Assembly: GCF_009914315.1 (NCBI RefSeq) | Contig: NZ_CP042596.1 | Coordinates: 4,340,001-4,404,000, forward strand | From: Granulicella sp. WH15 | GTDB lineage: Bacteria > Acidobacteriota > Terriglobia > Terriglobales > Acidobacteriaceae | Length of the DNA stretch: 64,000 nucleotides | Direction: 5' to 3' | Part shown: positions 1 to 64,000 of the stretch, piece by piece | How the letters are laid out: each line of letters opens with the position of its first letter | Position numbering within the stretch: the first letter of the stretch is position 1 | Program-made: the position numbers and the translations under genes | Notes under the pieces: model-generated | Told to the model about the DNA's origin: nothing | What the model saw: only the letters and a program-made list of their open reading frames with translations | Databases searched by the model: none

Positions 1-1
1 G

Positions 2-241
2 GTCGGCGAGCAGCAGAACGTCTGGAAGCACATCGGGCTCTACGCGTACCGGGCGCAGGCGCTCACGCGCTTTCATGCGCTCGAGCCCAGCGAACTCGAG
101 ATGACGGAGCGGCTGGAGCAGCTACGGTTTCTCGAGAACGGCATCAGCCTGTACGTGGAGCCGACGACCTACGACACCATCGGCGTCGATACGGAAGAGG
201 ATTTGCAGCGGGTGGAAGCCTTGCTGCGCAGCCGCAGCTAG
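2..241 (+). CDS. kdsB: 3-deoxy-manno-octulosonate cytidylyltransferase (CMP-Kdo synthetase), C-terminal fragment
   Basis: Only the last 79 codons are inside the window; the 5' part lies upstream. KdsB activates Kdo with CTP to CMP-Kdo in the cytosol for lipopolysaccharide inner-core synthesis. The visible part carries the family's C-terminal signature: KHIGLYAYR near the start, [10 protein letters not shown] in the middle, and a closing [13 protein letters not shown] segment, all of which match E. coli KdsB in order and spacing. The gene ends with TAG and faces the HAD gene across a gap of 14 bases. Identification is strong for a fragment. It implies a Gram-negative outer membrane with Kdo-containing LPS. 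Confidence 0.88.
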
Positions 242-255
242 GCCAATCCTATTAG

Positions 256-924
256 TTAGGCCAACCCGGCCAGCTCTACGATGAGGCCGTCCGGGCCGAT
301 GCTCGCGGTGACATCTTCGAGCGAGCGTGCAACCCACTCCGCACCCGCCGCGTACAGCTCGTCCTTCTCGTGCGTGCCCAGTACGCCGAGCACGCGGGAG
401 CCAGCGGCGACGCCAGCCCCAACGCCCGAGGGCGCGTCTTCGACCACGATGCACTCAGCCGGGGCAAAGCCGAGCAGCGCTGCGCCCTTCATGTACGGCT
501 CGGGGTTCGGCTTGCCCTTCACCACGTCATCTCCGGCGATGATGCGGCCGGGGATGGGCAGCTCGGCGGCGGTAAGGCGGCCCAGCATCAGGCGGCGCGT
601 GGCCGAGGTAACGATGGCCCAGCGCTCGGCGGGCAGCGACTCCAGCAGCGCGCGCACGCCGGGCAGCACCTTCAGGTCGGCGATGTCGGCGATCTCCATG
701 TCCTCGATGAGGCGCAGCCCGACGGCCTCGTCCTCGGCGGTGAAGTCGGGCCGGAGCGAACGCATCACGTCCAGCGCGCGGACACCGTGGGGGATCGTGT
801 AGGTCTCCCAGCCTTCAATGCCGTAGTGCTGCGCCCAGCGACGCCAGCAACGGTTCACGCTGGCAATCGAGCTAATCAGTACGCCGTCCATGTCGAACAA
901 GATGCCCTTCGCTGCTAACTTCAC
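256..924 (-). CDS. HAD-superfamily phosphatase (beta-phosphoglucomutase/sugar-phosphatase type)
   Basis: A 222-aa HAD hydrolase, subfamily IA. Motif I is FDMDGVL at residues 10-16 with the nucleophile Asp and the acid/base Asp two residues on. Motif II is the TSA around residue 106. The motif III lysine is in VVKGKPNPEPY and the motif IV acidic pair is in VVEDAPSG. A helical cap lies between motifs I and II. This arrangement is typical of small sugar-phosphate or glycerol-3-phosphate phosphatases. The start is GTG, overlapping the TGA of the upstream gene in a GTGA, so translation is probably coupled. It is last in a minus-strand cluster with a phosphohexomutase and a mannose-1-P guanylyltransferase, which suggests a sugar-phosphate substrate; the actual substrate cannot be read from the sequence. 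Confidence 0.85.
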   Translation of the reverse strand: MKLAAKGILFDMDGVLISSIASVNRCWRRWAQHYGIEGWETYTIPHGVRALDVMRSLRPDFTAEDEAVGLRLIEDMEIADIADLKVLPGVRALLESLPAERWAIVTSATRRLMLGRLTAAELPIPGRIIAGDDVVKGKPNPEPYMKGAALLGFAPAECIVVEDAPSGVGAGVAAGSRVLGVLGTHEKDELYAAGAEWVARSLEDVTASIGPDGLIVELAGLA

Positions 925-1355
925 TGAACCCCCACGTAAATCGTCGCGCTGCTGTTGTTCTCGTATCGTTCAAAGTCGGCCTGGTAGCGGCGCTCGAGCG
1001 GCGTCCTCCAGACCTCGGCCCATGCCGCCATCACGCTCTGCGGCAGCTCGCCCGTCGCGGGAAAAACCGCGAACCGGCCCGCATCCACGTGGATCTTTCT
1101 CATGCCTTCGAAAGTCGCCGCATCGGGTGCGACGGCGCATCCGATCACAACGGTGTACGGATTGGTGTGGTCTCCCTCGTACTCGCAGTAGACGCTGTAG
1201 ATCGTATCGTCCAGCCGAGCCGCGATGGACTGCGCCCCACCCGCCGCGTAGACCTGCCCCCAAAGTGCGCCGATGGCCTCGGGCGCTGCGTTCGAGGCCC
1301 TGGCCGCCAAACCCAGCACAGTAAAGGCCCGAACGTCCTGCACGGCGTTGCTCAC
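921..1355 (-). CDS. GyrI-like/AraC effector-binding domain protein
   Basis: A stand-alone 144-aa GyrI-like small-molecule-binding domain (the fold of the SbmC/GyrI and BmrR/Rob effector domains). Support comes from the YTVVIGCAV strand, the AGRFAVFPATGELPQSV segment, the AAWAEVW helix, and the closing YQADFERYE ... IYVGV pattern, which is the usual ending of this family. There is no DNA-binding domain, so it is not a regulator by itself. Family members bind amphipathic ligands, protect gyrase, or hydrolyse small cyclopropanoid compounds. Start is GTG and its first bases overlap the TGA of the phosphohexomutase gene as GTGA; its own TGA overlaps the HAD start. Its role in a sugar-nucleotide cluster is unclear. 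Confidence 0.75.
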   Translation of the reverse strand: MSNAVQDVRAFTVLGLAARASNAAPEAIGALWGQVYAAGGAQSIAARLDDTIYSVYCEYEGDHTNPYTVVIGCAVAPDAATFEGMRKIHVDAGRFAVFPATGELPQSVMAAWAEVWRTPLERRYQADFERYENNSSATIYVGVQ

Positions 1356-2788
1356 GCGGGCTTCCCTGCCAGCACGTACTGCCGGGCGGTTTCGAGCACG
1401 GCGTTGACGCTCTCGACCGAGCAGCTCTCGCAGTAGACGCGGAGCAGCGGCTCAGTGCCGGAGGCGCGCAGCAGCAGCCAGGTCTCGGCGGCGTTCGGCT
1501 TGCCCGCGCAGGCGGTGTTTTCGAGGAAGAACTTGATCCCGTCCATGGTCTCGACGCGCAGGACCTTCATCCCGGCAAACTGCTCGCCCGCCTTGACGGC
1601 GCGGGCGCGTTCGATAGCCGAAACCTTCAGCGCATCGTCGATGTGCATGTCGATGCGGCCGTACTGGTGCTCGCCGTACTCGGCCTGGAGCGCGGCGACC
1701 AGCTCGCCGAGGGTCTTCTTCTCGTCGGCCATCACGTTGGCCAGCAGCAGCGAATTCAACAGTCCGTCGCGCTCGGGCAGGTGGCGGCTGATGCCCACAC
1801 CGCCCGACTCCTCGCCACCGATGAGGATGTCTTTCTCGAGCATCAGGTCGCAGACGTACTTGAAACCGATGCCGTGCTCGTGCAGCGTGCGACCGTATTT
1901 GGCAGAAATGCGGTCGAGCATGAGCGTGGTGTTGAAGGCGCGAGTGACATCGCCGGGCCAGCCCTTGCGCTCGAGCAGCCACTGGAGCAGGATGGCGAAG
2001 ATCTTGTGTGCGTCCACCACGTTGCCGTGCTCGTCCACCGCGCCGATGCGGTCGGCGTCGCCGTCGGTGACGAAGCCCGCATCGCACTTCTCGGCGACGA
2101 CGCGCTGCTGGGTCTCGGCGATGTGCGGCAGGATCGGCTCAGGGTTGATGCCGGGGAAGGCCGGGTTGATCTCGGCTCGCATCTCGACGAAGGGGATGCC
2201 CGCCTGGGTGAAGATGCCCGCGATGACGCCGCGGCCCGCGCCGTACATGGTGTCGATGAGGAACTTATAGCCCGACGCCTTGATGGCCGCAAGATCGACG
2301 AACTGAGTGATGGCGGCGATGTACTCGGGGTTGAAGTCGACCTCGACGATGGGGGCCGGGGTGGCGGCGGCGGGGAGCGGCTTGTCGAGATAGGTCTCGA
2401 TGGAAGCAATGATGGAGGGCTTGCCCGAGCCGCCGTAGCTGGCCTTGTACTTGACGCCGTTCCACTCCGCCGGGTTGTGGCTGGAGGTAATCATGACGCC
2501 GCCTGCGGCCTTGCGTCCGCGCACCGCGAAGGAGAGCGCCGGGGTGGGCGTGACCACGCCAGCGAGCTGGACCGGGATTCCTGCGCCGGAGAGTACCTCG
2601 GCCACCACGCGGGCGAAGGAGCGCGAGCCGAAGCGGGTGTCCCAGCCGATGCAGACGCCAGCGGCGGCGTCCTCGTGCTCGAGAACGTAGTGAGCGATGG
2701 CGGAGGCGGCCACGCGCACGTTGGCAAAGGTGAAGTCGTCCGCGATAATTCCGCGCCAGCCGTCGGTTCCGAACTTGACTGTACTCAT
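1352..2788 (-). CDS. alpha-D-phosphohexomutase (phosphoglucomutase/phosphomannomutase)
   Basis: A 478-aa enzyme with all four signatures of the family: the phosphoserine loop TSSHNPAEWNG near residue 101, the metal-binding loop DGDADR near 243, the sugar-recognition loop GGEESGG near 323, and the phosphate-binding loop RASGTEP near 443. It interconverts 1- and 6-phosphates of glucose or mannose. Its start ATG overlaps by one base the TGA of the gene for mannose-1-phosphate guanylyltransferase, so a phosphomannomutase role (Man-6-P to Man-1-P, feeding GDP-mannose) is a reasonable inference. Sequence motifs alone do not separate glucose from mannose specificity. It is distinct from glmM, which is present elsewhere in the window. 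Confidence 0.93.
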   Translation of the reverse strand: MSTVKFGTDGWRGIIADDFTFANVRVAASAIAHYVLEHEDAAAGVCIGWDTRFGSRSFARVVAEVLSGAGIPVQLAGVVTPTPALSFAVRGRKAAGGVMITSSHNPAEWNGVKYKASYGGSGKPSIIASIETYLDKPLPAAATPAPIVEVDFNPEYIAAITQFVDLAAIKASGYKFLIDTMYGAGRGVIAGIFTQAGIPFVEMRAEINPAFPGINPEPILPHIAETQQRVVAEKCDAGFVTDGDADRIGAVDEHGNVVDAHKIFAILLQWLLERKGWPGDVTRAFNTTLMLDRISAKYGRTLHEHGIGFKYVCDLMLEKDILIGGEESGGVGISRHLPERDGLLNSLLLANVMADEKKTLGELVAALQAEYGEHQYGRIDMHIDDALKVSAIERARAVKAGEQFAGMKVLRVETMDGIKFFLENTACAGKPNAAETWLLLRASGTEPLLRVYCESCSVESVNAVLETARQYVLAGKPA

Positions 2789-3924
2789 CAGATCAACTCT
2801 TCCCTTCCGCTGTCGTGGATCGCGCGTACGACCTTGCTGACGTCCTGAGACCGCTCGCGCGTGGTGATAAGCAGGGCATCTTCGGTCTCGACGACGACCA
2901 GACCGTCGACGCCCAGCAACGCGACCATCTTACCCGGCGCGTAGACGTAGTTGCCCTCGGACTGCAACGCCACCAGGCCGTTGGTGGGGCCGTCCATGAC
3001 GTTATCCTCGTCGGAGCTGCCGAGGTGCTCGTGCAGCGAGGCCCAGGAGCCGAGGTCGTTCCAGCCGAAGTCGGCGGGCAGGCAGTAGATGCCGGACTTC
3101 AGCTCGCCCTTGGCCGAGCGCGGCTCGAGGATCGCGTAGTCGATCGAGATGTTCTCGCACTTCGGGTACTCCTCGGCGAAGACGCGCTCGAACTCCGGCG
3201 TGCCGAAGGCGGCGGCGATGGTCTCGAGGATCGGGGCCATGTCGGCGGCGTGCTCGCGGATGGCGTTGGCGAGGGTGCGCGCGCTCCAGAGGAAGATGCC
3301 GCCGTTCCAGACGAAGTTTCCGGCACTGAGGAAGCGCTCGGCGGTGTGGCGGTCGGGCTTCTCGCGGAAGCGCCGAACGCGGCGCACGGGGATGCCGTCC
3401 TCGGTCTCCACAGCGGTGCCCTGCTCGATGTAGCCGTAGCCGGTCTCGGGGCGCGTGGGCGGCACGCCGAGGACGACGATGTTCTCGCCCGCGGCGGCCA
3501 GCTTGATCCCCGCACGCAGCACTTCAGCAAAACGCTCGATGTGCGCGACGACGTGGTCCGAAGGGAAGATGCCGATGACGGTATCGGGCTCGGTCTTCTC
3601 CAGCATGAACGCGGCCAGCGCGCAGGCCGGGGCCGTGTTGCGCGGCGCAGGCTCGCTCAGAATGTGGTCGGCGCTAACCTCGGGCATCTGCTCGGCGATG
3701 GTCTTGTCGAGCCAGTGGTTGGTGATGACCCAGACGTCCGACGCTTTGGCGACCGGCAGCAGGCGGGTAAGCGTCTGCTGGATCATGGTCTCGTCGCCAT
3801 CGAGCGCGAGCACCTGCTTGGCCCGGGAGCGGCGGCTGCGAGGCCAGAACCTCGTCCCGCTGCCGCCTGCCAGGATCACCGGCGCGAACTTTACACCTGA
3901 AACCTCATTTTTCATATGCACCAT
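2788..3924 (-). CDS. manC: mannose-1-phosphate guanylyltransferase
   Basis: A 378-aa nucleotidyltransferase that makes GDP-mannose from mannose-1-P and GTP. The N-terminus has the GGSGTRFWPRSR pyrophosphorylase loop followed by KQVLAL; FPSDHVV carries the metal-binding Asp; and ETGYGYIE, FREKP and WNGGIFLW are characteristic of the ManC/CpsB group. It lacks the C-terminal isomerase cupin found in fused ManC/ManA proteins. Start is taken at the first ATG; a second ATG three codons in is equally possible. It is the first gene of the cluster that continues into the phosphohexomutase with a one-base overlap. Product presumably feeds O-antigen or exopolysaccharide. Confidence 0.93.
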   Translation of the reverse strand: MVHMKNEVSGVKFAPVILAGGSGTRFWPRSRRSRAKQVLALDGDETMIQQTLTRLLPVAKASDVWVITNHWLDKTIAEQMPEVSADHILSEPAPRNTAPACALAAFMLEKTEPDTVIGIFPSDHVVAHIERFAEVLRAGIKLAAAGENIVVLGVPPTRPETGYGYIEQGTAVETEDGIPVRRVRRFREKPDRHTAERFLSAGNFVWNGGIFLWSARTLANAIREHAADMAPILETIAAAFGTPEFERVFAEEYPKCENISIDYAILEPRSAKGELKSGIYCLPADFGWNDLGSWASLHEHLGSSDEDNVMDGPTNGLVALQSEGNYVYAPGKMVALLGVDGLVVVETEDALLITTRERSQDVSKVVRAIHDSGREELI

Positions 3925-3968
3925 CGTAGCGGAATCCGACCGAAGGTAATGTAAACAGACTCAGAGTT

Positions 3969-5169
3969 TTAGCCGAGGCTGGCGAAGTACTCCCGCATCC
4001 GCTTCACACCCTCGTCCACCACGTCGGCCGAGACCGCGTAGGAGAGACGGATGTGTTCCGTGGTGCCGAACGCCTCGCCCGGAACCACGACCACGTGGGC
4101 CTCACTGAGCAGCTTCGCCGCCAGGTCCGAGGCCGACTGGATGCCGCCCCGGCCGATGAAGTTCTTCACGTTCGGGTAGACGTAGAACGCGCCCTGCGGC
4201 ACAGTGCAGGTGAGTCCGGGGATCGTCGAAAAGCCCGCGAGTACGCGGTCGCGGAGCTTCAGGTAGTCGGCACGCATCTCGGTGACGCACTCCTGCGAGC
4301 CTACAAGAGCCGCGATGGAGGCGCGCTGCACCATGCTGGCCGCGTTCGAGGTGGACTGCGACTGCAGCTTGCTCATGGCCGCAATGATGGGCTTCGGACC
4401 CAGCGCGAACCCGGCGCGCCAGCCGGTCATGGCGTAGGTCTTCGAGAGCGAGCCGAGGATGATGACGTGCTCCTTGCAGTCGGTGAACGAGCCGCCGCTG
4501 ACGGGCTTGCCCGCGAAGGTCAGGTAGACGTAGCACTCGTCCAACAGCAGGTAGATGCCGCGCTCGTGGGCCATGCGGACGATGGCCTCGAGGTCCTCGG
4601 CCGAGACGACCGCGCCGAGGGTTCGACGGCGTGTTCAGGATGATGCACTTGGTGGCCGGGGTGATGGCCGCCTCGATCATGGCCGCGGTGACGCGGAAGT
4701 TCTCGGCCTCGGAGGTCTCGACCAGCTTTACGACACCGCCCGCGTACTGGATGATGTCCTTGAACGAGACCCAGTAGGGCACGGGGAGGATGACCTCGTC
4801 GCCGTGATCGACCAGCACCTGGATGGCATTGAAGAGGGCCAGCTTGCCGCCGGTGGTGAAGACGCACTCGTCGACCTTGTAGTCGGAGCCGAAGTCCTCG
4901 GCGTGGCGGTCCACGATGGCCTTGCGGACCTCGGGGATACCGGCCACGGCGGTGTAACGGGTGAAGCCCTTCTCGATGGCCTCGATGGCCGCGGCCTTGA
5001 TGTGCTGCGGCGTGGCGAAGTGCGGCTCGCCCGCGCCAAAATCAGAGAGCTGCACGCCTGTGGCCTTCAGGCGCAGGGCCTCGGCGGTAATCGCCATGGT
5101 TGCCGATACTTCAATCCGGTTGATCCGATCCGTCAAAACTTTCTTCGCTACCGCCGTCGCTGTGCTCAT
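3969..5169 (-). pseudogene. class I aminotransferase (aspartate aminotransferase family), frameshifted
   Basis: Two overlapping reading frames together make one complete PLP-dependent aminotransferase of about 400 residues. The upstream part (5169 down to about 4620) gives the N-terminal half with FGAGEPHFATP, YTAVAGIPEVRKAI, TTGGKLALFNA and NTPSNP. The downstream part continues in another frame with LLLDECYVYLTF, then SLSKTYAMTGWR, which holds the PLP lysine, and a complete C-terminus. The break lies just after NTPSNP, near 4615-4625. Compared with the expected NPSGAVVSAEDLE coding, two bases appear to be missing. The rest is intact, with no further stops, so this is either a very recent mutation or a sequence error. 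If intact, it would interconvert aspartate/oxaloacetate and glutamate/2-oxoglutarate. Confidence 0.85.
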
Positions 5170-5325
5170 GGGTCTAGTGTTTCAGAGTTCGACGGCGAAA
5201 TAAACCCCACCGAAGTGGAATCCGCGGGTGGAAGATCAAGCGACTCCGCGCTGGGCAGGCTAAGGCTCTTGAGGATGCCTCCCCCTCGTTGTCGCGAATT
5301 CCACCGAGGCGCTACGATAAAAGCA

Positions 5326-6357
5326 ATGGAGCCGCGCTCACTCTCGCAGGCCTTCGCTCTGCTCCTGCCCCTCTGCCTGTCCCCCGCCTGTTGCGCACAA
5401 AGTCTACCGCAAATCCCGACTATCACCACTACCACCGACCTGGTTGTTGTCCCGGCCCTCGTCCGCGAATCTTCAGGCGACCTGGTCCAAACCCTCCAGG
5501 CCTCCGACTTCCTTCTCACCGACAACGGAGTGCCTCAAACTGTTGCCCTCGAGGATACAGAACACCAGCCGCTCTCCCTCGTCGTCCTCATGCAAACCGG
5601 CGCATCGGCTCCGCGCCAGTTTCCCGACTACGCCAAGCTCGGCACCATGCTTACCTATCTCACCGCCAACTCGCCTTACCAGATCGCGATGGTCACCTTC
5701 GACAGCCAGCCCGAATACCTCTGGGACTTCACCCCCAACATCGCCGATCTTGAAGACGGCTTCGCCAAACCCGATCCCGGCGATCGCAAGGCAGCCATCC
5801 TCGATGCCGTTAGCAGTGGCATCGATCTGCTCCGCAAGCAACCGCCCAACCGCCGCCGCATCATCGTCCTCCTTAGCCAGACCCACGACGAAGGCAGCCT
5901 CGCTCACGCGGAAGACATCATCAAGCGCCTTGGCGAAAACAACATCACCATCGAGTGCCTTACTTTCTCACCTGAAAAAGCCTGGCTCAAAGACCAGTTC
6001 ACCAAGCCACGCCACGAAAATCCGCTCTACCAACTGGCGCCCAACTATCCACCGCTGCAACACACCTTCAATCTCGACAAGCCTCTCGGCATGGCCCTCA
6101 GCGCAATGCGCGAAGATACCTCATCCGCCATCGCCATGCTATCCGGCGGGGAATCCTTCCCCTTCGCCACCAAAGCGGAGCTGGAGCGGCAACTCTCGCT
6201 CCTGGCAAATCACTTCGCCGCCACCTCCACGCTTAGCTTCCGCCCCACGTCGAAGCAGCCCGGTTTTCACTCCCTCCAGCTCCACATCGCCGGACATCCA
6301 GACCTCCAGGTCTCCGCCCGCACCAGCTACTGGGCCTCCGATAACTCCCCCCACTAA
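5326..6357 (+). CDS. VWFA-related secreted protein (acidobacterial type)
   Basis: A 343-aa protein with an N-terminal signal peptide (hydrophobic FALLLPLCLSPACCAQ) and then a von Willebrand factor A-like fold of the kind that is expanded in Acidobacteriota. VVPALVRESSGDLVQTLQASDFLLTDNGVPQ is too long to be a motif; its core is DFLLTDNG, followed by LSLVVLMQTGAS in place of the usual DxSxS MIDAS strand. The MIDAS is therefore degenerate (QTGAS), so metal binding is doubtful. The start chosen is the ATG directly before MEPRSLSQ, because it precedes the signal peptide; a longer open frame upstream has no signal-like N-terminus. The last four bases overlap the convergent methyltransferase gene. 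Function unknown. Confidence 0.82.
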   Translation: MEPRSLSQAFALLLPLCLSPACCAQSLPQIPTITTTTDLVVVPALVRESSGDLVQTLQASDFLLTDNGVPQTVALEDTEHQPLSLVVLMQTGASAPRQFPDYAKLGTMLTYLTANSPYQIAMVTFDSQPEYLWDFTPNIADLEDGFAKPDPGDRKAAILDAVSSGIDLLRKQPPNRRRIIVLLSQTHDEGSLAHAEDIIKRLGENNITIECLTFSPEKAWLKDQFTKPRHENPLYQLAPNYPPLQHTFNLDKPLGMALSAMREDTSSAIAMLSGGESFPFATKAELERQLSLLANHFAATSTLSFRPTSKQPGFHSLQLHIAGHPDLQVSARTSYWASDNSPH

Positions 6358-6971
6358 CGCCGCTTGCGCAGCACCCAGGTCGTCATGCAGCGGTAGTCCT
6401 GCACGATGGTCGTCTTGAGCGGGTCGACCAGCACCGCGTTCAGCTCTTCGGTCAGCTCGAGCAGCTCCTCCTCATCGACCAGGAACCACTCCGAGCCGTC
6501 GCCGATCTCGAAGATGCCGGGGCGGATCTCGTTGAAGTCCATGCCGATCCGCGAGCCGAGGCGGCAGAAGAGCATCCCGCCGGGCCGCACCATGCGCCAT
6601 AGCTCCTCCAGCATCGCGCGGAAGTGAGCCGCGTCGCGAGCGAAGTGCAGCACCGAGTTGCAGAGGACGACGTCGGCCAGCTCGCCGGGAAAGGGCATCT
6701 GCTCGATGGGCGCGACCCGAAAGTTTGCAGGCGGCAGGGCGGGAGCCAGCATCGTGGCCAGGCGGCGGACATGGTCCACCCCGCGTGGGTCCGCATCGAC
6801 AGCGAAGACCTCGCAGCCTGCCCGCAGCAGATAGACCAGGTTGCGCCCGAAGCCGCAGCCCGCGTCGAGCACGCGCATCCCCGGCGCGATGTTGCCGCGC
6901 AGGATCTGATCGAAGACGTAGATGTCGATTTGGCCGAACTGCTCTTGCAGGGAGAGAGTAGGCTGGGTCAC
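6354..6971 (-). CDS. class I SAM-dependent methyltransferase
   Basis: A 205-aa Rossmann methyltransferase. Motif I is VLDAGCGFGRNLVYLL near residues 34-49, the ribose-binding acidic residue is in FAVDAD, and post-motif LADVVLCNSVLHFA followed by WRMVRPGGMLFCRLG match the UbiE/Methyltransf_11 pattern. The substrate cannot be told. Start is GTG and sits in a GTGA overlap with the stop of coaD, so the two are almost certainly co-transcribed, with coaD upstream. The 3' end overlaps that of the convergent VWFA gene by four bases. Confidence 0.87.
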   Translation of the reverse strand: MTQPTLSLQEQFGQIDIYVFDQILRGNIAPGMRVLDAGCGFGRNLVYLLRAGCEVFAVDADPRGVDHVRRLATMLAPALPPANFRVAPIEQMPFPGELADVVLCNSVLHFARDAAHFRAMLEELWRMVRPGGMLFCRLGSRIGMDFNEIRPGIFEIGDGSEWFLVDEEELLELTEELNAVLVDPLKTTIVQDYRCMTTWVLRKRR

Positions 6972-7459
6972 TCGGCAGCCGTCTTGGCCTTCAGCCGGTC
7001 CATGACCAGCGGCGGCACCAGCGAGGAGACGTCTCCGCCCAGTTGAAAGACACCCTTAATAAGCCGCGAGCTGACGTAGGTGTACTTCTCGGCGGGCATC
7101 ATAAAGAGCGTCTCCAGCTCCGGGTCGAGCTTGCGGTTCATCATCGCCATCTGGAACTCGTACTCATAGTCCGAGATGGCCCGGATGCCGCGCAGCACCG
7201 CCTTGGCCCCCTGCTGCCGGGCAAAGTCCACCAACAGGCCGTTGAAGGTCAGGACGCTCACGTTATCGAAGGGTGCAACCGCCTCGGTAATCATCTCGCG
7301 CCGCTCCTCCACCGTGAACAAGGGGGTGCCTTTCTCCGAGTTGCGGAGGATCGCCACCACGAGCTTGTCCACGATCTTGGAGCCGCGCGCGATCAGGTCC
7401 AGATGGCCGTTGGTCAGGGGATCGAAGGTGCCCGGATAGATTGCCGTAACGGTTTGCAT
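6968..7459 (-). CDS. coaD: phosphopantetheine adenylyltransferase
   Basis: A 163-aa enzyme for the penultimate step of coenzyme A synthesis: 4'-phosphopantetheine plus ATP gives dephospho-CoA. The family pattern is complete: YPGTFDPLTNGHLDLI carries the T/HxGH-type nucleotide-binding site, VLRGIRAISDYEYEFQMA is the pantetheine-binding helix, and YVSSRLIKGVFQLGGDV closes the active site with the SSRLIKG motif. The start is set at the ATG three codons inside the longest frame (which begins with TTG) because it gives the usual family length and has GGGAG just upstream. Its stop overlaps the start of the methyltransferase gene (GTGA). Confidence 0.95.
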   Translation of the reverse strand: MQTVTAIYPGTFDPLTNGHLDLIARGSKIVDKLVVAILRNSEKGTPLFTVEERREMITEAVAPFDNVSVLTFNGLLVDFARQQGAKAVLRGIRAISDYEYEFQMAMMNRKLDPELETLFMMPAEKYTYVSSRLIKGVFQLGGDVSSLVPPLVMDRLKAKTAAE

Positions 7460-7634
7460 AGCTCCCAAGCAGCATATCCCAGCGGCAGGCTCCAGCGGAA
7501 CACGCCGGAGGAGCGCGAAAAAATACCTCCAGGTGTAGTCTTCTCGGGAACCGCCGCGTCTCTCCTAATAGAAATGCTAGAAACGCTGGAAATACCGCAG
7601 GACAGCCCCAGCGACGGATCAAGATACGGATAAG

Positions 7635-8297
7635 ATGACGCCGATCGTACTCCATCCCGCCAGCCTCGCCGAACCGGAGTTTCCGCTGCCCGGAGCCGCC
7701 GGGCAGGTCGCTCCACCGGCGGTCCAGATAGAGGATATCGAGGCCCTGCATGCGCTCTATGAGCCGAGAATCTTCCGCTTTCTCTACGCCTCGCTGCGCG
7801 ACCACGACCTGGCCCAGACGCTGACGCAGGACACCTTCTTGCGTGCCTGGACCGCCCGTGCGACCTTCCGGGGCGACTCCTCCATCTCCACCTGGCTAAC
7901 CACCATCGCCCTGAACCTGCTGCGCGACCACACCCGCACCAACCGCTTCCGCTTCTGGAAGAACGTGGCCTCCACCCAGGTCGATCCGCAAGAGATGGCC
8001 GGGCAACTCGCCCACCCGGCAAGCTCCACCGAGCAGCGCCTGATCGCGCGGGAGCAGTTGGCGCTGGTGTGGCAGACCGTGGCCACGCTCTCCGAGCGCC
8101 AGCGCACCGTCTTCCTGCTGCGCTTCGTCGAGGAACAGCCCATCGGCGAGATCGCCGTTATCACCGGACTTCCTGTCAGCACCGTCAAGAGCCATCTTTA
8201 CCGCGCCATCGCCGCCGTCCGTGCCCGCCAGCCCCAGATTGGTGTTCAGGCTGGCGTTCAGACCGACGGACAGGCACCTACAAAGGACTCCCTATGA
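7635..8297 (+). CDS. ECF-type RNA polymerase sigma factor
   Basis: A 220-aa sigma-70 family protein with only regions 2 and 4. Region 2 covers LYEPRIFRFLYASLRDHDLAQTLTQ (start and end parts quoted), where the core-binding and -10-recognition residues fall around DTFLRAWTARATFRGDSS. Region 4 has LSERQRTVFLLRFVEEQPIGE and the HTH in ITGLPVSTVKSHLYRAI. There is an extra N-terminal stretch of about 35 residues. The next gene overlaps its stop (ATGA) and encodes a membrane protein with an HxxxCxxC motif, the normal arrangement for an ECF sigma and its anti-sigma factor. The regulon is not visible. Confidence 0.92.
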   Translation: MTPIVLHPASLAEPEFPLPGAAGQVAPPAVQIEDIEALHALYEPRIFRFLYASLRDHDLAQTLTQDTFLRAWTARATFRGDSSISTWLTTIALNLLRDHTRTNRFRFWKNVASTQVDPQEMAGQLAHPASSTEQRLIAREQLALVWQTVATLSERQRTVFLLRFVEEQPIGEIAVITGLPVSTVKSHLYRAIAAVRARQPQIGVQAGVQTDGQAPTKDSL

Positions 8298-8872
8298 ACC
8301 GCTATAGCCCCAATTCGAATCCCGCTCGCAAGCTCGATACTCTCTGCCTGACCGCCGACCAGATATCGGACCTGCTTATCGCCGACGATCCCACGGCGCT
8401 CTCGCTGGCCTCGCGGCAGCGGCACCTGCAGCAGTGCCCCGAGTGCAACCAGGAGTTTACCCACATGGAGTCGCTGTTGGGGTCGCTTCGCTACTCGGCC
8501 ACGATGAGCGCCGCCCGGGTGCAGAAACCGGCTTCGAAGCTGCGTGTTGCAGCGGACTCCAACCGGCACAACGAGCGCCGCAGCTCGGTATGGGCACTGG
8601 TGGCGGCGACGCTGGCGGCAGCCTTCGCGCTTCCCTTCGTCCACCACGCCGGCGCCGATCCGCTGGCGGCTGTGAACACCTTCTTCAGCCGCCCGGCGGC
8701 TACGGCAAAAGCCGCCCCCGCTGTCACCACCGAGGCCGGGGACGAGGCGCTGCTCCAGGGCATCAGCCAGGATCTCTCCGCGTCCGTTCCCTCGTCGCTC
8801 GAGCTGCTGGCCGACCCGGCGAGCCGATTTGCCAACGCGCAACCCGTGGATGACGATGACGCTCCGCGCTGA
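8294..8872 (+). CDS. putative anti-sigma factor, zinc-finger (ZAS-like) membrane protein
   Basis: A 192-aa protein. Residues about 37-45 contain RHLQQCPEC, the HxxxCxxC metal-binding pattern of zinc-associated anti-sigma domains. One transmembrane helix (VWALVAATLAAAFALPFV) lies near residue 100, and the rest is a periplasmic tail of low complexity rich in Ala, Ser and Asp. The ATG overlaps the sigma-factor TGA as ATGA, so the two proteins are translationally coupled. Recognised by context and the motif; no clear match to a named regulator. It presumably holds the sigma factor at the membrane until an envelope signal is received. Confidence 0.72.
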   Translation: MNRYSPNSNPARKLDTLCLTADQISDLLIADDPTALSLASRQRHLQQCPECNQEFTHMESLLGSLRYSATMSAARVQKPASKLRVAADSNRHNERRSSVWALVAATLAAAFALPFVHHAGADPLAAVNTFFSRPAATAKAAPAVTTEAGDEALLQGISQDLSASVPSSLELLADPASRFANAQPVDDDDAPR

Positions 8873-8947
8873 AAGCCCGCTCGCCAAGCTTGATACAGAC
8901 ACGTTCCCAGCTGCTCAAAGATTCAAAGATTTAAAAAGGATTGACCT

Positions 8948-9541
8948 ATGACTACTCGCGGCTTTGTTCGCCTTGCCACACTCGCACTGCTCACCGGCTC
9001 TCTGGCCGCCTACGCCCAGGGACCCATGCGTTCAGATGGGCCTCCTCCCTTCCGTGGCGGCGAGATGGGAGGAGGCTTTCACCACGGCCCCGGCGGCATG
9101 TGGTGGAAGAACCCGGAGATCGCCACCAAGCTGGGCCTGACGGCCGACCAGCAGAAGCGGATGGAGGATATCTTTCTCCAGTCGAAGGTCCAGCTCATCC
9201 ACATCAAGGCAGAGCTGGAGGAGCAGGAGCTGATGCTGGAGCCGCTGATGAACGCCAATCCGCCCGACTCGGCGAAGGCGCTGGCCCAGATCGGCAAGAT
9301 CGCCGACACGCGGGCGGAGCTGGAGAAGGCGAACGCGAAGATGCTCTTCGGCATCCGCGGCGTATTGACCGCAGCGCAGTGGACTACGCTGCACGAGATG
9401 GAGCATAACCGCTTTGGCGGGCGCGGTTTTGGAGGACGCGGAGAGATGGGCGGTTCGTCCATGCGCGGGCGCGGCGGCCAGCTCGGGAGCAAGGGGCAGG
9501 GCACGACCGGCCAGCCGCAGGGCACGCCTGAGATCGAGTAG
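8948..9541 (+). CDS. Spy/CpxP-like periplasmic protein
   Basis: A 197-aa exported protein: signal peptide with LATLALLTGSLAAYAQ, then a Gly/Pro/His-rich linker, and a long helical domain starting at LGLTADQQKRMEDIF, the LTxxQ pattern of the Spy/CpxP/heavy-metal-resistance family. A second copy of the motif occurs as LTAAQWTTLHEME. The tail is rich in Gly, Arg and Gln and looks disordered. Members act as periplasmic chaperones or metal-responsive sensors. It lies 75 bp after the anti-sigma gene, and AAAAAGGATT upstream of the ATG is a likely ribosome site; it may be a target or partner of this ECF system. A strong hairpin terminator follows. Confidence 0.78.
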   Translation: MTTRGFVRLATLALLTGSLAAYAQGPMRSDGPPPFRGGEMGGGFHHGPGGMWWKNPEIATKLGLTADQQKRMEDIFLQSKVQLIHIKAELEEQELMLEPLMNANPPDSAKALAQIGKIADTRAELEKANAKMLFGIRGVLTAAQWTTLHEMEHNRFGGRGFGGRGEMGGSSMRGRGGQLGSKGQGTTGQPQGTPEIE

Positions 9542-9560
9542 CTCGATTGAAACCAGGGAT

Positions 9561-9602
9561 AAAAGCGCGGCTCCCATGCCAGGGGCCGCGCTTTTATCTT
9601 TT
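9561..9602 (+). terminator. intrinsic terminator after the Spy-like gene
   Basis: An 11-bp perfect inverted repeat, AAAAGCGCGGC (9561-9571) pairing with GCCGCGCTTTT (9585-9595), is separated by a 13-nt loop and followed by a T-rich run. The A-tract on the left arm makes it able to work in both directions. It ends the sigma/anti-sigma/Spy transcript. Confidence 0.8.
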
Positions 9603-9651
9603 CTTCCCCAAACAAACGGAAAACCACCCCTGATAAATAAAAAGGGGGATT

Positions 9652-9889
9652 ACGCGAAGCGTCCAAGACCGCACGAAGTGCCGCCCGCCCGGCGCGAGGG
9701 CGCTGTTGCCTGTTCTTTTGGTTGTCATTCAGGAGCGAATCTGCTTCCGCTTTTGTCGTTATTCCTGAGGTATGCTTCCTTCAAAAACTGCAAAGACGTC
9801 CTGACGGACGGTCCTCCTACGCGGAGAGCGGGCGTTTGCACGCCTTTTTACTGCTTCGCGTGCTCCTCCCGTTGGTCGGAAACAAAGAT
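9652..9889. repeat. composite intergenic repeat
   Basis: A chain of modules found elsewhere in the window: the GCAC-GAA-GTGC hairpin core with its CCGCCCGCCCGG tail (hairpin at 9671-9681), a segment related to GAGCGAATCTGCTTCCG (shared with 53190 and 62990), the TGAGGTATGCTTCCTTC piece, the reverse of the GGCGTGCAAACGCCC module (about 9800-9863), and half of the CCGTTGGTCGG hairpin. It fills the gap between convergent genes. The region is otherwise non-coding; short open frames through it are not conserved. Confidence 0.85.
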
Positions 9890-9892
9890 CCT

Positions 9893-11206
9893 CTAAGCCA
9901 CGGAAGACTGCTCTTCCTGCTCCGTGGCCGGTGGTCCGCTCAGCCGCTCCAGCGTACGCAGTCCGGGGAAGAGACGCATCCAGCACAGCGCAATCAAAAT
10001 GCTCCCAACGCCGCCGATGATCGTGGCCGGAACGATCCCGAACCAGGAGGCCGTGACGCCGGATTCGAACTCGCCGAGTTGGTTGGATGTGCCGATAAAG
10101 AGCGCATTGACCGCGCTGACGCGGCCGCGCATAGCGTCTGGAGTCTCTAACTGGACCAGCGACGAGCGGACGACGACGCTCACCACATCCGCCGCGCCCA
10201 GAACGCAGAGAATCGCCATCGAGAGCAGGACTGAACGTGAAAGAGCAAAGCCGATTGTGGCCAGTCCAAAGACGATGACGGCGGTGAACATGCGGTGTCC
10301 GGCACGGCTGCGGATAGGGTGCCGGGCCAGAAAGATGGAGGTGCTGAGCGCACCGATGGCCGGGGAGAGTCGCAGCAGGCCCAACCCCCAGGGGCCGGTG
10401 TGCAGTATGTCGCGGGCGTAGGCGGGCAACAGCGCCGTTGCCCCTCCGAGCAGAACCACGAAGAGGTCGAGCGAGATGGCTCCGAGGATGTTCTTGCGGG
10501 CCCGGATGTAGTGGATGCCGGAGAAGATAGAGCTGGCCGTGGCGGCGGGCTTGGCCTCTGCACGGCGGCGCGGGCGGATGCCTGAGGAGAGGATCGAGGC
10601 AGTGGCGTAGAGGCAGGCGCAAAGCGCGTAGGGGATGTGCGCGCCGAGGGCGTAGAGCAGGCCGCCCAGTGCCGGGCCGACGATGGTGGCGCTCTGGTTG
10701 GCCGAAGACGACCAGGCGATAGCGGCGGGAACTTTCGATTCCTCCACCAAGCCGGGGACCATCGCCTGGGTTGAAGGCGTCTCGAAGGCGCGGCAGGCTC
10801 CGACCGCCGCTACGGCGCAGAAGATGCCCACCGGATGGAGCCAGTGGAAGTAGCTGGAGACCGCGAGCAGCGCGGCAGTGGAGCACTCGACCACCTGGCA
10901 GATACTGATGATGGTCTTGCGGTTGAAACGGTCGGCGACGTGGCCGACGACCAGCATCAGCAGCAGCATGGGCGTGAACTGCACCAGCCCCACCATGCCC
11001 AGCGCAAAGGTGCTGTGAGTGAGAGCGTAGACCTGCCAGCCGATGGCAACGCCAAACATCTGGAAGGACATGGTCGAGCAGATGCGAGCCATCCAGAAGC
11101 GGCGGTAAGAGGGTTCGCGAAAGACAGAGCTGGAGTCCACTGGGTCTATTATCGCCGTCCCGCCGCCGTTCAAGGAAGGCTCCCCGGATAAAACGGAAAG
11201 AGGCAC
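9893..11206 (-). CDS. MFS transporter of the DHA3/enterobactin-exporter type
   Basis: A 437-aa membrane protein with about 12 predicted helices. The REPSYRRFWMARICSTMSFQMFGVAIGWQVY start (core FREPSYRRFW), the GHVADRFNRKTIIS loop 2-3 motif, and FETPSTQAMVPGLV in helix 5 place it in the MFS_3/EntS-like group of exporters (siderophores, macrolides, other drugs). The substrate is unknown. The longest frame begins at a GTG at 11206, which lies inside the recA terminator stem; a GTG at 11140 just before DSSSVFREP is an alternative that would leave the terminator outside the gene. It is followed by a repeat region and stands as a single gene. Confidence 0.85.
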   Translation of the reverse strand: MPLSVLSGEPSLNGGGTAIIDPVDSSSVFREPSYRRFWMARICSTMSFQMFGVAIGWQVYALTHSTFALGMVGLVQFTPMLLLMLVVGHVADRFNRKTIISICQVVECSTAALLAVSSYFHWLHPVGIFCAVAAVGACRAFETPSTQAMVPGLVEESKVPAAIAWSSSANQSATIVGPALGGLLYALGAHIPYALCACLYATASILSSGIRPRRRAEAKPAATASSIFSGIHYIRARKNILGAISLDLFVVLLGGATALLPAYARDILHTGPWGLGLLRLSPAIGALSTSIFLARHPIRSRAGHRMFTAVIVFGLATIGFALSRSVLLSMAILCVLGAADVVSVVVRSSLVQLETPDAMRGRVSAVNALFIGTSNQLGEFESGVTASWFGIVPATIIGGVGSILIALCWMRLFPGLRTLERLSGPPATEQEEQSSVA

Positions 11207-11261
11207 GGATCAAATCGGAACCGGAAGTATCTTCGGTCCCATCTTGATCCGTGCCTCTTCC
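11196..11261 (-). terminator. intrinsic terminator after recA
   Basis: A 16-bp perfect stem: AAGAGGCACGGATCAA (11198-11213) pairs with TTGATCCGTGCCTCTT (11244-11259). The 30-nt spacer can itself fold (CCGGAAG ... CTTCGG). Read on the minus strand the stem is followed by TTTCCGTTTT. It lies 12-14 bp past the recA stop. Confidence 0.8.
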
Positions 11262-11272
11262 CTGCTGCGGAT

Positions 11273-12340
<1,068 letters not shown>

Positions 12341-12521
12341 GTGAACTTGTCTCCCAATCCCTGATGCGAATGTGTGCTGCGAATATGTTGCCATCCATTA
12401 GAGGATGAGTCAGAACGAAGTCTAGCACCGATTCAGAGAAAAGCAAATAAAAGGCGAAAGAAAGGTGCCAATTCGGGAACCGTGCCCTCTCTCATGCCTT
12501 GACATGAAAATTTAGCCTCCC

Positions 12522-13277
12522 TCATGGACGATGCGGGACAATCTTGATCTCAAAGACGCTAGGCCACTGCTTGCCGGTGACGAAGAGGCGGTCGTGTTGG
12601 GCGTCGTAGGCGATGCCGTTGAGGACCGCCTCGGCGTTGCCCCGCTGGCCCTCGGGCAGCAGCCCTGTCAGGTCGATCCAGGCGATGACGTGGCCGTCAG
12701 CGGGGGAGATGCGGGCGATGCGGTCCGTGTGCCACACATTGGCGTAGATCTCGCCGTGGATGAACTCCAGCTCGTTGAGACGGTCGATGCTCTGCCTGCC
12801 GTCCCGGACGACGACATGGCGGGTCTCGGCGAAGGTGTTGGGGTCGCGGAAGCGCAGCGTGGAGGAGCCGTCGCTGGTGATGATCTCGCGGGCCGTGCGG
12901 GTCATCCCCCAGCCCTCGCCGGTGTAGGCGAACTGCTTCAACAGGCGCAGGCTGAAGCGGTCGTAGACGAAGCAGGTGTGCTCGTTCCAGGTCCACTCGT
13001 AGAGGTTTGACCCCCAGTCCACGATGCCCTCGCCGAAGTACTGCTGGGGCAGGTCGCGGCGCTGGGTCGGCTGGCCGGTCGCGGGGTCGATGGCCAGGAC
13101 GGCGGAGTGGCCGTTGAGGCCGGTGCCCTCGTAGAACTGGCCGTTGAGATAGAGAAAGCCCTCGGTGTAGCTGTCGGTGGAGTGCGGGTAGGTGGCCACG
13201 ACCTTATAGCCATCCACTGGAGCAGCAGCAAAGGCAGGGCCGGGCAGCAATGCAAGGAAGAGGGCAAGTATCCGCAT
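12522..13277 (-). CDS. glutaminyl-peptide cyclotransferase
   Basis: A 251-aa exported protein of the plant/bacterial glutamine cyclotransferase family (PF05096), a five-bladed propeller that converts N-terminal Gln of peptides to pyroglutamate. The signal peptide is FLALLPGPAFAA. Family hallmarks: YTEGFLYLNGQFYEGTGLNG, NLYEWTWNEHTCFVYD, GEGWGMT and NELEFIHGEIYANVW; quoted parts agree in order with known members. It starts with ATG three bases after the stop of thyX, so it is the downstream gene of a thyX transcript. Confidence 0.9.
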   Translation of the reverse strand: MRILALFLALLPGPAFAAAPVDGYKVVATYPHSTDSYTEGFLYLNGQFYEGTGLNGHSAVLAIDPATGQPTQRRDLPQQYFGEGIVDWGSNLYEWTWNEHTCFVYDRFSLRLLKQFAYTGEGWGMTRTAREIITSDGSSTLRFRDPNTFAETRHVVVRDGRQSIDRLNELEFIHGEIYANVWHTDRIARISPADGHVIAWIDLTGLLPEGQRGNAEAVLNGIAYDAQHDRLFVTGKQWPSVFEIKIVPHRP

Positions 13278-13280
13278 AGG

Positions 13281-14885
13281 CTACCGTTTCAGCAGGTCGA
13301 CCGGCTCCCACACATCGTCGATGCGGAAGAGCGGGGCGAGCGCGGGGTGCTGGCGTTTGACCGCGAGATACATCTCCCAGGCCACGCGGCGGTAGCTGAA
13401 GTGGCCCGCGATGCCTGAGCGCAGCTCCGAGATGTAGACGGCCTCGGCGAGGTCCATCTTGAACATGGCGCGGCAGCGCGTGCCCAGCGGCAGCAGGTAC
13501 TGGGACGATTGCGCGGCCTCGGGAGCGCCGGAGTCGCGCAGGCTGCGGTAGGCGGCGAAGGCCGCGTCCATGGCGGCGCGGTACGGCTGTTCAAGCCCGG
13601 CCTCGGCGAGCGTGGGCTGGCCGGGGCAGATGGGCTCGTCGTAGCCGTGGAGGTCGGTGAAGCCCTGGAGGAGCTGCGTGCACTTGCGGTGGCGGTGCAT
13701 GTCGCGGAAGCCGCCGATGTCCATGAGGATGTCGAAACGGAGGCTGTGCCCAGAGCTGAAGCCGCGGAGCAGCTCGTCGTGGCGGCCGCGCGAGCGGGTC
13801 ATGGTGGCAACGATCTCGGTGAGGCGCGCAGAGGGCAACGCGGCGACGTTCGAGCGGAGCTGGCGGTATCCGTAGTGCGCGTGCGGGTAGAGGAGCGAGG
13901 TCGCCAGCTCGACCTCCAGCGGCTCGTCGCCGTCGAGGAGATCGACGATGGGAGTGGAGTCGATGGCCTGGGTGCCCATCAACTCCGCTACCAACTCCGC
14001 GCCGAGGGTGCGGCTCTCGGCGAGGTAGGGGTTGGGCACGGCATACTTGACCAGCGTGGGGGCGGTGTTGATGGGGCGGAGGAGGGTCTCGGCGGCCTTG
14101 GCTCCGAGCGCCGGGTCGAGCGCCGTGATCTCGTCGCAGAGCTGCTGCATGACGGGCTGCTGGACGTTCCACGCTGGCCCGGTGGCGGCCACGCGGAGTT
14201 GCTCGGCGATGGTGCGTATCTCGGCGAACTCGCTAGTGAGGAGCCGCGATACCTGCGTCTCCAGCGTGCGGGCGTTGACGATCTGGCCGAGCGACGTATT
14301 GGTCGCCAGCGGCAGCAGGTAGCGGGCGACGTCGAAGGCGCGGGCCTTCAGGGTGCGCTCCCAGGCGTCGGGCTTCATGGCGCGATCGCTGGTGGGATCG
14401 GGCAGCGGGATGGCTAGCTTGAGGGCTTCGAGCATCCCCGCGCTGACAGCGTCGTAGGAATGGAAGAGAGACTCGACGGCGGCGGTGTAGGCGGCGGTCT
14501 CCGCACCCAGCGCGGGGGTGAACCAGCCGGAGCGGCGGAAGTTCTGGTAGCGGGTGGAGCGCTCCTGGCCGTCCCAGCGCTGCTCGTCGACCAGCGCGAT
14601 GGCCGCCAGCAGCGACAGGCGCTCGATGGCGAAGGGGATGTGCGCCAGATCGGCGATGGAGCGGTGGCCGTACTGGAAGTAGAAGGTGTTGAGGAACTGC
14701 TCGGCGCGCTGCGAACTGATCTCGGCCAGCGACTCGCGCATGCTGAGCGACGAGCGGGAGTACTTGGCCATGGCGTAGGCCAGAACCTCGGGGTCCGCGC
14801 CGTGGATGGCGTAGACGTCGGTTACGGGGGGCTGGGCTGGACAGGTCTCGGCGGGGCTGGTCGGGATCGGGATCGCGTCGGGCAT
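13281..14885 (-). CDS. thyX: FAD-dependent thymidylate synthase, double-length (tandem ThyX domains)
   Basis: A 534-aa protein, twice the usual 220-260 aa. Both halves look like a ThyX fold. Half 1 has GHRSIADLAHIPFAIE (about 73-88), then QERSTRYQNF (107-116), the counterpart of the nucleotide-binding NEQSxRY, and ARYLLP ... EIRTIA near 187-226. Half 2 has SGHSLRFDI (378-386), GGFRDMHRHRKCTQ with the RHR at 398-400, and YLLPLGTRCRAMFKMD with SELRSG near 463-491. The RHR signature thus survives only in half 2 and the QxRSxRY part is best in half 1, so the two halves may form one set of sites. It makes dTMP from dUMP using methylene-folate, FAD and NADPH. No thyA is in the window. Confidence 0.85.
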   Translation of the reverse strand: MPDAIPIPTSPAETCPAQPPVTDVYAIHGADPEVLAYAMAKYSRSSLSMRESLAEISSQRAEQFLNTFYFQYGHRSIADLAHIPFAIERLSLLAAIALVDEQRWDGQERSTRYQNFRRSGWFTPALGAETAAYTAAVESLFHSYDAVSAGMLEALKLAIPLPDPTSDRAMKPDAWERTLKARAFDVARYLLPLATNTSLGQIVNARTLETQVSRLLTSEFAEIRTIAEQLRVAATGPAWNVQQPVMQQLCDEITALDPALGAKAAETLLRPINTAPTLVKYAVPNPYLAESRTLGAELVAELMGTQAIDSTPIVDLLDGDEPLEVELATSLLYPHAHYGYRQLRSNVAALPSARLTEIVATMTRSRGRHDELLRGFSSGHSLRFDILMDIGGFRDMHRHRKCTQLLQGFTDLHGYDEPICPGQPTLAEAGLEQPYRAAMDAAFAAYRSLRDSGAPEAAQSSQYLLPLGTRCRAMFKMDLAEAVYISELRSGIAGHFSYRRVAWEMYLAVKRQHPALAPLFRIDDVWEPVDLLKR

Positions 14886-14939
14886 GGGTAGGCCAAGGAT
14901 AAATCGGACGGTTCTGCAAAATGTCTTCGATTCGCCAAT

Positions 14940-14968
14940 TCGTTCAAGTCCCGTCCGGTTCGTATAAT
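14940..14968 (+). promoter_or_regulatory. possible promoter of fabG (perfect TATAAT, near-leaderless)
   Basis: A perfect TATAAT lies at 14963-14968, with only a weak -35 (GTTCAA/TCGTTC region around 14940-14947). A start site 7 bases downstream would fall at or next to the ATG at 14976, giving an almost leaderless mRNA, which fits the absence of a ribosome site. Confidence 0.35.
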
Positions 14969-14975
14969 GCTTGGG

Positions 14976-15722
14976 ATGGACTCATTGGCTGGACGAATTG
15001 CATTGGTAACAGGCGCCTCGCAGGGCATTGGACGGGCGTGCGCGCTGGCACTGGCGGCGGCGGGCGCGCAGGTCGCGCTGGCGGCCCGCAACACCGACAA
15101 GCTGGCCGAGGTGGCCGCGGAGATCGAAGCCGCGGGCGGCGTGGCCAAGGCGTTCGCGCTGGACATCTCCAGCGAGGAGTCGATCAAGGCCGGCGCGAAG
15201 GAAGTCATCGAGCACTTCGGCCGGGTCGAGATCCTGGTGAACAACGCCGGGATTACTCGCGACATCCTCTCCATGAGGATGAAGAGAAAAGACTGGGACG
15301 ACGTGCTCACGACCAACCTGACGGGCGCGTTTCTGCTGACGCAGGCATGCATGTCGTCGATGCTGAAGGGGCGCTGGGGCCGGATCATCAACATCACCTC
15401 CGTGGTGGGGGAGACCGGGCAGGCGGGGCAAGCAAACTACGCCGCGTCGAAGGCCGGGCTGATCGGGCTGACGAAGTCTCTGGCCCGCGAGCTGGCCAGC
15501 CGCACGATTACGGTGAACGCCGTGGCTCCGGGCTACATTGAGACGCCGATGACGGCGGTCCTGACCGACGAGCAGCGCATGGCGATGATGGGGCAGGTGC
15601 CGCTGGCGAGGCCGGGCACCGACAAGGAGATTGCGGCGGCGGTGGCGTTTCTGGCCTCGGAGAGCGCAGCGTACATCACCGGCCACACGCTGGACGTAAA
15701 CGGCGGCATGTACATGAATTAG
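14976..15722 (+). CDS. fabG: 3-oxoacyl-[acyl-carrier-protein] reductase
   Basis: A 248-aa classical short-chain dehydrogenase that reduces 3-oxoacyl-ACP with NADPH in fatty acid elongation. It has TGASQGIGRA for cofactor binding, NNAGITRD, the catalytic Ser in NITSVVGETGQAGQ, YAASKAG with the Tyr/Lys pair, and the FabG-type ending FLASESAAYITGHTLDVNGGMYM. The ATG at 14976 gives the normal length; an ATG three codons earlier overlaps the TATAAT box. It is not next to acpP, fabD or fabF here. The stop TAG runs straight into a repeat hairpin. Confidence 0.92.
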   Translation: MDSLAGRIALVTGASQGIGRACALALAAAGAQVALAARNTDKLAEVAAEIEAAGGVAKAFALDISSEESIKAGAKEVIEHFGRVEILVNNAGITRDILSMRMKRKDWDDVLTTNLTGAFLLTQACMSSMLKGRWGRIINITSVVGETGQAGQANYAASKAGLIGLTKSLARELASRTITVNAVAPGYIETPMTAVLTDEQRMAMMGQVPLARPGTDKEIAAAVAFLASESAAYITGHTLDVNGGMYMN

Positions 15723-16021
15723 TACTTCGTACCATTCTCGGGGGTACTTCGTACCGTTCTCGGGGCGGTATGGGTGAGTTAGCAGTATGGGGCCTTCCGT
15801 TGGTCGGCAGCGAGCATTGTTTGTTTCCGACCAACGGGAGGACCACGCGAAGCAGTAAAAAGGCGTGTAAACGCCCGCCCGCCGCGCAGGCGGCCCGTCC
15901 GGCAGGACAGGTTTGTGGCAGAAACTAGGTCGGGCCTTCAGCCCTTGTCTTGCCTTTATGCCTGGTCACCTAGGGCGTTGCCCTAGTCTGGTATAGAGTG
16001 CGCCTTCAGCGCTTTCCGGAG
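15720..16021. repeat. composite intergenic repeat
   Basis: Two tandem GTAC-TTC-GTAC hairpins (15722-15732 and 15744-15754), the GGCGGTATGGG arm, a complete CCGTTGGTCGG ... CCGACCAACGG hairpin (about 15788-15830), the AAAAAGGCGTGTAAACGCCC module, a GGTCGGGCCTTCAGCCC piece, and a CCTAGGGCGTTGCCCTAG hairpin module with TGGTATAGAG that recurs at 62748. This fills almost the entire gap before the GNAT gene; the first hairpin overlaps the last two bases of the fabG stop. Confidence 0.87.
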
Positions 16022-16065
16022 CACCCGGATATTGCGGCTTCCAAGAAAATATGCGGATATAGCTC

Positions 16066-16569
16066 ATGATCGTCATTCGAGAGGCGTCAGGAGCAGTCGA
16101 AGTCGAGTGGGTGCGGGCACTGATGCGGGATTACGCCGCATATCTGGCCGGGGGACCTGCGGGAATCTGCATTGAGGGCTTCGAGGCAGAACTGGCTTCT
16201 CTGCCGGGTGCTTATTCCTCACCCTCCGGAACTCTGCTGGTCGCGCTGCGTGATGGAACGCCGGTCGGATGCTGCGCGATCAAGCCGATTCGGGTGCAAT
16301 CCGCCGCTCCGGATGAGCGTAGCTGCGAGATGAAGCGGCTCTGGGTAGCCCCCGAGGCTCGCGGGCTGGGGTTGGGACGGCGGCTGGTCGACCGAGCTGT
16401 GGAGTGGGCTCGCGCGGCCGGATACACGGCTCTCTACCTCGACACCGCGCCCGCCGCGATGCCCGAGGCCAATCGGCTCTACGGCGCGATGGGGTTCGTC
16501 GAGATCGACCGCTTCAACGACAATCCCGTGCCGGGAATCGTCTTCTTCCGCCTGCAACTGGGACGATAA
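16066..16569 (+). CDS. GNAT family N-acetyltransferase
   Basis: A 167-aa acetyltransferase. The acetyl-CoA-binding segment is LWVAPEARGLGLGRRLVDRAVEWAR, containing the R/QxxGxG/A pattern (RGLGLG), and the closing YGAMGFVEIDRFNDNP is the usual C-terminal strand-turn. CAIKPIRV in the middle is the adjacent strand. The acceptor substrate is not predictable. The gene is a single unit between a repeat block and an AT-rich spacer. Confidence 0.87.
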   Translation: MIVIREASGAVEVEWVRALMRDYAAYLAGGPAGICIEGFEAELASLPGAYSSPSGTLLVALRDGTPVGCCAIKPIRVQSAAPDERSCEMKRLWVAPEARGLGLGRRLVDRAVEWARAAGYTALYLDTAPAAMPEANRLYGAMGFVEIDRFNDNPVPGIVFFRLQLGR

Positions 16570-16630
16570 TTTACTTATTAGTCATTACCTTAAGAGACAA
16601 TAACAAGCGTGGTTCCAACAGGAGCCCCTA

Positions 16631-16746
16631 CCTCAAGTATCGGTTGAGGTTTCCATTGCCAGGAACCTTTCCCGGTACGGTATTTCCTTGTGGTCAATCA
16701 CTTAGGGCTTGCTTCCTGTTCCCGACATAGTTACTTTGTGGTCAAT
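16631..16746 (+). promoter_or_regulatory. possible regulatory region of the XRE gene
   Basis: Unlike the rest of the window, this spacer is not repeat-derived. It has two mutually exclusive inverted repeats (CCTCAA/TTGAGG at 16631-16649 and AGGTTTCC/GGAACCT at 16647-16668) and an 11-bp direct repeat TTGTGGTCAAT at 16688-16698 and 16736-16746, the second touching the start codon. These could be operator sites for the regulator itself. Confidence 0.35.
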
Positions 16747-17152
16747 GGCTGATATGCAAATAGTTCCTTCCGTGCAGGCCGAGGCGTCCGTGAAGTCGAT
16801 CTCGATGAATATTGGTGGCACGATTCGCGACTATCGCCTGCAAAAGGGGATGTCGCAGGGTGATATCGAAAAACGAACCGGCCTGCTGCGCTGCTACCTC
16901 TCGCGCGTGGAGAACGGTCACACCGTCCCGTCGCTGGAGACGTTGCAGAAGATCGCGGGCGCACTGGACTTGCAGCTCTCGCAGTTCTTTGCCGAGGACC
17001 CGGTGGGCCGGGAGGTCTCGTCGCTGAACCTGAGCGAGGAGCAGATCCGCTTCCTGACGCAGGTGCAGCGCTACTCGGCGCACCTGTCGGACAGCGACCG
17101 TCGGCTGCTGCTGGCGATGGTGAGGAAGTTCGCCTCCAGCTCGATGAGCTAG
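16745..17152 (+). CDS. XRE-family helix-turn-helix regulator
   Basis: A 135-aa protein with a Cro/cI-type HTH at about residues 25-78: IRDYRLQKGMSQGDIEKRTGLLRCYLSRVENGHTVPSLETL, of which GMSQGDIEKRTG and YLSRVENG are the two core helices. The C-terminal part is a short helical extension (VQRYSAHLSDSDRRLLLAMVRKF) that may dimerise. There is no ligand or protease domain. The start is uncertain; the ATG at 16745 was preferred over one at 16754. The stop TAG overlaps the first base of a repeat hairpin. Targets unknown; a direct repeat at the start codon hints at autoregulation. Confidence 0.85.
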   Translation: MADMQIVPSVQAEASVKSISMNIGGTIRDYRLQKGMSQGDIEKRTGLLRCYLSRVENGHTVPSLETLQKIAGALDLQLSQFFAEDPVGREVSSLNLSEEQIRFLTQVQRYSAHLSDSDRRLLLAMVRKFASSSMS

Positions 17153-17252
17153 CACTTCGTGCCGCTCTCGGGGCTGTATGGGGAAATGATCTTCTGAGGG
17201 CCTCCCGTTGGTCGGCAGCGAACATCTTTTCCCGACCAGCGGGAAGATGGCG
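17150..17252. repeat. palindromic intergenic repeat
   Basis: The GCAC-TTC-GTGC hairpin (17152-17162), the GGGGCTGTATGGGG arm, CTTCTGAGGGCC and the CCCGTTGGTCGG ... CCGACCAGCGGG hairpin. It fills the convergent gap between the XRE and rhomboid genes and abuts both stops. Confidence 0.87.
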
Positions 17253-17256
17253 CGAC

Positions 17257-18087
17257 TTAGCCCAAGTTGGCGATCCAGTAACCGAAGAGCGACAAGATAA
17301 AGGCCGCGAAGGCGAAAGTGAGCTTCTGCCGGGCCAGGTAGCGGCTGCGTCCGGCGGTCATGCGAGGCAGCAGTCCGGGGCCGAGGGCCAGCCCGCAGAG
17401 AAAGCCGCCGATGTGGGCGGAGTTGTCGATCCGGATGAAGCCGGAGTAGATGGCCGAGCCCAGGATCGTGCCGCCGCCGATGAGCAGGTTGATCCCGGCA
17501 AAGCGGATGACCGAGGTGCGCAGGCGGCGCAGCTCCTCCCACGGGATGGGCAGCCTGCGATTGGAGAGCAACACAATGAGGATGCCCGCAATGCCGAAGA
17601 CGGCTCCCGAGGCTCCCGCGCCGACCGAAACCTCAAGCCCGGCGTGGTTCCAGAGCGCCATAAAGATATCCCACGCGACCGAGAGCAGGTTGCCCGCGAC
17701 GCCCGTGAGGATGTAGACCGCGATGAGGCCGAAGGGGCCGAGCAGCGGCTCGCCCAGCAGGCCGAGGTTCCAGAGGCACCACATGTTGGTGGCGATGTGG
17801 AGGATGCCGATGTGGACGAAGGTGGCGGTGACCAGGCGGAACCACTCGCCCTCGCCGACGACCAGCGCGGGCGAGTTGGCGCCGTAGTGGAGCAGCTGCT
17901 CGGGCGTGGGGCTGGTGATCGAGACGCCGTGCAGGACCATCCATAGGAAGACGGCGATGTTGATGCCGAGCAGAAGGTAGGTTCCGGGGGCAGAGAGGGG
18001 GTTCCACTCGGAGCGCTCGGCGCGAGCGGGCGGCTCGGCCAGGGCGTACTGAGCGGGGAGAATCTCGGGCTCCGCGGAGTCATGCAT
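17257..18087 (-). CDS. rhomboid-family intramembrane serine protease
   Basis: A 276-aa membrane protein with at least six hydrophobic helices. The catalytic Ser is in GASGAVFGIAG (GxSG motif) and the catalytic His is in SAHIGGFLCGLALG of the last core helix; HIGILHIATNMWCLWNLG carries the conserved HxxxN-type loop of helix 2. The N-terminal 45 residues are cytosolic. Rhomboids cut substrates inside the membrane; the substrate here is unknown. The longest frame begins with TTG at 18096; the ATG at 18087 is preferred. A palindromic repeat lies directly upstream. Confidence 0.9.
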   Translation of the reverse strand: MHDSAEPEILPAQYALAEPPARAERSEWNPLSAPGTYLLLGINIAVFLWMVLHGVSITSPTPEQLLHYGANSPALVVGEGEWFRLVTATFVHIGILHIATNMWCLWNLGLLGEPLLGPFGLIAVYILTGVAGNLLSVAWDIFMALWNHAGLEVSVGAGASGAVFGIAGILIVLLSNRRLPIPWEELRRLRTSVIRFAGINLLIGGGTILGSAIYSGFIRIDNSAHIGGFLCGLALGPGLLPRMTAGRSRYLARQKLTFAFAAFILSLFGYWIANLG

Positions 18088-18100
18088 CAGCTTCAAGGAT

Positions 18101-18240
18101 AGGGCACTTCGGGCCGTTCTCGATGCGGTATGGGCGAATTAACTGTGTAGGGCCTCCCGTTGGTCGGCAGGAAGATTCCCCTTGCCGACTAACGGAAGGC
18201 CCTCAGAAACTAATTTCCCGATACCGCCCGAAGTACTTAG
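18101..18240. repeat. long palindromic repeat, nearly complete copy
   Basis: A 140-bp imperfect palindrome. Outer arms: GCGGTATGGGCGAATTA (about 18125) against TAATTTCCCGATACCGC (about 18211-18227). Inner arms: GGGCCTCCCGTTGGTCGGCA against TGCCGACTAACGGAAGGCCC. The loop is about 14 nt. Its right end touches the stop codon of the next minus-strand gene. The terminal 11-nt hairpins are degenerate here. Confidence 0.88.
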
Positions 18241-18719
18241 GCGTGGCGGCGGGCGAGGCGCTCGCGCAGCTCGGATGGCAGGCGCTGCTGGACGATGCCG
18301 CCCAGGAAGCCGGGCAGCGGGGTGGCAATGGCGACCAGCGTCCACAGAACCGAAGAGAAGAGCAGGCCGGCGATGGCGACGGCCTCGAGCGAGATGGCGA
18401 TGGCAGTCTGGCGCAGGTGTACGTGCAGCGCGCCGACGTGGGTGATTAGCTCGATCCGGCGAATGACCACGGCGGCGAGCAGGAAGGCGAGGATCGAGAG
18501 CGTGCTCACCGAGAGAAGGAGCACGTCGATGGTGCGGGCGATGCGCTGGCGGTGGCGGCAGTGGCTGCAATCGGCCAGGTGAGACTCGTAGTCGGTGCGC
18601 ATCTCGGGCGAGAGGCTGGAGATGTCGTAGCGCCAGCCGGAGAGGATCGCGCCGACGACGTGATCGGTGCAAGCATCGTGGAGGGTTTTCCTCGATTTGC
18701 GCAGGGCTCGGTTGATCAT
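18237..18719 (-). CDS. predicted membrane protein with an HxxxCxxC motif
   Basis: A 160-aa protein that I do not recognise as a named family. Residues about 47-54 read HLADCSHC, the HxxxCxxC metal-binding pattern seen in anti-sigma zinc fingers. Two long hydrophobic helices follow (VLLLSVSTLSILAFLLAAVVI and a second at AIAGLLFSSVLWTLVAIA; parts quoted). The start ATG has GAGGTC about 10 bases upstream. No sigma-factor gene is adjacent, so an anti-sigma role is speculative. The stop TAA is followed at once by a repeat arm. Confidence 0.6.
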   Translation of the reverse strand: MINRALRKSRKTLHDACTDHVVGAILSGWRYDISSLSPEMRTDYESHLADCSHCRHRQRIARTIDVLLLSVSTLSILAFLLAAVVIRRIELITHVGALHVHLRQTAIAISLEAVAIAGLLFSSVLWTLVAIATPLPGFLGGIVQQRLPSELRERLARRHA

Positions 18720-18989
18720 AAGGTGGTTGACCTCATTCTAGCTTCGTTTGACGACCCGGAGGAAGCAAATGATGCAATTGTTGCGGGTTAGCAGGATGTG
18801 TGGCCTGCGAACCGGGTATTCCCTGCCCCGGAGGAAAGGCTGCAAAACGCTGGAGGTAGCCGTCAACTGTCGCAAAAGTGGGATCCTTCGGCGGCTGCGG
18901 ATGCGGGCACGCGGGCCGAGTTCTCCTCTGTTTCTAGGATACAGGGTTTGGCGGGGAAACGACGCCGGGAGGGGCGAAGTTAGTAAATA

Positions 18990-19057
18990 CACGCGAAGCG
19001 TCGAGAACGGTACGAAGTACCGCCCGCCCGGCGCTAGGGCGCTTTTGCCGTTGCTTT
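18990..19057. repeat. hairpin-core intergenic repeat
   Basis: CGCGAAGCGTCGAGAACG, then the GTAC-GAA-GTAC hairpin (19010-19020) and the CGCCCGCCCGGCGCTAGGGC tail ending in a T-rich run, two bases before the stop of the MBL gene. The rest of the 340-base gap (18720-18989) holds no recognisable gene; an open frame from 18769 with GGAGG in front was rejected because it runs through this repeat and into the opposite gene. Confidence 0.85.
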
Positions 19058-19059
19058 TC

Positions 19060-20034
19060 TTACAGTTGAACCGACTCGAGCGGCTCGGACTGGCGGGCGA
19101 TGAGAATACGGTTGCCAAGCAGCCGCATCCGGTTGCCGAGGGCCTGCTCAGCGGCTAACAGTGCCAGTTCGGGCACGTTATTGGACTCGGAGAGGTGGCC
19201 GAGGATGATGGTGTGAGCGCCGCCGTCGTAGTCCTTCTGGAGGAACTCGGCCGTAGCCTCGTTCGAGAGGTGGCCGACTCGCGAGAGGACGCGCTGCTTG
19301 ACCGACCACGGGTACGGGCCGTCGCGCAGCATCTCGAGGTCGTGGTTGGATTCGAGCAGCAGCAGGTCGATGCGCTTGAGCGCGGCCTTGACGTTAGGCG
19401 GCATGTAGCCGAGGTCGGTGGCCAGTGCCGTGCGGACGCCCGCCGACTCGAAGACGAAGCCGCAGGGATCGGCGGCGTCATGTGGGATGGTGAAGGGCGA
19501 GACGGCGATATCGCCGATGGAAAAGTCGGTCCCGGCGCGGAAGTACTCGACGGCGGGCAGGTAGGCCGGGTCTTGCTTGCGTGAGGGCGGGGTGGATTCG
19601 GCCGCGTCTTCCACAGCTTCTTCCACAGGCAGCTCGAGCGTCGCAGCGGGGTCGTCGGAGCGGTTGGGCAGGGTTTCCAACTCTTCGGCAGCGGCGGCCT
19701 TGGCGGCTTTTTCCTGCTGGATATGATCGAGCCACTTGGCGTAGGTCATGGTAGTGCGCGGCGTCAGCATCCGGACCCAGGCGCGGTGGGTCGGCTCGGT
19801 GAAGAAGACCGGGATGCGCAGGCGGCGCGCCAGCACGGCGAGTCCGGCTACGTGATCGATGTGCTCGTGCGTGATGAGGATGGCGTCGAGGGTTTCGGGG
19901 TTCTCGCCGGAGATGGCCATGCGGCGGAGCAGCTCGCGGCAGGAGAGCCCGGCGTCGACCAGGAGGCGGGTGCGGCTGCTCGAAACGACAGTCGCATTGC
20001 CCTTGGAACCCGAGGCCAGGACAGTGATGCGCAT
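19060..20034 (-). CDS. MBL-fold metallo-hydrolase of the WalJ/YycJ type
   Basis: A 324-aa metallo-beta-lactamase-fold protein. The N-terminus VLASGSKGNATVV and the metal site THEHIDH match the WalJ/YycJ group, thought to be a 5' exonuclease linked to cell division and repair. PHDAADPCGFVF and LLLLESNHD carry further metal ligands, and ILGHLSESNN is the C-terminal His motif. Family members have about 260 residues; this one has an extra, acidic, Ala/Glu-rich insert (about residues 105-160) with EEAVEDAAE. The insert sits between two core strands and is probably a surface loop. The stop abuts a repeat. Confidence 0.87.
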   Translation of the reverse strand: MRITVLASGSKGNATVVSSSRTRLLVDAGLSCRELLRRMAISGENPETLDAILITHEHIDHVAGLAVLARRLRIPVFFTEPTHRAWVRMLTPRTTMTYAKWLDHIQQEKAAKAAAAEELETLPNRSDDPAATLELPVEEAVEDAAESTPPSRKQDPAYLPAVEYFRAGTDFSIGDIAVSPFTIPHDAADPCGFVFESAGVRTALATDLGYMPPNVKAALKRIDLLLLESNHDLEMLRDGPYPWSVKQRVLSRVGHLSNEATAEFLQKDYDGGAHTIILGHLSESNNVPELALLAAEQALGNRMRLLGNRILIARQSEPLESVQL

Positions 20035-20089
20035 TTGGTTAACATACGCGGTTTACATGTGGGTTACGAGACTCTTTCTAGATTCCAAA

Positions 20090-20150
20090 ACAAAAGCGCC
20101 CTCGCGCCGGGCGGGCAGCACTTCGTGCGGTTCTCGACGCTTCGCGTGCT
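20090..20150. repeat. hairpin-core intergenic repeat
   Basis: AAAAGCGCCCTCGCGCCGGG, the GCAC-TTC-GTGC hairpin (20118-20128), then GGTTCTCGACGCTTCGCGTG, just beyond the 3' end of the receiver-domain gene. Confidence 0.85.
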
Positions 20151-20160
20151 CTTGCCTCGG

Positions 20161-20586
20161 CTACAACACGCAGCCCATCACAATCGGCTCACCGGCACGG
20201 GGATTTCCGGCTGCAAGAGGCTCACCCTGGGTCATCGTCCGCACCTTCCGGACCAGTTGTGCAGGCCCCTCCATCGCGTCCAGCACCTCGCCCAGCGGCT
20301 CATCGTAGCCGGAGATCCCGGCTGTCAGGATCAGGTGTTTGGGTGCGTACTCGCGCCGCTGCATGGCCCGTGATTTGAGGAACGCCAGCGCCCGGTCGCG
20401 GTCGTCGGATTGGAGGGTGTGGCAGAGGATCAGCAGGTCGATCTGCTCGGCGAGAAGGATCTGCCGGACGTCCGGCAGATGGGCCGTAGTGCGTACGGAG
20501 TGGCCGCTGGTGGCTAGAATCCACTGCCGCGTGGAGAGCAGGAGCGAGTCCTGCCCGAAGATGAGGATAGAGATCGGTGTTGCCAT
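20161..20586 (-). CDS. degenerate response-regulator receiver-like protein
   Basis: A 141-aa protein with the alternating strand/helix pattern of a CheY-like receiver: ISILIFGQDS for strand 1 and its following turn, GHSVRTTAHLPDV for the second unit, IDLLILCHTL at the phospho-acceptor strand, and KHLILTAG with KVRTM near the end. The usual acidic pair after strand 1 is replaced by GQD, and the phospho-acceptor Asp (expected at the end of LLILC) is a His/Thr, so it is probably not phosphorylated. The ATG at 20586 is preferred because GGGAG lies 8 bases upstream; the frame extends further but without a ribosome site. Confidence 0.65.
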   Translation of the reverse strand: MATPISILIFGQDSLLLSTRQWILATSGHSVRTTAHLPDVRQILLAEQIDLLILCHTLQSDDRDRALAFLKSRAMQRREYAPKHLILTAGISGYDEPLGEVLDAMEGPAQLVRKVRTMTQGEPLAAGNPRAGEPIVMGCVL

Positions 20587-20807
20587 AAAAGCTCCCTCGC
20601 AAAAGCGTTCTGAGTAAATTGCGGAGGCAGGGAGAAGTGGTGCAAAGAGGCAAAAGTGACTGCAGACGATTGTAGTCATTGCCGATGAATGAAGCCTAGT
20701 CAGCTTTGCACAGGTGGTCGGCACCTATCATTACGATAGCGTGCCCACAGCAGTGGATTTCCTGTGGATTACGATCCTAAGTGTTTGATTGTAAATAGAA
20801 TATAACG

Positions 20808-21044
20808 CTACGAGGAAATGCGGACAGAGGCTATATCCGAGAGCAGGATCGACCGGCCGGAGGTGCCGAGAGGCTTGCCCTCGGGGTCGAGATCGACGCA
20901 GAAGAGGTCGGGCGTGGGCGGCTCGTCGACCAGAATGATAGGCCGGACGCGCGCCAGCTCACCCGTGATGAGGGTAAGCTCGACGACCGCGTCCGGGGTC
21001 GTGTCCAGCAGGGATTCGAGGAGAGCCTGGTCTTCAGCGGTCAT
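20808..21044 (-). CDS. small hypothetical protein (78 aa)
   Basis: A 78-aa acidic protein, not recognised. It begins MTAEDQALLESLL and has strand-rich parts (VVELTLITGELARV, PDLFCVDLD). It starts three bases after the TAA of the MaoC gene on the same strand, so it is probably co-transcribed with and translated after it. The tight spacing and regular coding pattern support a real gene. Confidence 0.6.
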   Translation of the reverse strand: MTAEDQALLESLLDTTPDAVVELTLITGELARVRPIILVDEPPTPDLFCVDLDPEGKPLGTSGRSILLSDIASVRISS

Positions 21045-21047
21045 GTT

Positions 21048-21503
21048 TTACTTGGCAGCCTTGAGCGGCGCGAGGAAGTTGACCGTGCCGCGCATGACGA
21101 TCTCGTCGCGCTGGTTGAAGGTGAGAGTGCGGGTGCGGATGATGCCGAACTCGGGGCGGCTGGCCGAGTGGCGGACGCCGAGGACCTCGGACTCGATGCG
21201 CAGCGTATCGCCCGGACGGACGGCCTGGCTCCAGCGCAGCTCTTCGACGCCCGCGCCGATCATGCCGCCCGAGACCTTGATGGTCTGGACCCGGAGGCGC
21301 ATGACGATGGCGGCCGTGAGCCAGCCTGAGGCGGCCAGCCCCTTGAAGAAGGAGCCCTCACCGGCGGCTTCGTCCAGGTGGAAGGGCTGGGGGTCGTACT
21401 TTTGGCCGAACTCTTTGATCTCTTCGGCGGTAACCTTGGCTCCGCCGACGGAGATGAACTTCTGGCCGATGTAAAAATCTTCGAAGTAAAGCTCGTTCGC
21501 CAT
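21048..21503 (-). CDS. MaoC-family hot-dog dehydratase
   Basis: A 151-aa hot-dog-fold protein. YIGQKFISVGGAKVTAEEI is the typical MaoC N-terminus; FGQKYDPQPFHLDEA holds the catalytic Asp/His hydratase motif (D-x4-H); GLAASGWLTAAIVMRL and SEVLGVRHS complete it. Enzymes of this group hydrate 2-enoyl-CoA (R-specific). It lies near a 3-hydroxybutyryl-CoA dehydrogenase, consistent with a shared role in short-chain acyl-CoA metabolism, though a 100-bp gap with a hairpin separates them. Confidence 0.87.
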   Translation of the reverse strand: MANELYFEDFYIGQKFISVGGAKVTAEEIKEFGQKYDPQPFHLDEAAGEGSFFKGLAASGWLTAAIVMRLRVQTIKVSGGMIGAGVEELRWSQAVRPGDTLRIESEVLGVRHSASRPEFGIIRTRTLTFNQRDEIVMRGTVNFLAPLKAAK

Positions 21504-21530
21504 GTACTTTGAAATTCCTTCCTGAATCCC

Positions 21531-21552
21531 TGCACTGAAGTTTTTCAGTGCA
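21531..21552. other. short perfect hairpin between acyl-CoA genes
   Basis: TGCACTGAA (21531-21539) pairs perfectly with TTCAGTGCA (21544-21552) around a GTTT loop. It lies between the hydroxybutyryl-CoA dehydrogenase start side and the MaoC start. Could be an operator or an attenuation stem; there is no long T-run. Confidence 0.4.
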
Positions 21553-21605
21553 ATGAGGATAGCTTACGTTGGATGCGATAGGACAGGGCCAGGGTGCTAA
21601 GGCGG

Positions 21606-22454
21606 TCAGTACTGGTAGAAACCCCGGCCGGATTTGCGGCCCAGCCAGCCCGCATCGACCATGCGGATGAGCAGCGGGCAGGGGCGGTACTTGGGGTCGC
21701 CGAGGCCGTCGTGCAGCACGCGCATGATGTCGAGGCAGACGTCTAATCCAATGAAATCGGCCAGGGTGAGCGGCCCCATGGGGTGGGCCATGCCCTCGCG
21801 GAAGATGGTGTCGACGGCGTCGGCGGTGGCGACGCCCTCCATGACCGCGAAGATGGCCTCGTTGATGAGCGGCATCAGGACGCGGTTGGAGATGAAGCCC
21901 GCCGCGTCGTTCACCTCGACCGGCAGCTTGCCGATGGCGGTCGCGAGCGCGGAGACGGTGTCGAAGGTGGCCTGCGTGGTCTGAAGGCCGCGGATGATCT
22001 CGACCAGTCGCATGACCGGAACGGGGTTGAAGAAGTGCATCCCGATCACCTGTCCGGGGCGCTTCGTCTGCGCCGCCAGCTTCGTGATGGAGATGCTGCT
22101 GGTGTTGCTGGCGAGGATGGCCTCGGGTGGCAGAATCTCGTCGAGCGAGCGGAAGAGCTTTGACTTGACCTCGAAGCGCTCGGTGGCGGCCTCGACGGCG
22201 AGAGAAGCGGCGACGAGGTCCGGCAGCCGGGTGGTCAGGGTGATGCGGGTGGCGGCGGCCTCTGCCTGCTCGGCTGTGAGCTTCTCCTTCGCGACCTCGC
22301 GGGCCAGATTCTTCCGAATAGTGGCGAAGCCGCGGTCGAGCGCGGGCTGGTCGATATCGGCCAGCAGCACTGTGTGCCCGGCGCGGGCGAAGACGTGCGC
22401 GATGCCGTTGCCCATAGTGCCTGCGCCGACGACGCCAATCACTGGAGTCTGCAT
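21606..22454 (-). CDS. 3-hydroxybutyryl-CoA dehydrogenase
   Basis: A 282-aa NAD-dependent 3-hydroxyacyl-CoA dehydrogenase. The N-terminal Rossmann motif is GVVGAGTMGNGIAHVFA; SNTSSISITKLA, IGMHFFNPVPVM (catalytic His) and VNDAAGFISNRVLMPLINEA are the conserved blocks; MGPLTLADFIGLDVCL lies in the C-terminal helical domain. It oxidises (S)-3-hydroxybutyryl-CoA to acetoacetyl-CoA or works in reverse. Full length for the family. Confidence 0.93.
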   Translation of the reverse strand: MQTPVIGVVGAGTMGNGIAHVFARAGHTVLLADIDQPALDRGFATIRKNLAREVAKEKLTAEQAEAAATRITLTTRLPDLVAASLAVEAATERFEVKSKLFRSLDEILPPEAILASNTSSISITKLAAQTKRPGQVIGMHFFNPVPVMRLVEIIRGLQTTQATFDTVSALATAIGKLPVEVNDAAGFISNRVLMPLINEAIFAVMEGVATADAVDTIFREGMAHPMGPLTLADFIGLDVCLDIMRVLHDGLGDPKYRPCPLLIRMVDAGWLGRKSGRGFYQY

Positions 22455-22517
22455 GGCGGGGAGTTTAGAGGATGCAAGCCACGGTTGTACATTTGTGGGG
22501 ACGTGCGCAAGGGGGAA

Positions 22518-23294
22518 ATGGCGATGGCGGAGTCTTCAACGAATCCAAACCAGTTTGCAACGTATCCGAGCCTGAGGGACCGCGTGGTGCTCATCAGCGG
22601 CGGGGCCACCGGGATCGGCGAGAAGCTGGTGGAGGCCTTTGCCGAGCAGCACGCTCGCGTGGTCTTTCTGGATATTCAGGACGAGGCCGCCGAGACGTTG
22701 GCCGCTCGGGTGGGCGGCGTCTACTACCACTGCGACCTGACCGACATGGCCGCGCTCGACGCCTGCATGAAGGCGGTGCTGGAGCGGTTTGAGAGTGTCA
22801 ATGTGCTCATCAACAACGCGGGCAACGACACGCGGCACGCGGTCGAAGACGTGACGCCGGAGCTGTGGGATCGGGTGATGGCGGTCAATCTGAAGCACCA
22901 GTTCTTTCTGACGCAGGCCGTCCTGCCCGGCATGAGGCAGAGGCAGCGCGGCTCGATCATCAACATGAGTTCCATCTCGTGGCTGATCCCCATTACGGGC
23001 GTGCCCGTCTACGCCGCGGCCAAGGCGGCCATCGTAGGGCTGACGCGCACGCTGGCGCATGAGGTCGGGCCAGACAACATCCGCGTGAACGCGATTTTGC
23101 CCGGAACAATTGCGACGGAGCGGCAGAAGAAGCTCTGGTACACGGAGGAGTTTCTGCGGCAGATCTTTGAGGCCCAGGCGCTGAAGCGCACGTTGCTGCC
23201 CGAGGAGGTGGCGCGGCTGGCGCTGTTTCTAGCTGCCGACGACTCGAGCGCCATCACCAACCAAACCCACATCATAGACGGCGGCTGGATCTAG
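22518..23294 (+). CDS. SDR-family oxidoreductase
   Basis: A 258-aa short-chain dehydrogenase with SGGATGIGEKLV for cofactor binding, FLDIQDE (the acidic residue suggests NAD rather than NADP), NNAGND, NMSSISW with the catalytic Ser, YAAAKAA with Tyr/Lys, and ITNQTHIIDGGWI at the end. Resembles sugar- or hydroxyacid-type SDRs; substrate unknown. The ATG at 22518 has GGGGG six bases upstream. It is divergent from the hydroxybutyryl-CoA dehydrogenase. The stop TAG is followed immediately by a repeat. Confidence 0.88.
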   Translation: MAMAESSTNPNQFATYPSLRDRVVLISGGATGIGEKLVEAFAEQHARVVFLDIQDEAAETLAARVGGVYYHCDLTDMAALDACMKAVLERFESVNVLINNAGNDTRHAVEDVTPELWDRVMAVNLKHQFFLTQAVLPGMRQRQRGSIINMSSISWLIPITGVPVYAAAKAAIVGLTRTLAHEVGPDNIRVNAILPGTIATERQKKLWYTEEFLRQIFEAQALKRTLLPEEVARLALFLAADDSSAITNQTHIIDGGWI

Positions 23295-23366
23295 GGCACT
23301 TCGTGCGGTTCTCGGGGCGGTATGGGAGGGATGATCTTCTTGGGGCCTTCCGTTGGTCGGCAGTCA
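23294..23366. repeat. palindromic intergenic repeat, left half
   Basis: GCAC-TTC-GTGC hairpin (23296-23306), GGGGCGGTATGGGAGGG arm, CTTCTTGGGGCC and the left half of the CCGTTGGTCGG hairpin; the right half is absent. It spans the convergent gap between the SDR and PP2C genes. Confidence 0.87.
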
Positions 23367-23370
23367 TCGC

Positions 23371-24234
23371 CTACGAGAGATACAGCAGCAGAACCGTAAC
23401 GTTATCGCTGCCGCCGTGGTCGTTGGCCTCTTCGATCAGGAGGCCGCAGAGGTGGTCGAGGTCGGGCATGGCATTGCCCGCCGCCTCTGCTGCGCGACGC
23501 AGGCTGGCTTCGATGGCGGCCTCGGGTAGCTCGTGCGTCAGGCCGTCGGAGGCCAGCAGGTAGAGGTCGCCCCGGCGCGGGTCGAGGCTGCGGATCGTCG
23601 GCTCGACGGTGGGGTGCGAGCCGATGGCGCGGGTGATGATATTGCGCAGAGGAGAGACTGCGGCCTGTGCGAGCGTAATCTCGCCACAGCGCAACTGCTC
23701 CTCGACAAGGGAGTGGTCCTCGGTGAGTCGGGTAAGCGTGGAGTCGCGGAAGAGGTAGCAGCGGCTATCGCCGACGTGGGCAACGGTGAGGGCGAGCGGG
23801 TCTTCCGGCTGGCTTGCGAGCAGGAGGGCGACCAGCGTGGTGCCCATGCCGCGCAGCTCCGAGGAGTCGCAGCCATGACAGTAGACAGCCTCGTTGGCGG
23901 CGGCGATGGCGTTGAAGAGCCGGATGTCGGCGGGCTGCGGGTCTGCTTTCGAGTCGTTTAGCCGAGCTAGAAAGGTATCGGCGGCCAGACGGCTGGCGAC
24001 CTCTCCGGCGGCGGCTCCGCCCATGCCGTCGCAGACGACGAAGGCCCCGGCAGCGGAGTTGGCGGCGCAGATATCCTCATTGGACTTGCGGACGCAGCCG
24101 CGGTGCGAGAGCATGGCGAAGGCATAAGGGGCGGGGGCGGCAGCGTCGGGAAGATGCTCATCCCGTATCCGGCCTGTGGAAGATCGTGCGCGCCCAAGTG
24201 CTGCCATGACTCTAGAGTGTACAAGGGTAGACAT
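23371..24234 (-). CDS. PP2C-family serine/threonine protein phosphatase
   Basis: A 287-aa phosphatase. SHRGCVRKSNED, CDGMGGAAAGEVAS, AHVGDSRCYLF, TEDHSLVEEQLRCGEI and GSDNVTVLLLYL are the ordered PP2C motifs with the metal-binding aspartates in NED, DGMGG and SDN. It is cytosolic and dephosphorylates Ser/Thr phosphoproteins; no kinase gene is nearby. The longest start (24234) shares the bases CATG with the start of the divergent methyltransferase gene; MAALGRA at 24207 is an alternative without that overlap. Confidence 0.92.
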   Translation of the reverse strand: MSTLVHSRVMAALGRARSSTGRIRDEHLPDAAAPAPYAFAMLSHRGCVRKSNEDICAANSAAGAFVVCDGMGGAAAGEVASRLAADTFLARLNDSKADPQPADIRLFNAIAAANEAVYCHGCDSSELRGMGTTLVALLLASQPEDPLALTVAHVGDSRCYLFRDSTLTRLTEDHSLVEEQLRCGEITLAQAAVSPLRNIITRAIGSHPTVEPTIRSLDPRRGDLYLLASDGLTHELPEAAIEASLRRAAEAAGNAMPDLDHLCGLLIEEANDHGGSDNVTVLLLYLS

Positions 24235-25141
24235 GGAACGGATGAACCGGATTGTGCACGGAGAGAACCTCGCCGTGCTCCAGACGCTGGCAGAGAACTC
24301 GGTGGAGCTGATCTACGTGGACCCCCCGTTCAACACCGGGAGGCGGCAGACGCGGCGGCAGGTGAAGACCGTGCGCGATGAGGCCGGGGATCGGGTTGGG
24401 TTCGGGGGCAAACGCTACAGGACCGAGCCGGTGGCCGGGATCGCGGCGGGGTATGGGGATGCGTTCCCCGACTACCTTGGTTTTTTGCGGCCCAGAATAA
24501 TCGAGGCCCGGCGCGTGCTGACCGAGACCGGCTCGCTCTTCTTCCACGTGGACCCGCGCGAGGTCCACTACTGCAAGGTGATGCTCGATGAGATCTTCGG
24601 GAGGGCGTGTTTTCAGAACGAGATCATCTGGGCTTATGACTATGGAGCACGCCCGAGCAAACGATGGCCCGCCAAGCACGACAACATCCTTTGGTACACG
24701 CGCCATCCTGAGCGCTATACCTTCGACCTGAACCAGACCGACCGGATTCCGTACATGGCTCCGGGGCTGGTGGGGGCTAAGAAGGCGGCGCGGGGAAAGA
24801 CGCCGACCGATGTGTGGTGGCATACGATCGTCTCGCCCACGGGCAAGGAGAAGACCGGCTACGCGACGCAGAAGCCGCTGGGAATGCTGGAGCGGATTGT
24901 GCGAGTCCACTCGAAGCCGGGGGATATGGTGCTGGACTTCTTTGCGGGCAGCGGCACGGCGGGAGCGGCGGCGGCGCGGAATGGCCGCAGCTTTTTAATG
25001 GTGGATGAGAATGTCGAGGCGATCAAGGTGATGGAAAAGCGGCTCGGGGTAAAGGCGCAGAAGCATCGCAAGCCAAGAACCAAAGCTGCCGCAAAAAAGA
25101 AAACGCCCGCTGCCGACCAGCGGGAGGCCCTCAGAAAATAA
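24233..25141 (+). CDS. site-specific DNA methyltransferase (N4/N6 type), probably orphan
   Basis: A 302-aa DNA amino-methyltransferase of beta order: IYVDPPFNTG (catalytic DPPF) comes before the SAM-binding DFFAGSGTAGAAA. Between them, GSLFFHVDPREVHYCKVMLDEIFG and NEIIWAYDYGA are characteristic of the Mod/CcrM-like N6-adenine enzymes. No restriction gene is adjacent, so it is probably regulatory or anti-restriction; the target is unknown. ATG with AAGGG upstream. The last residues (ADQREALRK) and the stop codon are coded by an intergenic repeat, so the original 3' end was replaced. The start overlaps the PP2C start on the other strand. Confidence 0.88.
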   Translation: MERMNRIVHGENLAVLQTLAENSVELIYVDPPFNTGRRQTRRQVKTVRDEAGDRVGFGGKRYRTEPVAGIAAGYGDAFPDYLGFLRPRIIEARRVLTETGSLFFHVDPREVHYCKVMLDEIFGRACFQNEIIWAYDYGARPSKRWPAKHDNILWYTRHPERYTFDLNQTDRIPYMAPGLVGAKKAARGKTPTDVWWHTIVSPTGKEKTGYATQKPLGMLERIVRVHSKPGDMVLDFFAGSGTAGAAAARNGRSFLMVDENVEAIKVMEKRLGVKAQKHRKPRTKAAAKKKTPAADQREALRK

Positions 25142-25206
25142 CTCACCCAAGCCGCCCCGAGAACCGTACGAAGTACCGCCCGCCCGGCGTGAGGGCGCTT
25201 TTAATC
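25109..25206. repeat. palindromic intergenic repeat, right half, overlapping a CDS end
   Basis: TGCCGACCAGCGGGAGGCCC, CTCAGAAAATAACTCACCC, CGCCCCGAGAACC, the GTAC-GAA-GTAC hairpin (25166-25176) and the CCGCCCGCCCGGCGTGAGGG tail. The first 33 bases are in frame with the methyltransferase and end it. It closes the convergent gap to pgsA. Confidence 0.88.
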
Positions 25207-25208
25207 TT

Positions 25209-25916
25209 TTAAGAGATTCTTGAAGGATGTTCTGCCGCTGGCTTGGCGGCCTTGCGGCTCAGGACGCTGGTGCGGCGGGTGCGGGCGCGCTCGCTGGCGT
25301 GGTCGATCTTCTTCCAGAAGGCGACGAAGTAGTCCGTTGCCGAGATGATCGAGACGATGGTCATCCAGTAGATCGCGCAGACCGCGATCAGATGCACCGC
25401 GACGACGAAGCCGCCGTGGAAGTTTGGGAACCAGATCCAGTAGTCCCAGCGATGGGCCAGGATGGCGGCCACGACCGAGACGATCTGGATGACGGTCTTG
25501 AGCTTGCCGATCTCGCTGGCGTCGATGGTGAAGCCCTCGGACGCGGCGATGGAGCGCAGGCCGGAGACCAGGAACTCACGCCCGATGATGAGCACGGCGA
25601 TCCACGGCGGCACGATGCGTGGGTTGTACGCGACCAGGATGATGTAGGCCGCAGTGACCATGAGCTTGTCGGCCAGTGGGTCGAGCAACATGCCGATGGT
25701 GGTGATCTGGTGGCGTTTGCGCGCGAGATAGCCGTCGAGGCCGTCGGTGATGGAGGCCAGAATGAAGAGGCCGGAGGCGGCCAGTTCCTGATCGCCGGGG
25801 TTGTGAATGGGCGAGTGGGGGCTGAGGAACCAGATGAGGAGCGGCACGCTGGCGATGCGGCTCATCGTGATGGAGTTGGGCAGGTTCATGCAGCTGCGCG
25901 GCACCGACACTGTCAT
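25209..25916 (-). CDS. pgsA: CDP-diacylglycerol-glycerol-3-phosphate 3-phosphatidyltransferase
   Basis: A CDP-alcohol phosphatidyltransferase of up to 235 aa. The signature DG-x2-AR-x8-G-x3-D-x3-D is present as DGYLARKRHQITTIGMLLDP and continues LAD, near residues 68-90. NLPNSITMSRIASVPLLIW is the usual PgsA start. It makes phosphatidylglycerol phosphate at the inner membrane. The start may be the ATG at 25889 (MNLPNSIT), which fits the family better than the first ATG. The C-terminal 30 residues are basic and not conserved in the family. Confidence 0.9.
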   Translation of the reverse strand: MTVSVPRSCMNLPNSITMSRIASVPLLIWFLSPHSPIHNPGDQELAASGLFILASITDGLDGYLARKRHQITTIGMLLDPLADKLMVTAAYIILVAYNPRIVPPWIAVLIIGREFLVSGLRSIAASEGFTIDASEIGKLKTVIQIVSVVAAILAHRWDYWIWFPNFHGGFVVAVHLIAVCAIYWMTIVSIISATDYFVAFWKKIDHASERARTRRTSVLSRKAAKPAAEHPSRIS

Positions 25917-25925
25917 TCTGTCATA

Positions 25926-26172
25926 CCGTACGCACTTCGTGCCGTTCTCGGGGCGGTATGGGAGGGATCATCTTCTGAGGTCCTCCCGTTGGTCGGAAGC
26001 GAAAATCTTTCTCCCGGCCAACGGGAGGACCACACGAAGCAGTAAAAAGGCGTGTGAACGCCCGCCCCGCGCGTAGCAGGCCCGTCCGGCAGGACGTCTT
26101 TAGAAGCAACAACAAAGACGCCCTAACGCCGGGCGGGCGGCACTTCGTGCGGTTCTCGAGGCTTCGCGTGAA
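25926..26172. repeat. composite intergenic repeat
   Basis: GCAC-TTC-GTGC hairpin (25932-25942), GGGGCGGTATGGGAGGG arm, the complete CTCCCGTTGGTCGG ... CGGCCAACGGGAG hairpin, the AAAAAGGCGTGTGAACGCCC module, GGCCCGTCCGGCAGGAC, an AACAACAAAG linker and a second core hairpin (26140-26150) in the same orientation. Spans the entire gap between pgsA and the glutamate dehydrogenase gene. Confidence 0.88.
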
Positions 26173-26182
26173 AGGCTCCTTT

Positions 26183-27529
<1,347 letters not shown>

Positions 27530-27657
27530 GATGGTGTCCCTCGGTGTGAGAAGCCTGCGCCTCAATCAACAACAATTAGACGCCGGGAAGAACGATATCG
27601 CCGTATGGAGCCATGTGTCCATCATCGGCAGCTTGGCGTGACGGGATGATGATAAGA

Positions 27658-27724
27658 ACAACAACAAAAGCGTCCTCACGCCGGACGGGCGGCACTTCGT
27701 GCGGTTCTCGACGCTTCGCGTGAA
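27658..27724. repeat. hairpin-core intergenic repeat in a divergent promoter gap
   Basis: AACAACAAAAGCGTCCTCACG, GCAC-TTC-GTGC hairpin (27692-27702), GGTTCTCGACGCTTCGCGTG. It lies between the divergent starts of glutamate dehydrogenase and trpE, 68 bp from trpE, one of only three copies in a 5'-5' gap. Confidence 0.85.
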
Positions 27725-27791
27725 ACGGCAAAAATAAAGTGCCGGGTAAAATTGGGACACACACCGCTCGAAGGATGGGAAACCCGACACG

Positions 27792-29303
27792 ATGGCCGCC
27801 AGACGCACCAGTACCCCGGATTTGACCGCATTTCGCAAGCTGGCGAAGAGCCACACCCTCGTCCCCGTCTTCCGCACCATCACCGCCGACCTCGAGACAC
27901 CGGTATCGGCCTTCCTGCGCATCGCCAACGAGGCCCCCGAAGCCTTCCTGCTCGAGAGCGTCGAGGGCGGAGAGCACGTGGGGCGGTACACCTTCATCGG
28001 CATCGAGCCGTACAAGCGCATGGAGGCGCGGGGGCACACCATCACCGTCGAAGAGGGCCGCAAGCGCAAGACCTTCGAGGGAGATATCTTCGAGGAACTG
28101 AAGCTGGCCCTGGCCGGGCACACGCCCGCTCGCCTGAGCGGCCTGCCGCCGTTTACCGCCGGTGCGGTCGGGTTCTTCTCCTACGATGTAGTCCGGCTGA
28201 TCGAGCGCCTGCCCGTGCTGGCCGCCGATGAGTTGGGAGTTCCCGACGCCTGCCTGATGTTCTTCGACCAGGTGCTCGCCTTCGACCATGTGAAGAAGGA
28301 GATTCTGCTGATCGCCACCGCCGATATGACTCGCGGAGGGAGCTACGAGCAGGCGCTGAAGCGGCTGAATAAGATGGAGCGGAGGCTGGCTTCGGCGCTG
28401 CCGCCTCAACGGCGCAGGGCCGTGCAGGGCAAGCTGAAGCTGGTCTCGCGGACCCCGAAGATGCGGTATCTGAAGTCGGTGGCCAAGGCCAAGGAGTACA
28501 TTGCCAGCGGCGACGTCTTCCAGTGCGTCATCTCGCAACGCTTCGACTGCGAGCCGGGGGTAGAGGCGTTCGATATCTACCGGGCGCTGCGGATCGTGAA
28601 CCCCTCGCCGTATATGTTCTTCCTGCGATTTGGGATGGAGAAGGCCGGGCCCAAGGGCAAGAAGGTCAGCCAGCCCGCGCACATCGTGGGCTCGTCGCCG
28701 GAGCTGCTGGTGCGGGTGCATGGGCGCACGGTGGAGTATCGGCCCATCGCCGGGACGCGGCCCCGCAGCGCCGATGAGGTGGAGGATCGGGCGCTCGAGG
28801 CCAATCTGCGGGCCGATGAAAAAGAAGTCGCCGAGCATGTGATGCTGGTGGACCTGGGGCGCAATGACGTGGGCCGCGTGAGCGAGTTCGGGTCGGTGAA
28901 GGTGAAGGATCTGATGTTTGTGGAGCGGTACAGCCACGTGATGCACATGGTGAGTGCGGTCGAGGGCGAGCTGCGTAAGGATCTTGAGCCGATTGATGCG
29001 TTCAAGGCCTGCTTCCCTGCCGGGACGCTGAGCGGCGCGCCGAAGATTCGGGCGATGGAGATTATCGAGGAGCTGGAACCGGCTCGTCGCGGGGTGTATG
29101 GCGGCAGTGTGTTTTATGCGGATTTCAGTGGGAATCTGGATAGCTGCATTGCGATTCGGACGCTGTTTATGAATGGCAAGCAGGGACATATACAGGCTGG
29201 GGGCGGAATTGTGGCCGATAGTGTGCCGGAGATGGAGTTTGCTGAGACGGTGAATAAGTCCAAGGCGGTGGTGCGGGCGATTGAGAAGGCACGTCTCGGA
29301 TAG
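27792..29303 (+). CDS. trpE: anthranilate synthase component I
   Basis: A 503-aa chorismate-utilising enzyme. The N-terminal LLESVEGG is the Trp feedback-binding motif (LLES). The catalytic domain has KEYIASGDVFQCVISQRF, SPELLVRVHGRTVEYRPIAGTRPR, DEKEVAEHVMLVDLGRNDVGRV, FPAGTLSGAPKIRAMEII and YADFSGNLDSCIAIRT, all TrpE signatures. With the glutaminase encoded at 31011 it makes anthranilate from chorismate and glutamine. The glutaminase gene is not adjacent: an AraC regulator and a small membrane gene lie between. Start ATG; a repeat is found upstream and a composite repeat five bases after the stop. Confidence 0.95.
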   Translation: MAARRTSTPDLTAFRKLAKSHTLVPVFRTITADLETPVSAFLRIANEAPEAFLLESVEGGEHVGRYTFIGIEPYKRMEARGHTITVEEGRKRKTFEGDIFEELKLALAGHTPARLSGLPPFTAGAVGFFSYDVVRLIERLPVLAADELGVPDACLMFFDQVLAFDHVKKEILLIATADMTRGGSYEQALKRLNKMERRLASALPPQRRRAVQGKLKLVSRTPKMRYLKSVAKAKEYIASGDVFQCVISQRFDCEPGVEAFDIYRALRIVNPSPYMFFLRFGMEKAGPKGKKVSQPAHIVGSSPELLVRVHGRTVEYRPIAGTRPRSADEVEDRALEANLRADEKEVAEHVMLVDLGRNDVGRVSEFGSVKVKDLMFVERYSHVMHMVSAVEGELRKDLEPIDAFKACFPAGTLSGAPKIRAMEIIEELEPARRGVYGGSVFYADFSGNLDSCIAIRTLFMNGKQGHIQAGGGIVADSVPEMEFAETVNKSKAVVRAIEKARLG

Positions 29304-29309
29304 CCTTTA

Positions 29310-29608
29310 CGCGAAGCGTCGAGAACCGCACGAAGTGCCGCCCGCCCGGCGCTAGGGCGCTTTTGCCGTTGCTTCTAGGGTAGGTCGGGCTTTAGCCCCG
29401 ACATCCAGACTTGCCTACGAATTGGGCTTTAGCCCCTGAGGTATGCTTTCTTTGCCTCGAGACGTAGTGCTGAGGGAAAAACCCATGTCTCAGAATCGAG
29501 GCATGGGGCACCCGGATTTGTGGCCGGGAGAAAAAGCATACCTCGGGGGCTAAAGCCCGCATCTGTGGTGAGTTTTAATGTCCGGGCTAAAGCCCGGACC
29601 TACCCCAA
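29310..29608. repeat. composite intergenic repeat
   Basis: Core hairpin GCAC-GAA-GTGC (29328-29338) and its GCGCTAGGGCGCTTTTGCCG tail, a GGTCGGGCTTTAGCCCCGAC hairpin, CTGAGGTATGCTTTC, the ACCCATGTCTCAGAATCG module (pairing with CGAGGCATGGG), AAAGCATACCTCGGGGGC, and a perfect 20-nt palindrome GTCCGGGCTAAAGCCCGGAC (29580-29599). Fills the 368-base convergent gap between trpE and the AraC gene; 29609-29671 is an AAC-rich linker with nothing recognised. Confidence 0.88.
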
Positions 29609-29671
29609 AAACAACGACAACAACAACGGCCTGTCGCTCCGAAAACAAAGCAACGCCGGTGGATGCGCACA

Positions 29672-30598
29672 TCAAGAGTTTCTTCTCCAGAAGGTAGGCG
29701 TAGCTCCGGTATTGGCGCGGAAGGCGCTGGTGAAGCGACTTGCGCTCTGAAATCCCACGGCTGAGGCGACCTGCTCGATGGTCCACTCGGGCTTGGCCAG
29801 CAGCAGCTTGGCGCGGGCTACGCGCTTCTCGACGATGTACTGGTGCGGGGTGAAGCCGGTGCTCTCGCGGAAGCTGCGCGCGAAGTGGAAGAGGCTGAGC
29901 CCCGCCAGCGTGGCCAGCTCTTCGAGGCGCAGCTCGCGGTCCAGATGGGTCTCGATGTAGTCGAGGACGTGGCGCAGCTTCGCCCGCGCGAGGCCGCCCT
30001 TGAGCAGCGGCGGCGGCGTGGGGCTGGCGTACTTCCGCACCAGCGCGATGGAGAGCGACAGCCCGATGAGGTCGCCGTAGAGAGCGCCCATCGGCCAGCC
30101 GGAGGCCATCTCGCGCTCCATCTCAGTCAGCAGCAGGCGTAACTGCTCGTCCTGCAACGTCCAGCGGTTCTCGAAGTCGCCCAGGCGCGACAGGCCGAGC
30201 TGCCCGGCCGCGTGGGTCAGGAGCGACGGCTCCACCGACGCGATGATGCGCTGCGAGGTGCCGTGCCAGAGCATCGAGTCACGGGTGCCGGGAGCCAGCA
30301 GGATCAGGTCGCCGGTGGCGGAGTGGACGTGGCCGGTCTTGCCCGCGGAGTTCCAGTCCATCTCGACCGTGCCGCCGGTCTGGAGGTGGAGGCAGAAGGT
30401 GGGGTGCTCGTGGACGGGGATCTCGACGGCGGCGAGGGTGTGCTTTTCGAGGACGATTCCGGCTCCAATGCCGGTCCAGGGCGAGCGGATGCTGTCCTGC
30501 TCGGGGTTGCCGGGCAGCAGCGGCACCGAGCGCGAGCCGACCAGCACGGAGACGCGCTGGGGTTGGCTGCCGCTGCGCTCTGTTGGGGAAGGCGTCAT
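29672..30598 (-). CDS. AraC-family transcriptional regulator
   Basis: A 308-aa regulator. The N-terminal half is a cupin-like sensor (HEHPTFCLHLQTGG holds the HxH). The C-terminal about 100 residues have the two AraC helix-turn-helix units: LEELATLAGLSLFHFARSFRES (unit 1) and IEQVASAVGFQSASRFTSAFRA (unit 2, shown without its flank). It resembles the group with GPHQY-like FTPHQYIVEKRV. The ATG at 30598 is chosen for the strong GGAGGG just upstream. It is divergent from the 57-aa gene, which may be a target. Confidence 0.9.
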   Translation of the reverse strand: MTPSPTERSGSQPQRVSVLVGSRSVPLLPGNPEQDSIRSPWTGIGAGIVLEKHTLAAVEIPVHEHPTFCLHLQTGGTVEMDWNSAGKTGHVHSATGDLILLAPGTRDSMLWHGTSQRIIASVEPSLLTHAAGQLGLSRLGDFENRWTLQDEQLRLLLTEMEREMASGWPMGALYGDLIGLSLSIALVRKYASPTPPPLLKGGLARAKLRHVLDYIETHLDRELRLEELATLAGLSLFHFARSFRESTGFTPHQYIVEKRVARAKLLLAKPEWTIEQVASAVGFQSASRFTSAFRANTGATPTFWRRNS

Positions 30599-30706
30599 CC
30601 TGCCCTCCATCATAGTTGGGGGCAAGAAGCGGGGGAAAACAGCAAGATCCGTCGGATGCCGGGGAGGCGGCGAGCCTAGCTTAAGGACAGTCAGGAGGGT
30701 AAGGAC

Positions 30707-30880
30707 ATGGGACTCATTCAGGGAGTAGTAGACGGATTCATCATAACCGTGGGGATCACGCAGCCGACGCCCGAACGCAAGCGCGTGGCGACGATCTTCA
30801 TCGCAAGCGGGCTGCTCGGAACGATTGCGGGCGTGGTGGCGCTGTTCGGGTTTGTCGTGGCGAAGATCTTCGCCAGCTAA
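30707..30880 (+). CDS. small membrane protein (57 aa)
   Basis: A 57-aa protein, MGLIQGVVDGFIITVG at the start, a basic turn PTPERKRVATIF, then one transmembrane helix (GLLGTIAGVVALFGFVVAKIF, first 20 residues typical). The ATG is preceded by AGGAGGGTAAGGAC, a strong ribosome site. It is divergent from the AraC regulator with about 108 bp between starts, and upstream of trpG. Not recognised as a named family. The strong ribosome site and coherent membrane pattern support expression. Confidence 0.7.
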   Translation: MGLIQGVVDGFIITVGITQPTPERKRVATIFIASGLLGTIAGVVALFGFVVAKIFAS

Positions 30881-30896
30881 GCAGAAGCCCTCCCCA

Positions 30897-30972
30897 TAAA
30901 AAACAAAAGCAACAGCGCCCTAGCGCCGGGCGGGCGCCACTTCGTGGGGTTTTGGACGCTTCGCGTGTTTCT
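30897..30972. repeat. hairpin-core intergenic repeat (CCAC/GTGG variant)
   Basis: AAAACAAAAGCAACAGCGCC, then CTAGCGCCGGGCGGGCG, the hairpin CCAC-TTC-GTGG (30937-30947) and GGACGCTTCGCGTG. Both arms have changed compared with the usual GCAC/GTGC, keeping the pairing. Confidence 0.87.
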
Positions 30973-31010
30973 TACAGGGCTGTGGCGTCCGGCGTAAGAT
31001 AGAAGGCATC

Positions 31011-31598
31011 ATGGTCTTCGTCCTCGATAACTACGACTCCTTCACCTACAACCTCGTGCAGTACATGGGCGAGCTGGGCGCGGAGATGGTCATCCGCCGC
31101 AACGACGAGCTATCCCCAGCCGAGGTCGAAGCCATGCAGCCGGAGCGCATCCTCATCTCGCCCGGCCCCTGCACCCCGCAGGACGCCGGAATCAGCATGG
31201 GCCTCATCCAGCACTTCGCCAAGCTGGCCGAGAGCGGCGGCCCCCGGGTGCCGATCCTCGGCGTCTGCCTGGGCCACCAGGCCATCGGCGCGGCCTTCGG
31301 CGGCAACGTGGTGCGAGCGGCTCAGTTGATGCACGGCAAGACCAGTCAGGTCGAACACGACGGCAAGACCATCTTCGCCGGTATCCCCTCGGCGATGACC
31401 TGCACCCGGTATCACTCGCTGATCGTCTCTCCCGAAGGATTTCCTGAGGAGCTGGAGGTCTCGGCCCGGACCGTGGACGGCGAGACCATCATGGCGCTGC
31501 GGCACCGCGAGCTGCCCATCGAAGGGGTACAGTTCCACCCCGAAAGCGTGCTGACCGGCCACGGCAAGCAGCTCATCGAGAACTTTCTGAAGATGTAA
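31011..31598 (+). CDS. trpG: anthranilate/aminodeoxychorismate synthase component II (glutamine amidotransferase)
   Basis: A 195-aa class I glutaminase. [16 protein letters not shown] is the usual N-terminus; [12 protein letters not shown] the oxyanion loop; GVCLGHQ holds the catalytic Cys and [14 protein letters not shown] the His-x-Glu pair. It supplies ammonia to TrpE and possibly also to PabB. In this window the only partner is trpE at 27792, 1.7 kb upstream on the same strand. The next gene begins one base after its TAA. Confidence 0.92.
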
Positions 31599-32516
31599 AT
31601 GGGGTTACGCATGAGGCGGGTCTTCGCGGCGACGATGCTGGTGGGCTGGGCTTTGAGCGTACCCGCGCAGCAACAGAAGCCGGTCGGCTATGTGCCGACG
31701 GCGAGCGCGACCGTATCCGGCGAGATGGTGGTGACCGGCGGCAAGGCGGCACTGAGTGGATCGAACGTGGTGACGGCGCTGGACCGTACGGCGGTGGTGA
31801 CGCTGGCGCGCGGCGGCTCGGTGGACGTGTGTCAGACCAGCTCGCTGCATGTGACGGGTTCGGGTGACTCGGACGGATTGTTGCTGGCGCTGGATCGCGG
31901 GGCGCTCGAGCTGCACATGGCGGCCTCGGCCAGCGACGTGCTGATGACGCCGGACCTGCGATTTGCGATGGTCTCGGCCGGGCCGCTGGACCTGCGAGTG
32001 CGGGTGACCCAGAATGGGGATACATGCGTTGAAAACAAAGGCCGCAAGGCCCCGGTGCTGAAGATCAGCGACGCCTTCGGCGAGGCTTCTTATGAGCTGA
32101 AGGCCGGGCAGCATGTGATGTTCGAGCACGGCAGCCTGAAGGAAGTGGTGGACCGGGAGACGGTGCCGTGCGGGTGTCCGCCGCCCGAACCGGCGGGGGT
32201 TTCGATTGCGGATGCGGCTCTGAGCGGCAAGACGGTCTCGCCGAAGCTGGCGGCAAAGCAGCATCCGTTTCCGGCGGCGGTGAGCGAGGGGCTGGCGGAG
32301 CCGTCGCCGCTGCCCGCGCAGAAGCCGGGGGAGACACATACGCAGGTGTCCGACTCGCTGGGGTATGACGGGACGGTGCCGGTGACTCCCACGCCGCTGG
32401 AGCATGGGACCGGAATTGCAGCGGACCCTTTGGGCCAGCCCGCGCAGGCACAGGAGCAAAAGGGCGTCTTCCATGCCGTGGGGCGGTTCTTCCGCCATCT
32501 CTTCGGACGGGAGTGA
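31599..32516 (+). CDS. secreted hypothetical protein
   Basis: A 305-aa protein, not recognised. It has a signal peptide (MRRVFAATMLVGWALSVPAQ) and a beta-rich domain (about 30-190) that looks like a FecR/cupin-type jelly roll: SGSNVVTALDRTAVVTLARG, and ELKAGQHVMFEHGSLKEV at its end. A CGCPPPEPAG linker and a Pro/Ala/Thr-rich, low-complexity tail follow; the last residues FHAVGRFFRHLFGRE form a possible amphipathic helix. Start ATG is contiguous with the trpG stop, so it shares its transcript. Localisation is likely periplasmic or outer membrane. Confidence 0.65.
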   Translation: MGLRMRRVFAATMLVGWALSVPAQQQKPVGYVPTASATVSGEMVVTGGKAALSGSNVVTALDRTAVVTLARGGSVDVCQTSSLHVTGSGDSDGLLLALDRGALELHMAASASDVLMTPDLRFAMVSAGPLDLRVRVTQNGDTCVENKGRKAPVLKISDAFGEASYELKAGQHVMFEHGSLKEVVDRETVPCGCPPPEPAGVSIADAALSGKTVSPKLAAKQHPFPAAVSEGLAEPSPLPAQKPGETHTQVSDSLGYDGTVPVTPTPLEHGTGIAADPLGQPAQAQEQKGVFHAVGRFFRHLFGRE

Positions 32517-32555
32517 AGCGGAACCCGGTGCTAGTCGGAGCCACCGACCACGCGC

Positions 32556-32582
32556 AGCGCCGAGAACCCCACGAAGTGGCTG
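32556..32582. repeat. isolated repeat hairpin core (CCAC/GTGG variant)
   Basis: CGCCGAGAACC followed by CCAC-GAA-GTGG (32569-32579) in the 187-base gap before efp. Only this core is left. The rest of the gap has a direct repeat GAAGCTGATTT (about 32651 and 32663) followed by AAGCTTC, which could fold. Confidence 0.7.
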
Positions 32583-32703
32583 CGATACAATTGCAGGGTT
32601 GAGGGCTGGTCTCTGCGTCTATCGAGCGAGCGCCCCGACACACATCTTGGAAGCTGATTTTGAAGCTGATTTCAAAAAGCTTCGGCTATGAGGGTTTTTC
32701 TAT

Positions 32704-33261
32704 ATGTCGATTCCTGCCACGCAGATGCGTCCGGGCATGATTATCAAGTACAAAGACGACCTGCACCTGGTGTTCTCGGTGGAACACCGCACGCCGGGTA
32801 ACCTGCGGGCGTTCATCCAGGCCAAGCTGCGCAACGTGCGCACGGGCTCGATGTTTATCGAACGGTTTCGCTCGCCCGACCCGATCGACCGCGTCTACGT
32901 GGACGAAGTGAAGATGGAGTTCCTGTACAGCGACGGCGACGACTACTACTTCATGGACGAGGCGTTCGAGCAGACGATGCTGAAGCGCGAGACGCTGGGC
33001 GATGCGGTGGATTTCCTGATCCCGAACCTGTCGATCAGCGTGAGCTTCCACGACGGCAAGGCTGTGGGTATCGAGCTGCCGACGGTGGTGGAGATGACCG
33101 TGATGGAGACCGAGCCGGGCATCAAGTCGGCCACGGCGTCTTCCGTAACCAAGCCCGCCAAGACCGAGACCGGCCTGGTGGTGCAGGTGCCGCCGTTCAT
33201 CAACGAGGGCGAGAAGATCCGCGTGGATACGGCCGAAGGCGCTTACATGAGCCGCGCGTAA
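32704..33261 (+). CDS. efp: translation elongation factor P
   Basis: A 185-aa EF-P with the usual three domains. It enters the ribosomal E site and relieves stalling at polyproline. The N-terminal KOW-like domain begins PATQMRPGMIIKYKDDLHLV, domain II is VELPTVVEMTV-like (GIELPTVVEMTVMETEPG), and GEKIRVDT near the end is standard. The tip loop is TPGNLRAF, so the residue at the position of E. coli Lys34 is Asn33; neither Lys nor Arg (the modified types) is there. No epmA, epmB or earP gene is in the window. GAGGG lies about 11 bases before the ATG. A terminator follows. Confidence 0.95.
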   Translation: MSIPATQMRPGMIIKYKDDLHLVFSVEHRTPGNLRAFIQAKLRNVRTGSMFIERFRSPDPIDRVYVDEVKMEFLYSDGDDYYFMDEAFEQTMLKRETLGDAVDFLIPNLSISVSFHDGKAVGIELPTVVEMTVMETEPGIKSATASSVTKPAKTETGLVVQVPPFINEGEKIRVDTAEGAYMSRA

Positions 33262-33281
33262 GATTTGTTACTGCAATCTCG

Positions 33282-33317
33282 AAGAGGCCGGGGCGCACAG
33301 CTTCGGCCTCTTTAGTT
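33282..33317 (+). terminator. intrinsic terminator after efp
   Basis: AAGAGGCCG (33282-33290) pairs with CGGCCTCTT (33304-33312), followed by TAGTTT. Stem 9 bp with a 13-nt loop; it lies 20 bp past the efp stop. Confidence 0.7.
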
Positions 33318-33388
33318 TGGCCGCAGGCGCTATTTTGCGTGACGGGCGCTGCCTTGCATGGCGATAAGCCGGATGCGACACTGGGGGA

Positions 33389-33670
33389 ATGGTTCAGCAC
33401 TATCTCGTCAAGGGCCGCGTGCAGGGGGTCGGGTTCCGGTGGTTCGTGCACCGGGAGGCCGCCGAGATTGGCCTGCGCGGCTGGGTCAGGAACACCGATA
33501 CAGGGCACGTGGAGATCGTCGCGGCGGGCACGCCGGAGCAGTTGCTGGAGCTGAAGGCCGCGCTGCGGCAGGGCTCGCGCGGCAGCCGGGTGGATGCCAT
33601 CGAAGAGCACGAGCTGCTCGAGAACGAGGGCGAGAAGCTGGGACCATTTGAGATTGAAGGGGCATGGTAA
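33389..33670 (+). CDS. acyP: acylphosphatase
   Basis: A 93-aa acylphosphatase, which hydrolyses the carboxyl-phosphate bond of acyl phosphates. [18 protein letters not shown] is the active-site loop with the catalytic Arg, and [18 protein letters not shown] carries the catalytic Asn and the GxVxN turn. Length is normal. It is upstream of apt on the same strand (35 bp). Confidence 0.92.
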
Positions 33671-33704
33671 AGACCAATTGAAGGAATTTGAGGAGGATTT
33701 GACG

Positions 33705-34244
33705 TTGAAGACACCTGTGAACTGTGAGCCGTTGAAGGAGCTGATCCGTACGGTGCCCGACTTTCCGAAGCCGGGGATTTTGTTCTACGACATTACGACG
33801 CTGCTGAAGGACAAGGCCGGGATGGCGCAGCTCATCGACGCCTTTGCCGCGTACTACATCGGCAAGGAGATCGACCTGGTGCTGGGGATCGAGGCGCGTG
33901 GCTTCATCTTCGGACCGGCGCTGGCGTACCGGCTGAACGCGGGCTTTGTGCCCGTGCGCAAGCCGAAGAAGCTGCCTGCTCCGACGGCGAAGGTCTCGTA
34001 CGATCTGGAGTACGGCACCGACTCGCTGGAGATTCACCTGGACGCGATTGAGCCGGGCCAGCGCGTGGTGATCGTGGACGACCTGCTGGCCACCGGCGGG
34101 ACGATGCAGGCGACGGTGAAGCTCGTGCGGCAGCTCGGCGGGGAGATCGCGGGCATCGGGTTTGCCATTGAGCTGGACTTCCTGAAGGGCCGCGATAAGT
34201 TCCAGGAGTACGACGTGCTGAGCCTGCTGCATTACGATGAGTAG
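33705..34244 (+). CDS. apt: adenine phosphoribosyltransferase
   Basis: A 179-aa enzyme that salvages adenine to AMP with PRPP. The N-terminal [20 protein letters not shown], then [26 protein letters not shown], and the PRPP loop [15 protein letters not shown] (VDDxLATGGT) identify it clearly. The TTG start at 33705 is chosen for GAGGAGG nine bases upstream and for the usual length; a longer frame to 33594 runs into the acylphosphatase gene. The last nine codons form part of a 27-bp direct repeat whose second copy lies 1,100 bp downstream. Confidence 0.95.
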
Positions 34245-34247
34245 GAA
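34221..34247 (+). repeat. 27-bp direct repeat, copy 1 (3' end of apt)
   Basis: Begins AGCCTGCTGCATTACGATGA and ends GTAGGAA. Identical to 35321-35347. It covers the last eight codons and stop of apt plus three bases. Confidence 0.92.
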
Positions 34248-34254
34248 CTCTTGG

Positions 34255-35304
34255 ATGAGAAGAGTCAAAACCAATACACTTGGAAAACTTCTGCTACCGC
34301 TCGTCTTCTTGATCTCTCCTATGACATGGGGACGGGCGGAAAGCTCCGCAGCACTGCATGAGCGTCTGCACAGGGTTGCCCAGGGCAATGTCCTGGATGA
34401 TGCCTCCCTGCAACCATGGCATCTCAAGATGACTGTGCAGCTCTATGATTCCAAGGGTTCGCCAAGCGAGAGTGGCACTCTCGAAGAGTGGTGGGGCGGC
34501 GCGCAAAAAGATCGCCAGATCTTCACGACCCCCTCCTACACTGCAACCATCGTGCATAACGAACACGGTCTCTTTCTTAGTACCGGTGCGAGCTTACCTC
34601 CCGCTCTCCTGGAGCAGTTGCGAAAGCAAGTTGTGCACCCAATGCCGTCCGACCATGAGGTCGATCAGAGCACGCCGGATCTGCACCACCTCCCCCTGGG
34701 AGGGGTCGATCTGGACTGCGTGATGTTGACCCAGACGATCAAAGGGGTTGCCTTCGCTCCTCTCGGCCTGTTTCCGACCTACTGCATGAGCCGTGGCGAA
34801 GATACTCTGCGGGTCAGCTATGAGTTTGGCAACCAACTGACCTTGCGGGTCAGAACGGGAGCCTTTCAATCCCGGCACGTTCCGCTCGATACCTCCATTC
34901 AGATTGCGGGCGTCCAGGCCGCAAGCGCACACATTGACAAGCTTGAGTCAGTACCCGAACAATCGGTGAACTCCGATGTCATCGACGGGTTGACCTCCGT
35001 GAATGGAGCCACGGCAGAGGTAGATACGGCTGTGATGGCGGGACATGTCCTTCATAAAGTCGCGCCGATTTACCCTGATAGGGCAAGGAAGGGACATATC
35101 TCGGGCACAGTGCTACTCCATGTGATTATTGGTACCGACGGTCATGTGCATGATTTGAGTGTTATCAGCGCACCCGATCCGGAGCTGGCGATTGCAGCCA
35201 TTGCCGCTGTCCGTCAGTGGACCTATACACCCTATATCAACAACGGGGAACCAGCGTCAGTGGACACCAAGGTCACAGTTAATTTCAACTTTGCGCCGCG
35301 TTAG
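34255..35304 (+). CDS. TonB C-terminal domain protein (energy transducer-like), possible insertion
   Basis: A 349-aa protein with an N-terminal hydrophobic signal/anchor (LGKLLLPLVFLISPMTWG) and, at residues about 265-345, a TonB C-terminal domain: HKVAPIYPDRARKGHISGTV, then VIIGTDGHVHDLSVISAPDP and AIAAVRQWTYTPYINNGEPA. The middle is acidobacterial and not recognised. There is no Pro-rich spacer, so it may be a secreted TonB-like protein and not the classical transducer. The ATG at 34255 has AGGAAC upstream; another at 34237 overlaps apt. The gene is visibly less G+C-rich than its neighbours, and it is exactly bracketed by a 27-bp direct repeat. Confidence 0.8.
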   Translation: MRRVKTNTLGKLLLPLVFLISPMTWGRAESSAALHERLHRVAQGNVLDDASLQPWHLKMTVQLYDSKGSPSESGTLEEWWGGAQKDRQIFTTPSYTATIVHNEHGLFLSTGASLPPALLEQLRKQVVHPMPSDHEVDQSTPDLHHLPLGGVDLDCVMLTQTIKGVAFAPLGLFPTYCMSRGEDTLRVSYEFGNQLTLRVRTGAFQSRHVPLDTSIQIAGVQAASAHIDKLESVPEQSVNSDVIDGLTSVNGATAEVDTAVMAGHVLHKVAPIYPDRARKGHISGTVLLHVIIGTDGHVHDLSVISAPDPELAIAAIAAVRQWTYTPYINNGEPASVDTKVTVNFNFAPR

Positions 35305-35320
35305 ATTTCTGCAGTACCGC

Positions 35321-35347
35321 AGCCTGCTGCATTACGATGAGTAGGAA
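35321..35347 (+). repeat. 27-bp direct repeat, copy 2
   Basis: An exact copy of the apt 3' end, without any apt gene in front of it, 17 bp after the stop of the TonB-domain gene. The distance between copies is exactly 1,100 bp. Confidence 0.92.
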
Positions 35348-35459
35348 GTAGTTTTCCGGCTCTGAATTCATCAGACCATCACACAGATCCTTATGCTCGC
35401 CATGAGCATGAATGCAGGCGCGTTCGTCTTTTGAAGCACCAACAAAACAGGAGAGACCT

Positions 35460-36512
35460 ATGATTCAGTCCGTGGGATACGCAGCTAAAAGTGTAGCTGC
35501 ATCGCTTGAGCGATTCGAGTTTGAACGGCGCGACGTGCGGCCGGATGATGTCGTGGTCGAGATTGCCTACTCGGGCATCTGCCACTCGGATATCCATCAG
35601 GTGCGCGACGAGTGGGGCGGGGCCATCTTCCCGATGGTGCCGGGACACGAGATCGTCGGCTATGTAACGGCGGTTGGCTCCGCAGTGACCAAGTTCAAGG
35701 TAGGCGACCTGGCCGGTGTGGGCGTCATGGTCGATTCGTGCAAGGTCTGCTCGAACTGCGAGGCCGATGAGGAAGCCTACTGCGAGAAGGGCTTCGTGGG
35801 CACGTACAACAGCAAGGACTACGAGGGCGTGCTGACGCGGGGCGGCTACTCGAACAACATCGTGGTCGCCGAGCGGTACGTTCACACCATCTCGAAGAAG
35901 CTGGAGCCGAAGCTGGCGGCGGTGGCTCCGCTGCTGTGCGCGGGCATTACCACCTACAGCCCGCTGCGCCACTGGAAAATCGGCCCGGGCAAGAAGGTCG
36001 GGATCGTCGGCTTGGGCGGACTGGGGCACATGGGGCTGAAGTTCGCGCACTCGTTCGGCGCGCATGTGGTGCTGTTCACCACCTCCGCGGGCAAGGAAGC
36101 CGATGCGTTGCGGCTGGGCGCGGACGAGGTCGTGATCTCGAAGGATGCCGAGGCGATGGCCAAGTACAAGGGCAGCCTCGACTTCATTCTGGACTGTGTC
36201 TCGGCTCCGCACGACATCAACCTGTACCTGAGCCTGCTGCGACTGGACGGTACGGTGTGCCTGGTGGGCCTGCCGGAGACGCCGATGGAGGTGGCCTCGT
36301 TCTCGACGGTGGTGAACCGGCGCAGCCTGGCCGGGTCGATGATCGGCGGCATGAAAGAGACGCAGGAGATGCTGGACTACTGCGCGGAAAACGATATCGT
36401 CTCGGAGATTGAGCTGACGACGGTGGGCGAGCTTGATACGGCTTACGACCGCGTGGTGAAGAGCGATGTGAAGTATCGCTTCGTGATCGATATGAAGTCG
36501 CTGAACGCTTAG
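35460..36512 (+). CDS. zinc-dependent NAD(P) alcohol dehydrogenase (cinnamyl-alcohol dehydrogenase type)
   Basis: A 350-aa medium-chain dehydrogenase. Catalytic zinc ligands are in YSGICHSDIHQ and PMVPGHEIVG; the structural zinc cysteines are in DSCKVCSNCEADEEAYC; the NADP fold is VGIVGLGGLGHMGLKFA. The AGITTYSPLRHWKIGPG segment is diagnostic for the YahK/CAD group, which reduce a range of aldehydes. ATG with AGGAGAG upstream. A strong terminator follows. Substrate not defined. Confidence 0.93.
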   Translation: MIQSVGYAAKSVAASLERFEFERRDVRPDDVVVEIAYSGICHSDIHQVRDEWGGAIFPMVPGHEIVGYVTAVGSAVTKFKVGDLAGVGVMVDSCKVCSNCEADEEAYCEKGFVGTYNSKDYEGVLTRGGYSNNIVVAERYVHTISKKLEPKLAAVAPLLCAGITTYSPLRHWKIGPGKKVGIVGLGGLGHMGLKFAHSFGAHVVLFTTSAGKEADALRLGADEVVISKDAEAMAKYKGSLDFILDCVSAPHDINLYLSLLRLDGTVCLVGLPETPMEVASFSTVVNRRSLAGSMIGGMKETQEMLDYCAENDIVSEIELTTVGELDTAYDRVVKSDVKYRFVIDMKSLNA

Positions 36513-36528
36513 TACTGCCAACGAGAAC

Positions 36529-36569
36529 GGCGCGTGCCCTGCTGATCGGGGCACGCGCCCTTTTTATTT
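36529..36569 (+). terminator. intrinsic terminator after the alcohol dehydrogenase
   Basis: GGCGCGTGCCC (36529-36539) and GGGCACGCGCC (36549-36559) form a perfect 11-bp stem with a 9-nt loop and a TTTTT tract. The TAA of the convergent 89-aa gene lies in the T-tract. It is the only convergent gap of any size here that has a classical terminator in place of a repeat. Confidence 0.88.
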
Positions 36570-36833
36570 GCGAGGCTCTTCGGTGATGAGGAGGCTGTCG
36601 GCGGCGGCAAGGTAGCCTTTGCGACGGAACCAGTCCTCCATGGCCGCCTGGAGCGTTACGAGAGGGATGCGGTGGCCCGCCTCCATCAGTCCGTCGGCCA
36701 GGGGCAGGGTGTCGTCGAAGATGGCGTCGTTGGTGAAGTTGCGCATGGCGAAGCTGTCGATCCACCTGATCGGGCAGGGCTCGGCAAAGCCATTGGGGTG
36801 GATGCGGTCGATGTGGAGGAGACGGGCGAACAT
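36564..36833 (-). CDS. hypothetical protein (89 aa)
   Basis: An 89-aa protein, not recognised. It contains RIHPNGFAEPCPIRWIDSFA and PLADGLMEAGHRIPLVTLQ, followed by an amphipathic MEDWFRRKGYLAAADSLLI helix. It lies 12 bp after nothing and before the lactonase stop side on the same strand (gap to the lactonase gene 12 bases), so it is likely the third gene of a transcript with the lactonase and the 153-aa gene. Confidence 0.55.
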   Translation of the reverse strand: MFARLLHIDRIHPNGFAEPCPIRWIDSFAMRNFTNDAIFDDTLPLADGLMEAGHRIPLVTLQAAMEDWFRRKGYLAAADSLLITEEPRK

Positions 36834-36845
36834 GAGTGCCCCGCT

Positions 36846-38069
36846 TTAGGCGAAGAGCGTGAACATCGGCGACTCGACGGCCAGCGTCTGGACCGGGCCG
36901 GTGAGCAGGCCGGTGCCCTCGTTGCGGGCGAAGACTGTGACTGACGACGAGTTCTGGTTGCCGCAGAGCAGCCAGCGGCCCGTGGGGTCGAGCGTGAAGT
37001 GCCGGGGAATGTGGCCGCCGCAGGGGATGCGCTGCTTCAGCGTCAGGGCGCCGCTCTCCGGGTCGATGGCGAAGACGACGAGCGAGTCCTCGCCGCGGTT
37101 GCTGGCGTAAAGGAAGTAGCCGTTGGCCGAGATGGCGATCTCCGCCGCCGTGTTGGTGGGGCCGTGGTAGTCGGGTTCGACTGTGCGGACCGTGTGGTCG
37201 GTGTAGGTCAGCAGGGCCTCGGGCGCGTGGCCGTGGGTCGCGATCCAGAGGTACTGGTCGATGCTGGAGTCGATCTCGGTGATGCCGTAGACCCAGCGCC
37301 CGTTGGGGTGGAAGGCCACGTGGCGCGGGCCGGAGCCGGGGCGATGGTTGCCGGAGAGGTGCGGCTCACCCAGGCGGGCGTCGGGCTCGAGCGCGAAGGT
37401 GACGATCTGGTCGTTGCCCAGGTCGTTGACGATGAGGAAGCGGTTATCGGGCGAGATCGTCGTCGAATGCGGGTGCGGCGCGTCCTGCCGGGCGGTGACG
37501 GGGCCTTGCTGGCCGAAGGCGGCGGCGTGGAAGTCGATGTGCTCGACCGGGCCGGAGAGGGTGCCGTCGGGCTGGATGCGGTAGCTGCTGATGCCGCTGC
37601 CGTAGAAGTTAGCCACGTAGGCCGCGCTGCCGGTGACGTCGACCGAGATGTAGCAGGCTCCGGCGAAGCCCGAGGGGACCTTGCCCACGGAGCTAAGCGC
37701 GCCGGTGGCGGCATCGACGGCGAAGGTGGTGACGGTGGCGGTCTCGTCCTTGCCCTCGTTGGTGACGTAGAGGAAGCGGCGGCCGTTACGCAGAGGACCG
37801 AGCGCGAAGAAGGCCGGGCGGAAGGTCGTGGCGGCCAGAATCGGCTGCGTCAGTTGGCCGGTGACGGTGTCGAAGCGGCAGGCGTAGATGCCTTTGCCGG
37901 GACCGGCGGCGGTGTCCGAGCCGATGTAGACCCAGGGCTGCGGAGGAGGAGCCTGCTTCTTCTCGCGGCGGTGGAAGAACTTGGGAGTAGCCAAGAAATC
38001 TTGCGCCTCGGCCCGGAGGCCGAGGGCAATGGCCGGAAGCAGGCCAAGGAGACGGCGGCGCGTAATCAC
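36846..38069 (-). CDS. lactonase-family beta-propeller protein (6-phosphogluconolactonase-like), exported
   Basis: A 407-aa seven-bladed propeller of the Lactonase (PF10282) family. WVYIGSDTAAGPGKGIYACRF is blade 1, then YVTNEGKDE, YVANFYGSGISSY, DAPHPHSTTISPDN (HPHS motif), NDLGNDQIVTF, GPRHVAFHPNGRWVYGITE and GGHIPRHFTLDPTGRWLLCGNQNS. Cytosolic Pgl makes phosphogluconate; this one has a basic ITRRRLLGLLPAIALG signal (possibly Tat), so it acts outside the cytosol and its substrate is open. Start is GTG in a GTGA overlap with the stop of the upstream gene. Confidence 0.87.
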   Translation of the reverse strand: MITRRRLLGLLPAIALGLRAEAQDFLATPKFFHRREKKQAPPPQPWVYIGSDTAAGPGKGIYACRFDTVTGQLTQPILAATTFRPAFFALGPLRNGRRFLYVTNEGKDETATVTTFAVDAATGALSSVGKVPSGFAGACYISVDVTGSAAYVANFYGSGISSYRIQPDGTLSGPVEHIDFHAAAFGQQGPVTARQDAPHPHSTTISPDNRFLIVNDLGNDQIVTFALEPDARLGEPHLSGNHRPGSGPRHVAFHPNGRWVYGITEIDSSIDQYLWIATHGHAPEALLTYTDHTVRTVEPDYHGPTNTAAEIAISANGYFLYASNRGEDSLVVFAIDPESGALTLKQRIPCGGHIPRHFTLDPTGRWLLCGNQNSSSVTVFARNEGTGLLTGPVQTLAVESPMFTLFA

Positions 38070-38527
38070 GATCGGCGCGGGGTCTCGGGCAGCTCGAAGG
38101 TGGCGGGGTCGCCGGGCCGCACGCCCAGGTAGCGATCGGTCGTGACGTCATCGCTGATGACCGGAAGCGAGGGCAGGAAGTCGGTGCGGCCCGCCTCGGC
38201 GACGACTGCGTTGGCGTGCTCGAGCACCTCGTCGACGGTCATGGTGTACATCTCGCGGCCGTTGTCGTAGCCGGACTCGATGGCGGCCTTCAGGTAGCGG
38301 CCCGCGGTCTGGGCAGCCAGGTAATCCGTGATGACCTTGCCGGTGCGGCGCTTCTGCTCCACCCATGCGAGGTTGGGCATGGCGATCCAGACGGGGCGGC
38401 CGTCGACGGCGAAGCGGATATCGGTCGCGTCGGCGTGGCGCGTCGCGATGGCGACGACGGTGCCCTTCCAGGTGCAGTGGAGGGCCTGTCCAGTCCAGCG
38501 GTCGGTTACCGTGAAGTCTTCATACAT
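38066..38527 (-). CDS. hypothetical protein (153 aa)
   Basis: A 153-aa soluble protein, not recognised as a named family. Regular strands and helices: FTVTDRWTGQALHCTWKGTV, IRFAVDGRPVWIAMP, and TMTVDEVLEHANAVVAEAGR, with LPSLPVISDDVTTDRYLGV near the end. Its stop overlaps the GTG of the lactonase gene as GTGA, so the pair is translationally coupled and may work together. Confidence 0.6.
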   Translation of the reverse strand: MYEDFTVTDRWTGQALHCTWKGTVVAIATRHADATDIRFAVDGRPVWIAMPNLAWVEQKRRTGKVITDYLAAQTAGRYLKAAIESGYDNGREMYTMTVDEVLEHANAVVAEAGRTDFLPSLPVISDDVTTDRYLGVRPGDPATFELPETPRRS

Positions 38528-38639
38528 GGAATTAGCTTAGTTCAGGGGCGATGGCGGAGCAAGTGAATAGGATCAGGCGAATGTGCCCCGTCCGCGAAAT
38601 TGGTAGGTGCGGGCTTCGAGCTTCTGCTACACTCGCGGC

Positions 38640-39026
38640 GTGAGGCGTCTCCTCTCCATCCTGCTCGTGGTCCTGTTCGGCCTTCCGCTGATCACGCCCC
38701 TGTTCGCGCTGAACGCGGGGATGAACTCGGGGCTGGCAGCGTGCTGCCGCCGGGGCGGGATGCATCACTGCGAGCTGACCATGGAGCAGCTCTCCGAGAT
38801 GAGCCAGGAGACGCACCTGATCGCGCATCGCAACTGCTGCCCCGCCTTCCCCAAGGCGGTAAGCCCGGCGCAGCAGCACCACGATCTCTCGTTCGACACC
38901 TCTGCCCTGCTCTTCGGCGAGGTGGTCTCACACCCCGCGGTACACCCGCAGACCGAGGCCAAGGCGCGCGTCGCCGAGGACCGGGCGCGGCAGAAGCGCG
39001 GACCTCCGGCAGTCGTCCTCTCCTAA
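38640..39026 (+). CDS. His/Cys-rich exported small protein
   Basis: A 128-aa protein with a GTG start and a signal peptide (LLSILLVVLFGLPLITPLFA). The mature part has metal-binding-looking clusters: AACCRRGGMHHCELTM, HRNCCPAF and QQHHD. I do not recognise the family. It lies 126 bp upstream of a TonB-dependent receptor gene on the same strand, so a role in metal handling connected with that receptor is possible but is inference. The start could also be an upstream ATG at 38607, which would put nine residues before the signal. Confidence 0.6.
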   Translation: MRRLLSILLVVLFGLPLITPLFALNAGMNSGLAACCRRGGMHHCELTMEQLSEMSQETHLIAHRNCCPAFPKAVSPAQQHHDLSFDTSALLFGEVVSHPAVHPQTEAKARVAEDRARQKRGPPAVVLS

Positions 39027-39152
39027 GCACCGCTCTCATTTCCAGCAACTCCGAAGAGCACCGTCGCGGTTCAGCCCGAGCCTTGGGATTCGTGTCTCAG
39101 GCTTCGTGTCTCTGCACCCCGCGACCACCGAAGAGTCCGTTAGGAGGACCCC

Positions 39153-42044
39153 TTGCATCGTCTGCTTGCTGCACTCCTGTTTTTGTTTGCTTTACCCTGT
39201 CTATCCGCTCAGGAAACCATCAACAACGCCTCGCTGAGCGGGCGCGTTACCGACACCTCCGGGGCCGTCGTGCGCCATGCCAGCGTCACCGCCCGCGAGA
39301 TCGAAACCAACACCTCCGCCACCACGACCAGCGATGCGGCGGGGCGCTTTCGCTTCCCTTACCTGCGCGTGGGACGGTACGAGGTCGTCGTGCAGGAGGC
39401 TGGTTTCTCCGATGCAAAACGCACGCTGAACCTGACCATCGGCGCGGCCTTTGAGCTGCCGGTAGAGCTGACCGTGGGGAGCGCGACGCAGGCCGTCAAC
39501 GTCGATGCCGAAGGCCCGCTGCTCGAAGCCGACCGCAGCCAGGTGGCGGGGACAATCTCGCAGACCGAGGTGGCGAACCTGCCCTTCAACGGGCGCAACT
39601 TTCTCGACCTGGCACTGCTGGTGCCGGGGGTATCACCGACCAACACGGCGGCCAACCAGCTCTTTGCCGAGACCTCGGCGGTGGGCGGGCAGGGCATCTC
39701 GGTGAGCAGCCAGAGGAACTTCTCCAACAGCTTCATCGTCGATGGGCTTTCGGCCAACGACGATGCGGCCGGGCTGGTCCAAACCTCGTTCGGGCTGGAC
39801 GTGATCCGCGAGATGCAGGTGGTGACCAGCGGCGGGCAGGCCGAGTTCGGGCGGGCGCTGGGCGGGTACATCAACTTCGTCTCGAAGAGCGGCACCAACG
39901 CGCTGCACGGCGATGCCTACGGCTACCTGCGCAACCAGCGGCTGAACGCGGCTAATGCACTCTCGGGCACCAACCTGCCGTTGACGCAGGCGCAGTACGG
40001 CGCGTCGCTGGGCGGGCCAATCGTCAAGGATCGTACGTTCTACTTCGGCAACTTCGAGCAGCGGCAGTTGAACCAGAACGGCGTCATCACAATCACGGCA
40101 GCCAATGCGGATGCGATCAACACGGCGCTGAAGTCTGCTGGATATCCGGGGCAAAGCCTTGCCATCAGCAGCGCCACGCCGACGACGCTCTATCCCAACC
40201 CGGTTCGGTCGAGTAACTTCTTCGCCAAGCTGGACCACAAGGTGAACGACCGCGATCAACTGAGCGTGCGCTACAGCCTGTACCACGTCAGCAGCACCAA
40301 CTCGCGCGGCGCGGGCGGGATCAACTACACCAGCGCCGCCGCGGGGCTTGAGGATCTCGACCAGACCGTGGCCGTGAGCAACATCGACATGCTGACGCCG
40401 CGCACGGTGAACGAGACGCGCGGGCAGTTCACCAACAGCAACCTGCGCGCTCCGGTGAACGATCCGGTGGGACCGGCGGTGAGCATCTCCGGCGTGGCCG
40501 CGTTCGGCACGCTCTCCGGCTCGCCGACGGCGCGGTACGACCGGCTGTACGAGGTGGTCGACAACCTCTCGCACCAGGCCGGGGCGCACGCGCTGCGCGT
40601 GGGCGCGGACTTCCTCTTCAACGATCTGACGATCACGTATCCGCAGTCGATTCGCGGCAGCTATGCGTTCTCCTCGCTGGCCAACTTCCAGAAAGGGACG
40701 TACAGCACCTTCACGCAGTCGTTCGGCAACTACGTGGTGCCGCAGACGAATCCGAACATCGGCTTCTACGCGCAGGACGAGTGGAAGGTCAGCTCGGCGC
40801 TGACGCTGAACGTGGGCGTGCGCTACGATCTTCAGTTCCTGAAGAGCCTTTACATGGACAGCAACAACGTCTCGCCGCGTGTGGGCTTCGCGTGGTCGCC
40901 GTTCAGGAAGAGCGGCACCGTGGTGCGCGGCAGCTATGGGCTGTTCTACGACCGCATCCCGCTGCGTGCGCTCTCCAATGCTCTTGAGAGCGACGGCAAT
41001 ACGACGGCGATCAACAGTAACACCTTCACCACCATTGCGCTCTCCTATGGGCAAGCAGGCGCACCCGCGTTCCCCAACATCGACACGGGTTATACCGCAA
41101 CGACGATCCCCGCCAACGTGCGCCTGAGCCTGAGCACGATGGACCCGCACATGCAAAATGCGTTCTCGCAGCAAGTGAGCCTCGAGGTCGATCAGCAGAT
41201 GACTCCGACGAGCAACCTTGCAATCAGCTACCAGCACCTGCGCGGCGAGCACCTGCTCATCTCCGTCAACCTGAACACGCCGACCTGCTATGCGTCCGTC
41301 GATCCGATCAACCTGTGCAGGCCGAACGCCGCGTATGCGAACAACAAGCAGTACCAGTCGGCGGCGGACTCCTACTACGACGCGCTCTCGGTCTCGTACG
41401 TGCAGAGGCCGGTGCGCTGGGGCAGCTATCGCGTCTCGTATACGTGGTCGAAGGCGATTGATAACGTCAGCGAGTTCTTCTTCAGCTCGCCGGTAAACAA
41501 CTACAACCTGCGCGAGGACCGCTCGCTCTCGGACGACGACCAGCGCAATCGCGTGGTCTTCGACGCGACCGTGCATACGTCGATGGAGCACGCGACAAAC
41601 GTGGCCCAGAGGCTGCTGTATGGGTTTCAGCTCGGAGGGATATTGCAGTACTACTCGCCGCTGCCGTTCAACGTGACGACCGGCGGCAACAGTCTCCAGA
41701 CGACGGCGCTGCGGCCCTGTCTGCCGGGGTTTGTGCTGACACCCACCGCCGCCAACTCCTGCGCCAACGCGCTGCCCGGAACCATGATCGGACGCAACGC
41801 CGGTGTGGGTTTCGACAGCTTCACCATGAGCGCGCGGCTGAGCCGGACGTTTCCTTTGGGCGAACGATTCAGGCTACAAGGAATCGCCGAAGCCTTCAAT
41901 GCGTTGAACCATCGCAACGATCAGGTGCCGAATGGAACCTTCGGGACGGGGGCTTATCCATCTGCTCCTGTGTCTACGTATCGTCAGGCAACGGCAGTGG
42001 GTGATCCGCGTAACGTGCAGCTTGCTTTGCGGTTGAGCTTCTAG
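39153..42044 (+). CDS. TonB-dependent receptor, Oar-like, with carboxypeptidase-regulatory-like domain
   Basis: A 963-aa outer-membrane receptor. Signal peptide LLFLFALPCLSAQ, then a carboxypeptidase-regulatory-like Ig domain (residues about 25-105: SGRVTDTSGAVV, GRFRFPYLRVGRYEV), a plug (LPFNGRNFLDLALLVPGVSP, EMQVVTSGGQAEFGRALGGY), and a beta-barrel ending in LALRLSF, the aromatic C-terminal residue recognised by the BAM system. Oar-like receptors are numerous in Acidobacteriota and take up large or carbohydrate substrates. Start is TTG with AGGAGG 7 bases upstream, which is a better fit than any later ATG. Confidence 0.93.
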   Translation: MHRLLAALLFLFALPCLSAQETINNASLSGRVTDTSGAVVRHASVTAREIETNTSATTTSDAAGRFRFPYLRVGRYEVVVQEAGFSDAKRTLNLTIGAAFELPVELTVGSATQAVNVDAEGPLLEADRSQVAGTISQTEVANLPFNGRNFLDLALLVPGVSPTNTAANQLFAETSAVGGQGISVSSQRNFSNSFIVDGLSANDDAAGLVQTSFGLDVIREMQVVTSGGQAEFGRALGGYINFVSKSGTNALHGDAYGYLRNQRLNAANALSGTNLPLTQAQYGASLGGPIVKDRTFYFGNFEQRQLNQNGVITITAANADAINTALKSAGYPGQSLAISSATPTTLYPNPVRSSNFFAKLDHKVNDRDQLSVRYSLYHVSSTNSRGAGGINYTSAAAGLEDLDQTVAVSNIDMLTPRTVNETRGQFTNSNLRAPVNDPVGPAVSISGVAAFGTLSGSPTARYDRLYEVVDNLSHQAGAHALRVGADFLFNDLTITYPQSIRGSYAFSSLANFQKGTYSTFTQSFGNYVVPQTNPNIGFYAQDEWKVSSALTLNVGVRYDLQFLKSLYMDSNNVSPRVGFAWSPFRKSGTVVRGSYGLFYDRIPLRALSNALESDGNTTAINSNTFTTIALSYGQAGAPAFPNIDTGYTATTIPANVRLSLSTMDPHMQNAFSQQVSLEVDQQMTPTSNLAISYQHLRGEHLLISVNLNTPTCYASVDPINLCRPNAAYANNKQYQSAADSYYDALSVSYVQRPVRWGSYRVSYTWSKAIDNVSEFFFSSPVNNYNLREDRSLSDDDQRNRVVFDATVHTSMEHATNVAQRLLYGFQLGGILQYYSPLPFNVTTGGNSLQTTALRPCLPGFVLTPTAANSCANALPGTMIGRNAGVGFDSFTMSARLSRTFPLGERFRLQGIAEAFNALNHRNDQVPNGTFGTGAYPSAPVSTYRQATAVGDPRNVQLALRLSF

Positions 42045-42047
42045 CAA

Positions 42048-42110
42048 CAGCAAAAGCGCCCTCACGCCGGGCGGGCGGCACTTCGTGCGGTACTGGACGC
42101 TGCGCGTATT
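42048..42110. repeat. hairpin-core intergenic repeat
   Basis: AACAGCAAAAGCGCCCTCACG, GCAC-TTC-GTGC hairpin (42078-42088), GGTACTGGACGCTGCGCGT (slightly diverged), just after the TonB receptor. Confidence 0.87.
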
Positions 42111-42120
42111 TCTTGCCTAT

Positions 42121-42162
42121 GCATGAAGCCCATGTCTCAACTCTGAGACATGGGCTTCATGC
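42121..42162. terminator. perfect 19-bp hairpin between convergent genes
   Basis: GCATGAAGCCCATGTCTCA (42121-42139) pairs perfectly with 42144-42162 around an ACTC loop. There is no T-tract. The CCCATGTCTCA part recurs in hairpin modules at about 29480 and 62827, so it is a repeat-derived element that may act as a terminator or an mRNA 3' end stabiliser. Confidence 0.7.
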
Positions 42163-42180
42163 ACAACTCACAACACTTAC

Positions 42181-44601
42181 CTACTCGCCAGCGCGTCGCA
42201 CCGGCGTAGACTTCAACCGCCGATTGATCGCAGGCTCGGAGTTCGGAGCCTTCTTGTTGCGGCGCTTCTTGCTCGTCTTACCCTTCGCCGGAGCCGCCTC
42301 AATCACAGCGCGCATCCAGTAGTTCCCCTCAGCATCCAGCTCGATGCCGTGCACCTCGCGCTCGAAGCCGGGGAAGCGCTTGCCGAACTCCTCCATCGCC
42401 AGGATGAGCCGGATCACCGGGCTATCCGGGCCGCCCAGGCGCTCGCCAGGCATCGACATCGGAATCCCCGGCGGATACGGCACCAACATTACCGCGGCAA
42501 TGCGGCCCGCCATCTCGCGGAACGGAATCTTCTCCGTCTCGTGCTTCAGCAGCTTCTGGTAGGTCTGGAAGGGCGTGAGCACGGGATCGAAGTCCTCATC
42601 GCAAGCCTCATTCACAAGACCGGCGAGGTTGAGCTTCATCATCGCCTCGTGCATCTCGTCCGAAAGCTCCTTCAGCGTGGTGTTGCGATAACGCTGCGGA
42701 TACTTGGTGACCAGCTCGGGCAGAGCCTCTTCGAGCGATGCCTCGCCGTCGTAGAGCCGCTTGAACTCGAAGAGATTCTCGAGCAGGCTGCCCCACTTGC
42801 CCTTCGACGTGCCGACCGAGAAGAGCACCAGCACGGTGTAGTCGCCGGTGCGGGCGATCTCGACGCGGCGGCCGTCGAGGAACTCCGTCAAGATCGCCGC
42901 GGGGATGCCCCAGTTGCCGACCACGCCCTGCGCGTTGACGCCGGGGGTGAGGATCGTCACCTTGGTCGGGTCGAGCATACAGTAGGAGTCGGCGATGTCC
43001 TCGTCCTGATAGCCGTGCCACTCCTCGCCGGGCTTCAGGGTCCAGCAGCAGGAGTTGGTGGCGAGCAGGCTGTCGGGAGCCTCTTCAAAGACGAAGGTTT
43101 CTTCTGTAATAGGATCGGTTACAATCTCCGGCTGGTAGAGCCGGAAGAACCATCCGTCGCCGTTCGACTGCACGGCGCGCAAGCGGTGCGCGATGGAACT
43201 CATCGCTTTGCGGAAGCTGATGGCGTCCTGAATGGTCTCGTTCATCAGCGTCGGCCCGGCAGGCTCGTCCATCATGGCGGCAGCGACGTCGAGGCTCGCG
43301 ATGAGCGGATAGAACGGCGAGGTGGTGCCGCGCATCATGAACGCCTCGTTGAACTGGTCGAAGTCCATCGGTGCGCGCTCGGAGAGCTTGACGTGAATCA
43401 TCGAACCCATCGAGAAGGCCGCGAGCATCTTGTGCGTGGACTGCACGGCGAAGATGGCGGGGCGGTCTTCCATGTCATCGGGCACGTCCATGGCGAAGCG
43501 GCCCTTGTAGATCTGGTGGAACTTGGCGTAGGCGTACCAGGCCTCGTCGAAGTGGATGCGCGGCACCGACTTCGAAAGCTCCTCGACGACGCGGTTCACG
43601 TCGTAGCAGAGGCCGTCGTACGTGGAGTTGGTGACGACCGCGTAGGTGGGGATCTTCGACGCGGCCCCGGCGGTAAAGGGGCTCTTGTCGATGAGGCCCT
43701 TCACGAACTCGGGGCTGAAGCGCTTGAGCGGCACCAGGCCGATCATGCCGTAGCCGTTGCGTGTGGGCTTGAAGTACACGGGGCGCGCGCCGGTGACGGT
43801 AAGCGCGTGGCAGATCGACTTGTGGCAGTTGGCATCTGCCAGCACGATGTCGTCCTGCGCGATGACGCCCTGGCCTACGATCTGATTGGAGTTGGAGGAA
43901 CCACTCAGAACATAAAACGTCCAGTCCGCGCCGAAGATGCGGGCGGCGTTGCGCTCGCTCTCGCCCGGAGGCCCCAGGTGGTCGAGCCACGAGCCGAGCG
44001 GAGCGGTGGAGATGCCGAGGTCGGAGCGGAGGAGATTTTCTCCGAAGAACTTGTGGAACTCGGTGCCGACCGGGTGCTTCAGGAAGGCGACGCCGCCCAT
44101 GTGGCCGGGCGCGTCCCACGAGTAGGCGCCCTGATCGGTGTACTTCTTCAGCTCGCGGAAGTAGGGCGGCAGCAATTGTTCGTGATAACGCTCGACGGCG
44201 AAGTCGACGCGGTTGGCGATGAAGGCCGGGGTGTCGCCGAAGAGGTGGATGTACTCGTGGACCTGGCGGACGACCTCGAGCGGCAGCTCGGAGACCAGGG
44301 TGCGGTCGGCGATGAGGAAGATCGGGATCTTCTTGTTGCGGCGGCGCACGGCGCGCAGTATCTGCAGCGCGGCGCGCTCGTCGAACTGGTTGTCGCCTTC
44401 GAGGTCCCAGTCGAGCAGGATCGCGGAGTGCGAGGGGTCGGAGGTAACGAGCGAGAGTCCATCCTCTGGAGTGGAGGTGCGGACGACCTCGTAGCCCTCT
44501 TCTTTGATGGCATCGACCAGCCGCTCCATGGCGCGGTCGGAGACGGAGTCCGTGCCGCCAACTTCACTCGCAATCAACAGTACCCAACGACCTTCGTTCA
44601 T
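42181..44601 (-). CDS. Orn/Lys/Arg decarboxylase family protein
   Basis: An 806-aa PLP enzyme of the large, inducible type. The N-terminal wing domain resembles a receiver (WVLLIASEVGG ... SAILLDWDLEGDN). The PLP domain has GSSNSNQIVGQGVIAQDDIV, DANCHKSICHAL, HFDEAWYAYAKF and VQSTHKMLAAFS with the PLP lysine in STHKM. It decarboxylates arginine, lysine or ornithine to a polyamine or cadaverine; substrate cannot be told apart here. The C-terminal tail is basic (KGKTSKKRRNKK), unusual for the family. ATG at 44601 with GAGG upstream. Confidence 0.9.
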   Translation of the reverse strand: MNEGRWVLLIASEVGGTDSVSDRAMERLVDAIKEEGYEVVRTSTPEDGLSLVTSDPSHSAILLDWDLEGDNQFDERAALQILRAVRRRNKKIPIFLIADRTLVSELPLEVVRQVHEYIHLFGDTPAFIANRVDFAVERYHEQLLPPYFRELKKYTDQGAYSWDAPGHMGGVAFLKHPVGTEFHKFFGENLLRSDLGISTAPLGSWLDHLGPPGESERNAARIFGADWTFYVLSGSSNSNQIVGQGVIAQDDIVLADANCHKSICHALTVTGARPVYFKPTRNGYGMIGLVPLKRFSPEFVKGLIDKSPFTAGAASKIPTYAVVTNSTYDGLCYDVNRVVEELSKSVPRIHFDEAWYAYAKFHQIYKGRFAMDVPDDMEDRPAIFAVQSTHKMLAAFSMGSMIHVKLSERAPMDFDQFNEAFMMRGTTSPFYPLIASLDVAAAMMDEPAGPTLMNETIQDAISFRKAMSSIAHRLRAVQSNGDGWFFRLYQPEIVTDPITEETFVFEEAPDSLLATNSCCWTLKPGEEWHGYQDEDIADSYCMLDPTKVTILTPGVNAQGVVGNWGIPAAILTEFLDGRRVEIARTGDYTVLVLFSVGTSKGKWGSLLENLFEFKRLYDGEASLEEALPELVTKYPQRYRNTTLKELSDEMHEAMMKLNLAGLVNEACDEDFDPVLTPFQTYQKLLKHETEKIPFREMAGRIAAVMLVPYPPGIPMSMPGERLGGPDSPVIRLILAMEEFGKRFPGFEREVHGIELDAEGNYWMRAVIEAAPAKGKTSKKRRNKKAPNSEPAINRRLKSTPVRRAGE

Positions 44602-44689
44602 CACACCTCACTAGCAATCAGCAAACCACAATGTTAAATGGAAATAGTGAATGGCGTATGGACGCGGTGTTGGCCGGAAATGAGAAATT

Positions 44690-44872
44690 CTCATTCCCGA
44701 CCAACGAGAGGGCACTTCGTGCCGTTCTCGGGGCGGTATAGGGAAACAATCTTCTGAGGGCCTCCCGCTGGTCGGCAGCGAGAATTTTTCTTTCCGACCA
44801 ACGGGAGGACAATGCGAAGCCGAGAACCGCACGAAGTGCCGCCAGCCCGGCGTGAGGGCGCTTTTAATGTCT
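44690..44872. repeat. long palindromic repeat, complete copy
   Basis: Outer hairpins GCAC-TTC-GTGC (44712-44722) and GCAC-GAA-GTGC (44829-44839) with GTTCTCGG and CCGAGAAC next to them; inner stem CCTCCCGCTGGTCGG ... CCGACCAACGGGAGG. A fragment CCCGACCAACGAGAGG precedes it. The CGCCAGCCCGGCGTGAGGGC tail ends at the glmM stop. Confidence 0.88.
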
Positions 44873-46218
44873 TAAATACCCAGCTCTGCGCGAATAGCTC
44901 CCGCGATGGTGTCAGCGTGGTGCCTCATCTGCTGCTCGTCCTCGGCCTCGATCATCACGCGAGCCAGCGCCTCCGTACCGCTGTAGCGGATAACGACACG
45001 GCCGCACCCGGCGAGGGCCTCGTCCGCCGATGCAATCGCCGAAGCGACAGACGGAATCGTGTCCAGCGGCTTTTTTTCGCGAACTTTTACGTTGACGATC
45101 ACCTGCGGAAAGACCTTCAGGTCGGCGGTCAACTCGGCCAGCGAGCGGCCCGAGCGGTGGATGATATCGAGCAGCAGCAGCGCGGTCAGCAGGCCGTCGC
45201 CCGTGGTCGAGCGGCCCGAGAAGATGATGTGGCCGGACTGCTCGCCGCCTAAGCTCGCGCCTGTCGCCAGCATCTGCTCGAGGACGTATTTGTCGCCCAC
45301 CGGCGCGCGCAGCATCTTGATGCCGGAGCGCACCAGCGCGGCCTCGAGGCCCATGTTCGACATGGTCGTCGCAACCACGGTGTCGTTCGCCAGCAGGCCG
45401 CGCGCTTGCAGGTCGCGGGCGGCGAGCAGCAGGACGGCATCGCCGTTGACCACGCGACCGTGCTCATCGGAGAAGAGAGCGCGGTCGGCGTCGCCGTCGA
45501 AGGTGATGCCCAGCCCCGCCTTGCGGTAGACGACCTCCGCCGCGACAACCTCCGGGTGCAGCGCGCCGCACTCTTCGTTGATGTTGCGCCCGTCGGGGCT
45601 GGAGTGCGTGATGAAGACCGTGCCGCCGAGGTCGGCGAAGAGCTGCGGCGCAACCGAGCTGGCGGCCCCGTTGGCGCAGTCGATCACGATGGTCTGGTTG
45701 TCGAGCGAGAGGCCGGGCACGGCGGAGAGCAGGAAGCGCGTGTACTCGGCTCGGTCGGCCTCGTTGACCAGCGGCGCGGAGGCGGCGACGGGCGCGGCGG
45801 TGTGGGCCGCGAGCTGGCGGAAGATCTCGTCCTCGATGGCCAGCTCGGTGGCGTCGGGCAGCTTGTAGCCGTCGGGGCCGAAGAGCTTGATGCCGTTGTC
45901 CTGCCAGGGATTGTGCGAGGCCGAGATGACGATACCCGCCGCGAAGCCGTGGACGTGCGTCAGGTGCGCGATGGCGGGGGTGGTGATGACTCCGGCGTTC
46001 TCAACCGCAGCGCCGCCGGTGACGAGGCCAGCCGTGAGCGTGGCCGCGATTTCTTCGGAGGACTCGCGCGTGTCCATGCCGAGGATGACCTTCGGCTTGT
46101 CGTTCGTGGCCTTGAGCGTTTGGGCGAGGGCAAGGCCGACGGCGTGGACGGTGGTGCGGTCGAGCGGCGGGTGGCCCGCGACAGCGCGGATGCCGTCGGT
46201 GCCGAAGAGCTTCTTCAT
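44872..46218 (-). CDS. glmM: phosphoglucosamine mutase
   Basis: A 448-aa mutase converting glucosamine-6-P to glucosamine-1-P for UDP-GlcNAc (peptidoglycan and LPS). KLFGTDGIRAVAG at the N-terminus is specific for GlmM; ISASHNPWQDNGIK holds the phosphoserine; DGDADRAL binds the metal; GGEQSGHI and RYSGTEALARVM complete it. Its start overlaps the stop of xseA (ATGA), and a response regulator gene lies upstream of xseA. Confidence 0.96.
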   Translation of the reverse strand: MKKLFGTDGIRAVAGHPPLDRTTVHAVGLALAQTLKATNDKPKVILGMDTRESSEEIAATLTAGLVTGGAAVENAGVITTPAIAHLTHVHGFAAGIVISASHNPWQDNGIKLFGPDGYKLPDATELAIEDEIFRQLAAHTAAPVAASAPLVNEADRAEYTRFLLSAVPGLSLDNQTIVIDCANGAASSVAPQLFADLGGTVFITHSSPDGRNINEECGALHPEVVAAEVVYRKAGLGITFDGDADRALFSDEHGRVVNGDAVLLLAARDLQARGLLANDTVVATTMSNMGLEAALVRSGIKMLRAPVGDKYVLEQMLATGASLGGEQSGHIIFSGRSTTGDGLLTALLLLDIIHRSGRSLAELTADLKVFPQVIVNVKVREKKPLDTIPSVASAIASADEALAGCGRVVIRYSGTEALARVMIEAEDEQQMRHHADTIAGAIRAELGI

Positions 46219-47759
46219 TGGTTCTCCGTAGCTGGGATTTCGGTTGCTTGAATTTGGGTGACTTGGGCGCGCACGCTGCCCCTGGCGAGGCGGGCGCGGA
46301 TCTGTTGCGCGGGTGCGGTGTCGGCAGCATCGCGCAGGATGCTGCCGTCCTCCGCGTACACGATGGCATAGCCGCGCTGGAGCACCGAGAGCGGCGAGAG
46401 AGCGGACAGACGGGCCGTGGCCGTCGCGAGCTGTACGCGGCGGCTGCGCGGAAGCTCGGTGGCGAGACGGTTCAGCCGCTCGCTGACCACTTGCAGGCGG
46501 TGCGTGGCGGCGGCTAGACGCACCGTGGGATCGTGGCGGCGCAGACGGGCTTCGAGCGTCGCCAGTCGAACCGTGTGGCTACGAACCATACGGTCGGACG
46601 AGGCCATGAGGCGGAAGCGCAGCTCATCGACGCGCTGCTCACGGCGACCGATGGAGTCGCGCAGGCGGCGGAGCACCTGGTCGGCGGAGAGCCGCGCCAG
46701 CCGCTGTCGGGCCGACATAAGCTGGTACTGTCCCGCGCGGTGGACGCGCCGCTCGAGCGAGATGACGCGCTCTTCGATGCGGTGCTGAGCCGCCGTAATC
46801 AGCTCGGCGGCTGCGGAGGGCGTGGGAGCGCGCAGGTCGGCGACGAAGTCCGAGATGGTGGTGTCGGTCTCGTGCCCGATGGCCGAGACCACCGGCAGCT
46901 CAGACGCCGCGATGGTGCGGGCGAGCGCCTCATCGTTGAACCCTGCGAGGTCTTCCATGGAGCCGCCGCCACGGGCGATCAGGATGAGATCCACACGCTC
47001 GGGATGCTGGTTGAACCAGCTCACCCCGGCGGCCACGGTGCGGGCGCAATTCGTCCCTTGCATGATGGCTGGGTAGACCAGCAGGTTGAGCCGGGAGTGG
47101 CGGCGGCGCACCACGTTGACGATGTCGCGGATGACCGCGCCGGAGGGCGAGGTGACGATGCCGATGCACTTCGGGAACGCGGGCAGCGGGCGCTTGGGCC
47201 GGTCGAAGAGCCCTTCGGCGAGCAGGCGCGCGCGCAGTTCCTCGAAGGCGCGCTGCAAGGCTCCGGTTCCCTGCTCTTCGACCGTCTCGGCGATGAGCTG
47301 AAGCTGGCCGCGCGACTCGTACAGCGCGATGCGGCCACGGACCTTGACCGCCTGCCCGTCTTTGATGCGGAAGCGCAAGAGCTGTGCCTGGCGGCGGAAG
47401 AGCACGATGGGAAGCTGCGCCTCGCCGTCCTTGAGCGTGAAGTAGACGTGGCCGGAGGCGGCGGGGCGGCAGTTGGAGACCTCGCCTTCGACCGAGATGA
47501 GGCCATGGAAGCCCTCTTCCAGATGACGGCGCACGCTGGCGATCAGCTCGCGGACGGTGTAGGTCAGGGGTGACGACTCCCTGACGATGGGGACAGGTTC
47601 CGGATCGGGCGCGGCGGCCTCTGTGGGTGGCGACGCGGCCTCCACGGGCGCAGGAGGGGGCGGCGCGGCGGGCGCAACCCTTCGCGGCGCTGCCGACCGC
47701 TTTCTGCCCTTGGCAGGAAAGAGATCGGCGAAGAGCAGGTTTTGATCGTCACCGGCCAT
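46215..47759 (-). CDS. xseA: exodeoxyribonuclease VII large subunit
   Basis: A 514-aa subunit of exonuclease VII, which degrades single-stranded DNA. The OB-fold region has YTVRELIASVRRHLEEGF and ISVEGEVSNCRPAASGHVYF; the catalytic domain has IGIVTSPSGAVIRDIVNVV, DLILIARGGGSMEDLAGFND and SAIGHETDTTISDFVADLRA; then comes the long helical segment. There is a Pro/Ala-rich N-terminal extension of about 60 residues before the OB fold. No xseB was found next to it. Its TGA overlaps the glmM start. Confidence 0.95.
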   Translation of the reverse strand: MAGDDQNLLFADLFPAKGRKRSAAPRRVAPAAPPPPAPVEAASPPTEAAAPDPEPVPIVRESSPLTYTVRELIASVRRHLEEGFHGLISVEGEVSNCRPAASGHVYFTLKDGEAQLPIVLFRRQAQLLRFRIKDGQAVKVRGRIALYESRGQLQLIAETVEEQGTGALQRAFEELRARLLAEGLFDRPKRPLPAFPKCIGIVTSPSGAVIRDIVNVVRRRHSRLNLLVYPAIMQGTNCARTVAAGVSWFNQHPERVDLILIARGGGSMEDLAGFNDEALARTIAASELPVVSAIGHETDTTISDFVADLRAPTPSAAAELITAAQHRIEERVISLERRVHRAGQYQLMSARQRLARLSADQVLRRLRDSIGRREQRVDELRFRLMASSDRMVRSHTVRLATLEARLRRHDPTVRLAAATHRLQVVSERLNRLATELPRSRRVQLATATARLSALSPLSVLQRGYAIVYAEDGSILRDAADTAPAQQIRARLARGSVRAQVTQIQATEIPATENQ

Positions 47760-47777
47760 CCGGTTGAGTCTACAACC

Positions 47778-48149
47778 TTACGCGGTGGCAAGCATGATGG
47801 TGACCTCGCGCAGCAGCTCCACCGGCTGGCATGGCTTGGTCAGAATATTGACCGGTTGCTGAAGCGTACCGGCGCGCTCGTGAACCCCCGTAAGGCGGTT
47901 ATAAAACCCCGTGAGCACCAGGATGGGACAGCCCGGCAGCTCGCGGCCGATGTCGCTCATTAGCTCCAGCCCGTCGCGGGAGGGCATGTCGATATCGCAG
48001 AGCAGCAGGTGCGGGGTGAACTCGCGGGCGATCTCGAGCGCCGTATCGGCCGAGTACGCTGTCCGCACCTCGAAGCCGTTCTTACGGAAGATGTCCGTAA
48101 GTGTATCGGCCACAAGAGTTTCATCATCCACAACCAAGAGTCGGCGCAT
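47778..48149 (-). CDS. single-domain response regulator
   Basis: A 123-aa receiver. LLVVDDETLVADTL has the acidic pair, LLLCDIDMPSRDGLELM the phospho-acceptor Asp, ILVLTGFY the Thr, and ILTKPCQPVELL the Lys-Pro. There is no output domain. The start at 48149 follows GGAG, and a longer open frame upstream is repeat sequence. It stands 18 bp before xseA and may be co-transcribed. No histidine kinase is near. Confidence 0.9.
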   Translation of the reverse strand: MRRLLVVDDETLVADTLTDIFRKNGFEVRTAYSADTALEIAREFTPHLLLCDIDMPSRDGLELMSDIGRELPGCPILVLTGFYNRLTGVHERAGTLQQPVNILTKPCQPVELLREVTIMLATA

Positions 48150-48227
48150 GGGGAGGCTCCAATGGTGCGCCCTGTTCGGACTTCCACTGATGCCAAAATA
48201 CCGCCTGTAGTTGCCCATGTCGAGTAA

Positions 48228-48405
48228 ATAGTGCTTCGCACCGTTCCTGGGGGCACTTCGTACTGTTCTCGGGGCGTCATGGGGAAGTGATTTTCTGAGG
48301 GCCTTCCGCTGGTCGGCAGCGAACATTGTTTATTCCCGACCGACAGGAGGGCCATGGGTGATGATTTGCCCACGCGACCCCGAGAACGGTACGAAGTACT
48401 TTGCG
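48228..48405. repeat. long palindromic repeat, complete copy (divergent gap)
   Basis: A hairpin GTGC-TTC-GCAC (48231-48241, a fourth paired version), then a copy from about 48253 to 48399: GTTCTCGGGGCGTCATGGGG facing the CGAGAACGGTAC arm, CTTCCGCTGGTCGGCAGCG against CCGACCGACAGGAGGGCC, and GTAC-GAA-GTAC at 48389-48399. It lies between divergent genes, 20 bp from the ion-channel start. Confidence 0.88.
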
Positions 48406-48419
48406 GTTACAGTTAGCTT

Positions 48420-49625
48420 ATGCATCCGATCATCCTGATCGCGGGGGCGCTGGTTGCGCTGGGAGTGGGGCTGGATGCCTTCCAGACCGTCATCCTGCCG
48501 CGCCGCCCCTCCGGCCGCCTGCTGAGAATCACGCAGATCTTCTACCTGCTGACCTGGACGCCGTGGGTGTGCGTGGCCGAGTGGGTCCGGAGCCGCAAGC
48601 TGCGGGAGCAGATCTACAGCATCTTCGGGCCGGTCTCGCTGCTGCTGCTGCTGGGCCTGTGGGCGCTGCTGCTGGTCGTCGCCTTCGGGATGATCTACTT
48701 CGGGCTGGGCACGCCCTTCCACGACACGCTGACGCTGGGCCACGGGCAGATCGACCGGCTCGGCACCGCCTTTTACGTCAGCGGCACCACCCTGTTCACG
48801 CTGGGCCTGGGAGACGTGATTCCGACCAGCCGGCTGGCGCGGATGCTGGTCGCGATGGAGGCCGGGACGGGGCTGGGGTTTGTGGCGCTGGTCATCGGAT
48901 ACGTCCCCATCCTCTACCAGACGTTCTCGCACCGGGAGGTCAGCGTGGCTCTGCTGGACGTACGGGCGGGATCGCCCCCGACCGCCACCGAGCTACTGCG
49001 ACGGCACAGCTTCGAGGGCGGCGATCAGGCGCTGATCCAGCTACTGGCCGAGTGGGAGCGGTGGTCAGCCGAAATACTGGAGACGCACGTCTCTTACCCG
49101 CTGCTCGCCTACTACCGTTCGCAGCACGACAACCAGAGCTGGCTGACGGCGTTGGTGGCAGTGCTCGACACCTGCGCGCTGCTCATCACCACAATCGACG
49201 GCCCCTCGGTTCGGCAGGCGCAATTGACCTTCGCCACTGCTCGGCACGCCGTCGTCGACCTGGGTCATGTCTTTCATATTGAAGGGCTTGGCACTCGTGT
49301 GAGCGAAGCTCCCGACCGGCTGCCGAAGGAGACGTTCTATCAACTGTGCGACTCGCTGGGCCAGATGGAGGTGCAGTTGTGCGGCGATCCCGAGGCGATG
49401 AAGCGGCTGACCGCGATCCGCAAGCTCTACGAACCGCACGCCTTCGCGCTGGCCGAGTACCTGAAGATGCCGCTGCCGTTGTGGGTGGCGGAGCCGAAGA
49501 AGACTGATCAGTGGAAGACGGTGGCCGATCTACGGATGACGCGCGAGGCGGTGCTCCGGGGATCGAGCCATGTAAGCGCACAATCGACCTCAGCAGCCCA
49601 CCTACACGAAGAAGAAGACTTCTAG
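48420..49625 (+). CDS. two-TM potassium-channel-like protein with GLGD filter
   Basis: A 401-aa membrane protein. Helices at about 5-25 and 72-92 precede a pore loop, YVSGTTLFTLGLGDVIPTS (119-137), and another helix at about 146-166 (AGTGLGFVALVIGYVPILY). The filter, TLGLGD at 127-132, replaces TVGYGD. A soluble C-terminal domain of about 230 residues follows (DVRAGSPPTATELLRRHSFE, then helical), and no RCK/TrkA-N motif could be seen. It may be an ion channel of a little-known branch. The TAG touches a repeat. Confidence 0.75.
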   Translation: MHPIILIAGALVALGVGLDAFQTVILPRRPSGRLLRITQIFYLLTWTPWVCVAEWVRSRKLREQIYSIFGPVSLLLLLGLWALLLVVAFGMIYFGLGTPFHDTLTLGHGQIDRLGTAFYVSGTTLFTLGLGDVIPTSRLARMLVAMEAGTGLGFVALVIGYVPILYQTFSHREVSVALLDVRAGSPPTATELLRRHSFEGGDQALIQLLAEWERWSAEILETHVSYPLLAYYRSQHDNQSWLTALVAVLDTCALLITTIDGPSVRQAQLTFATARHAVVDLGHVFHIEGLGTRVSEAPDRLPKETFYQLCDSLGQMEVQLCGDPEAMKRLTAIRKLYEPHAFALAEYLKMPLPLWVAEPKKTDQWKTVADLRMTREAVLRGSSHVSAQSTSAAHLHEEEDF

Positions 49626-49796
49626 GGCACTTCGGCACTTCGTGCGGTTCTCGGGGGAGCATGGGCGGGATGATCTTCTGAGGGCCTTCCGTTGGTCGGC
49701 AGCGAGCATTTTTGATCCCGATCCACGCGAAGCAATCAAAGGCGTGTGAACGCCCGCCCTCCGCGTAGGAGGCCCGTCCGGCAGGACAGTCTTTCT
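49624..49796. repeat. composite intergenic repeat
   Basis: A partly duplicated core (GGCACTTCGGCACTTCGTGC) with the perfect hairpin at 49635-49645, GGGGGAGCATGGGCGGG arm, CTTCTGAGGGCC, left half of the CCGTTGGTCGG hairpin with a degenerated right half, and the CAAAGGCGTGTGAACGCCC module with GGCCCGTCCGGCAGGAC. It fills the convergent gap to the GT87 gene. Confidence 0.87.
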
Positions 49797-49800
49797 TCTT

Positions 49801-50991
49801 TTAGGCTTTCACCGGGGCAAATACCGGGACGGCACGGCCATCTGCTTCAATCTCCCCCTCAGCCGTTCGCAGCCGGTAGAGGAAGCCGAGGGCCAGTAAG
49901 AGAAGAGCGCAGTGCACTGCATCGGCCTGCGGCACGATGATGTGCGCAGCATCGAGGATGCGCTGCAGATACCAGCTATTGATCAGTATCAGCAGAATGA
50001 TCTGCGCCGAGAGATGATGCCGAAGCCGCAAGGCATAGCAGAACGGAAGCAGCAGAACGCCCGCGTCGTAGCTGTGATGCTTGAAGAGGCAGAAGCTCAT
50101 GGTCGCCATAAGCGCCATCTGCCACTGCACAGAGCTGCCGGGATTCCGCTTGATTGCGCAGTAGAGTACCGCAAGGCAGATGAAGAACGCCACGGCAAAC
50201 GTGATCGGGGTCAGGAATGGCTTTGGAGTCTGGAAGAGGCGTAACACCTTCTCCAGAACGTCCATCAGGTTGGCAGCTCCGCCGGATACGGTATAGCCCG
50301 TCTGCGACACCTGGAGAGGCTCCAGGATGAGCTTCACAATCTCGTGCGGATCGCGTCCGCCGGTGAGCCAGAGCCAGACCGCGAGGGTTGCCGCAATCGA
50401 CGGAATGGCGCTCATGAGAACTGCGCGCACGCCTCCGCGGAGCAGCAAGTAGAGAAAGACCGGGGGAGCAAAGTTGAATTTGAAGTAAGACAGACCGGCT
50501 CCCGCCGCGCGGGCGTCGGTCAGGCGCGGAGACAGAAGAGTCACACAGAGGATAAGCAGGACGAGCAAGCCTTGCTGCCCGTTGCCAAAGCTGTTGCGGA
50601 CCGGGGTCGCCATCAGAAACAGGCAGACGATTGCCACGATGCTTGGACCGCGCATCCCGTAAAAACGGGCGGCGAGTACTCCGCTGATAGTCGCGAAGAA
50701 GAAGTTGCAGATCATCCACGCGATCTTGGCGGGCAATATGGGAAGAAGGCCGATCGGCGCAAGCAGCACGTAGAGGATGGGGGTGTAGTTCGGCACCTGG
50801 GTCATCAGGACGAGGTGCTCGGGATCGCCCTGCAGATACTCGGCCCAGGGATCGTGATGCGCGAGCAGAATCCGGTCTCCGCTCCACTGAAAGTCCTGGC
50901 TCCGGTGGACGGCGTTCCATGCTCCCTGGGCGGTGGAGATCGTCGCAAGAATCAAGAGCAAGCCCAGAATGATACGGTGGCTTGTCCGCAT
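49801..50991 (-). CDS. glycosyltransferase family 87 (polyprenyl-phosphate-mannose-dependent type) membrane protein
   Basis: A 396-aa polytopic protein with about ten helices, resembling the DUF2029/GT87 group (C-type glycosyltransferases using a polyprenyl-linked sugar). Support: the loop DFQWSGDRILLAHHDPWAEY after helix 1 with Asp residues expected at the catalytic site, NYTPILYVLLAPIGLLP, and NGQQGLLVLLILC. The ATG at 50991 (MRTSHRII) has GGGG upstream and fits a signal-like first helix. The coding sequence looks less G+C-rich than its neighbours. Single gene. Confidence 0.7.
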   Translation of the reverse strand: MRTSHRIILGLLLILATISTAQGAWNAVHRSQDFQWSGDRILLAHHDPWAEYLQGDPEHLVLMTQVPNYTPILYVLLAPIGLLPILPAKIAWMICNFFFATISGVLAARFYGMRGPSIVAIVCLFLMATPVRNSFGNGQQGLLVLLILCVTLLSPRLTDARAAGAGLSYFKFNFAPPVFLYLLLRGGVRAVLMSAIPSIAATLAVWLWLTGGRDPHEIVKLILEPLQVSQTGYTVSGGAANLMDVLEKVLRLFQTPKPFLTPITFAVAFFICLAVLYCAIKRNPGSSVQWQMALMATMSFCLFKHHSYDAGVLLLPFCYALRLRHHLSAQIILLILINSWYLQRILDAAHIIVPQADAVHCALLLLALGFLYRLRTAEGEIEADGRAVPVFAPVKA

Positions 50992-51119
50992 GGGAGCCCC
51001 TTCGATGCGTTCGATCGGAAACATGACACGACGATACCATGACGCACTATGAGAAAACGTTTATGGCGGATGGAACGACTTACGCCGACTTTGCGGCTCC
51101 GGCGGCCCGCCTTGAGCAG

Positions 51120-51530
51120 TTAGCGCAGTTTTAAACGAACCGGCCCCTTGGCTTTGGAGACGCTGACGACGGCTCCGTGCTGCACCAGAACGATGCTGCC
51201 CTGGGTGGCGAGGCGGCGGGCGGCGGCGCGGGCTGGCTCCAACAGACCCTCCCAGTCGCGGCGGGTGTCTTTGCCGCCGACCAGCTTGGCGGCATCGTTG
51301 GAAGAGATGGTCTTGTCGCGGCCGCTCTCCTGCAACAACTCGAGGATTGCGGCTTCGAGAGCGGCGTCGGCCTCGCCGGGCTGGTAGCCGCGGCAGGCGT
51401 CACTGCAATACTTGATGACGTCCCAGTCGCGCTCCCACGACTTACGCCACACAAAGAAGCGGCCGCAGGTCTTGCAGAGCTTGTCCTTGTGGGGTGTTTC
51501 TTTTTCTGTTTTTCTCTTCGGATCGGGCAT
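51120..51530 (-). CDS. DUF2256/DUF3253 two-domain protein
   Basis: A 136-aa protein. The N-terminal half has LCKTCGRFFVWRKSWERDWD, then KYCSDACRG: four Cys of a zinc-ribbon (DUF2256). The C-terminal half is a winged-helix-like DUF3253: AALEAAILELLQESGRDKT, DAAKLVGGKD, and a closing HGAVVSVSKAKGPVRLKL. Such fusions are known but of unknown function; nucleic-acid binding is plausible. The ATG at 51530 is preferred; a longer frame upstream is repeat sequence. A 31-aa frame on the opposite strand (51039-51134) was rejected. Confidence 0.8.
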   Translation of the reverse strand: MPDPKRKTEKETPHKDKLCKTCGRFFVWRKSWERDWDVIKYCSDACRGYQPGEADAALEAAILELLQESGRDKTISSNDAAKLVGGKDTRRDWEGLLEPARAAARRLATQGSIVLVQHGAVVSVSKAKGPVRLKLR

Positions 51531-51564
51531 AAATATATTGTCCTGCCGAACGGGTCCGCTAAGC

Positions 51565-51703
51565 GCGAAGCGGGCGGCACTTCGTGCGGTTCTCGGCTTC
51601 GCGTGGCCTCCGTTGGTCGGGATTGAGCTGCTCGTTGCCGACCAGCGGGAGGCCCTCAGAAGCCCGCTCCCCCATACCTCCCCGAGAACGGTACGAAGTA
51701 CAC
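51565..51703. repeat. long palindromic repeat, complete copy (divergent gap)
   Basis: GCAC-TTC-GTGC (51577-51587) followed by GGTTCTCGG; inner stem GGCCTCCGTTGGTCGGG with CCGACCAGCGGGAGGCCC; outer right arm CCCGAGAACG with GTAC-GAA-GTAC (51691-51701). It lies 13 bp from the tyrS start. Confidence 0.88.
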
Positions 51704-51713
51704 TTGAATTCTT

Positions 51714-52949
51714 ATGCAAACCTTCGCAAGCGTGCAGGACCAGCTAGACCTCATCACCAAAGGCGCAGCCGAGATCATCCCCCTCGACGCCCTGAAAGAA
51801 CGCATCGAGCAGTCCATCGCCAGCGGCAAGCCCATGCGCATCAAGGCCGGGTTCGACCCCACCGCGCCCGACCTGCACCTCGGCCACACCGTCCTGATCC
51901 GCAAGCTGCGGCACTTCCAGCAGCTCGGCCACACCGTCATCTTCCTCATCGGCGATTCGACCGCGCTCATCGGCGATCCGACCGGCAAGTCGGCCACGCG
52001 CAAGCAGCTCTCGCAGGAGGAGATCGACAAAAACGCCGAGACCTACAAGGAGCAGGTCTTCAAGATCCTCGACCCCGTGAAGACCGAGGTGCGCTACAAC
52101 TCGGAGTGGCTGGCGAAGCTGGGGTTTGCCGATATGATCCGGCTGGCCGCGAAGGCGACCGTCTCCCAGATGCTGGAGCGCGAAGACTTCCACAAACGCT
52201 TCAACGAGGAAGAGCCGATCTCCGTCCACGAGCTGCTGTACCCGCTGGCGCAGGGGTACGACTCGGTGGCGCTGGAGTGTGACGTCGAACTCGGCGGTAC
52301 GGACCAGAAGTTCAACCTGCTGATGGGACGCCGCCTGCAACGCGACGCCGGGCAGCCGCCCCAGATCGTGCTGATGACCCCGATCATCGAGGGTCTGGAC
52401 GGCGTGCAGAAGATGTCGAAGTCGCTGGGCAACGCGATTGGCGTGAGCGAACCGCCGTTCGAGATGTTCACCAAGCTGATGACGATTCCCGACGGGCTCA
52501 TCGGCCGCTACTACACGCTGCTGACCGATGTGCTGCCGGGAGCGATCGCCGCGATCGAGGAGGAGATGGCGGCGGGCAAACTGCACCCCATGCAGGCCAA
52601 GCGCGACCTCGCCCGAATGATTACGGCGGACTTTTCTTCTCAGGAAGCGGCCGTGCGCGCGGAGGAGAACTGGAGCAAGCAGTTCCAGCAGGGCGGCGTG
52701 AGCGAGGATCTGGACGAGGTGGCGATTGAGCTGGCCGCCATCGCCGGGACCGAGGCCGGGACGGTGCGGGTGGCCAAGCTGCTGGTAGCTCTGGGGCTGG
52801 CCGCCAGCAACGGCGAGGCTAATCGCAAACTGGCCGAGGGTGCGGTGAAGATCGAAGGGGTGGTCGTGAAGGAGCAGGCTGTACCTGCGGCGGCCACGCT
52901 GACGGTGCGACTGGGCAAGAAGGCCAAGCGGGCGTTGATATCGATGTAA
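51714..52949 (+). CDS. tyrS: tyrosyl-tRNA synthetase
   Basis: A 411-aa class I synthetase of the TyrRS type II (bacterial, HIGH and KMSKS) group. HIGH is the [13 protein letters not shown] segment, [16 protein letters not shown] is the Tyr site loop, [15 protein letters not shown] precedes KMSKS ([13 protein letters not shown]), and an S4 RNA-binding domain closes ([17 protein letters not shown]). The start ATG follows the repeat with TTGAATTCTT and no clear ribosome site. Single gene. Confidence 0.96.
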
Positions 52950-53290
52950 GGCTCGTTGGTCGTAAACAGACTTTTGTTTCCGACCAACGGGAGGACCACG
53001 CGAAGCAGTAAAAAGGCGTGCAAACGCCCGCCCCGCGCAGGAGGCCCGTCCGGCAGGACAGTCTTTGTAGCTTTTGAAGAAAGCATACCTCGGGGGCTAA
53101 AGCCCACTTCTATGGTTGATTTGAATGTCCGGGCTAAAGCCCGGACCTGCCTCAGAAGCAAAAGCAAAAACAACGGCAAAGACAGAAGCAGATTCCTCCG
53201 CTTCGCTCCTGAATGACAACCAAGAAAACAAGCAACAGCAACAACGCCCTCACGCCGGGGCACTTCGTGCGGTCTTGGACGCCCGCGTGT
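52950..53290. repeat. composite intergenic repeat, longest chain
   Basis: In order: a CTCGTTGGTCG ... CCGACCAACGGGAGG hairpin, the AAAAAGGCGTGCAAACGCCC module, GGCCCGTCCGGCAGGACAG, GAAAGCATACCTCGGGGGC, the palindrome GTCCGGGCTAAAGCCCGGAC (53127-53146), a CAAAAACAACGGCAAAG linker, GAAGCAGATTCCTCCGCTTC, TGAATGACAACC, and the GCAC-TTC-GTGC hairpin (53260-53270). This fills the whole 383-base gap; no gene seen. Confidence 0.88.
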
Positions 53291-53333
53291 AGATTTTGGC
53301 TTACTTTTGCCGCTCCCACGCATCCTAAAGGAC

Positions 53334-54143
53334 ATGAAAGTCTTCCTCTCCCAGAGGGTACTTCTCCTGTCGGGTCTACTGCTGTTGCCCCTGGCCGCGC
53401 AGGAGACGCCGGATGCGAAGGCGATCATCGCCCGAGCCGTCCAGACCGAGCTCGACGCCAACCATAACGACCACACCGCCTTTGCCTATCGCGACCACGA
53501 TGTGACGCCCGAGCACGACACCGTTTATCAGGTGGTCGAGACGCCGAAGGGCACGTTGCGCCGTAAGATCCTCGACCACGGGCAGCCCTTGCCCCCTGAG
53601 CAGCAGCACGTGGAGGATCTGCGCATCCACGCTTTTGTCCACGACACCTCGTTGCAGCAGCGTGAGGCGAAGGACGATGTGCATGACCAGGAGCAGGCCG
53701 AGAACCTGCTGCGGCTGCTGCCCACGGCCTTCCTATGGACCGTAAGGAGCGAGACGCCCACGCAGGTGACGCTGGACTTCAAGCCCGATCCGGAGTTTCA
53801 TGCGCCGTCGATGGAGGCAAAGGTGCTCTCGGCGATGGAGGGAGAGGTGGTGGTGGCGAAGCCTTCGCACCGGATCGAGCACCTGAAAGGGACGCTGGCC
53901 AACGATGTGAAGCTGGGGTACGGGCTGCTGGGGAGGATGAAGGCTGGCGGCACGTTCACGGTCGAGCGGCGGGAGGTATCTCCGGGGCACTGGCAGATTA
54001 CCGGCTCGCATGTGCATATCGTCGGGCGGGCGCTGCTGTTCAAGACGATTGGCCAGCAGGAGGATGAGACCAAGACGGACTTCAAGGTGTCGCCGGCGGA
54101 GACGCTCGAAAAGGCAGCCGACGTATTGAAGGAGACCCCCTAG
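53334..54143 (+). CDS. secreted hypothetical protein (269 aa)
   Basis: A 269-aa protein, not recognised. Signal peptide VLLLSGLLLLPLAAQ. The mature part is mostly beta: FAYRDHDVTPEHDTVYQVVE, then QVTLDFKPDPEFHAP and AGGTFTVERREVSPGHWQIT, which look like outer-membrane lipoprotein-carrier style sheets, an acidic/His helical section (HDTSLQQREAKDDVHDQEQA), and a polar tail. The ATG at 53334 has AAAGGAC upstream. Co-directional with rnr, with a short repeat between. Confidence 0.6.
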   Translation: MKVFLSQRVLLLSGLLLLPLAAQETPDAKAIIARAVQTELDANHNDHTAFAYRDHDVTPEHDTVYQVVETPKGTLRRKILDHGQPLPPEQQHVEDLRIHAFVHDTSLQQREAKDDVHDQEQAENLLRLLPTAFLWTVRSETPTQVTLDFKPDPEFHAPSMEAKVLSAMEGEVVVAKPSHRIEHLKGTLANDVKLGYGLLGRMKAGGTFTVERREVSPGHWQITGSHVHIVGRALLFKTIGQQEDETKTDFKVSPAETLEKAADVLKETP

Positions 54144-54149
54144 TCGTTT

Positions 54150-54183
54150 TCGCGCGAAGCGTCGAGAACGGTACGAAGTACTG
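54150..54183. repeat. hairpin-core intergenic repeat, short copy
   Basis: CGCGCGAAGCGTCGAGAACG with GTAC-GAA-GTAC (54171-54181); the GC-rich tail is missing. 54184-54242 reads TGCATTTGCGGATGACGGG and is not repeat-like; nothing more is recognised. Confidence 0.82.
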
Positions 54184-54242
54184 CATTTGCGGATGACGGG
54201 ATTTGCTGTCATCCTGAGCCTGAGTAGATCGGATCTCTTTCG

Positions 54243-56984
54243 ATGGCGAAGCAAGGGCCGTACCCACACAGTGACCGGGATCTGATCCGGATGATCGAAC
54301 GCTCGGCCGGGCACAGGGCCGGGTACAAACAACTGATCCGCGAGCTGGGGCTGGGCGGCGGGCGCGAGCGCAGGCTGCTGCTCGAGCAGCTGGCGCGCAT
54401 CACCGTGCGGGGCGAGCTGGTCAAGATCGACGACGACCAGTGGGCGCTGCCGCGGGCCACTCCGGATAAGACCGCGAGAGTTTCGCGCGCGCCGGGGATG
54501 CCGGTGGAGCACAAGGCCACGCGCGAGGGCCTGGTGGCCGGACGGCTGGACCTGCACCGCGACGGCTTCGGCTTTGTAAGGCCGAACGGCAGCAGCAGCC
54601 GCGCGGAAGACATCTTCATCCCGCCGAACGAGCTGAACGGAGCCATGCAGGGCGACGAAGTGCTGGTGGACGAGGCTCCGCTCGACCGCGAGGGACGCCG
54701 CTCCGGGCGCATCGCACGGGTGCTCAATCGGCGTAATCCTACCGTGGTGGGGATCTTCCACTACGCGCGTCCGCAGGGTAGGCGCGGCACCAGCGGCTAC
54801 GACACCGGGCTGCTGACGGGCAACTACATTACCCCGCTCGACGAGCGCATGACGCAGCCGATCCTGATCCCCGACGGACCGGGCGGCGTGGTGCTGCTGC
54901 CTGCCGAGAACCCGCACCGGGTGCTGGGCGAAGAGGCTCTGAAGCAGCTTGGTGAGCGCACTGGAGATTCTTCAGGGAACAAGCTGGACCCGCTCGAAGG
55001 TTTGGCCGTCGATGTCGAGATCACCGACTTCCCCGGCGTGAACCGTCCGGCCAAGGGGCGGATCATCGAGGTGCTGGGGCACCCGGACGACTTCGGCGTG
55101 GACGTCGAGATCATCATCCGCAAACACCACCTGCCGTATACGTTTCCCGACAACGTGCTCGCCGAAGCGACGGCCTCAGCCAGCCAGACCGTGGCCACGC
55201 TGACCGACGAGGAGGTGGCGCGGCGGCACGACTTCCGTGGGCTGCCCATCGTCACCATCGACGGCGAGACCGCGCGCGACTTCGACGACGCCGTGCTGGT
55301 GCGGCAGCTTCCCAACGGCAATTGGCAGTTGCAAGTCCACATCGCCGACGTGAGCCACTACGTGCGCCCCGGTACGGCGCTCGACCTCGAGGCCCGCCTG
55401 CGCGCCACCAGCGTCTACTTCCCCGACCGCGCCGTGCCCATGCTGCCGCCGCAGCTTTCGTCGGGCATGTGTTCTCTACGGCCCGATGAGGACCGGCTGG
55501 TCCTGAGCTGTATCGCCGAGATCGACGCGGCGGGTGAGGTCGCCGAGTTCGAGCTGTGCGAGGGCATTATCCGCTCGGCGCGGCGCATGACCTACACGCA
55601 GGTACAGAAGATCCTCGACGGCGACGCCGAGACCCGCGCCGCCTTCATCGAGCTGGTGCCCGCCTTCGAGCAGATGTACGAGCTGGCGCTGAAGCTGAAC
55701 CGCAAGCGCCATCGCCGCGGCTCCATCGACTTCGACCTGCCCGAGCCGGTGATCCGGTTCGACCCGCAGGGCAACATGGCGGCGATCACGCGGTCGGAGC
55801 GCGGCTGGTCGAACCGGCTCATCGAGGAGTTCATGCTGACGGCCAACGAGTGCGTGGCGCACTGGCTGGAGCTGCGCGGGCCGTCGATCTACCGCATCCA
55901 CGAGATGCCCGACCCCAAGCGGATCATCGACTTCGAGGAGACGGCCAGCGGCTTCGGCTACTCGCTCGGCTTCTCGACGCTGCCAGTCAAGCGGATGACC
56001 ATGAAGTCCGATCGGCGCAGCTCCCGCGCCGGGGCGGAGCGGCACGGAGGCCGCGCCCGCCAGGTGCAGACGCACGATGTTCCCGAGGAGATTCCGGTGA
56101 CGCCGCAGATGTACCAGCGGCTGACGGCGAAGATCGCGGGCACGCCCGAGGAGCGCATCCTCGCCTACCTGATGCTGCGTTCGCTGAAGCAGGCGCGCTA
56201 CAGCGAGAAGAACGAAGGCCACTTCGCGCTGGCCAGCCCGAGCTATACGCACTTCACCAGCCCCATCCGGCGCTATCCGGACCTGATCGTGCACCGGCTG
56301 CTGCGCGCCGCGCTCGAGGCCGGAGTAAGCCCGATGGGCGGGCCGATTCTTTCGAGCGATCCGCAGCCGTGGGCGGCGCGCAAGGCGGGCAAGCACGCGG
56401 AGAGGCCCGCGCCGACGGGCGAGCCGCTGCCGAACTGGCTGCCCCCGCAGGAGCTTCAGGATATCGCCGCCGAGTCCTCCCAGGCCGAGCGCCGCGCCGA
56501 CGACGCCGAGCGCGAGCTGATGGAGTGGAAGAAGATCAAGTTCATGCAGGACCGCGTGGGCGAAGACTTCCAGGCCACCGTGCTCTCGTGCACCAAGTAC
56601 GGATTCTTCGTGGAGCTGGACGAGCTGTTTATCGAGGGCCTCGTGCCCATCGCCACGCTGGGTTCTCGCGGGCGCTTCGGCGACGACGAACGCTACAGCT
56701 TCCGCGACACCGACCGCACTATCGTCGGCGACTTCTCCGGGCGCGTCTTCAAGATCGGCCAGCGAGTGCATGTGCTGCTCGACCGCATCGACCGGCAGCA
56801 GAAGCGGTTGCAGTTTGCGCTGGTACCGGGCGAGGAACCGCAGGGCGAGTCTCCGAAGAGCCTGCGCAAGCCCAAAACGGCGCGGGTCGAGAACCACTCC
56901 AGCCCGACGCGGACGGGCAAGCCGGGCAAGACCAAGTCGAAGACGCGGGCGCGGGTGAAGAAGGCCAAGGGCAAGCGGCGTTAG
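54243..56984 (+). CDS. rnr: ribonuclease R
   Basis: A 913-aa 3'-5' exoribonuclease of the RNB family. The N-terminal winged helix is KQLIRELGLGG; a cold-shock domain starts GLVAGRLDLHRDGFGFVRPN; the RNB catalytic centre has TIDGETARDFDDAVLV (the four Asp region), LHIADVSHYV-like VHIADVSHYVRPGT, FPDRAVPMLP, and RIHEMPD, and SHFTSPIRRYPDLIVHR-like YTHFTSPIRRYPD. An S1 domain follows (FQATVLSCTKYGFFVELDEL), then a basic tail (KPGKTKSKTRARVKK). The insert SDRRSSRAGAERHGGRARQV within the RNB domain is unusual. Confidence 0.95.
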   Translation: MAKQGPYPHSDRDLIRMIERSAGHRAGYKQLIRELGLGGGRERRLLLEQLARITVRGELVKIDDDQWALPRATPDKTARVSRAPGMPVEHKATREGLVAGRLDLHRDGFGFVRPNGSSSRAEDIFIPPNELNGAMQGDEVLVDEAPLDREGRRSGRIARVLNRRNPTVVGIFHYARPQGRRGTSGYDTGLLTGNYITPLDERMTQPILIPDGPGGVVLLPAENPHRVLGEEALKQLGERTGDSSGNKLDPLEGLAVDVEITDFPGVNRPAKGRIIEVLGHPDDFGVDVEIIIRKHHLPYTFPDNVLAEATASASQTVATLTDEEVARRHDFRGLPIVTIDGETARDFDDAVLVRQLPNGNWQLQVHIADVSHYVRPGTALDLEARLRATSVYFPDRAVPMLPPQLSSGMCSLRPDEDRLVLSCIAEIDAAGEVAEFELCEGIIRSARRMTYTQVQKILDGDAETRAAFIELVPAFEQMYELALKLNRKRHRRGSIDFDLPEPVIRFDPQGNMAAITRSERGWSNRLIEEFMLTANECVAHWLELRGPSIYRIHEMPDPKRIIDFEETASGFGYSLGFSTLPVKRMTMKSDRRSSRAGAERHGGRARQVQTHDVPEEIPVTPQMYQRLTAKIAGTPEERILAYLMLRSLKQARYSEKNEGHFALASPSYTHFTSPIRRYPDLIVHRLLRAALEAGVSPMGGPILSSDPQPWAARKAGKHAERPAPTGEPLPNWLPPQELQDIAAESSQAERRADDAERELMEWKKIKFMQDRVGEDFQATVLSCTKYGFFVELDELFIEGLVPIATLGSRGRFGDDERYSFRDTDRTIVGDFSGRVFKIGQRVHVLLDRIDRQQKRLQFALVPGEEPQGESPKSLRKPKTARVENHSSPTRTGKPGKTKSKTRARVKKAKGKRR

Positions 56985-57022
56985 CGGCAGGATTTACAAT
57001 CGAATCTCAGGAGATTTAACAC

Positions 57023-57301
57023 ATGGCGCACATGGTTTTCTGCAGCAAGTACAAGGCCGAGCTGGAGGGTCTGGACGAGCCGCCGTTCGACTCCGACTTC
57101 GGTCAGAAGATCTACAAGAACGTCTCGAAGAAGGCCTGGGGCGAGTGGGTGGAGCGGCAGAAGATGCTGCTGAACGAGTATCGCCTGCAGCCCTGGACGC
57201 GCGAGGCGCAGGAGTTTCTGGTCGAGCAGATGAACGGATTTTTCTTTGGCGAAGGCGAGGGTGGCTCGCTTCCCAAGGAGTACGTAGCCCCTACCCACTA
57301 A
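57023..57301 (+). CDS. yggX: Fe(2+)-trafficking / oxidative-damage protection protein
   Basis: A 92-aa YggX. HMVFCSKYKAELEGLDEPPF at the N-terminus with the conserved Cys, IYKNVSKKAWGEWVERQKML in the middle and AQEFLVEQMNGFFFGE at the end are specific for this family, which protects Fe-S clusters from oxidants. AGGAG lies 8 bases before the ATG. It follows rnr by about 40 bp. Confidence 0.93.
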   Translation: MAHMVFCSKYKAELEGLDEPPFDSDFGQKIYKNVSKKAWGEWVERQKMLLNEYRLQPWTREAQEFLVEQMNGFFFGEGEGGSLPKEYVAPTH

Positions 57302-57302
57302 G

Positions 57303-57472
57303 GCACTTCAACGGGATTATCCGCACCAGCGGGAGGACCGCGCGAAGCTTTAAAAAGGCGTGCAAACGCCCGCCCCGCGCGTAGCAGGCCCGTCCGGCAG
57401 GACAAAAGCAAAAGCGCCCTCACGCCGGGCGGGCGGCACTTCGTGCGGTTCTCGACGCTTCGCGTGAAAACT
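57303..57472. repeat. composite intergenic repeat
   Basis: A degraded GGCACTTCAACGGG, CGCACCAGCGGGAGGACCGC, the TAAAAAGGCGTGCAAACGCC module, GGCCCGTCCGGCAGGAC, AAAAGCGCCCTCACGCCGGG, and GCAC-TTC-GTGC (57436-57446) with GGTTCTCGACGCTTCGCGTG. It takes up the convergent gap up to the terminator. Confidence 0.87.
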
Positions 57473-57493
57473 TTTCAATCTATGTCGCAAAAG

Positions 57494-57524
57494 AAGAGGG
57501 CTGGCGAAGTTCGCCAGCCCTCTT
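57494..57524 (-). terminator. intrinsic terminator of the Gly/Tyr-rich protein gene
   Basis: AAGAGGGCTGGCG and CGCCAGCCCTCTT form a 13-bp stem with a short AAGTT loop, then TCTTTT on the minus strand and TGATGTTTTT on the plus strand. Could serve both strands. Confidence 0.8.
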
Positions 57525-57536
57525 GATGTTTTTGAT

Positions 57537-58034
57537 TTACCGGTGTCCGCCGCCGCCATGACCACCACCGCCATGGAACCCGCCGCCGCCACCACCGTGG
57601 AAGCCGCCACCACCGCCGCCATGGAAGCCACCGCCACCAGCGAAACCACGTCCGCCACCAGCGTAGCCGCCGCGATATCCGCCACCGTAACCACCGCGGT
57701 AGCCTACTCCGCCACGGTATCCATAGCCACCACGATAGCCGTAGCCGCCGCGCCATCCATAACCACCGCGCCAGCCGTAGCCGCCGCGATACCAGGGGCC
57801 GGCGCCGATGAAGAGGCCGCCGACGAAGTAGTTCGGGCCATAGTAGCCGTAGGGCGCGCAGGCGTAGGGGTAATAGCCGTAGTAGCCATACTCACAGGCG
57901 GGCGCGGCGTAGGGATAGTCATAAGCCGGGCCGCCGATGCCGACGCCGACCGCCACCTGGGCATGAGCCGTGGTTGCCGGAACAAGGAAGATCGCGAAGA
58001 TGCTGAGTAACGCTAGATAACGAAAGACTTTCAT
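57537..58034 (-). CDS. Gly/Tyr-rich secreted protein with repeats
   Basis: A 165-aa protein with a signal peptide (LALLSIFAIFLVPATTAHA). The mature part has a Tyr-rich start (YDYPYAAPACEYGYYGYYP), repeated units of RGGYGWRGGYGYRGG, and a C-terminal HGGGGGGFHGGGGHGGGG. Low complexity; not a named family. Similar Gly-rich proteins occur as coat or envelope material. AGGAGG is 6 bases before the ATG. The Tyr/Gly repeats could phase-separate or cross-link; the His-Gly end could bind metal; both are speculation. Confidence 0.72.
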   Translation of the reverse strand: MKVFRYLALLSIFAIFLVPATTAHAQVAVGVGIGGPAYDYPYAAPACEYGYYGYYPYACAPYGYYGPNYFVGGLFIGAGPWYRGGYGWRGGYGWRGGYGYRGGYGYRGGVGYRGGYGGGYRGGYAGGGRGFAGGGGFHGGGGGGFHGGGGGGFHGGGGHGGGGHR

Positions 58035-58206
58035 AAGCCCTCCTGCGGGGCGAAACCGGCGTTCAAGCTCGGCTTAGTTCGGATCCAGGGTCTTGGTCTG
58101 CATCCTTGTTTATTAGAACCGCGATTCGTGGAGAAAGTTGCGCAGATTGCGGAGATGTGATCCGCAGAAGGGCTAAAACTGTACGCCAGAACGGTACCAT
58201 AGACAG

Positions 58207-59490
58207 ATGGCCTTGCGAATCGAGCGGATGAAGTACGGCGGGGCCGGTGTGGGAGTCGATGCCACGGGTGCGGAGACGGACGTGCCCTTTACCCTGCCGG
58301 GAGAGTTGGTGGATCTGGCGGTTACTGATTCTGTGCAGGTTGTCGAAGCCTCCGCGCAGCGTGTCGAACCGGAGTGCCGCCACTTCGGCAGTTGTGGAGG
58401 CTGTCAGTACCAGCACGCCAGCTATCCCGCCCAGGTCGAGATCAAGTCCGGAATCCTGCGGGAGATTCTCTCCCAGGCAGGTGCGGGGCCGGTTCCGGAG
58501 ATAGAACTTCGCACCGGCGAGCCGTGGGGATACCGGAATCGCGTGCGGATGCGGGTGCAGGCGCTGGATGGGCAACTCCGCGTCGGGCACAGCCGCCGGT
58601 CGTCGAACGAGTTTCTACCTATAGAAGAGTGCCCCATCGCCGCCCCGGTACTGTGGCGGGCAGCGGAGGCATTGATACAACTGGCCGCCGAGGACGCCGT
58701 TGTACGCCGTTGGCTGGAGCATGTGGCCGAGGTGGAGTTTTTCTGCTCCGCCGACCAGGCGCGGGTGCAGATGGCACTCTTCCTGCGGGATGCGGATGTG
58801 GCTCGGAATGAGCCGTTTACGGTCTTCTGCGAGAAGGTGAAGGCTCTGCTGCCGGAGATGGTCGGGGCCAACGCCGAGATCGACCCGGAGCTGAGCCGAC
58901 GCGCCCGCAGGAGCTGGCCGGGAGCAACGTGGGGAGCAGCAGGGCTGGTCTACGAGGCCGCCGGAGCCAAGTATTGGGTGAGCCGTGGAGCGTTCTTCCA
59001 GGTGAACCGCTTTCTGGTCGACGAGATGGTGGCTCTGGCGACGGCGGGGCGGAGCGGCCAGTTGGCGTGGGATCTCTTTGCCGGAGTGGGTTTGTTTTCG
59101 CGGGGGCTGGCCGGGGGCTTTGCCGAGGTGGTGGCCGTGGAGGGCAACCCGGTGGCCGCTGGGGACCTGGCGAAGCTGGCGAAGAATGTGAAGGCGGTCG
59201 AGGGCGCGACGGTCGATTTTCTGCGCCGGGCAGTGCTGGAGCGGGAACGGCCGGAGTTGATCGTGATGGACCCGCCACGCGCCGGGGCCGGGGCCGAAGG
59301 GTGCGGGCTGCTGGGGCGGATCGGCGCTCCGGCGCTGGTTTACGTCTCCTGCGACCCGGTGACGCTGGGGCGGGATCTTGCGGTGCTGGCGCGGGCGGGA
59401 TACGGGATGGAGCGGGTGTGGATGGTGGATATGTTTCCCCAGACCTTCCATCTGGAGACGGTGGTCTGGCTGCGCAAGGACGCGGCTTAG
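58207..59490 (+). CDS. class I SAM-dependent RNA (uracil-5-)-methyltransferase, RlmD/TrmA type
   Basis: A 427-aa RNA m5U methyltransferase. Four Cys bind an Fe-S cluster: C57, C63, C66 (ECRHFGSCGGCQYQ) and C142 (IEECPIAAP). The SAM part has WDLFAGVGLFS and VVAVEGNP; LIVMDPPRAGAG and VYVSCDPVTLGRDL carry the catalytic Cys. No clear TRAM domain is present before the cluster beyond a short start (MKYGGAGVGVD). It methylates a uridine in rRNA or tRNA. The assignment to RlmD or RumB needs a tree. Confidence 0.9.
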   Translation: MALRIERMKYGGAGVGVDATGAETDVPFTLPGELVDLAVTDSVQVVEASAQRVEPECRHFGSCGGCQYQHASYPAQVEIKSGILREILSQAGAGPVPEIELRTGEPWGYRNRVRMRVQALDGQLRVGHSRRSSNEFLPIEECPIAAPVLWRAAEALIQLAAEDAVVRRWLEHVAEVEFFCSADQARVQMALFLRDADVARNEPFTVFCEKVKALLPEMVGANAEIDPELSRRARRSWPGATWGAAGLVYEAAGAKYWVSRGAFFQVNRFLVDEMVALATAGRSGQLAWDLFAGVGLFSRGLAGGFAEVVAVEGNPVAAGDLAKLAKNVKAVEGATVDFLRRAVLERERPELIVMDPPRAGAGAEGCGLLGRIGAPALVYVSCDPVTLGRDLAVLARAGYGMERVWMVDMFPQTFHLETVVWLRKDAA

Positions 59491-59577
59491 TCCCAAATCG
59501 GGAATCGTAGCCGTGTAAATGACTGATCTGCGGCAGGTTTGCGGCTCTGGGGCGTTCGATCCGATGTAAAAGTCGGT

Positions 59578-62292
59578 ATGGCCCGAACAAAGACAGGCGA
59601 CCGGCTGGAGCGGCTGCGATTTCGGCGGGCTCCGCTGGCGGCTGCGGCGGTGTGGTTCGGCGTGGGCGTTGTGCTGGCGCACTTCGTATGGCAGCCGGTG
59701 CTGGTGCTCGTCGTGGCACTGGTGGTGACGGGCGCGTTGGCCGTGGTTGCCCTGGCGACCAGCCCACGCGTGAGCTGGCTGCCGGTCGCGGCGATCTGGA
59801 TCGTCACGGGAGTGGCCGCGGCGGAGTGGCAACCGGGGCCGCCGGACAGCTCGGCCGTCGCGGGCTACGCCGATGGCCTGAGCCGCCGGGTGCTGGGGCG
59901 CGTGACGAGGGTACAGCGGCTTCCGCAGCGCGCCAAGACCGTGGACAACGATAAGGTAGCGCCGTGGGAGGCAGCCGAGGAGGCCGAGCCGGATGCGGAG
60001 CAGGCCGAGTCCGTCGATCTGGCGCTGGAGCAGATAGAGGAAGTGACGCCGGATGTGGCGTCGATGGTGCCAATCAGCGGAGGGGTGCGAAGTACGATTT
60101 ACGCCACTGCTACACAACTGCCGGAGCTGGCCTGCGGCGACCTGGTGGAGATGACCGTGCGGCTGAAGCTGCCGGAGCGGTTTCGCGACCCCGGAGTGTG
60201 GCAGTATGCAGATTACCTGCGCGAACAAGGGATCGGGGCGCGGGCCAGCCTGGCGACGAACCGTCTGCACCGACTAGGAACAGGACCGGCGAGCTGGCAT
60301 TGCCGGGTGGTGGCCGCGCAGGGCTGGGCGGTGGCGCGGCTGGCGGGGTTCGTCGGCTCCGGGCCGAACCGGCGGGTGCCGGGCTGGATGCGGCTGGGCT
60401 CGGCGGACGCGGCGATGCTGGACGCGATGCTCTTCGGCGACCGCGCCGGGCTGAACCGGACGATGCGTACGGGCTTCGAACGCACAGGCTCCTTCCACCT
60501 CTTCGTGGTCTCGGGGCTGCACGTGACGCTGCTGGCCGGGGGAGTCTTCTGGCTGGTGCGGCGGCTGCGCGGTCCGGCGTGGCTGGCGACGCTGGTGACG
60601 ATCGCCTCGGCCACGGGCTACGCGGTGCTGACAGGGTTCGGGCAGCCGGTGACACGGGCGCTGACGATGACGTCGATCTTTCTGCTGGCAAGGCTGTTCT
60701 GGCGCAAGGGGGATTCGATCAACGCATTGGGTGCGGCGGTGCTGGCTATGCTGGTCTGGTCGCCCAAAAGCCTCTTCGAAGCCAGCTTTCAGATGACAGT
60801 GCTGGCGCTGGTCGCCATCGCCGGGATGGCGGCTCCGCTGGGCGAGCGCAGCTTTGGCGGATATGCGAAAGCTACTCGCAACATCTTCGCGGCAGGCGTG
60901 CGCGGTGGCCTGAGCCCGCGCAGGATGCAGTTCCGCGTGATGTTGCAGCTCTGGGGAGAGACCTTTGCCGATGCGTTCGGACGCTGGTCTCGAGGGCTTC
61001 CGGCGCTGGCCGTGCGCTGGGGCCTGCTGGCGATGGAGCTAGCCCTGGTCGGGGTGGTCGCGGAGCTGGTGATGGTGATGCCGATGGCGCTCTACTTCCA
61101 CCGGGCGGCGGTCTTTTCGGTTCCGGCCAACATGGTGGTGATCCCGGTGCTGGCGGTGCTGGCTCCGGCTGCGGTGGCTACCTTTGCGGCGTCACTGGTA
61201 AGCCCGTGGGTGGCGCTCGCGCCCAGCGTGGTGACGGCTCTGCTGCTGCATGGGGTTACGGGGGCGATCGGCCGGATCAGCAGCCTGAGCGTGGCCGATG
61301 TACGGGTGCCGGGACCGGTGTGGTGGGTGGGCGCGCTGGCGGTGTTGGCGTGGATGGCGTGTTGCTGGGCGGTGCGGCGCGGGCGCTGGGGCGCTTGGGT
61401 GACGGCGGCGGCGTTGCCGCTGATTGCCGTGATGGTGCTGTGGCCGGAGAGGCCGCTGACGACGCCGGAGAGGCTGGAGCTGTCGGCCATCGACGTGGGC
61501 CAGGGCGATTCCCTGCTCATTGCAGGCCCGGACGGGCGAACGATGCTGGTGGACGCGGGCGGGCCAGTGGGGCAGCACGGCGTCTCCGAGGTGACGGCCA
61601 GCTACGACGTGGGCGAGGAGGTGGTATCGCCGTACCTGTGGTCGCGGCGGATGCGGCGGCTGGACGTGGTCGTGCTGACCCACGCCCACACCGACCACAT
61701 GGGCGGGATGCCTGCCGTGCTCCGGAACTTTCGTCCGAGGGAGCTTTGGGTGGGAATCGAGCCGGATTCGGCGCAGTTTCGGGCGCTGCTCGAGGAGGCT
61801 CGGGAGCTGGGGATTACGGTGCGGCATCTGCACGCGGGCGAGGGGTTCGTCTGGGGGGAAACGGCGGTTTCGGTTCTGGCTCCGGCTGTGGGTTACGTCA
61901 ACATGGGAGCGCCTAAGAATGACGATTCGGTGGTGCTGCGGCTGGATTTTGGGCGGGGGTCGTTGCTGCTGGAGGGCGACGCCGAGAGGCCGAGCGAGGA
62001 AGCGATGTTGGCCGCCGGGCTGGTAAAGCCGGTGACGGTGCTGAAGGCGGGGCATCATGGCAGCATCACCTCGACCACACCGGAGTTTCTGGCGGCGGCG
62101 GCTCCGCGGGATGCGGTGATTAGCGTGGGCCGGGGTAACAGCTTCGGGCATCCGCGGGGAGAGGTGATCGGGCGGTTTGCGGCGGCGGGGGTGAGGCTCT
62201 ATCGCACGGATGAGTTTGGGTTGACCACGTTTCTGCTGGGGCGGGATGGGACGGTGAAGGAGGTGGTCGGAACCCAGGATGGTTCCCAATAA
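59578..62292 (+). CDS. comEC: DNA internalisation protein ComEC/Rec2
   Basis: A 904-aa inner-membrane protein. An OB-like N-terminal part, DUF4131-like, is followed by the Competence domain with GLHVTLLAGGVFWLVRRLRG and TGFGQPVTRALTMTSIFLLA, then a C-terminal metallo-beta-lactamase-like domain with SAIDVGQGDSLLIAGPDGRT, LTHAHTDHMGGMPAVL and LKAGHHGSITSTTPEF. It forms the transport channel for DNA in natural transformation. The ATG at 59578 is chosen; a TTG at 59539 extends by 13 residues. No other com gene is in the window. Confidence 0.93.
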   Translation: MARTKTGDRLERLRFRRAPLAAAAVWFGVGVVLAHFVWQPVLVLVVALVVTGALAVVALATSPRVSWLPVAAIWIVTGVAAAEWQPGPPDSSAVAGYADGLSRRVLGRVTRVQRLPQRAKTVDNDKVAPWEAAEEAEPDAEQAESVDLALEQIEEVTPDVASMVPISGGVRSTIYATATQLPELACGDLVEMTVRLKLPERFRDPGVWQYADYLREQGIGARASLATNRLHRLGTGPASWHCRVVAAQGWAVARLAGFVGSGPNRRVPGWMRLGSADAAMLDAMLFGDRAGLNRTMRTGFERTGSFHLFVVSGLHVTLLAGGVFWLVRRLRGPAWLATLVTIASATGYAVLTGFGQPVTRALTMTSIFLLARLFWRKGDSINALGAAVLAMLVWSPKSLFEASFQMTVLALVAIAGMAAPLGERSFGGYAKATRNIFAAGVRGGLSPRRMQFRVMLQLWGETFADAFGRWSRGLPALAVRWGLLAMELALVGVVAELVMVMPMALYFHRAAVFSVPANMVVIPVLAVLAPAAVATFAASLVSPWVALAPSVVTALLLHGVTGAIGRISSLSVADVRVPGPVWWVGALAVLAWMACCWAVRRGRWGAWVTAAALPLIAVMVLWPERPLTTPERLELSAIDVGQGDSLLIAGPDGRTMLVDAGGPVGQHGVSEVTASYDVGEEVVSPYLWSRRMRRLDVVVLTHAHTDHMGGMPAVLRNFRPRELWVGIEPDSAQFRALLEEARELGITVRHLHAGEGFVWGETAVSVLAPAVGYVNMGAPKNDDSVVLRLDFGRGSLLLEGDAERPSEEAMLAAGLVKPVTVLKAGHHGSITSTTPEFLAAAAPRDAVISVGRGNSFGHPRGEVIGRFAAAGVRLYRTDEFGLTTFLLGRDGTVKEVVGTQDGSQ

Positions 62293-62346
62293 AGCTTGAC
62301 GGTGCGGCCCCGATGTTGTCTACAGTGTTAACAGGAGGTACATCGC

Positions 62347-62613
62347 GTGGAGATGACTTCGAAGCCGGATGCGAGTGTGGGGGCGGAGGCTCTGGAAGAG
62401 GGGCGGCTGATCCGGCGAATGCAGATGATGATGGGCCTGGTGATGCAGACCATCGCGCAGGACAGCTCGCTGACGATTGATGAGGCTTCGCAGATGATCG
62501 CCGACTCGAAGAAGGCGGCGCTGGCAATGTTTCCGGGGAAAGAGCTGGCCTATGAGATTATCTGGCGGCCGAGGTTTCAGCGGTTGATGCGGGAACGGTT
62601 TCGGATTATGTAG
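62347..62613 (+). CDS. hypothetical protein (88 aa)
   Basis: An 88-aa, mostly helical protein. The GTG start follows AGGAGGTACATC, a very strong ribosome site. It has a Met-rich helix, RRMQMMMGLVMQTIAQD, and a basic C-terminus, RPRFQRLMRERFRIM. It looks like a small regulatory protein. Possible promoter: TTGACG at 62296-62301 and TACAGT at 62321-62326, spaced 19 bp. It follows comEC by 54 bp. Not recognised. Confidence 0.65.
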   Translation: MEMTSKPDASVGAEALEEGRLIRRMQMMMGLVMQTIAQDSSLTIDEASQMIADSKKAALAMFPGKELAYEIIWRPRFQRLMRERFRIM

Positions 62614-62614
62614 A

Positions 62615-63035
62615 AGGCGCTTTTACACAAAGCGTCGAGAACCGCACGAAGTGCCGCCCGCCCGGCGTTAGGGAGTTGTTGCTTCTGGACTCTTCGGGTG
62701 GGATAGGTCGGGCCTTCAGCCCTCTTCTGCCTGCGCGTTCGGTTACCTAGGGCTTCGCCCTAGGCTGGTATAGAGCGCGCCTTCAGCGCTTTTCGGAGGC
62801 ATAGAGCGGTTGTGCCTCGTGGGTGCCCCATGTCTCAGAAGCGAGACCTGGGGCACCCGGATTCGTGGCGGGGGCAAAGAAAGCATACCTCGGGGCTAAA
62901 GCCCGCATCCGTGGTGGATTTTGATGTGCGGGATAAAGCCCGGACGTACCCCAGAAGCAACGACAAAAGCAACAACAAGAGCAAAAACAGAAGCAGATTC
63001 CTCCGCTTCGCTCCTGAATGACAACCAAAAGAACA
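62615..63035. repeat. composite intergenic repeat
   Basis: In order: a core hairpin GCAC-GAA-GTGC (62644-62654) with CGCCCGCCCGGCGTTAGGG, GGTCGGGCCTTCAGCCC, the CCTAGGGCTTCGCCCTAGG hairpin, a GCGCGCCTTCAGCGC module, GTGCCCCATGTCTCAGAAGC with its partner GACCTGGGGCAC, AAAGCATACCTCGGGGC, a diverged GGGATAAAGCCCGGAC, CAAC-rich linkers, and GAAGCAGATTCCTCCGCTTC. Fills the 456-base convergent gap; no gene seen. Confidence 0.88.
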
Positions 63036-63069
63036 GGCAACAACAGGTGCGGCCTCGACCAGCCGGAGG

Positions 63070-64000
63070 TTATTGCGGCTGGGCGGCTAGCCAGAGGCTC
63101 AGGTTTGGCTCCTGCGCGGCACGGAAGCGGATGCAGTCGTTGATGCTGTCGATGGCCTTGGCCAAGGTGCGCTCGGTGGCGTCGACCTTGTGGGTAGCGA
63201 AGAAGCTCGTCACCTGATCGCGCTGCTCGACCGTGCAGAAAGCGCCCGTGGCCGTCACGACGCGGGCACCGCTGGCTACGGTGAGCTGCGCCTTCACCTT
63301 ATCCCAGTTCTGCTGGAGCCACTCCCAGGCGCGGTCGCGGGTCTCGGGCTGGCGCAGCTCGATGCCGATTAGTTGCCACGAATCCTGGCTGCGGACCGCG
63401 CCCGAGACCGTGTAGTCCAGCGTGCGGGTGACCAGCGCGGGGTCGTGGAAGCGGGTCAGCGTGCGCAGGGCCTCGACCTGAAGCTCGGGGTCGGTGGCCT
63501 TCTGGCTGACGGCCTGGATGCGGTCGTAAAGGGCGGCTTCACCGTGCTCGGCAGAGATCAGGATCGCCGCGTCGGTGACATCGGCATCAGGGCCGGACTT
63601 GGGCTGGTGTCCGGCGAAGACCTCGTCGGAGATACGACGGGCCTCGGCCAGGGTGGCCGGGTCGCCGACCGCGCCCAGAAGGCCGAAGAGGTTGCTGCGG
63701 ATCTCCTGCTGGTCGTAGGTGGAATGCTTGCCGGGAGTTGCGAGCGCGGCGTAGACCGGGGCGTAGCGGGCGCGGAGGATCGCATCGAACTGCGCTCTCT
63801 CGGCGGGGCTGGCCAGCCGCAGGCGGATCGTGTCGATGGCGCGGAGCGTGCTGTCGAGCACCGAGGCCCTGGGGTCGCTCTTCACCGAGAGAGCGAGGTC
63901 GAGGTAATCGCCCACGGGGACCTCGCCCGCCGTGGTGAGCGCCCAGCGGTCGCCCAGCAGGCCAAGCCGCTCAGACGGGCTGAGCGACGACTCGACGTGG
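63070..64000 (-). CDS. M1-family aminopeptidase, C-terminal part (ERAP1-like domain)
   Basis: The 5' part lies beyond the window. About 310 codons are visible, all from the helical C-terminal domain (PF11838-like) of a zinc aminopeptidase: SPSERLGLLGDRWALTTAGE, IRSNLFGLLGAVGDP, RISDEVF, AILISAEHGEAALYDRI and AWEWLQQNWDKV match the family. The HExxH zinc site is outside the window. The open frame continues to the edge with no stop. It ends with a TAA ten or so codons after LWLAAQPQ-like polar residues. Confidence 0.85.
   Translation of the reverse strand, partial: HVESSLSPSERLGLLGDRWALTTAGEVPVGDYLDLALSVKSDPRASVLDSTLRAIDTIRLRLASPAERAQFDAILRARYAPVYAALATPGKHSTYDQQEIRSNLFGLLGAVGDPATLAEARRISDEVFAGHQPKSGPDADVTDAAILISAEHGEAALYDRIQAVSQKATDPELQVEALRTLTRFHDPALVTRTLDYTVSGAVRSQDSWQLIGIELRQPETRDRAWEWLQQNWDKVKAQLTVASGARVVTATGAFCTVEQRDQVTSFFATHKVDATERTLAKAIDSINDCIRFRAAQEPNLSLWLAAQPQ

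Follow-up and report, generated by a model that had tools for sequence, protein, structure and literature searches.

We describe in Granulicella sp. WH15 a two-hairpin repeat that we read, at roughly even probability, as a non-coding REP-like double-hairpin element of the Acidobacteriaceae that spreads horizontally and is tied to the 3′ ends of genes. The unit runs in the order HP1 (GYACTTCGTRC; a 4-bp stem with a TTC loop), linker NGTTCTCG and HP2 (ACGCTTCGCGT type; stem of 4-7 bp). A first-pass annotation of the window, the stretch of 64,000 nucleotides analysed here, had described a hairpin repeat; the hairpin family is real, but the hairpin is only half of the unit. Missed were a second TTC-loop hairpin, ACGCTTCGCGT, which occurs in 7 exact copies and in every case at 19 nt from an HP1, as well as the conserved linker, long flanking modules and a stop-codon register. 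All 26 exact 11-nt hairpins that had been reported are present, in the same stem versions: 16 GCAC/GTGC, seven GTAC/GTAC (15722, 15744, 19010, 25166, 48389, 51691 and 54171), two CCAC/GTGG (30937 and 32569) and one GTGC/GCAC (48231). The features are as follows.

9652-9662, minus strand: HP2 ACGCTTCGCGT of copy 9671
9671-9681, minus strand: HP1 core GCACTTCGTGC, eta-core-theta composite
15722-15732, plus strand: HP1 GTACTTCGTAC; the TAG stop of a short-chain-dehydrogenase gene (14967-15722) ends on its first G
15744-15754, plus strand: HP1 GTACTTCGTAC, second tandem unit 22 nt past the first, beta composite
17152-17162, plus strand: HP1 GCACTTCGTGC; a TAG stop ends on its first G
18991-19001, minus strand: HP2 ACGCTTCGCGT of copy 19010
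19010-19020, minus strand: HP1 GTACTTCGTAC, eta-core-theta
20118-20128, plus strand: HP1 GCACTTCGTGC
20137-20147, plus strand: HP2 ACGCTTCGCGT of copy 20118
23296-23306, plus strand: HP1 GCACTTCGTGC, TAG stop 1 nt before
25166-25176, minus strand: HP1 GTACTTCGTAC, eta-core-beta composite; TAA gene stop 32 nt upstream
25932-25942, plus strand: HP1 GCACTTCGTGC, beta composite
26140-26150, plus strand: HP1 GCACTTCGTGC, then HP2 variant AGGCTTCGCGT
27692-27702, plus strand: HP1 GCACTTCGTGC; eta hairpin in its CGTCC/GGACG version
27711-27721, plus strand: HP2 ACGCTTCGCGT of copy 27692
29309-29319, minus strand: HP2 ACGCTTCGCGT of copy 29328
29328-29338, minus strand: HP1 GCACTTCGTGC
30937-30947, plus strand: HP1 CCACTTCGTGG
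30956-30966, plus strand: HP2 ACGCTTCGCGT of copy 30937
32569-32579, minus strand: HP1 CCACTTCGTGG
42078-42088, plus strand: HP1 GCACTTCGTGC, then HP2 version ACGCTGCGCGT
44712-44722, plus strand: HP1 GCACTTCGTGC, left member of an inverted pair flanking a large palindrome
44829-44839, minus strand: HP1 GCACTTCGTGC, right member of the 44712 pair; eta module starts 8 nt past the stop of a phosphoglucomutase-family gene
48231-48241, plus strand: HP1 GTGCTTCGCAC; imperfect copy GCACTTCGTAC next, at 48253
48389-48399, minus strand: HP1 GTACTTCGTAC
49635-49645, plus strand: HP1 GCACTTCGTGC, with a TAG stop and partial copy GGCACTTCG ahead of it
51577-51587, plus strand: HP1 GCACTTCGTGC, left member of an inverted pair
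51602-51658, no strand: large palindrome module separating cores 51577 and 51691, family D11
51691-51701, minus strand: HP1 GTACTTCGTAC, right member of the 51577 pair
53260-53270, plus strand: HP1 GCACTTCGTGC
54171-54181, minus strand: HP1 GTACTTCGTAC, then HP2 variant ACGCTTCGCGC
57436-57446, plus strand: HP1 GCACTTCGTGC
57455-57465, plus strand: HP2 ACGCTTCGCGT of copy 57436
62644-62654, minus strand: HP1 GCACTTCGTGC, then HP2 variant ACGCTTTGTGT
62746-62790: Acido-Lenti-1 RNA (Rfam RF01687), the sole Rfam match in the window

By chance the four cores would occur at a mean of 0.325 per window (first-order Markov resample, 40 runs, maximum 3). TTC or GAA loops close 40 of the 11-nt window hairpins when any flank is allowed, 14 of them outside the 26. 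The loop, which had been called fixed, is nearly so where the linker adjoins: perfect hairpins of 4 bp with a 3-nt loop, lying one base 5′ of GTTCTCG in 544 kb of the WH15 genome, carry TTC in 74 of 75 cases and CTC in one, and 148 other GTTCTCG sites in the same 544 kb lack such a hairpin. On its 5′ side HP1 meets variable bases (stop codon, CTTCG, GGGG, GGGCG). None of the 26 hairpins lies within a called gene, as the annotation had it, with genes called by a simple in-house caller (0.74 of the sampled sequence was coding; for this genome the stretches sampled are non-random, 16 being contiguous near the origin). Units are joined with other intergenic palindromes into longer mosaics (eta, theta and beta modules) that show the alternating orientation and recurrent modules of BIMEs. 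Inverted pairs occur in the window at 44712+/44829-, 48231+/48389- and 51577+/51691-; many copies are single. No exact 3′ boundary emerged, and no target-site duplication, which the MITE-like alternative raised by the annotation would call for, is readable, as downstream flanks diverge.

The repeat is far from rare outside the window, where scarcity would have told against the first-pass annotation: a genome-wide search with a strict pattern returned 263 copies, compared with 0 for the reversed-pattern control. Its suggestion of a high-copy REP-like family agrees with the size, copy number and intergenic place of these short palindromes, extragenic in 26 of 26 window copies. A looser pattern, applied to 62 genomes of the genus including WH15, gives 270 matches here and 14 in the next-highest genome, and is absent from 39. 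At least 12 of 250 sampled Acidobacteriaceae genomes, in three genera, hold the unit; counts for relatives are lower bounds, since the 250-genome scoring took no more than 29 candidates per genome and applied strict filters, and model R1 recovers its own source sequences by construction. A real unit sits directly 3′ of a TGA in the third genus (G032, L204). The single matches L205-L207, outside the two main genera, show no unit by pattern. Seven single matches outside three repeat-bearing genomes were rejected as chance, being inside long open frames, and so were L104, L117, L118 and L123, which lie inside long open frames in one conserved stretch common to all four. On our reading, amplification in its own species would have taken the unit past 260 copies and merged it with other palindromes between genes.

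As the annotation had noted, the arms of HP1 change together. HP1 cells are 98.9% paired, a percentage helped by the way stems were collected, which required two or more of the three outer pairs to form. Changes on both sides occur in three of the four pairs, and the covariation score, 0.215 compared with 0.131, was reached in 0 of 500 shuffles; both results are inflated by relatedness among the sequences, by the selection of distinct variants and by filtering for pairing. Pair 2-10, over 44 distinct sequences, is CG in 21, UA in another 21 and broken in 2. Arm changes that fail to compensate, which would have spoken against the annotation, are few: imperfect stems comprise 3 wobble and 8 non-wobble cases (3 further rows omitted as probable chance matches). 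Helix 2 gave no both-sided change on alignment A1 (27 of 30 references plus 17 hand-picked variants), and the count of “further pair types” on that alignment, 6, falls under all shuffles (7.6). One version of the unit was folded as DNA and RNA on both strands, and its stability did not exceed that of shuffled sequences (z -0.88 to +0.62).

The annotation had taken compensatory change to indicate maintenance of the paired shape. We cannot follow it that far: wobble pairs are not favoured in HP1, and maintenance of the shape is a plausible reading that falls short of proof, since templated correction of quasi-palindromes gives the same paired arm changes. Templated repair, with the strand switching within the hairpin, could leave paired arms as a side effect, the shape itself being unselected; this concerns the covariation only, is compatible with the other readings, and seems to us rather unlikely. 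It finds support in the tandem array L135, where GTAC/GTAC, GCAC/GTAC and GCAC/GTGC are adjacent, and in the excess of non-wobble over wobble one-arm changes (8 and 3). It is harder to square with the variety of HP2, 34 distinct hairpins of many stems and lengths, more than single corrections would easily give, in a set from which our script kept paired HP2 only. For tiny hairpins generally, paired arm changes need a templated-correction control before selection on shape is invoked to explain them.

In many copies the start of the unit keeps register with the stop codon of the gene before it. Among beta-class copies with a same-strand upstream gene, 17 of 27 begin at -1 to +2 nt relative to the stop of that gene, compared with 0 of 24 type A (eta-core-theta) copies within 2 nt of a stop, measured from HP1. 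A stricter count, requiring at least 80 in-frame sense codons, gives 13/94 for WH15 (13/48 for its copies without eta), 27/40 for the same genus, 10/28 for the second genus and 12/19 for viral contexts, at an expectation of about 0.010-0.012 per position; the same-genus figure includes orthologous sites from several species, and the same-genus and viral fractions are raised by the prior removal of rows with neither an HP2 nor a stop at -1 to +2. The commonest start, both for unrelated host genes and for those on viral contigs, is TA^G or just past the stop. TAG is over-used even outside the forced -1 register (6 of 8 WH15 non-eta copies at 0 to +2, as against 116 of 366 called genes). A TA dinucleotide target was rejected, as no constant TA precedes HP1 away from stops and TAA and TGA stops also serve. 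A readthrough or coding repeat was rejected as well: since copies sit in different registers to the stop (-1, 0, +1, +2), the repeat cannot encode one peptide. In the horizontally spreading element that we favour, the unit would come to rest directly past the stop codon and form the first part of the 3′ untranslated region.

In congeners the unit, or HP1 with the linker, lies 3′ of rpoC, def, groES, dnaA, dnaN and of YebC-family, GatC, BFN-domain and ABC genes (Pfam). The WH15 polA copy starts at the base next to the stop; 11 of 11 congener polA ends stop at the same codon and none of the 11 carries the unit. Uncultivated-phage contigs in IMG/VR bear it 3′ of endolysin, head-closure and head-protease-like genes. 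The unfiltered viral set comprises 37 matches in 26 distinct contexts, 14 of them with a perfect HP1 and a detected HP2, and 8 of these 14 have a stop codon in any frame at -1 to +2, where by our own reckoning chance would give about one in five. A 57-nt query found 0 matches in public plasmid and GenBank-phage collections, so the viral copies are those of the IMG/VR contigs. Phages would be one likely carrier in a horizontal spread of the unit. The occurrence of tandem copies that differ in their stems also speaks for the element that we favour.

At a gene end the unit probably acts as an RNA structure that slows ribosome release or shields the mRNA 3′ end, by analogy with E. coli REPs; translation can be reduced by those that lie fewer than 16 nt from the stop, according to an earlier study cited in PMC12306157. 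One could go further and see mainly an RNA motif with a function at gene 3′ ends, guarding the stop codon or braking termination, that is selected and spreads because it is useful, with mobility incidental. The -1/0 start shared by hosts and viral contigs, the fixed sense orientation at housekeeping-gene ends, the conserved linker and loop, and the arm compensation among orthologous copies at rpoC (GTAC/GTAC, GTGC/GCAC and GCAC/GTGC) all speak for this. We nevertheless regard it as unlikely: most genomes of the genus do without even the looser match (39/62) while WH15 has 270 and the next 14, 32 of 51 rpoC ends hold a different sequence in the slot, the version that was folded showed no unusual stability, and the lack of wobble preference in HP1 lends no help to an RNA role.

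The rpoC ends also bear on a third reading, in which the hairpins are short shared sites for phage and host gene-end recombination, and copies travel with cargo by homologous recombination instead of as an element in their own right. Between core and other sequence, rpoC ends 96-99% identical switch state. On a tree of 51 rpoC tips no fewer than 14 such changes are needed, about the number that shuffled labels give (mean 15.7); as proof of mobility these changes were rejected, being ambiguous given cargo beside rpoC. In G201, G178 and G181 other genes lie between the full rpoC and a second partial rpoC stretch, so gene-end recombination can explain part of the spread. This switching, the viral copies and the parallel of the stem-loop cassettes of T4-type phages favour such shuffling. 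As a full account it strikes us as quite unlikely, for in the rows compared unrelated carrier genes have no common sequence before the element, which starts 0-2 nt from the stop, and the homology to bring it there is therefore lacking. The PeSL cassettes of T4-type phages are likewise short intergenic stem-loops, proposed to aid module exchange, but carry an early promoter and are not known to be tied to stop codons.

The horizontally spreading element may itself move as a unit; its route may be enzyme-driven ssDNA-hairpin transposition or the recombination of short gene-end cassettes. If it does move as a unit, it would be a REP-like family that inserts in the register at which translation ends, found both in hosts and on viral contigs and so far with no linked transposase. 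It would then open two questions to experiment in harmless soil bacteria: the way in which orphan REP-like elements move, and a possible genome-wide influence of hairpins abutting stop codons on translation termination or mRNA decay. That the translation stop codon as such is what a mobile nucleic-acid element targets for insertion we think improbable. The register could come from a process at the stop codon, such as terminating mRNA copied back to DNA, in place of a DNA target sequence. RelE-type mRNA interferases cut in the A site; a match of the TA^G register to that cut makes an RNA-level route conceivable.

Mobilisation as a REP by a resident RAYT/IS200-type Y1 transposase, suggested by a likeness to REPs/BIMEs (size, number of copies, hairpins, mosaics, location between genes) and by two Y1 genes in the genome, is very improbable, since both genes are flanked by Acido-Lenti-1 and not by the unit, the unit occurs at 0 of 31 Y1 loci within up to 1.5 kb, and no constant, unpaired GTAG/CGTC tetranucleotide adjoins the stem. 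These loci, 29 from other genomes and two from WH15, yielded no mobilising enzyme of the Y1/RAYT type the annotation had proposed to look for, and 4 of them have Acido-Lenti-1-like repeats; Y1 is present in 97 of 120 genomes, most matches falling outside the 31.

Other known classes fit in part. An intrinsic terminator was rejected: by eye, no T run directly follows HP1 and only scattered copies have one after HP2, and the rpoC ends read have a separate terminator-like hairpin further downstream. Integron attC sites follow stop codons; they were rejected as the linker GTTCTCG misfits the GTTRRRY core and copies are dispersed in both orientations. No known Rfam family matches the unit at gathering score in the window or in the rpoC copies of L103 and L112. 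HP1 has the compensatory base pairs of a structured motif. We found no published description, and three 15-letter pieces of the unit were unmatched in the literature searched, which left out most subscription journals. REPs and BIMEs (PMC12306157, PMC3733652) are likewise short intergenic palindromes in more than 100 copies, in mosaics and often just 3′ of genes. The unit differs in its two small hairpins, the HP1 TTC triloop, the conserved linker, the -1/0 stop start, the missing GTAG/CGTC foot, the absence of a linked Y1 gene among the loci examined and its presence in viral contigs. Its two hairpins and dispersal resemble those of organelle double-hairpin and repetitive hairpin elements (PMC2800124), which are presumed mobile and lack a known enzyme; those belong to organelles and this unit to bacteria, and they are not known to keep a stop-codon register. 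Acido-Lenti-1, which differs in stem and flank and, unlike the unit, adjoins the resident Y1 transposases, is similarly a dispersed hairpin repeat of the WH15 genome with a stem closing a TTC loop.

All 26 copies of the 11-nt, TTC-loop hairpin (HP1) that the first-pass annotation had reported in the window are present, with counts and positions as described, and none lies within a called gene, in keeping with the claimed intergenic placement. About 0.3 such hairpins would be expected in the window by chance. Across the genome of Granulicella sp. WH15, a single 4.67-Mb contig that starts at dnaA and holds the window at 4,340,001-4,404,000, a stricter pattern that includes the linker finds 263 copies, and its reversed-pattern control finds 0; the rarity outside the window that would speak against a family is thus not seen. 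The double-hairpin family is real and REP-like, with an unusual stop-codon register and a viral link; how it moves and what it does we infer.

The basic unit, or core, consists of HP1 (GYACTTCGTRC), the linker NGTTCTCG and HP2, another hairpin (ACGCTTCGCGT or a related form). HP2 varies in stem and length, with 34 distinct forms and up to four pair types per stem position, a variety that is no test of pairing because the script retained paired forms only. Three composites recur in the WH15 genome, in which modules designated eta, theta and beta flank the core:

eta-core-theta (type A): A-rich lead, CGCCC/GGGCG hairpin, HP1, linker, HP2
core-beta: HP1, linker, GGGGCGGTATGGG..., then the large palindrome CTCCCGYTGGTCGG...CCGACCAACGGGAGG
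eta-core-beta: the third recurrent composite

The eta hairpin reads CGCCC/GGGCG in 29 rows and carries the compensating CGTCC/GGACG in 9; 10 of the 13 other rows have one-arm changes. Some cores form inverted pairs flanking the large palindrome. In congeners with few or no core units, the large palindrome module is a high-copy repeat by itself (locus L029 at about 6971-7094; genomes G207, G161 and G176). A partial GYACTTCG (or GTGCTTCG) recurs immediately 5' of full HP1 (window position 49635; loci L016, L017, L028, L101 and L102; L034, L042 and L045 in G095; L127 in G164; L138 in G182), and these partial copies look as if a new copy had entered or slipped just past the CTTCG of an older one.

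The first-pass annotation took compensatory change in the arms to show that the paired shape is maintained. The arms do covary: in a set of 44 distinct sequences, pairing holds in 98.9% of HP1 cells. Pair 2-10 divides equally between CG and UA (21 each), with 2 unpaired, and pair 3-9 is mostly AU (38) with GC in the other 6. Covariation scores 0.215, versus 0.131 for shuffled alignments, and 0 of 500 shuffles scored as high. In the same alignment helix 2 lacks both-sided changes, since its variable stems are broken up by the alignment program, and a measure of further pair types fell below every shuffle. There are few imperfect stems in HP1, of which 3 are wobble and 8 non-wobble, with 3 rows excluded as probable chance; these results together are compatible with shape selection and templated correction alike. 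HP1 covariation may therefore reflect selection on RNA shape, selection on DNA shape or templated correction.

Of the 27 core-beta copies whose upstream gene lies on the same strand, 17 begin within -1 to +2 nt of that gene's stop codon, and in 9 of those 17 the first G of the element is the G of a TAG stop; 20 further core-beta copies have an opposite-strand upstream gene. Abutting copies that lack eta number 18 (17 of the beta and 1 of the delta class); they follow TAG in 16 cases and TAA in 2, a skew that is partly built in because the -1 register forces TAG. Nine eta copies with HP1 24-32 nt past the stop follow TAA (8) or TGA (1), and all called genes together use TAA 161, TAG 116 and TGA 89 times. 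None of the 24 type A copies, measured from HP1, lies within 2 nt of a stop.

IMG/VR was scanned twice, giving 21 and 15 stretches with one shared, and the 37 viral matches represent 26 distinct contexts. A perfect HP1 with a detected HP2 occurs in 14 contexts, and 8 of these show an any-frame stop codon within -1 to +2; by the in-frame rule, 12 of 19 contexts have a stop, rows with neither HP2 nor stop having been removed first. PHROGs matched 4 of 7 upstream proteins (two endolysins, one head closure and one head-protease-like protein), and one viral copy lies 6 nt past the stop of its endolysin gene.

A Y1/RAYT-type transposase with matching ends had been suggested as a check; the double-hairpin unit occurs in 0 of the 31 Y1 loci examined, within up to 1.5 kb. 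Y1 genes in Acidobacteria are described as flanked by inverted repeats in section 16 of PMC3733652. Both WH15 Y1 genes (L001, L002) adjoin Acido-Lenti-1, a separate hairpin repeat, which Rfam places on both flanks of the first and one flank of the second. The Y1 locus of G173 (L071) has one copy by Rfam and two by motif, and that of G158 (L082) three by motif only. Acido-Lenti-1 is presented as a candidate RNA in PMC2864571 and is listed as an sRNA; since it adjoins Y1 genes, it may instead be a repeat mobilised by Y1 transposases rather than a stand-alone RNA gene. The window holds these repeats and a further family, D7, which combines GGGCTAAAGCCC hairpins with an A-rich AAC/AGC tail:

62746-62790: Acido-Lenti-1 (RF01687), by Rfam
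15964-16021: a repeat similar to Acido-Lenti-1
29533-29630, 53080-53177 and 62879-62976: D7 copies

Among relatives, the strict pattern matched 10 of 150 family genomes; seven single matches fall within long open reading frames and appear to be chance hits, which leaves WH15, G031 and G095. A looser pattern matched 23 of 62 genus genomes, WH15 included, with 270 matches in WH15, then 14 in G204 and 12 in G164; four fetched genus matches (L104, L117, L118, L123) are probably chance. With a covariance model (E 0.001), 15 of 250 family genomes matched: 6 belong to the WH15 genus and 5 to genus g32, and the other 4 are single matches elsewhere. One of these, L204 in G032 (a third genus), is a true unit, CCACTTCGTGG-CGTTCTCG-ACTCGCTTCGCGAGT, directly 3' of the TGA closing 333 sense codons; the remaining three outside the two main genera have no unit by pattern. 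A 22-mer scan of named genomes found Edaphobacter, Granulicella and Acidobacteriaceae KBS 89. Congeners carry low-copy units (or HP1 plus linker) 3' of rpoC, def, groES, dnaA and dnaN, and of YebC-family, GatC, BFN-domain and ABC-transporter genes, families being assigned by Pfam.

In WH15 a unit immediately follows the TAA of polA (by Pfam). Of 12 congeners queried, 11 polA ends were read (none was obtained for G167); all 11 stop at the same codon and none has the unit. Nor does it occur within 130 nt of a phosphoglucomutase-family gene in the five relatives read. WH15 also has a unit 3' of rpoC, a gene matched in 57 of 62 genomes; of the 51 ends read, 19 are core or core-like and 32 other. 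On the rpoC tree (613 nt) this state changes at least 14 times, and branches with strong support force 7 of these changes; the mean over shuffled labels is 15.7, and 110 of 500 shuffles are equally low. The state is not stably inherited. The tree is silent on how it changes, because cargo genes separate some rpoC genes from a second partial rpoC. The rpoC 3' end resembles a cargo site at L112 (G201), L163 (G178) and L171 (G181); by eye, the cargo is a 591-aa haloperoxidase/PAP2-like ORF or a VapBC-like pair, lying between the full gene and the second partial stretch, which extends to the 3' end in G201 and G178.

Within the WH15 contig (G000:C1), GTAC-class and GCAC-C copies are clustered toward the origin: by hand count, 58 of 94 and 19 of 32, respectively, lie within the 1.6 Mb around dnaA, which is 34% of the genome. 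The stretches examined hold 98 copies in 424 kb near the origin versus 1 in 120 kb far away.
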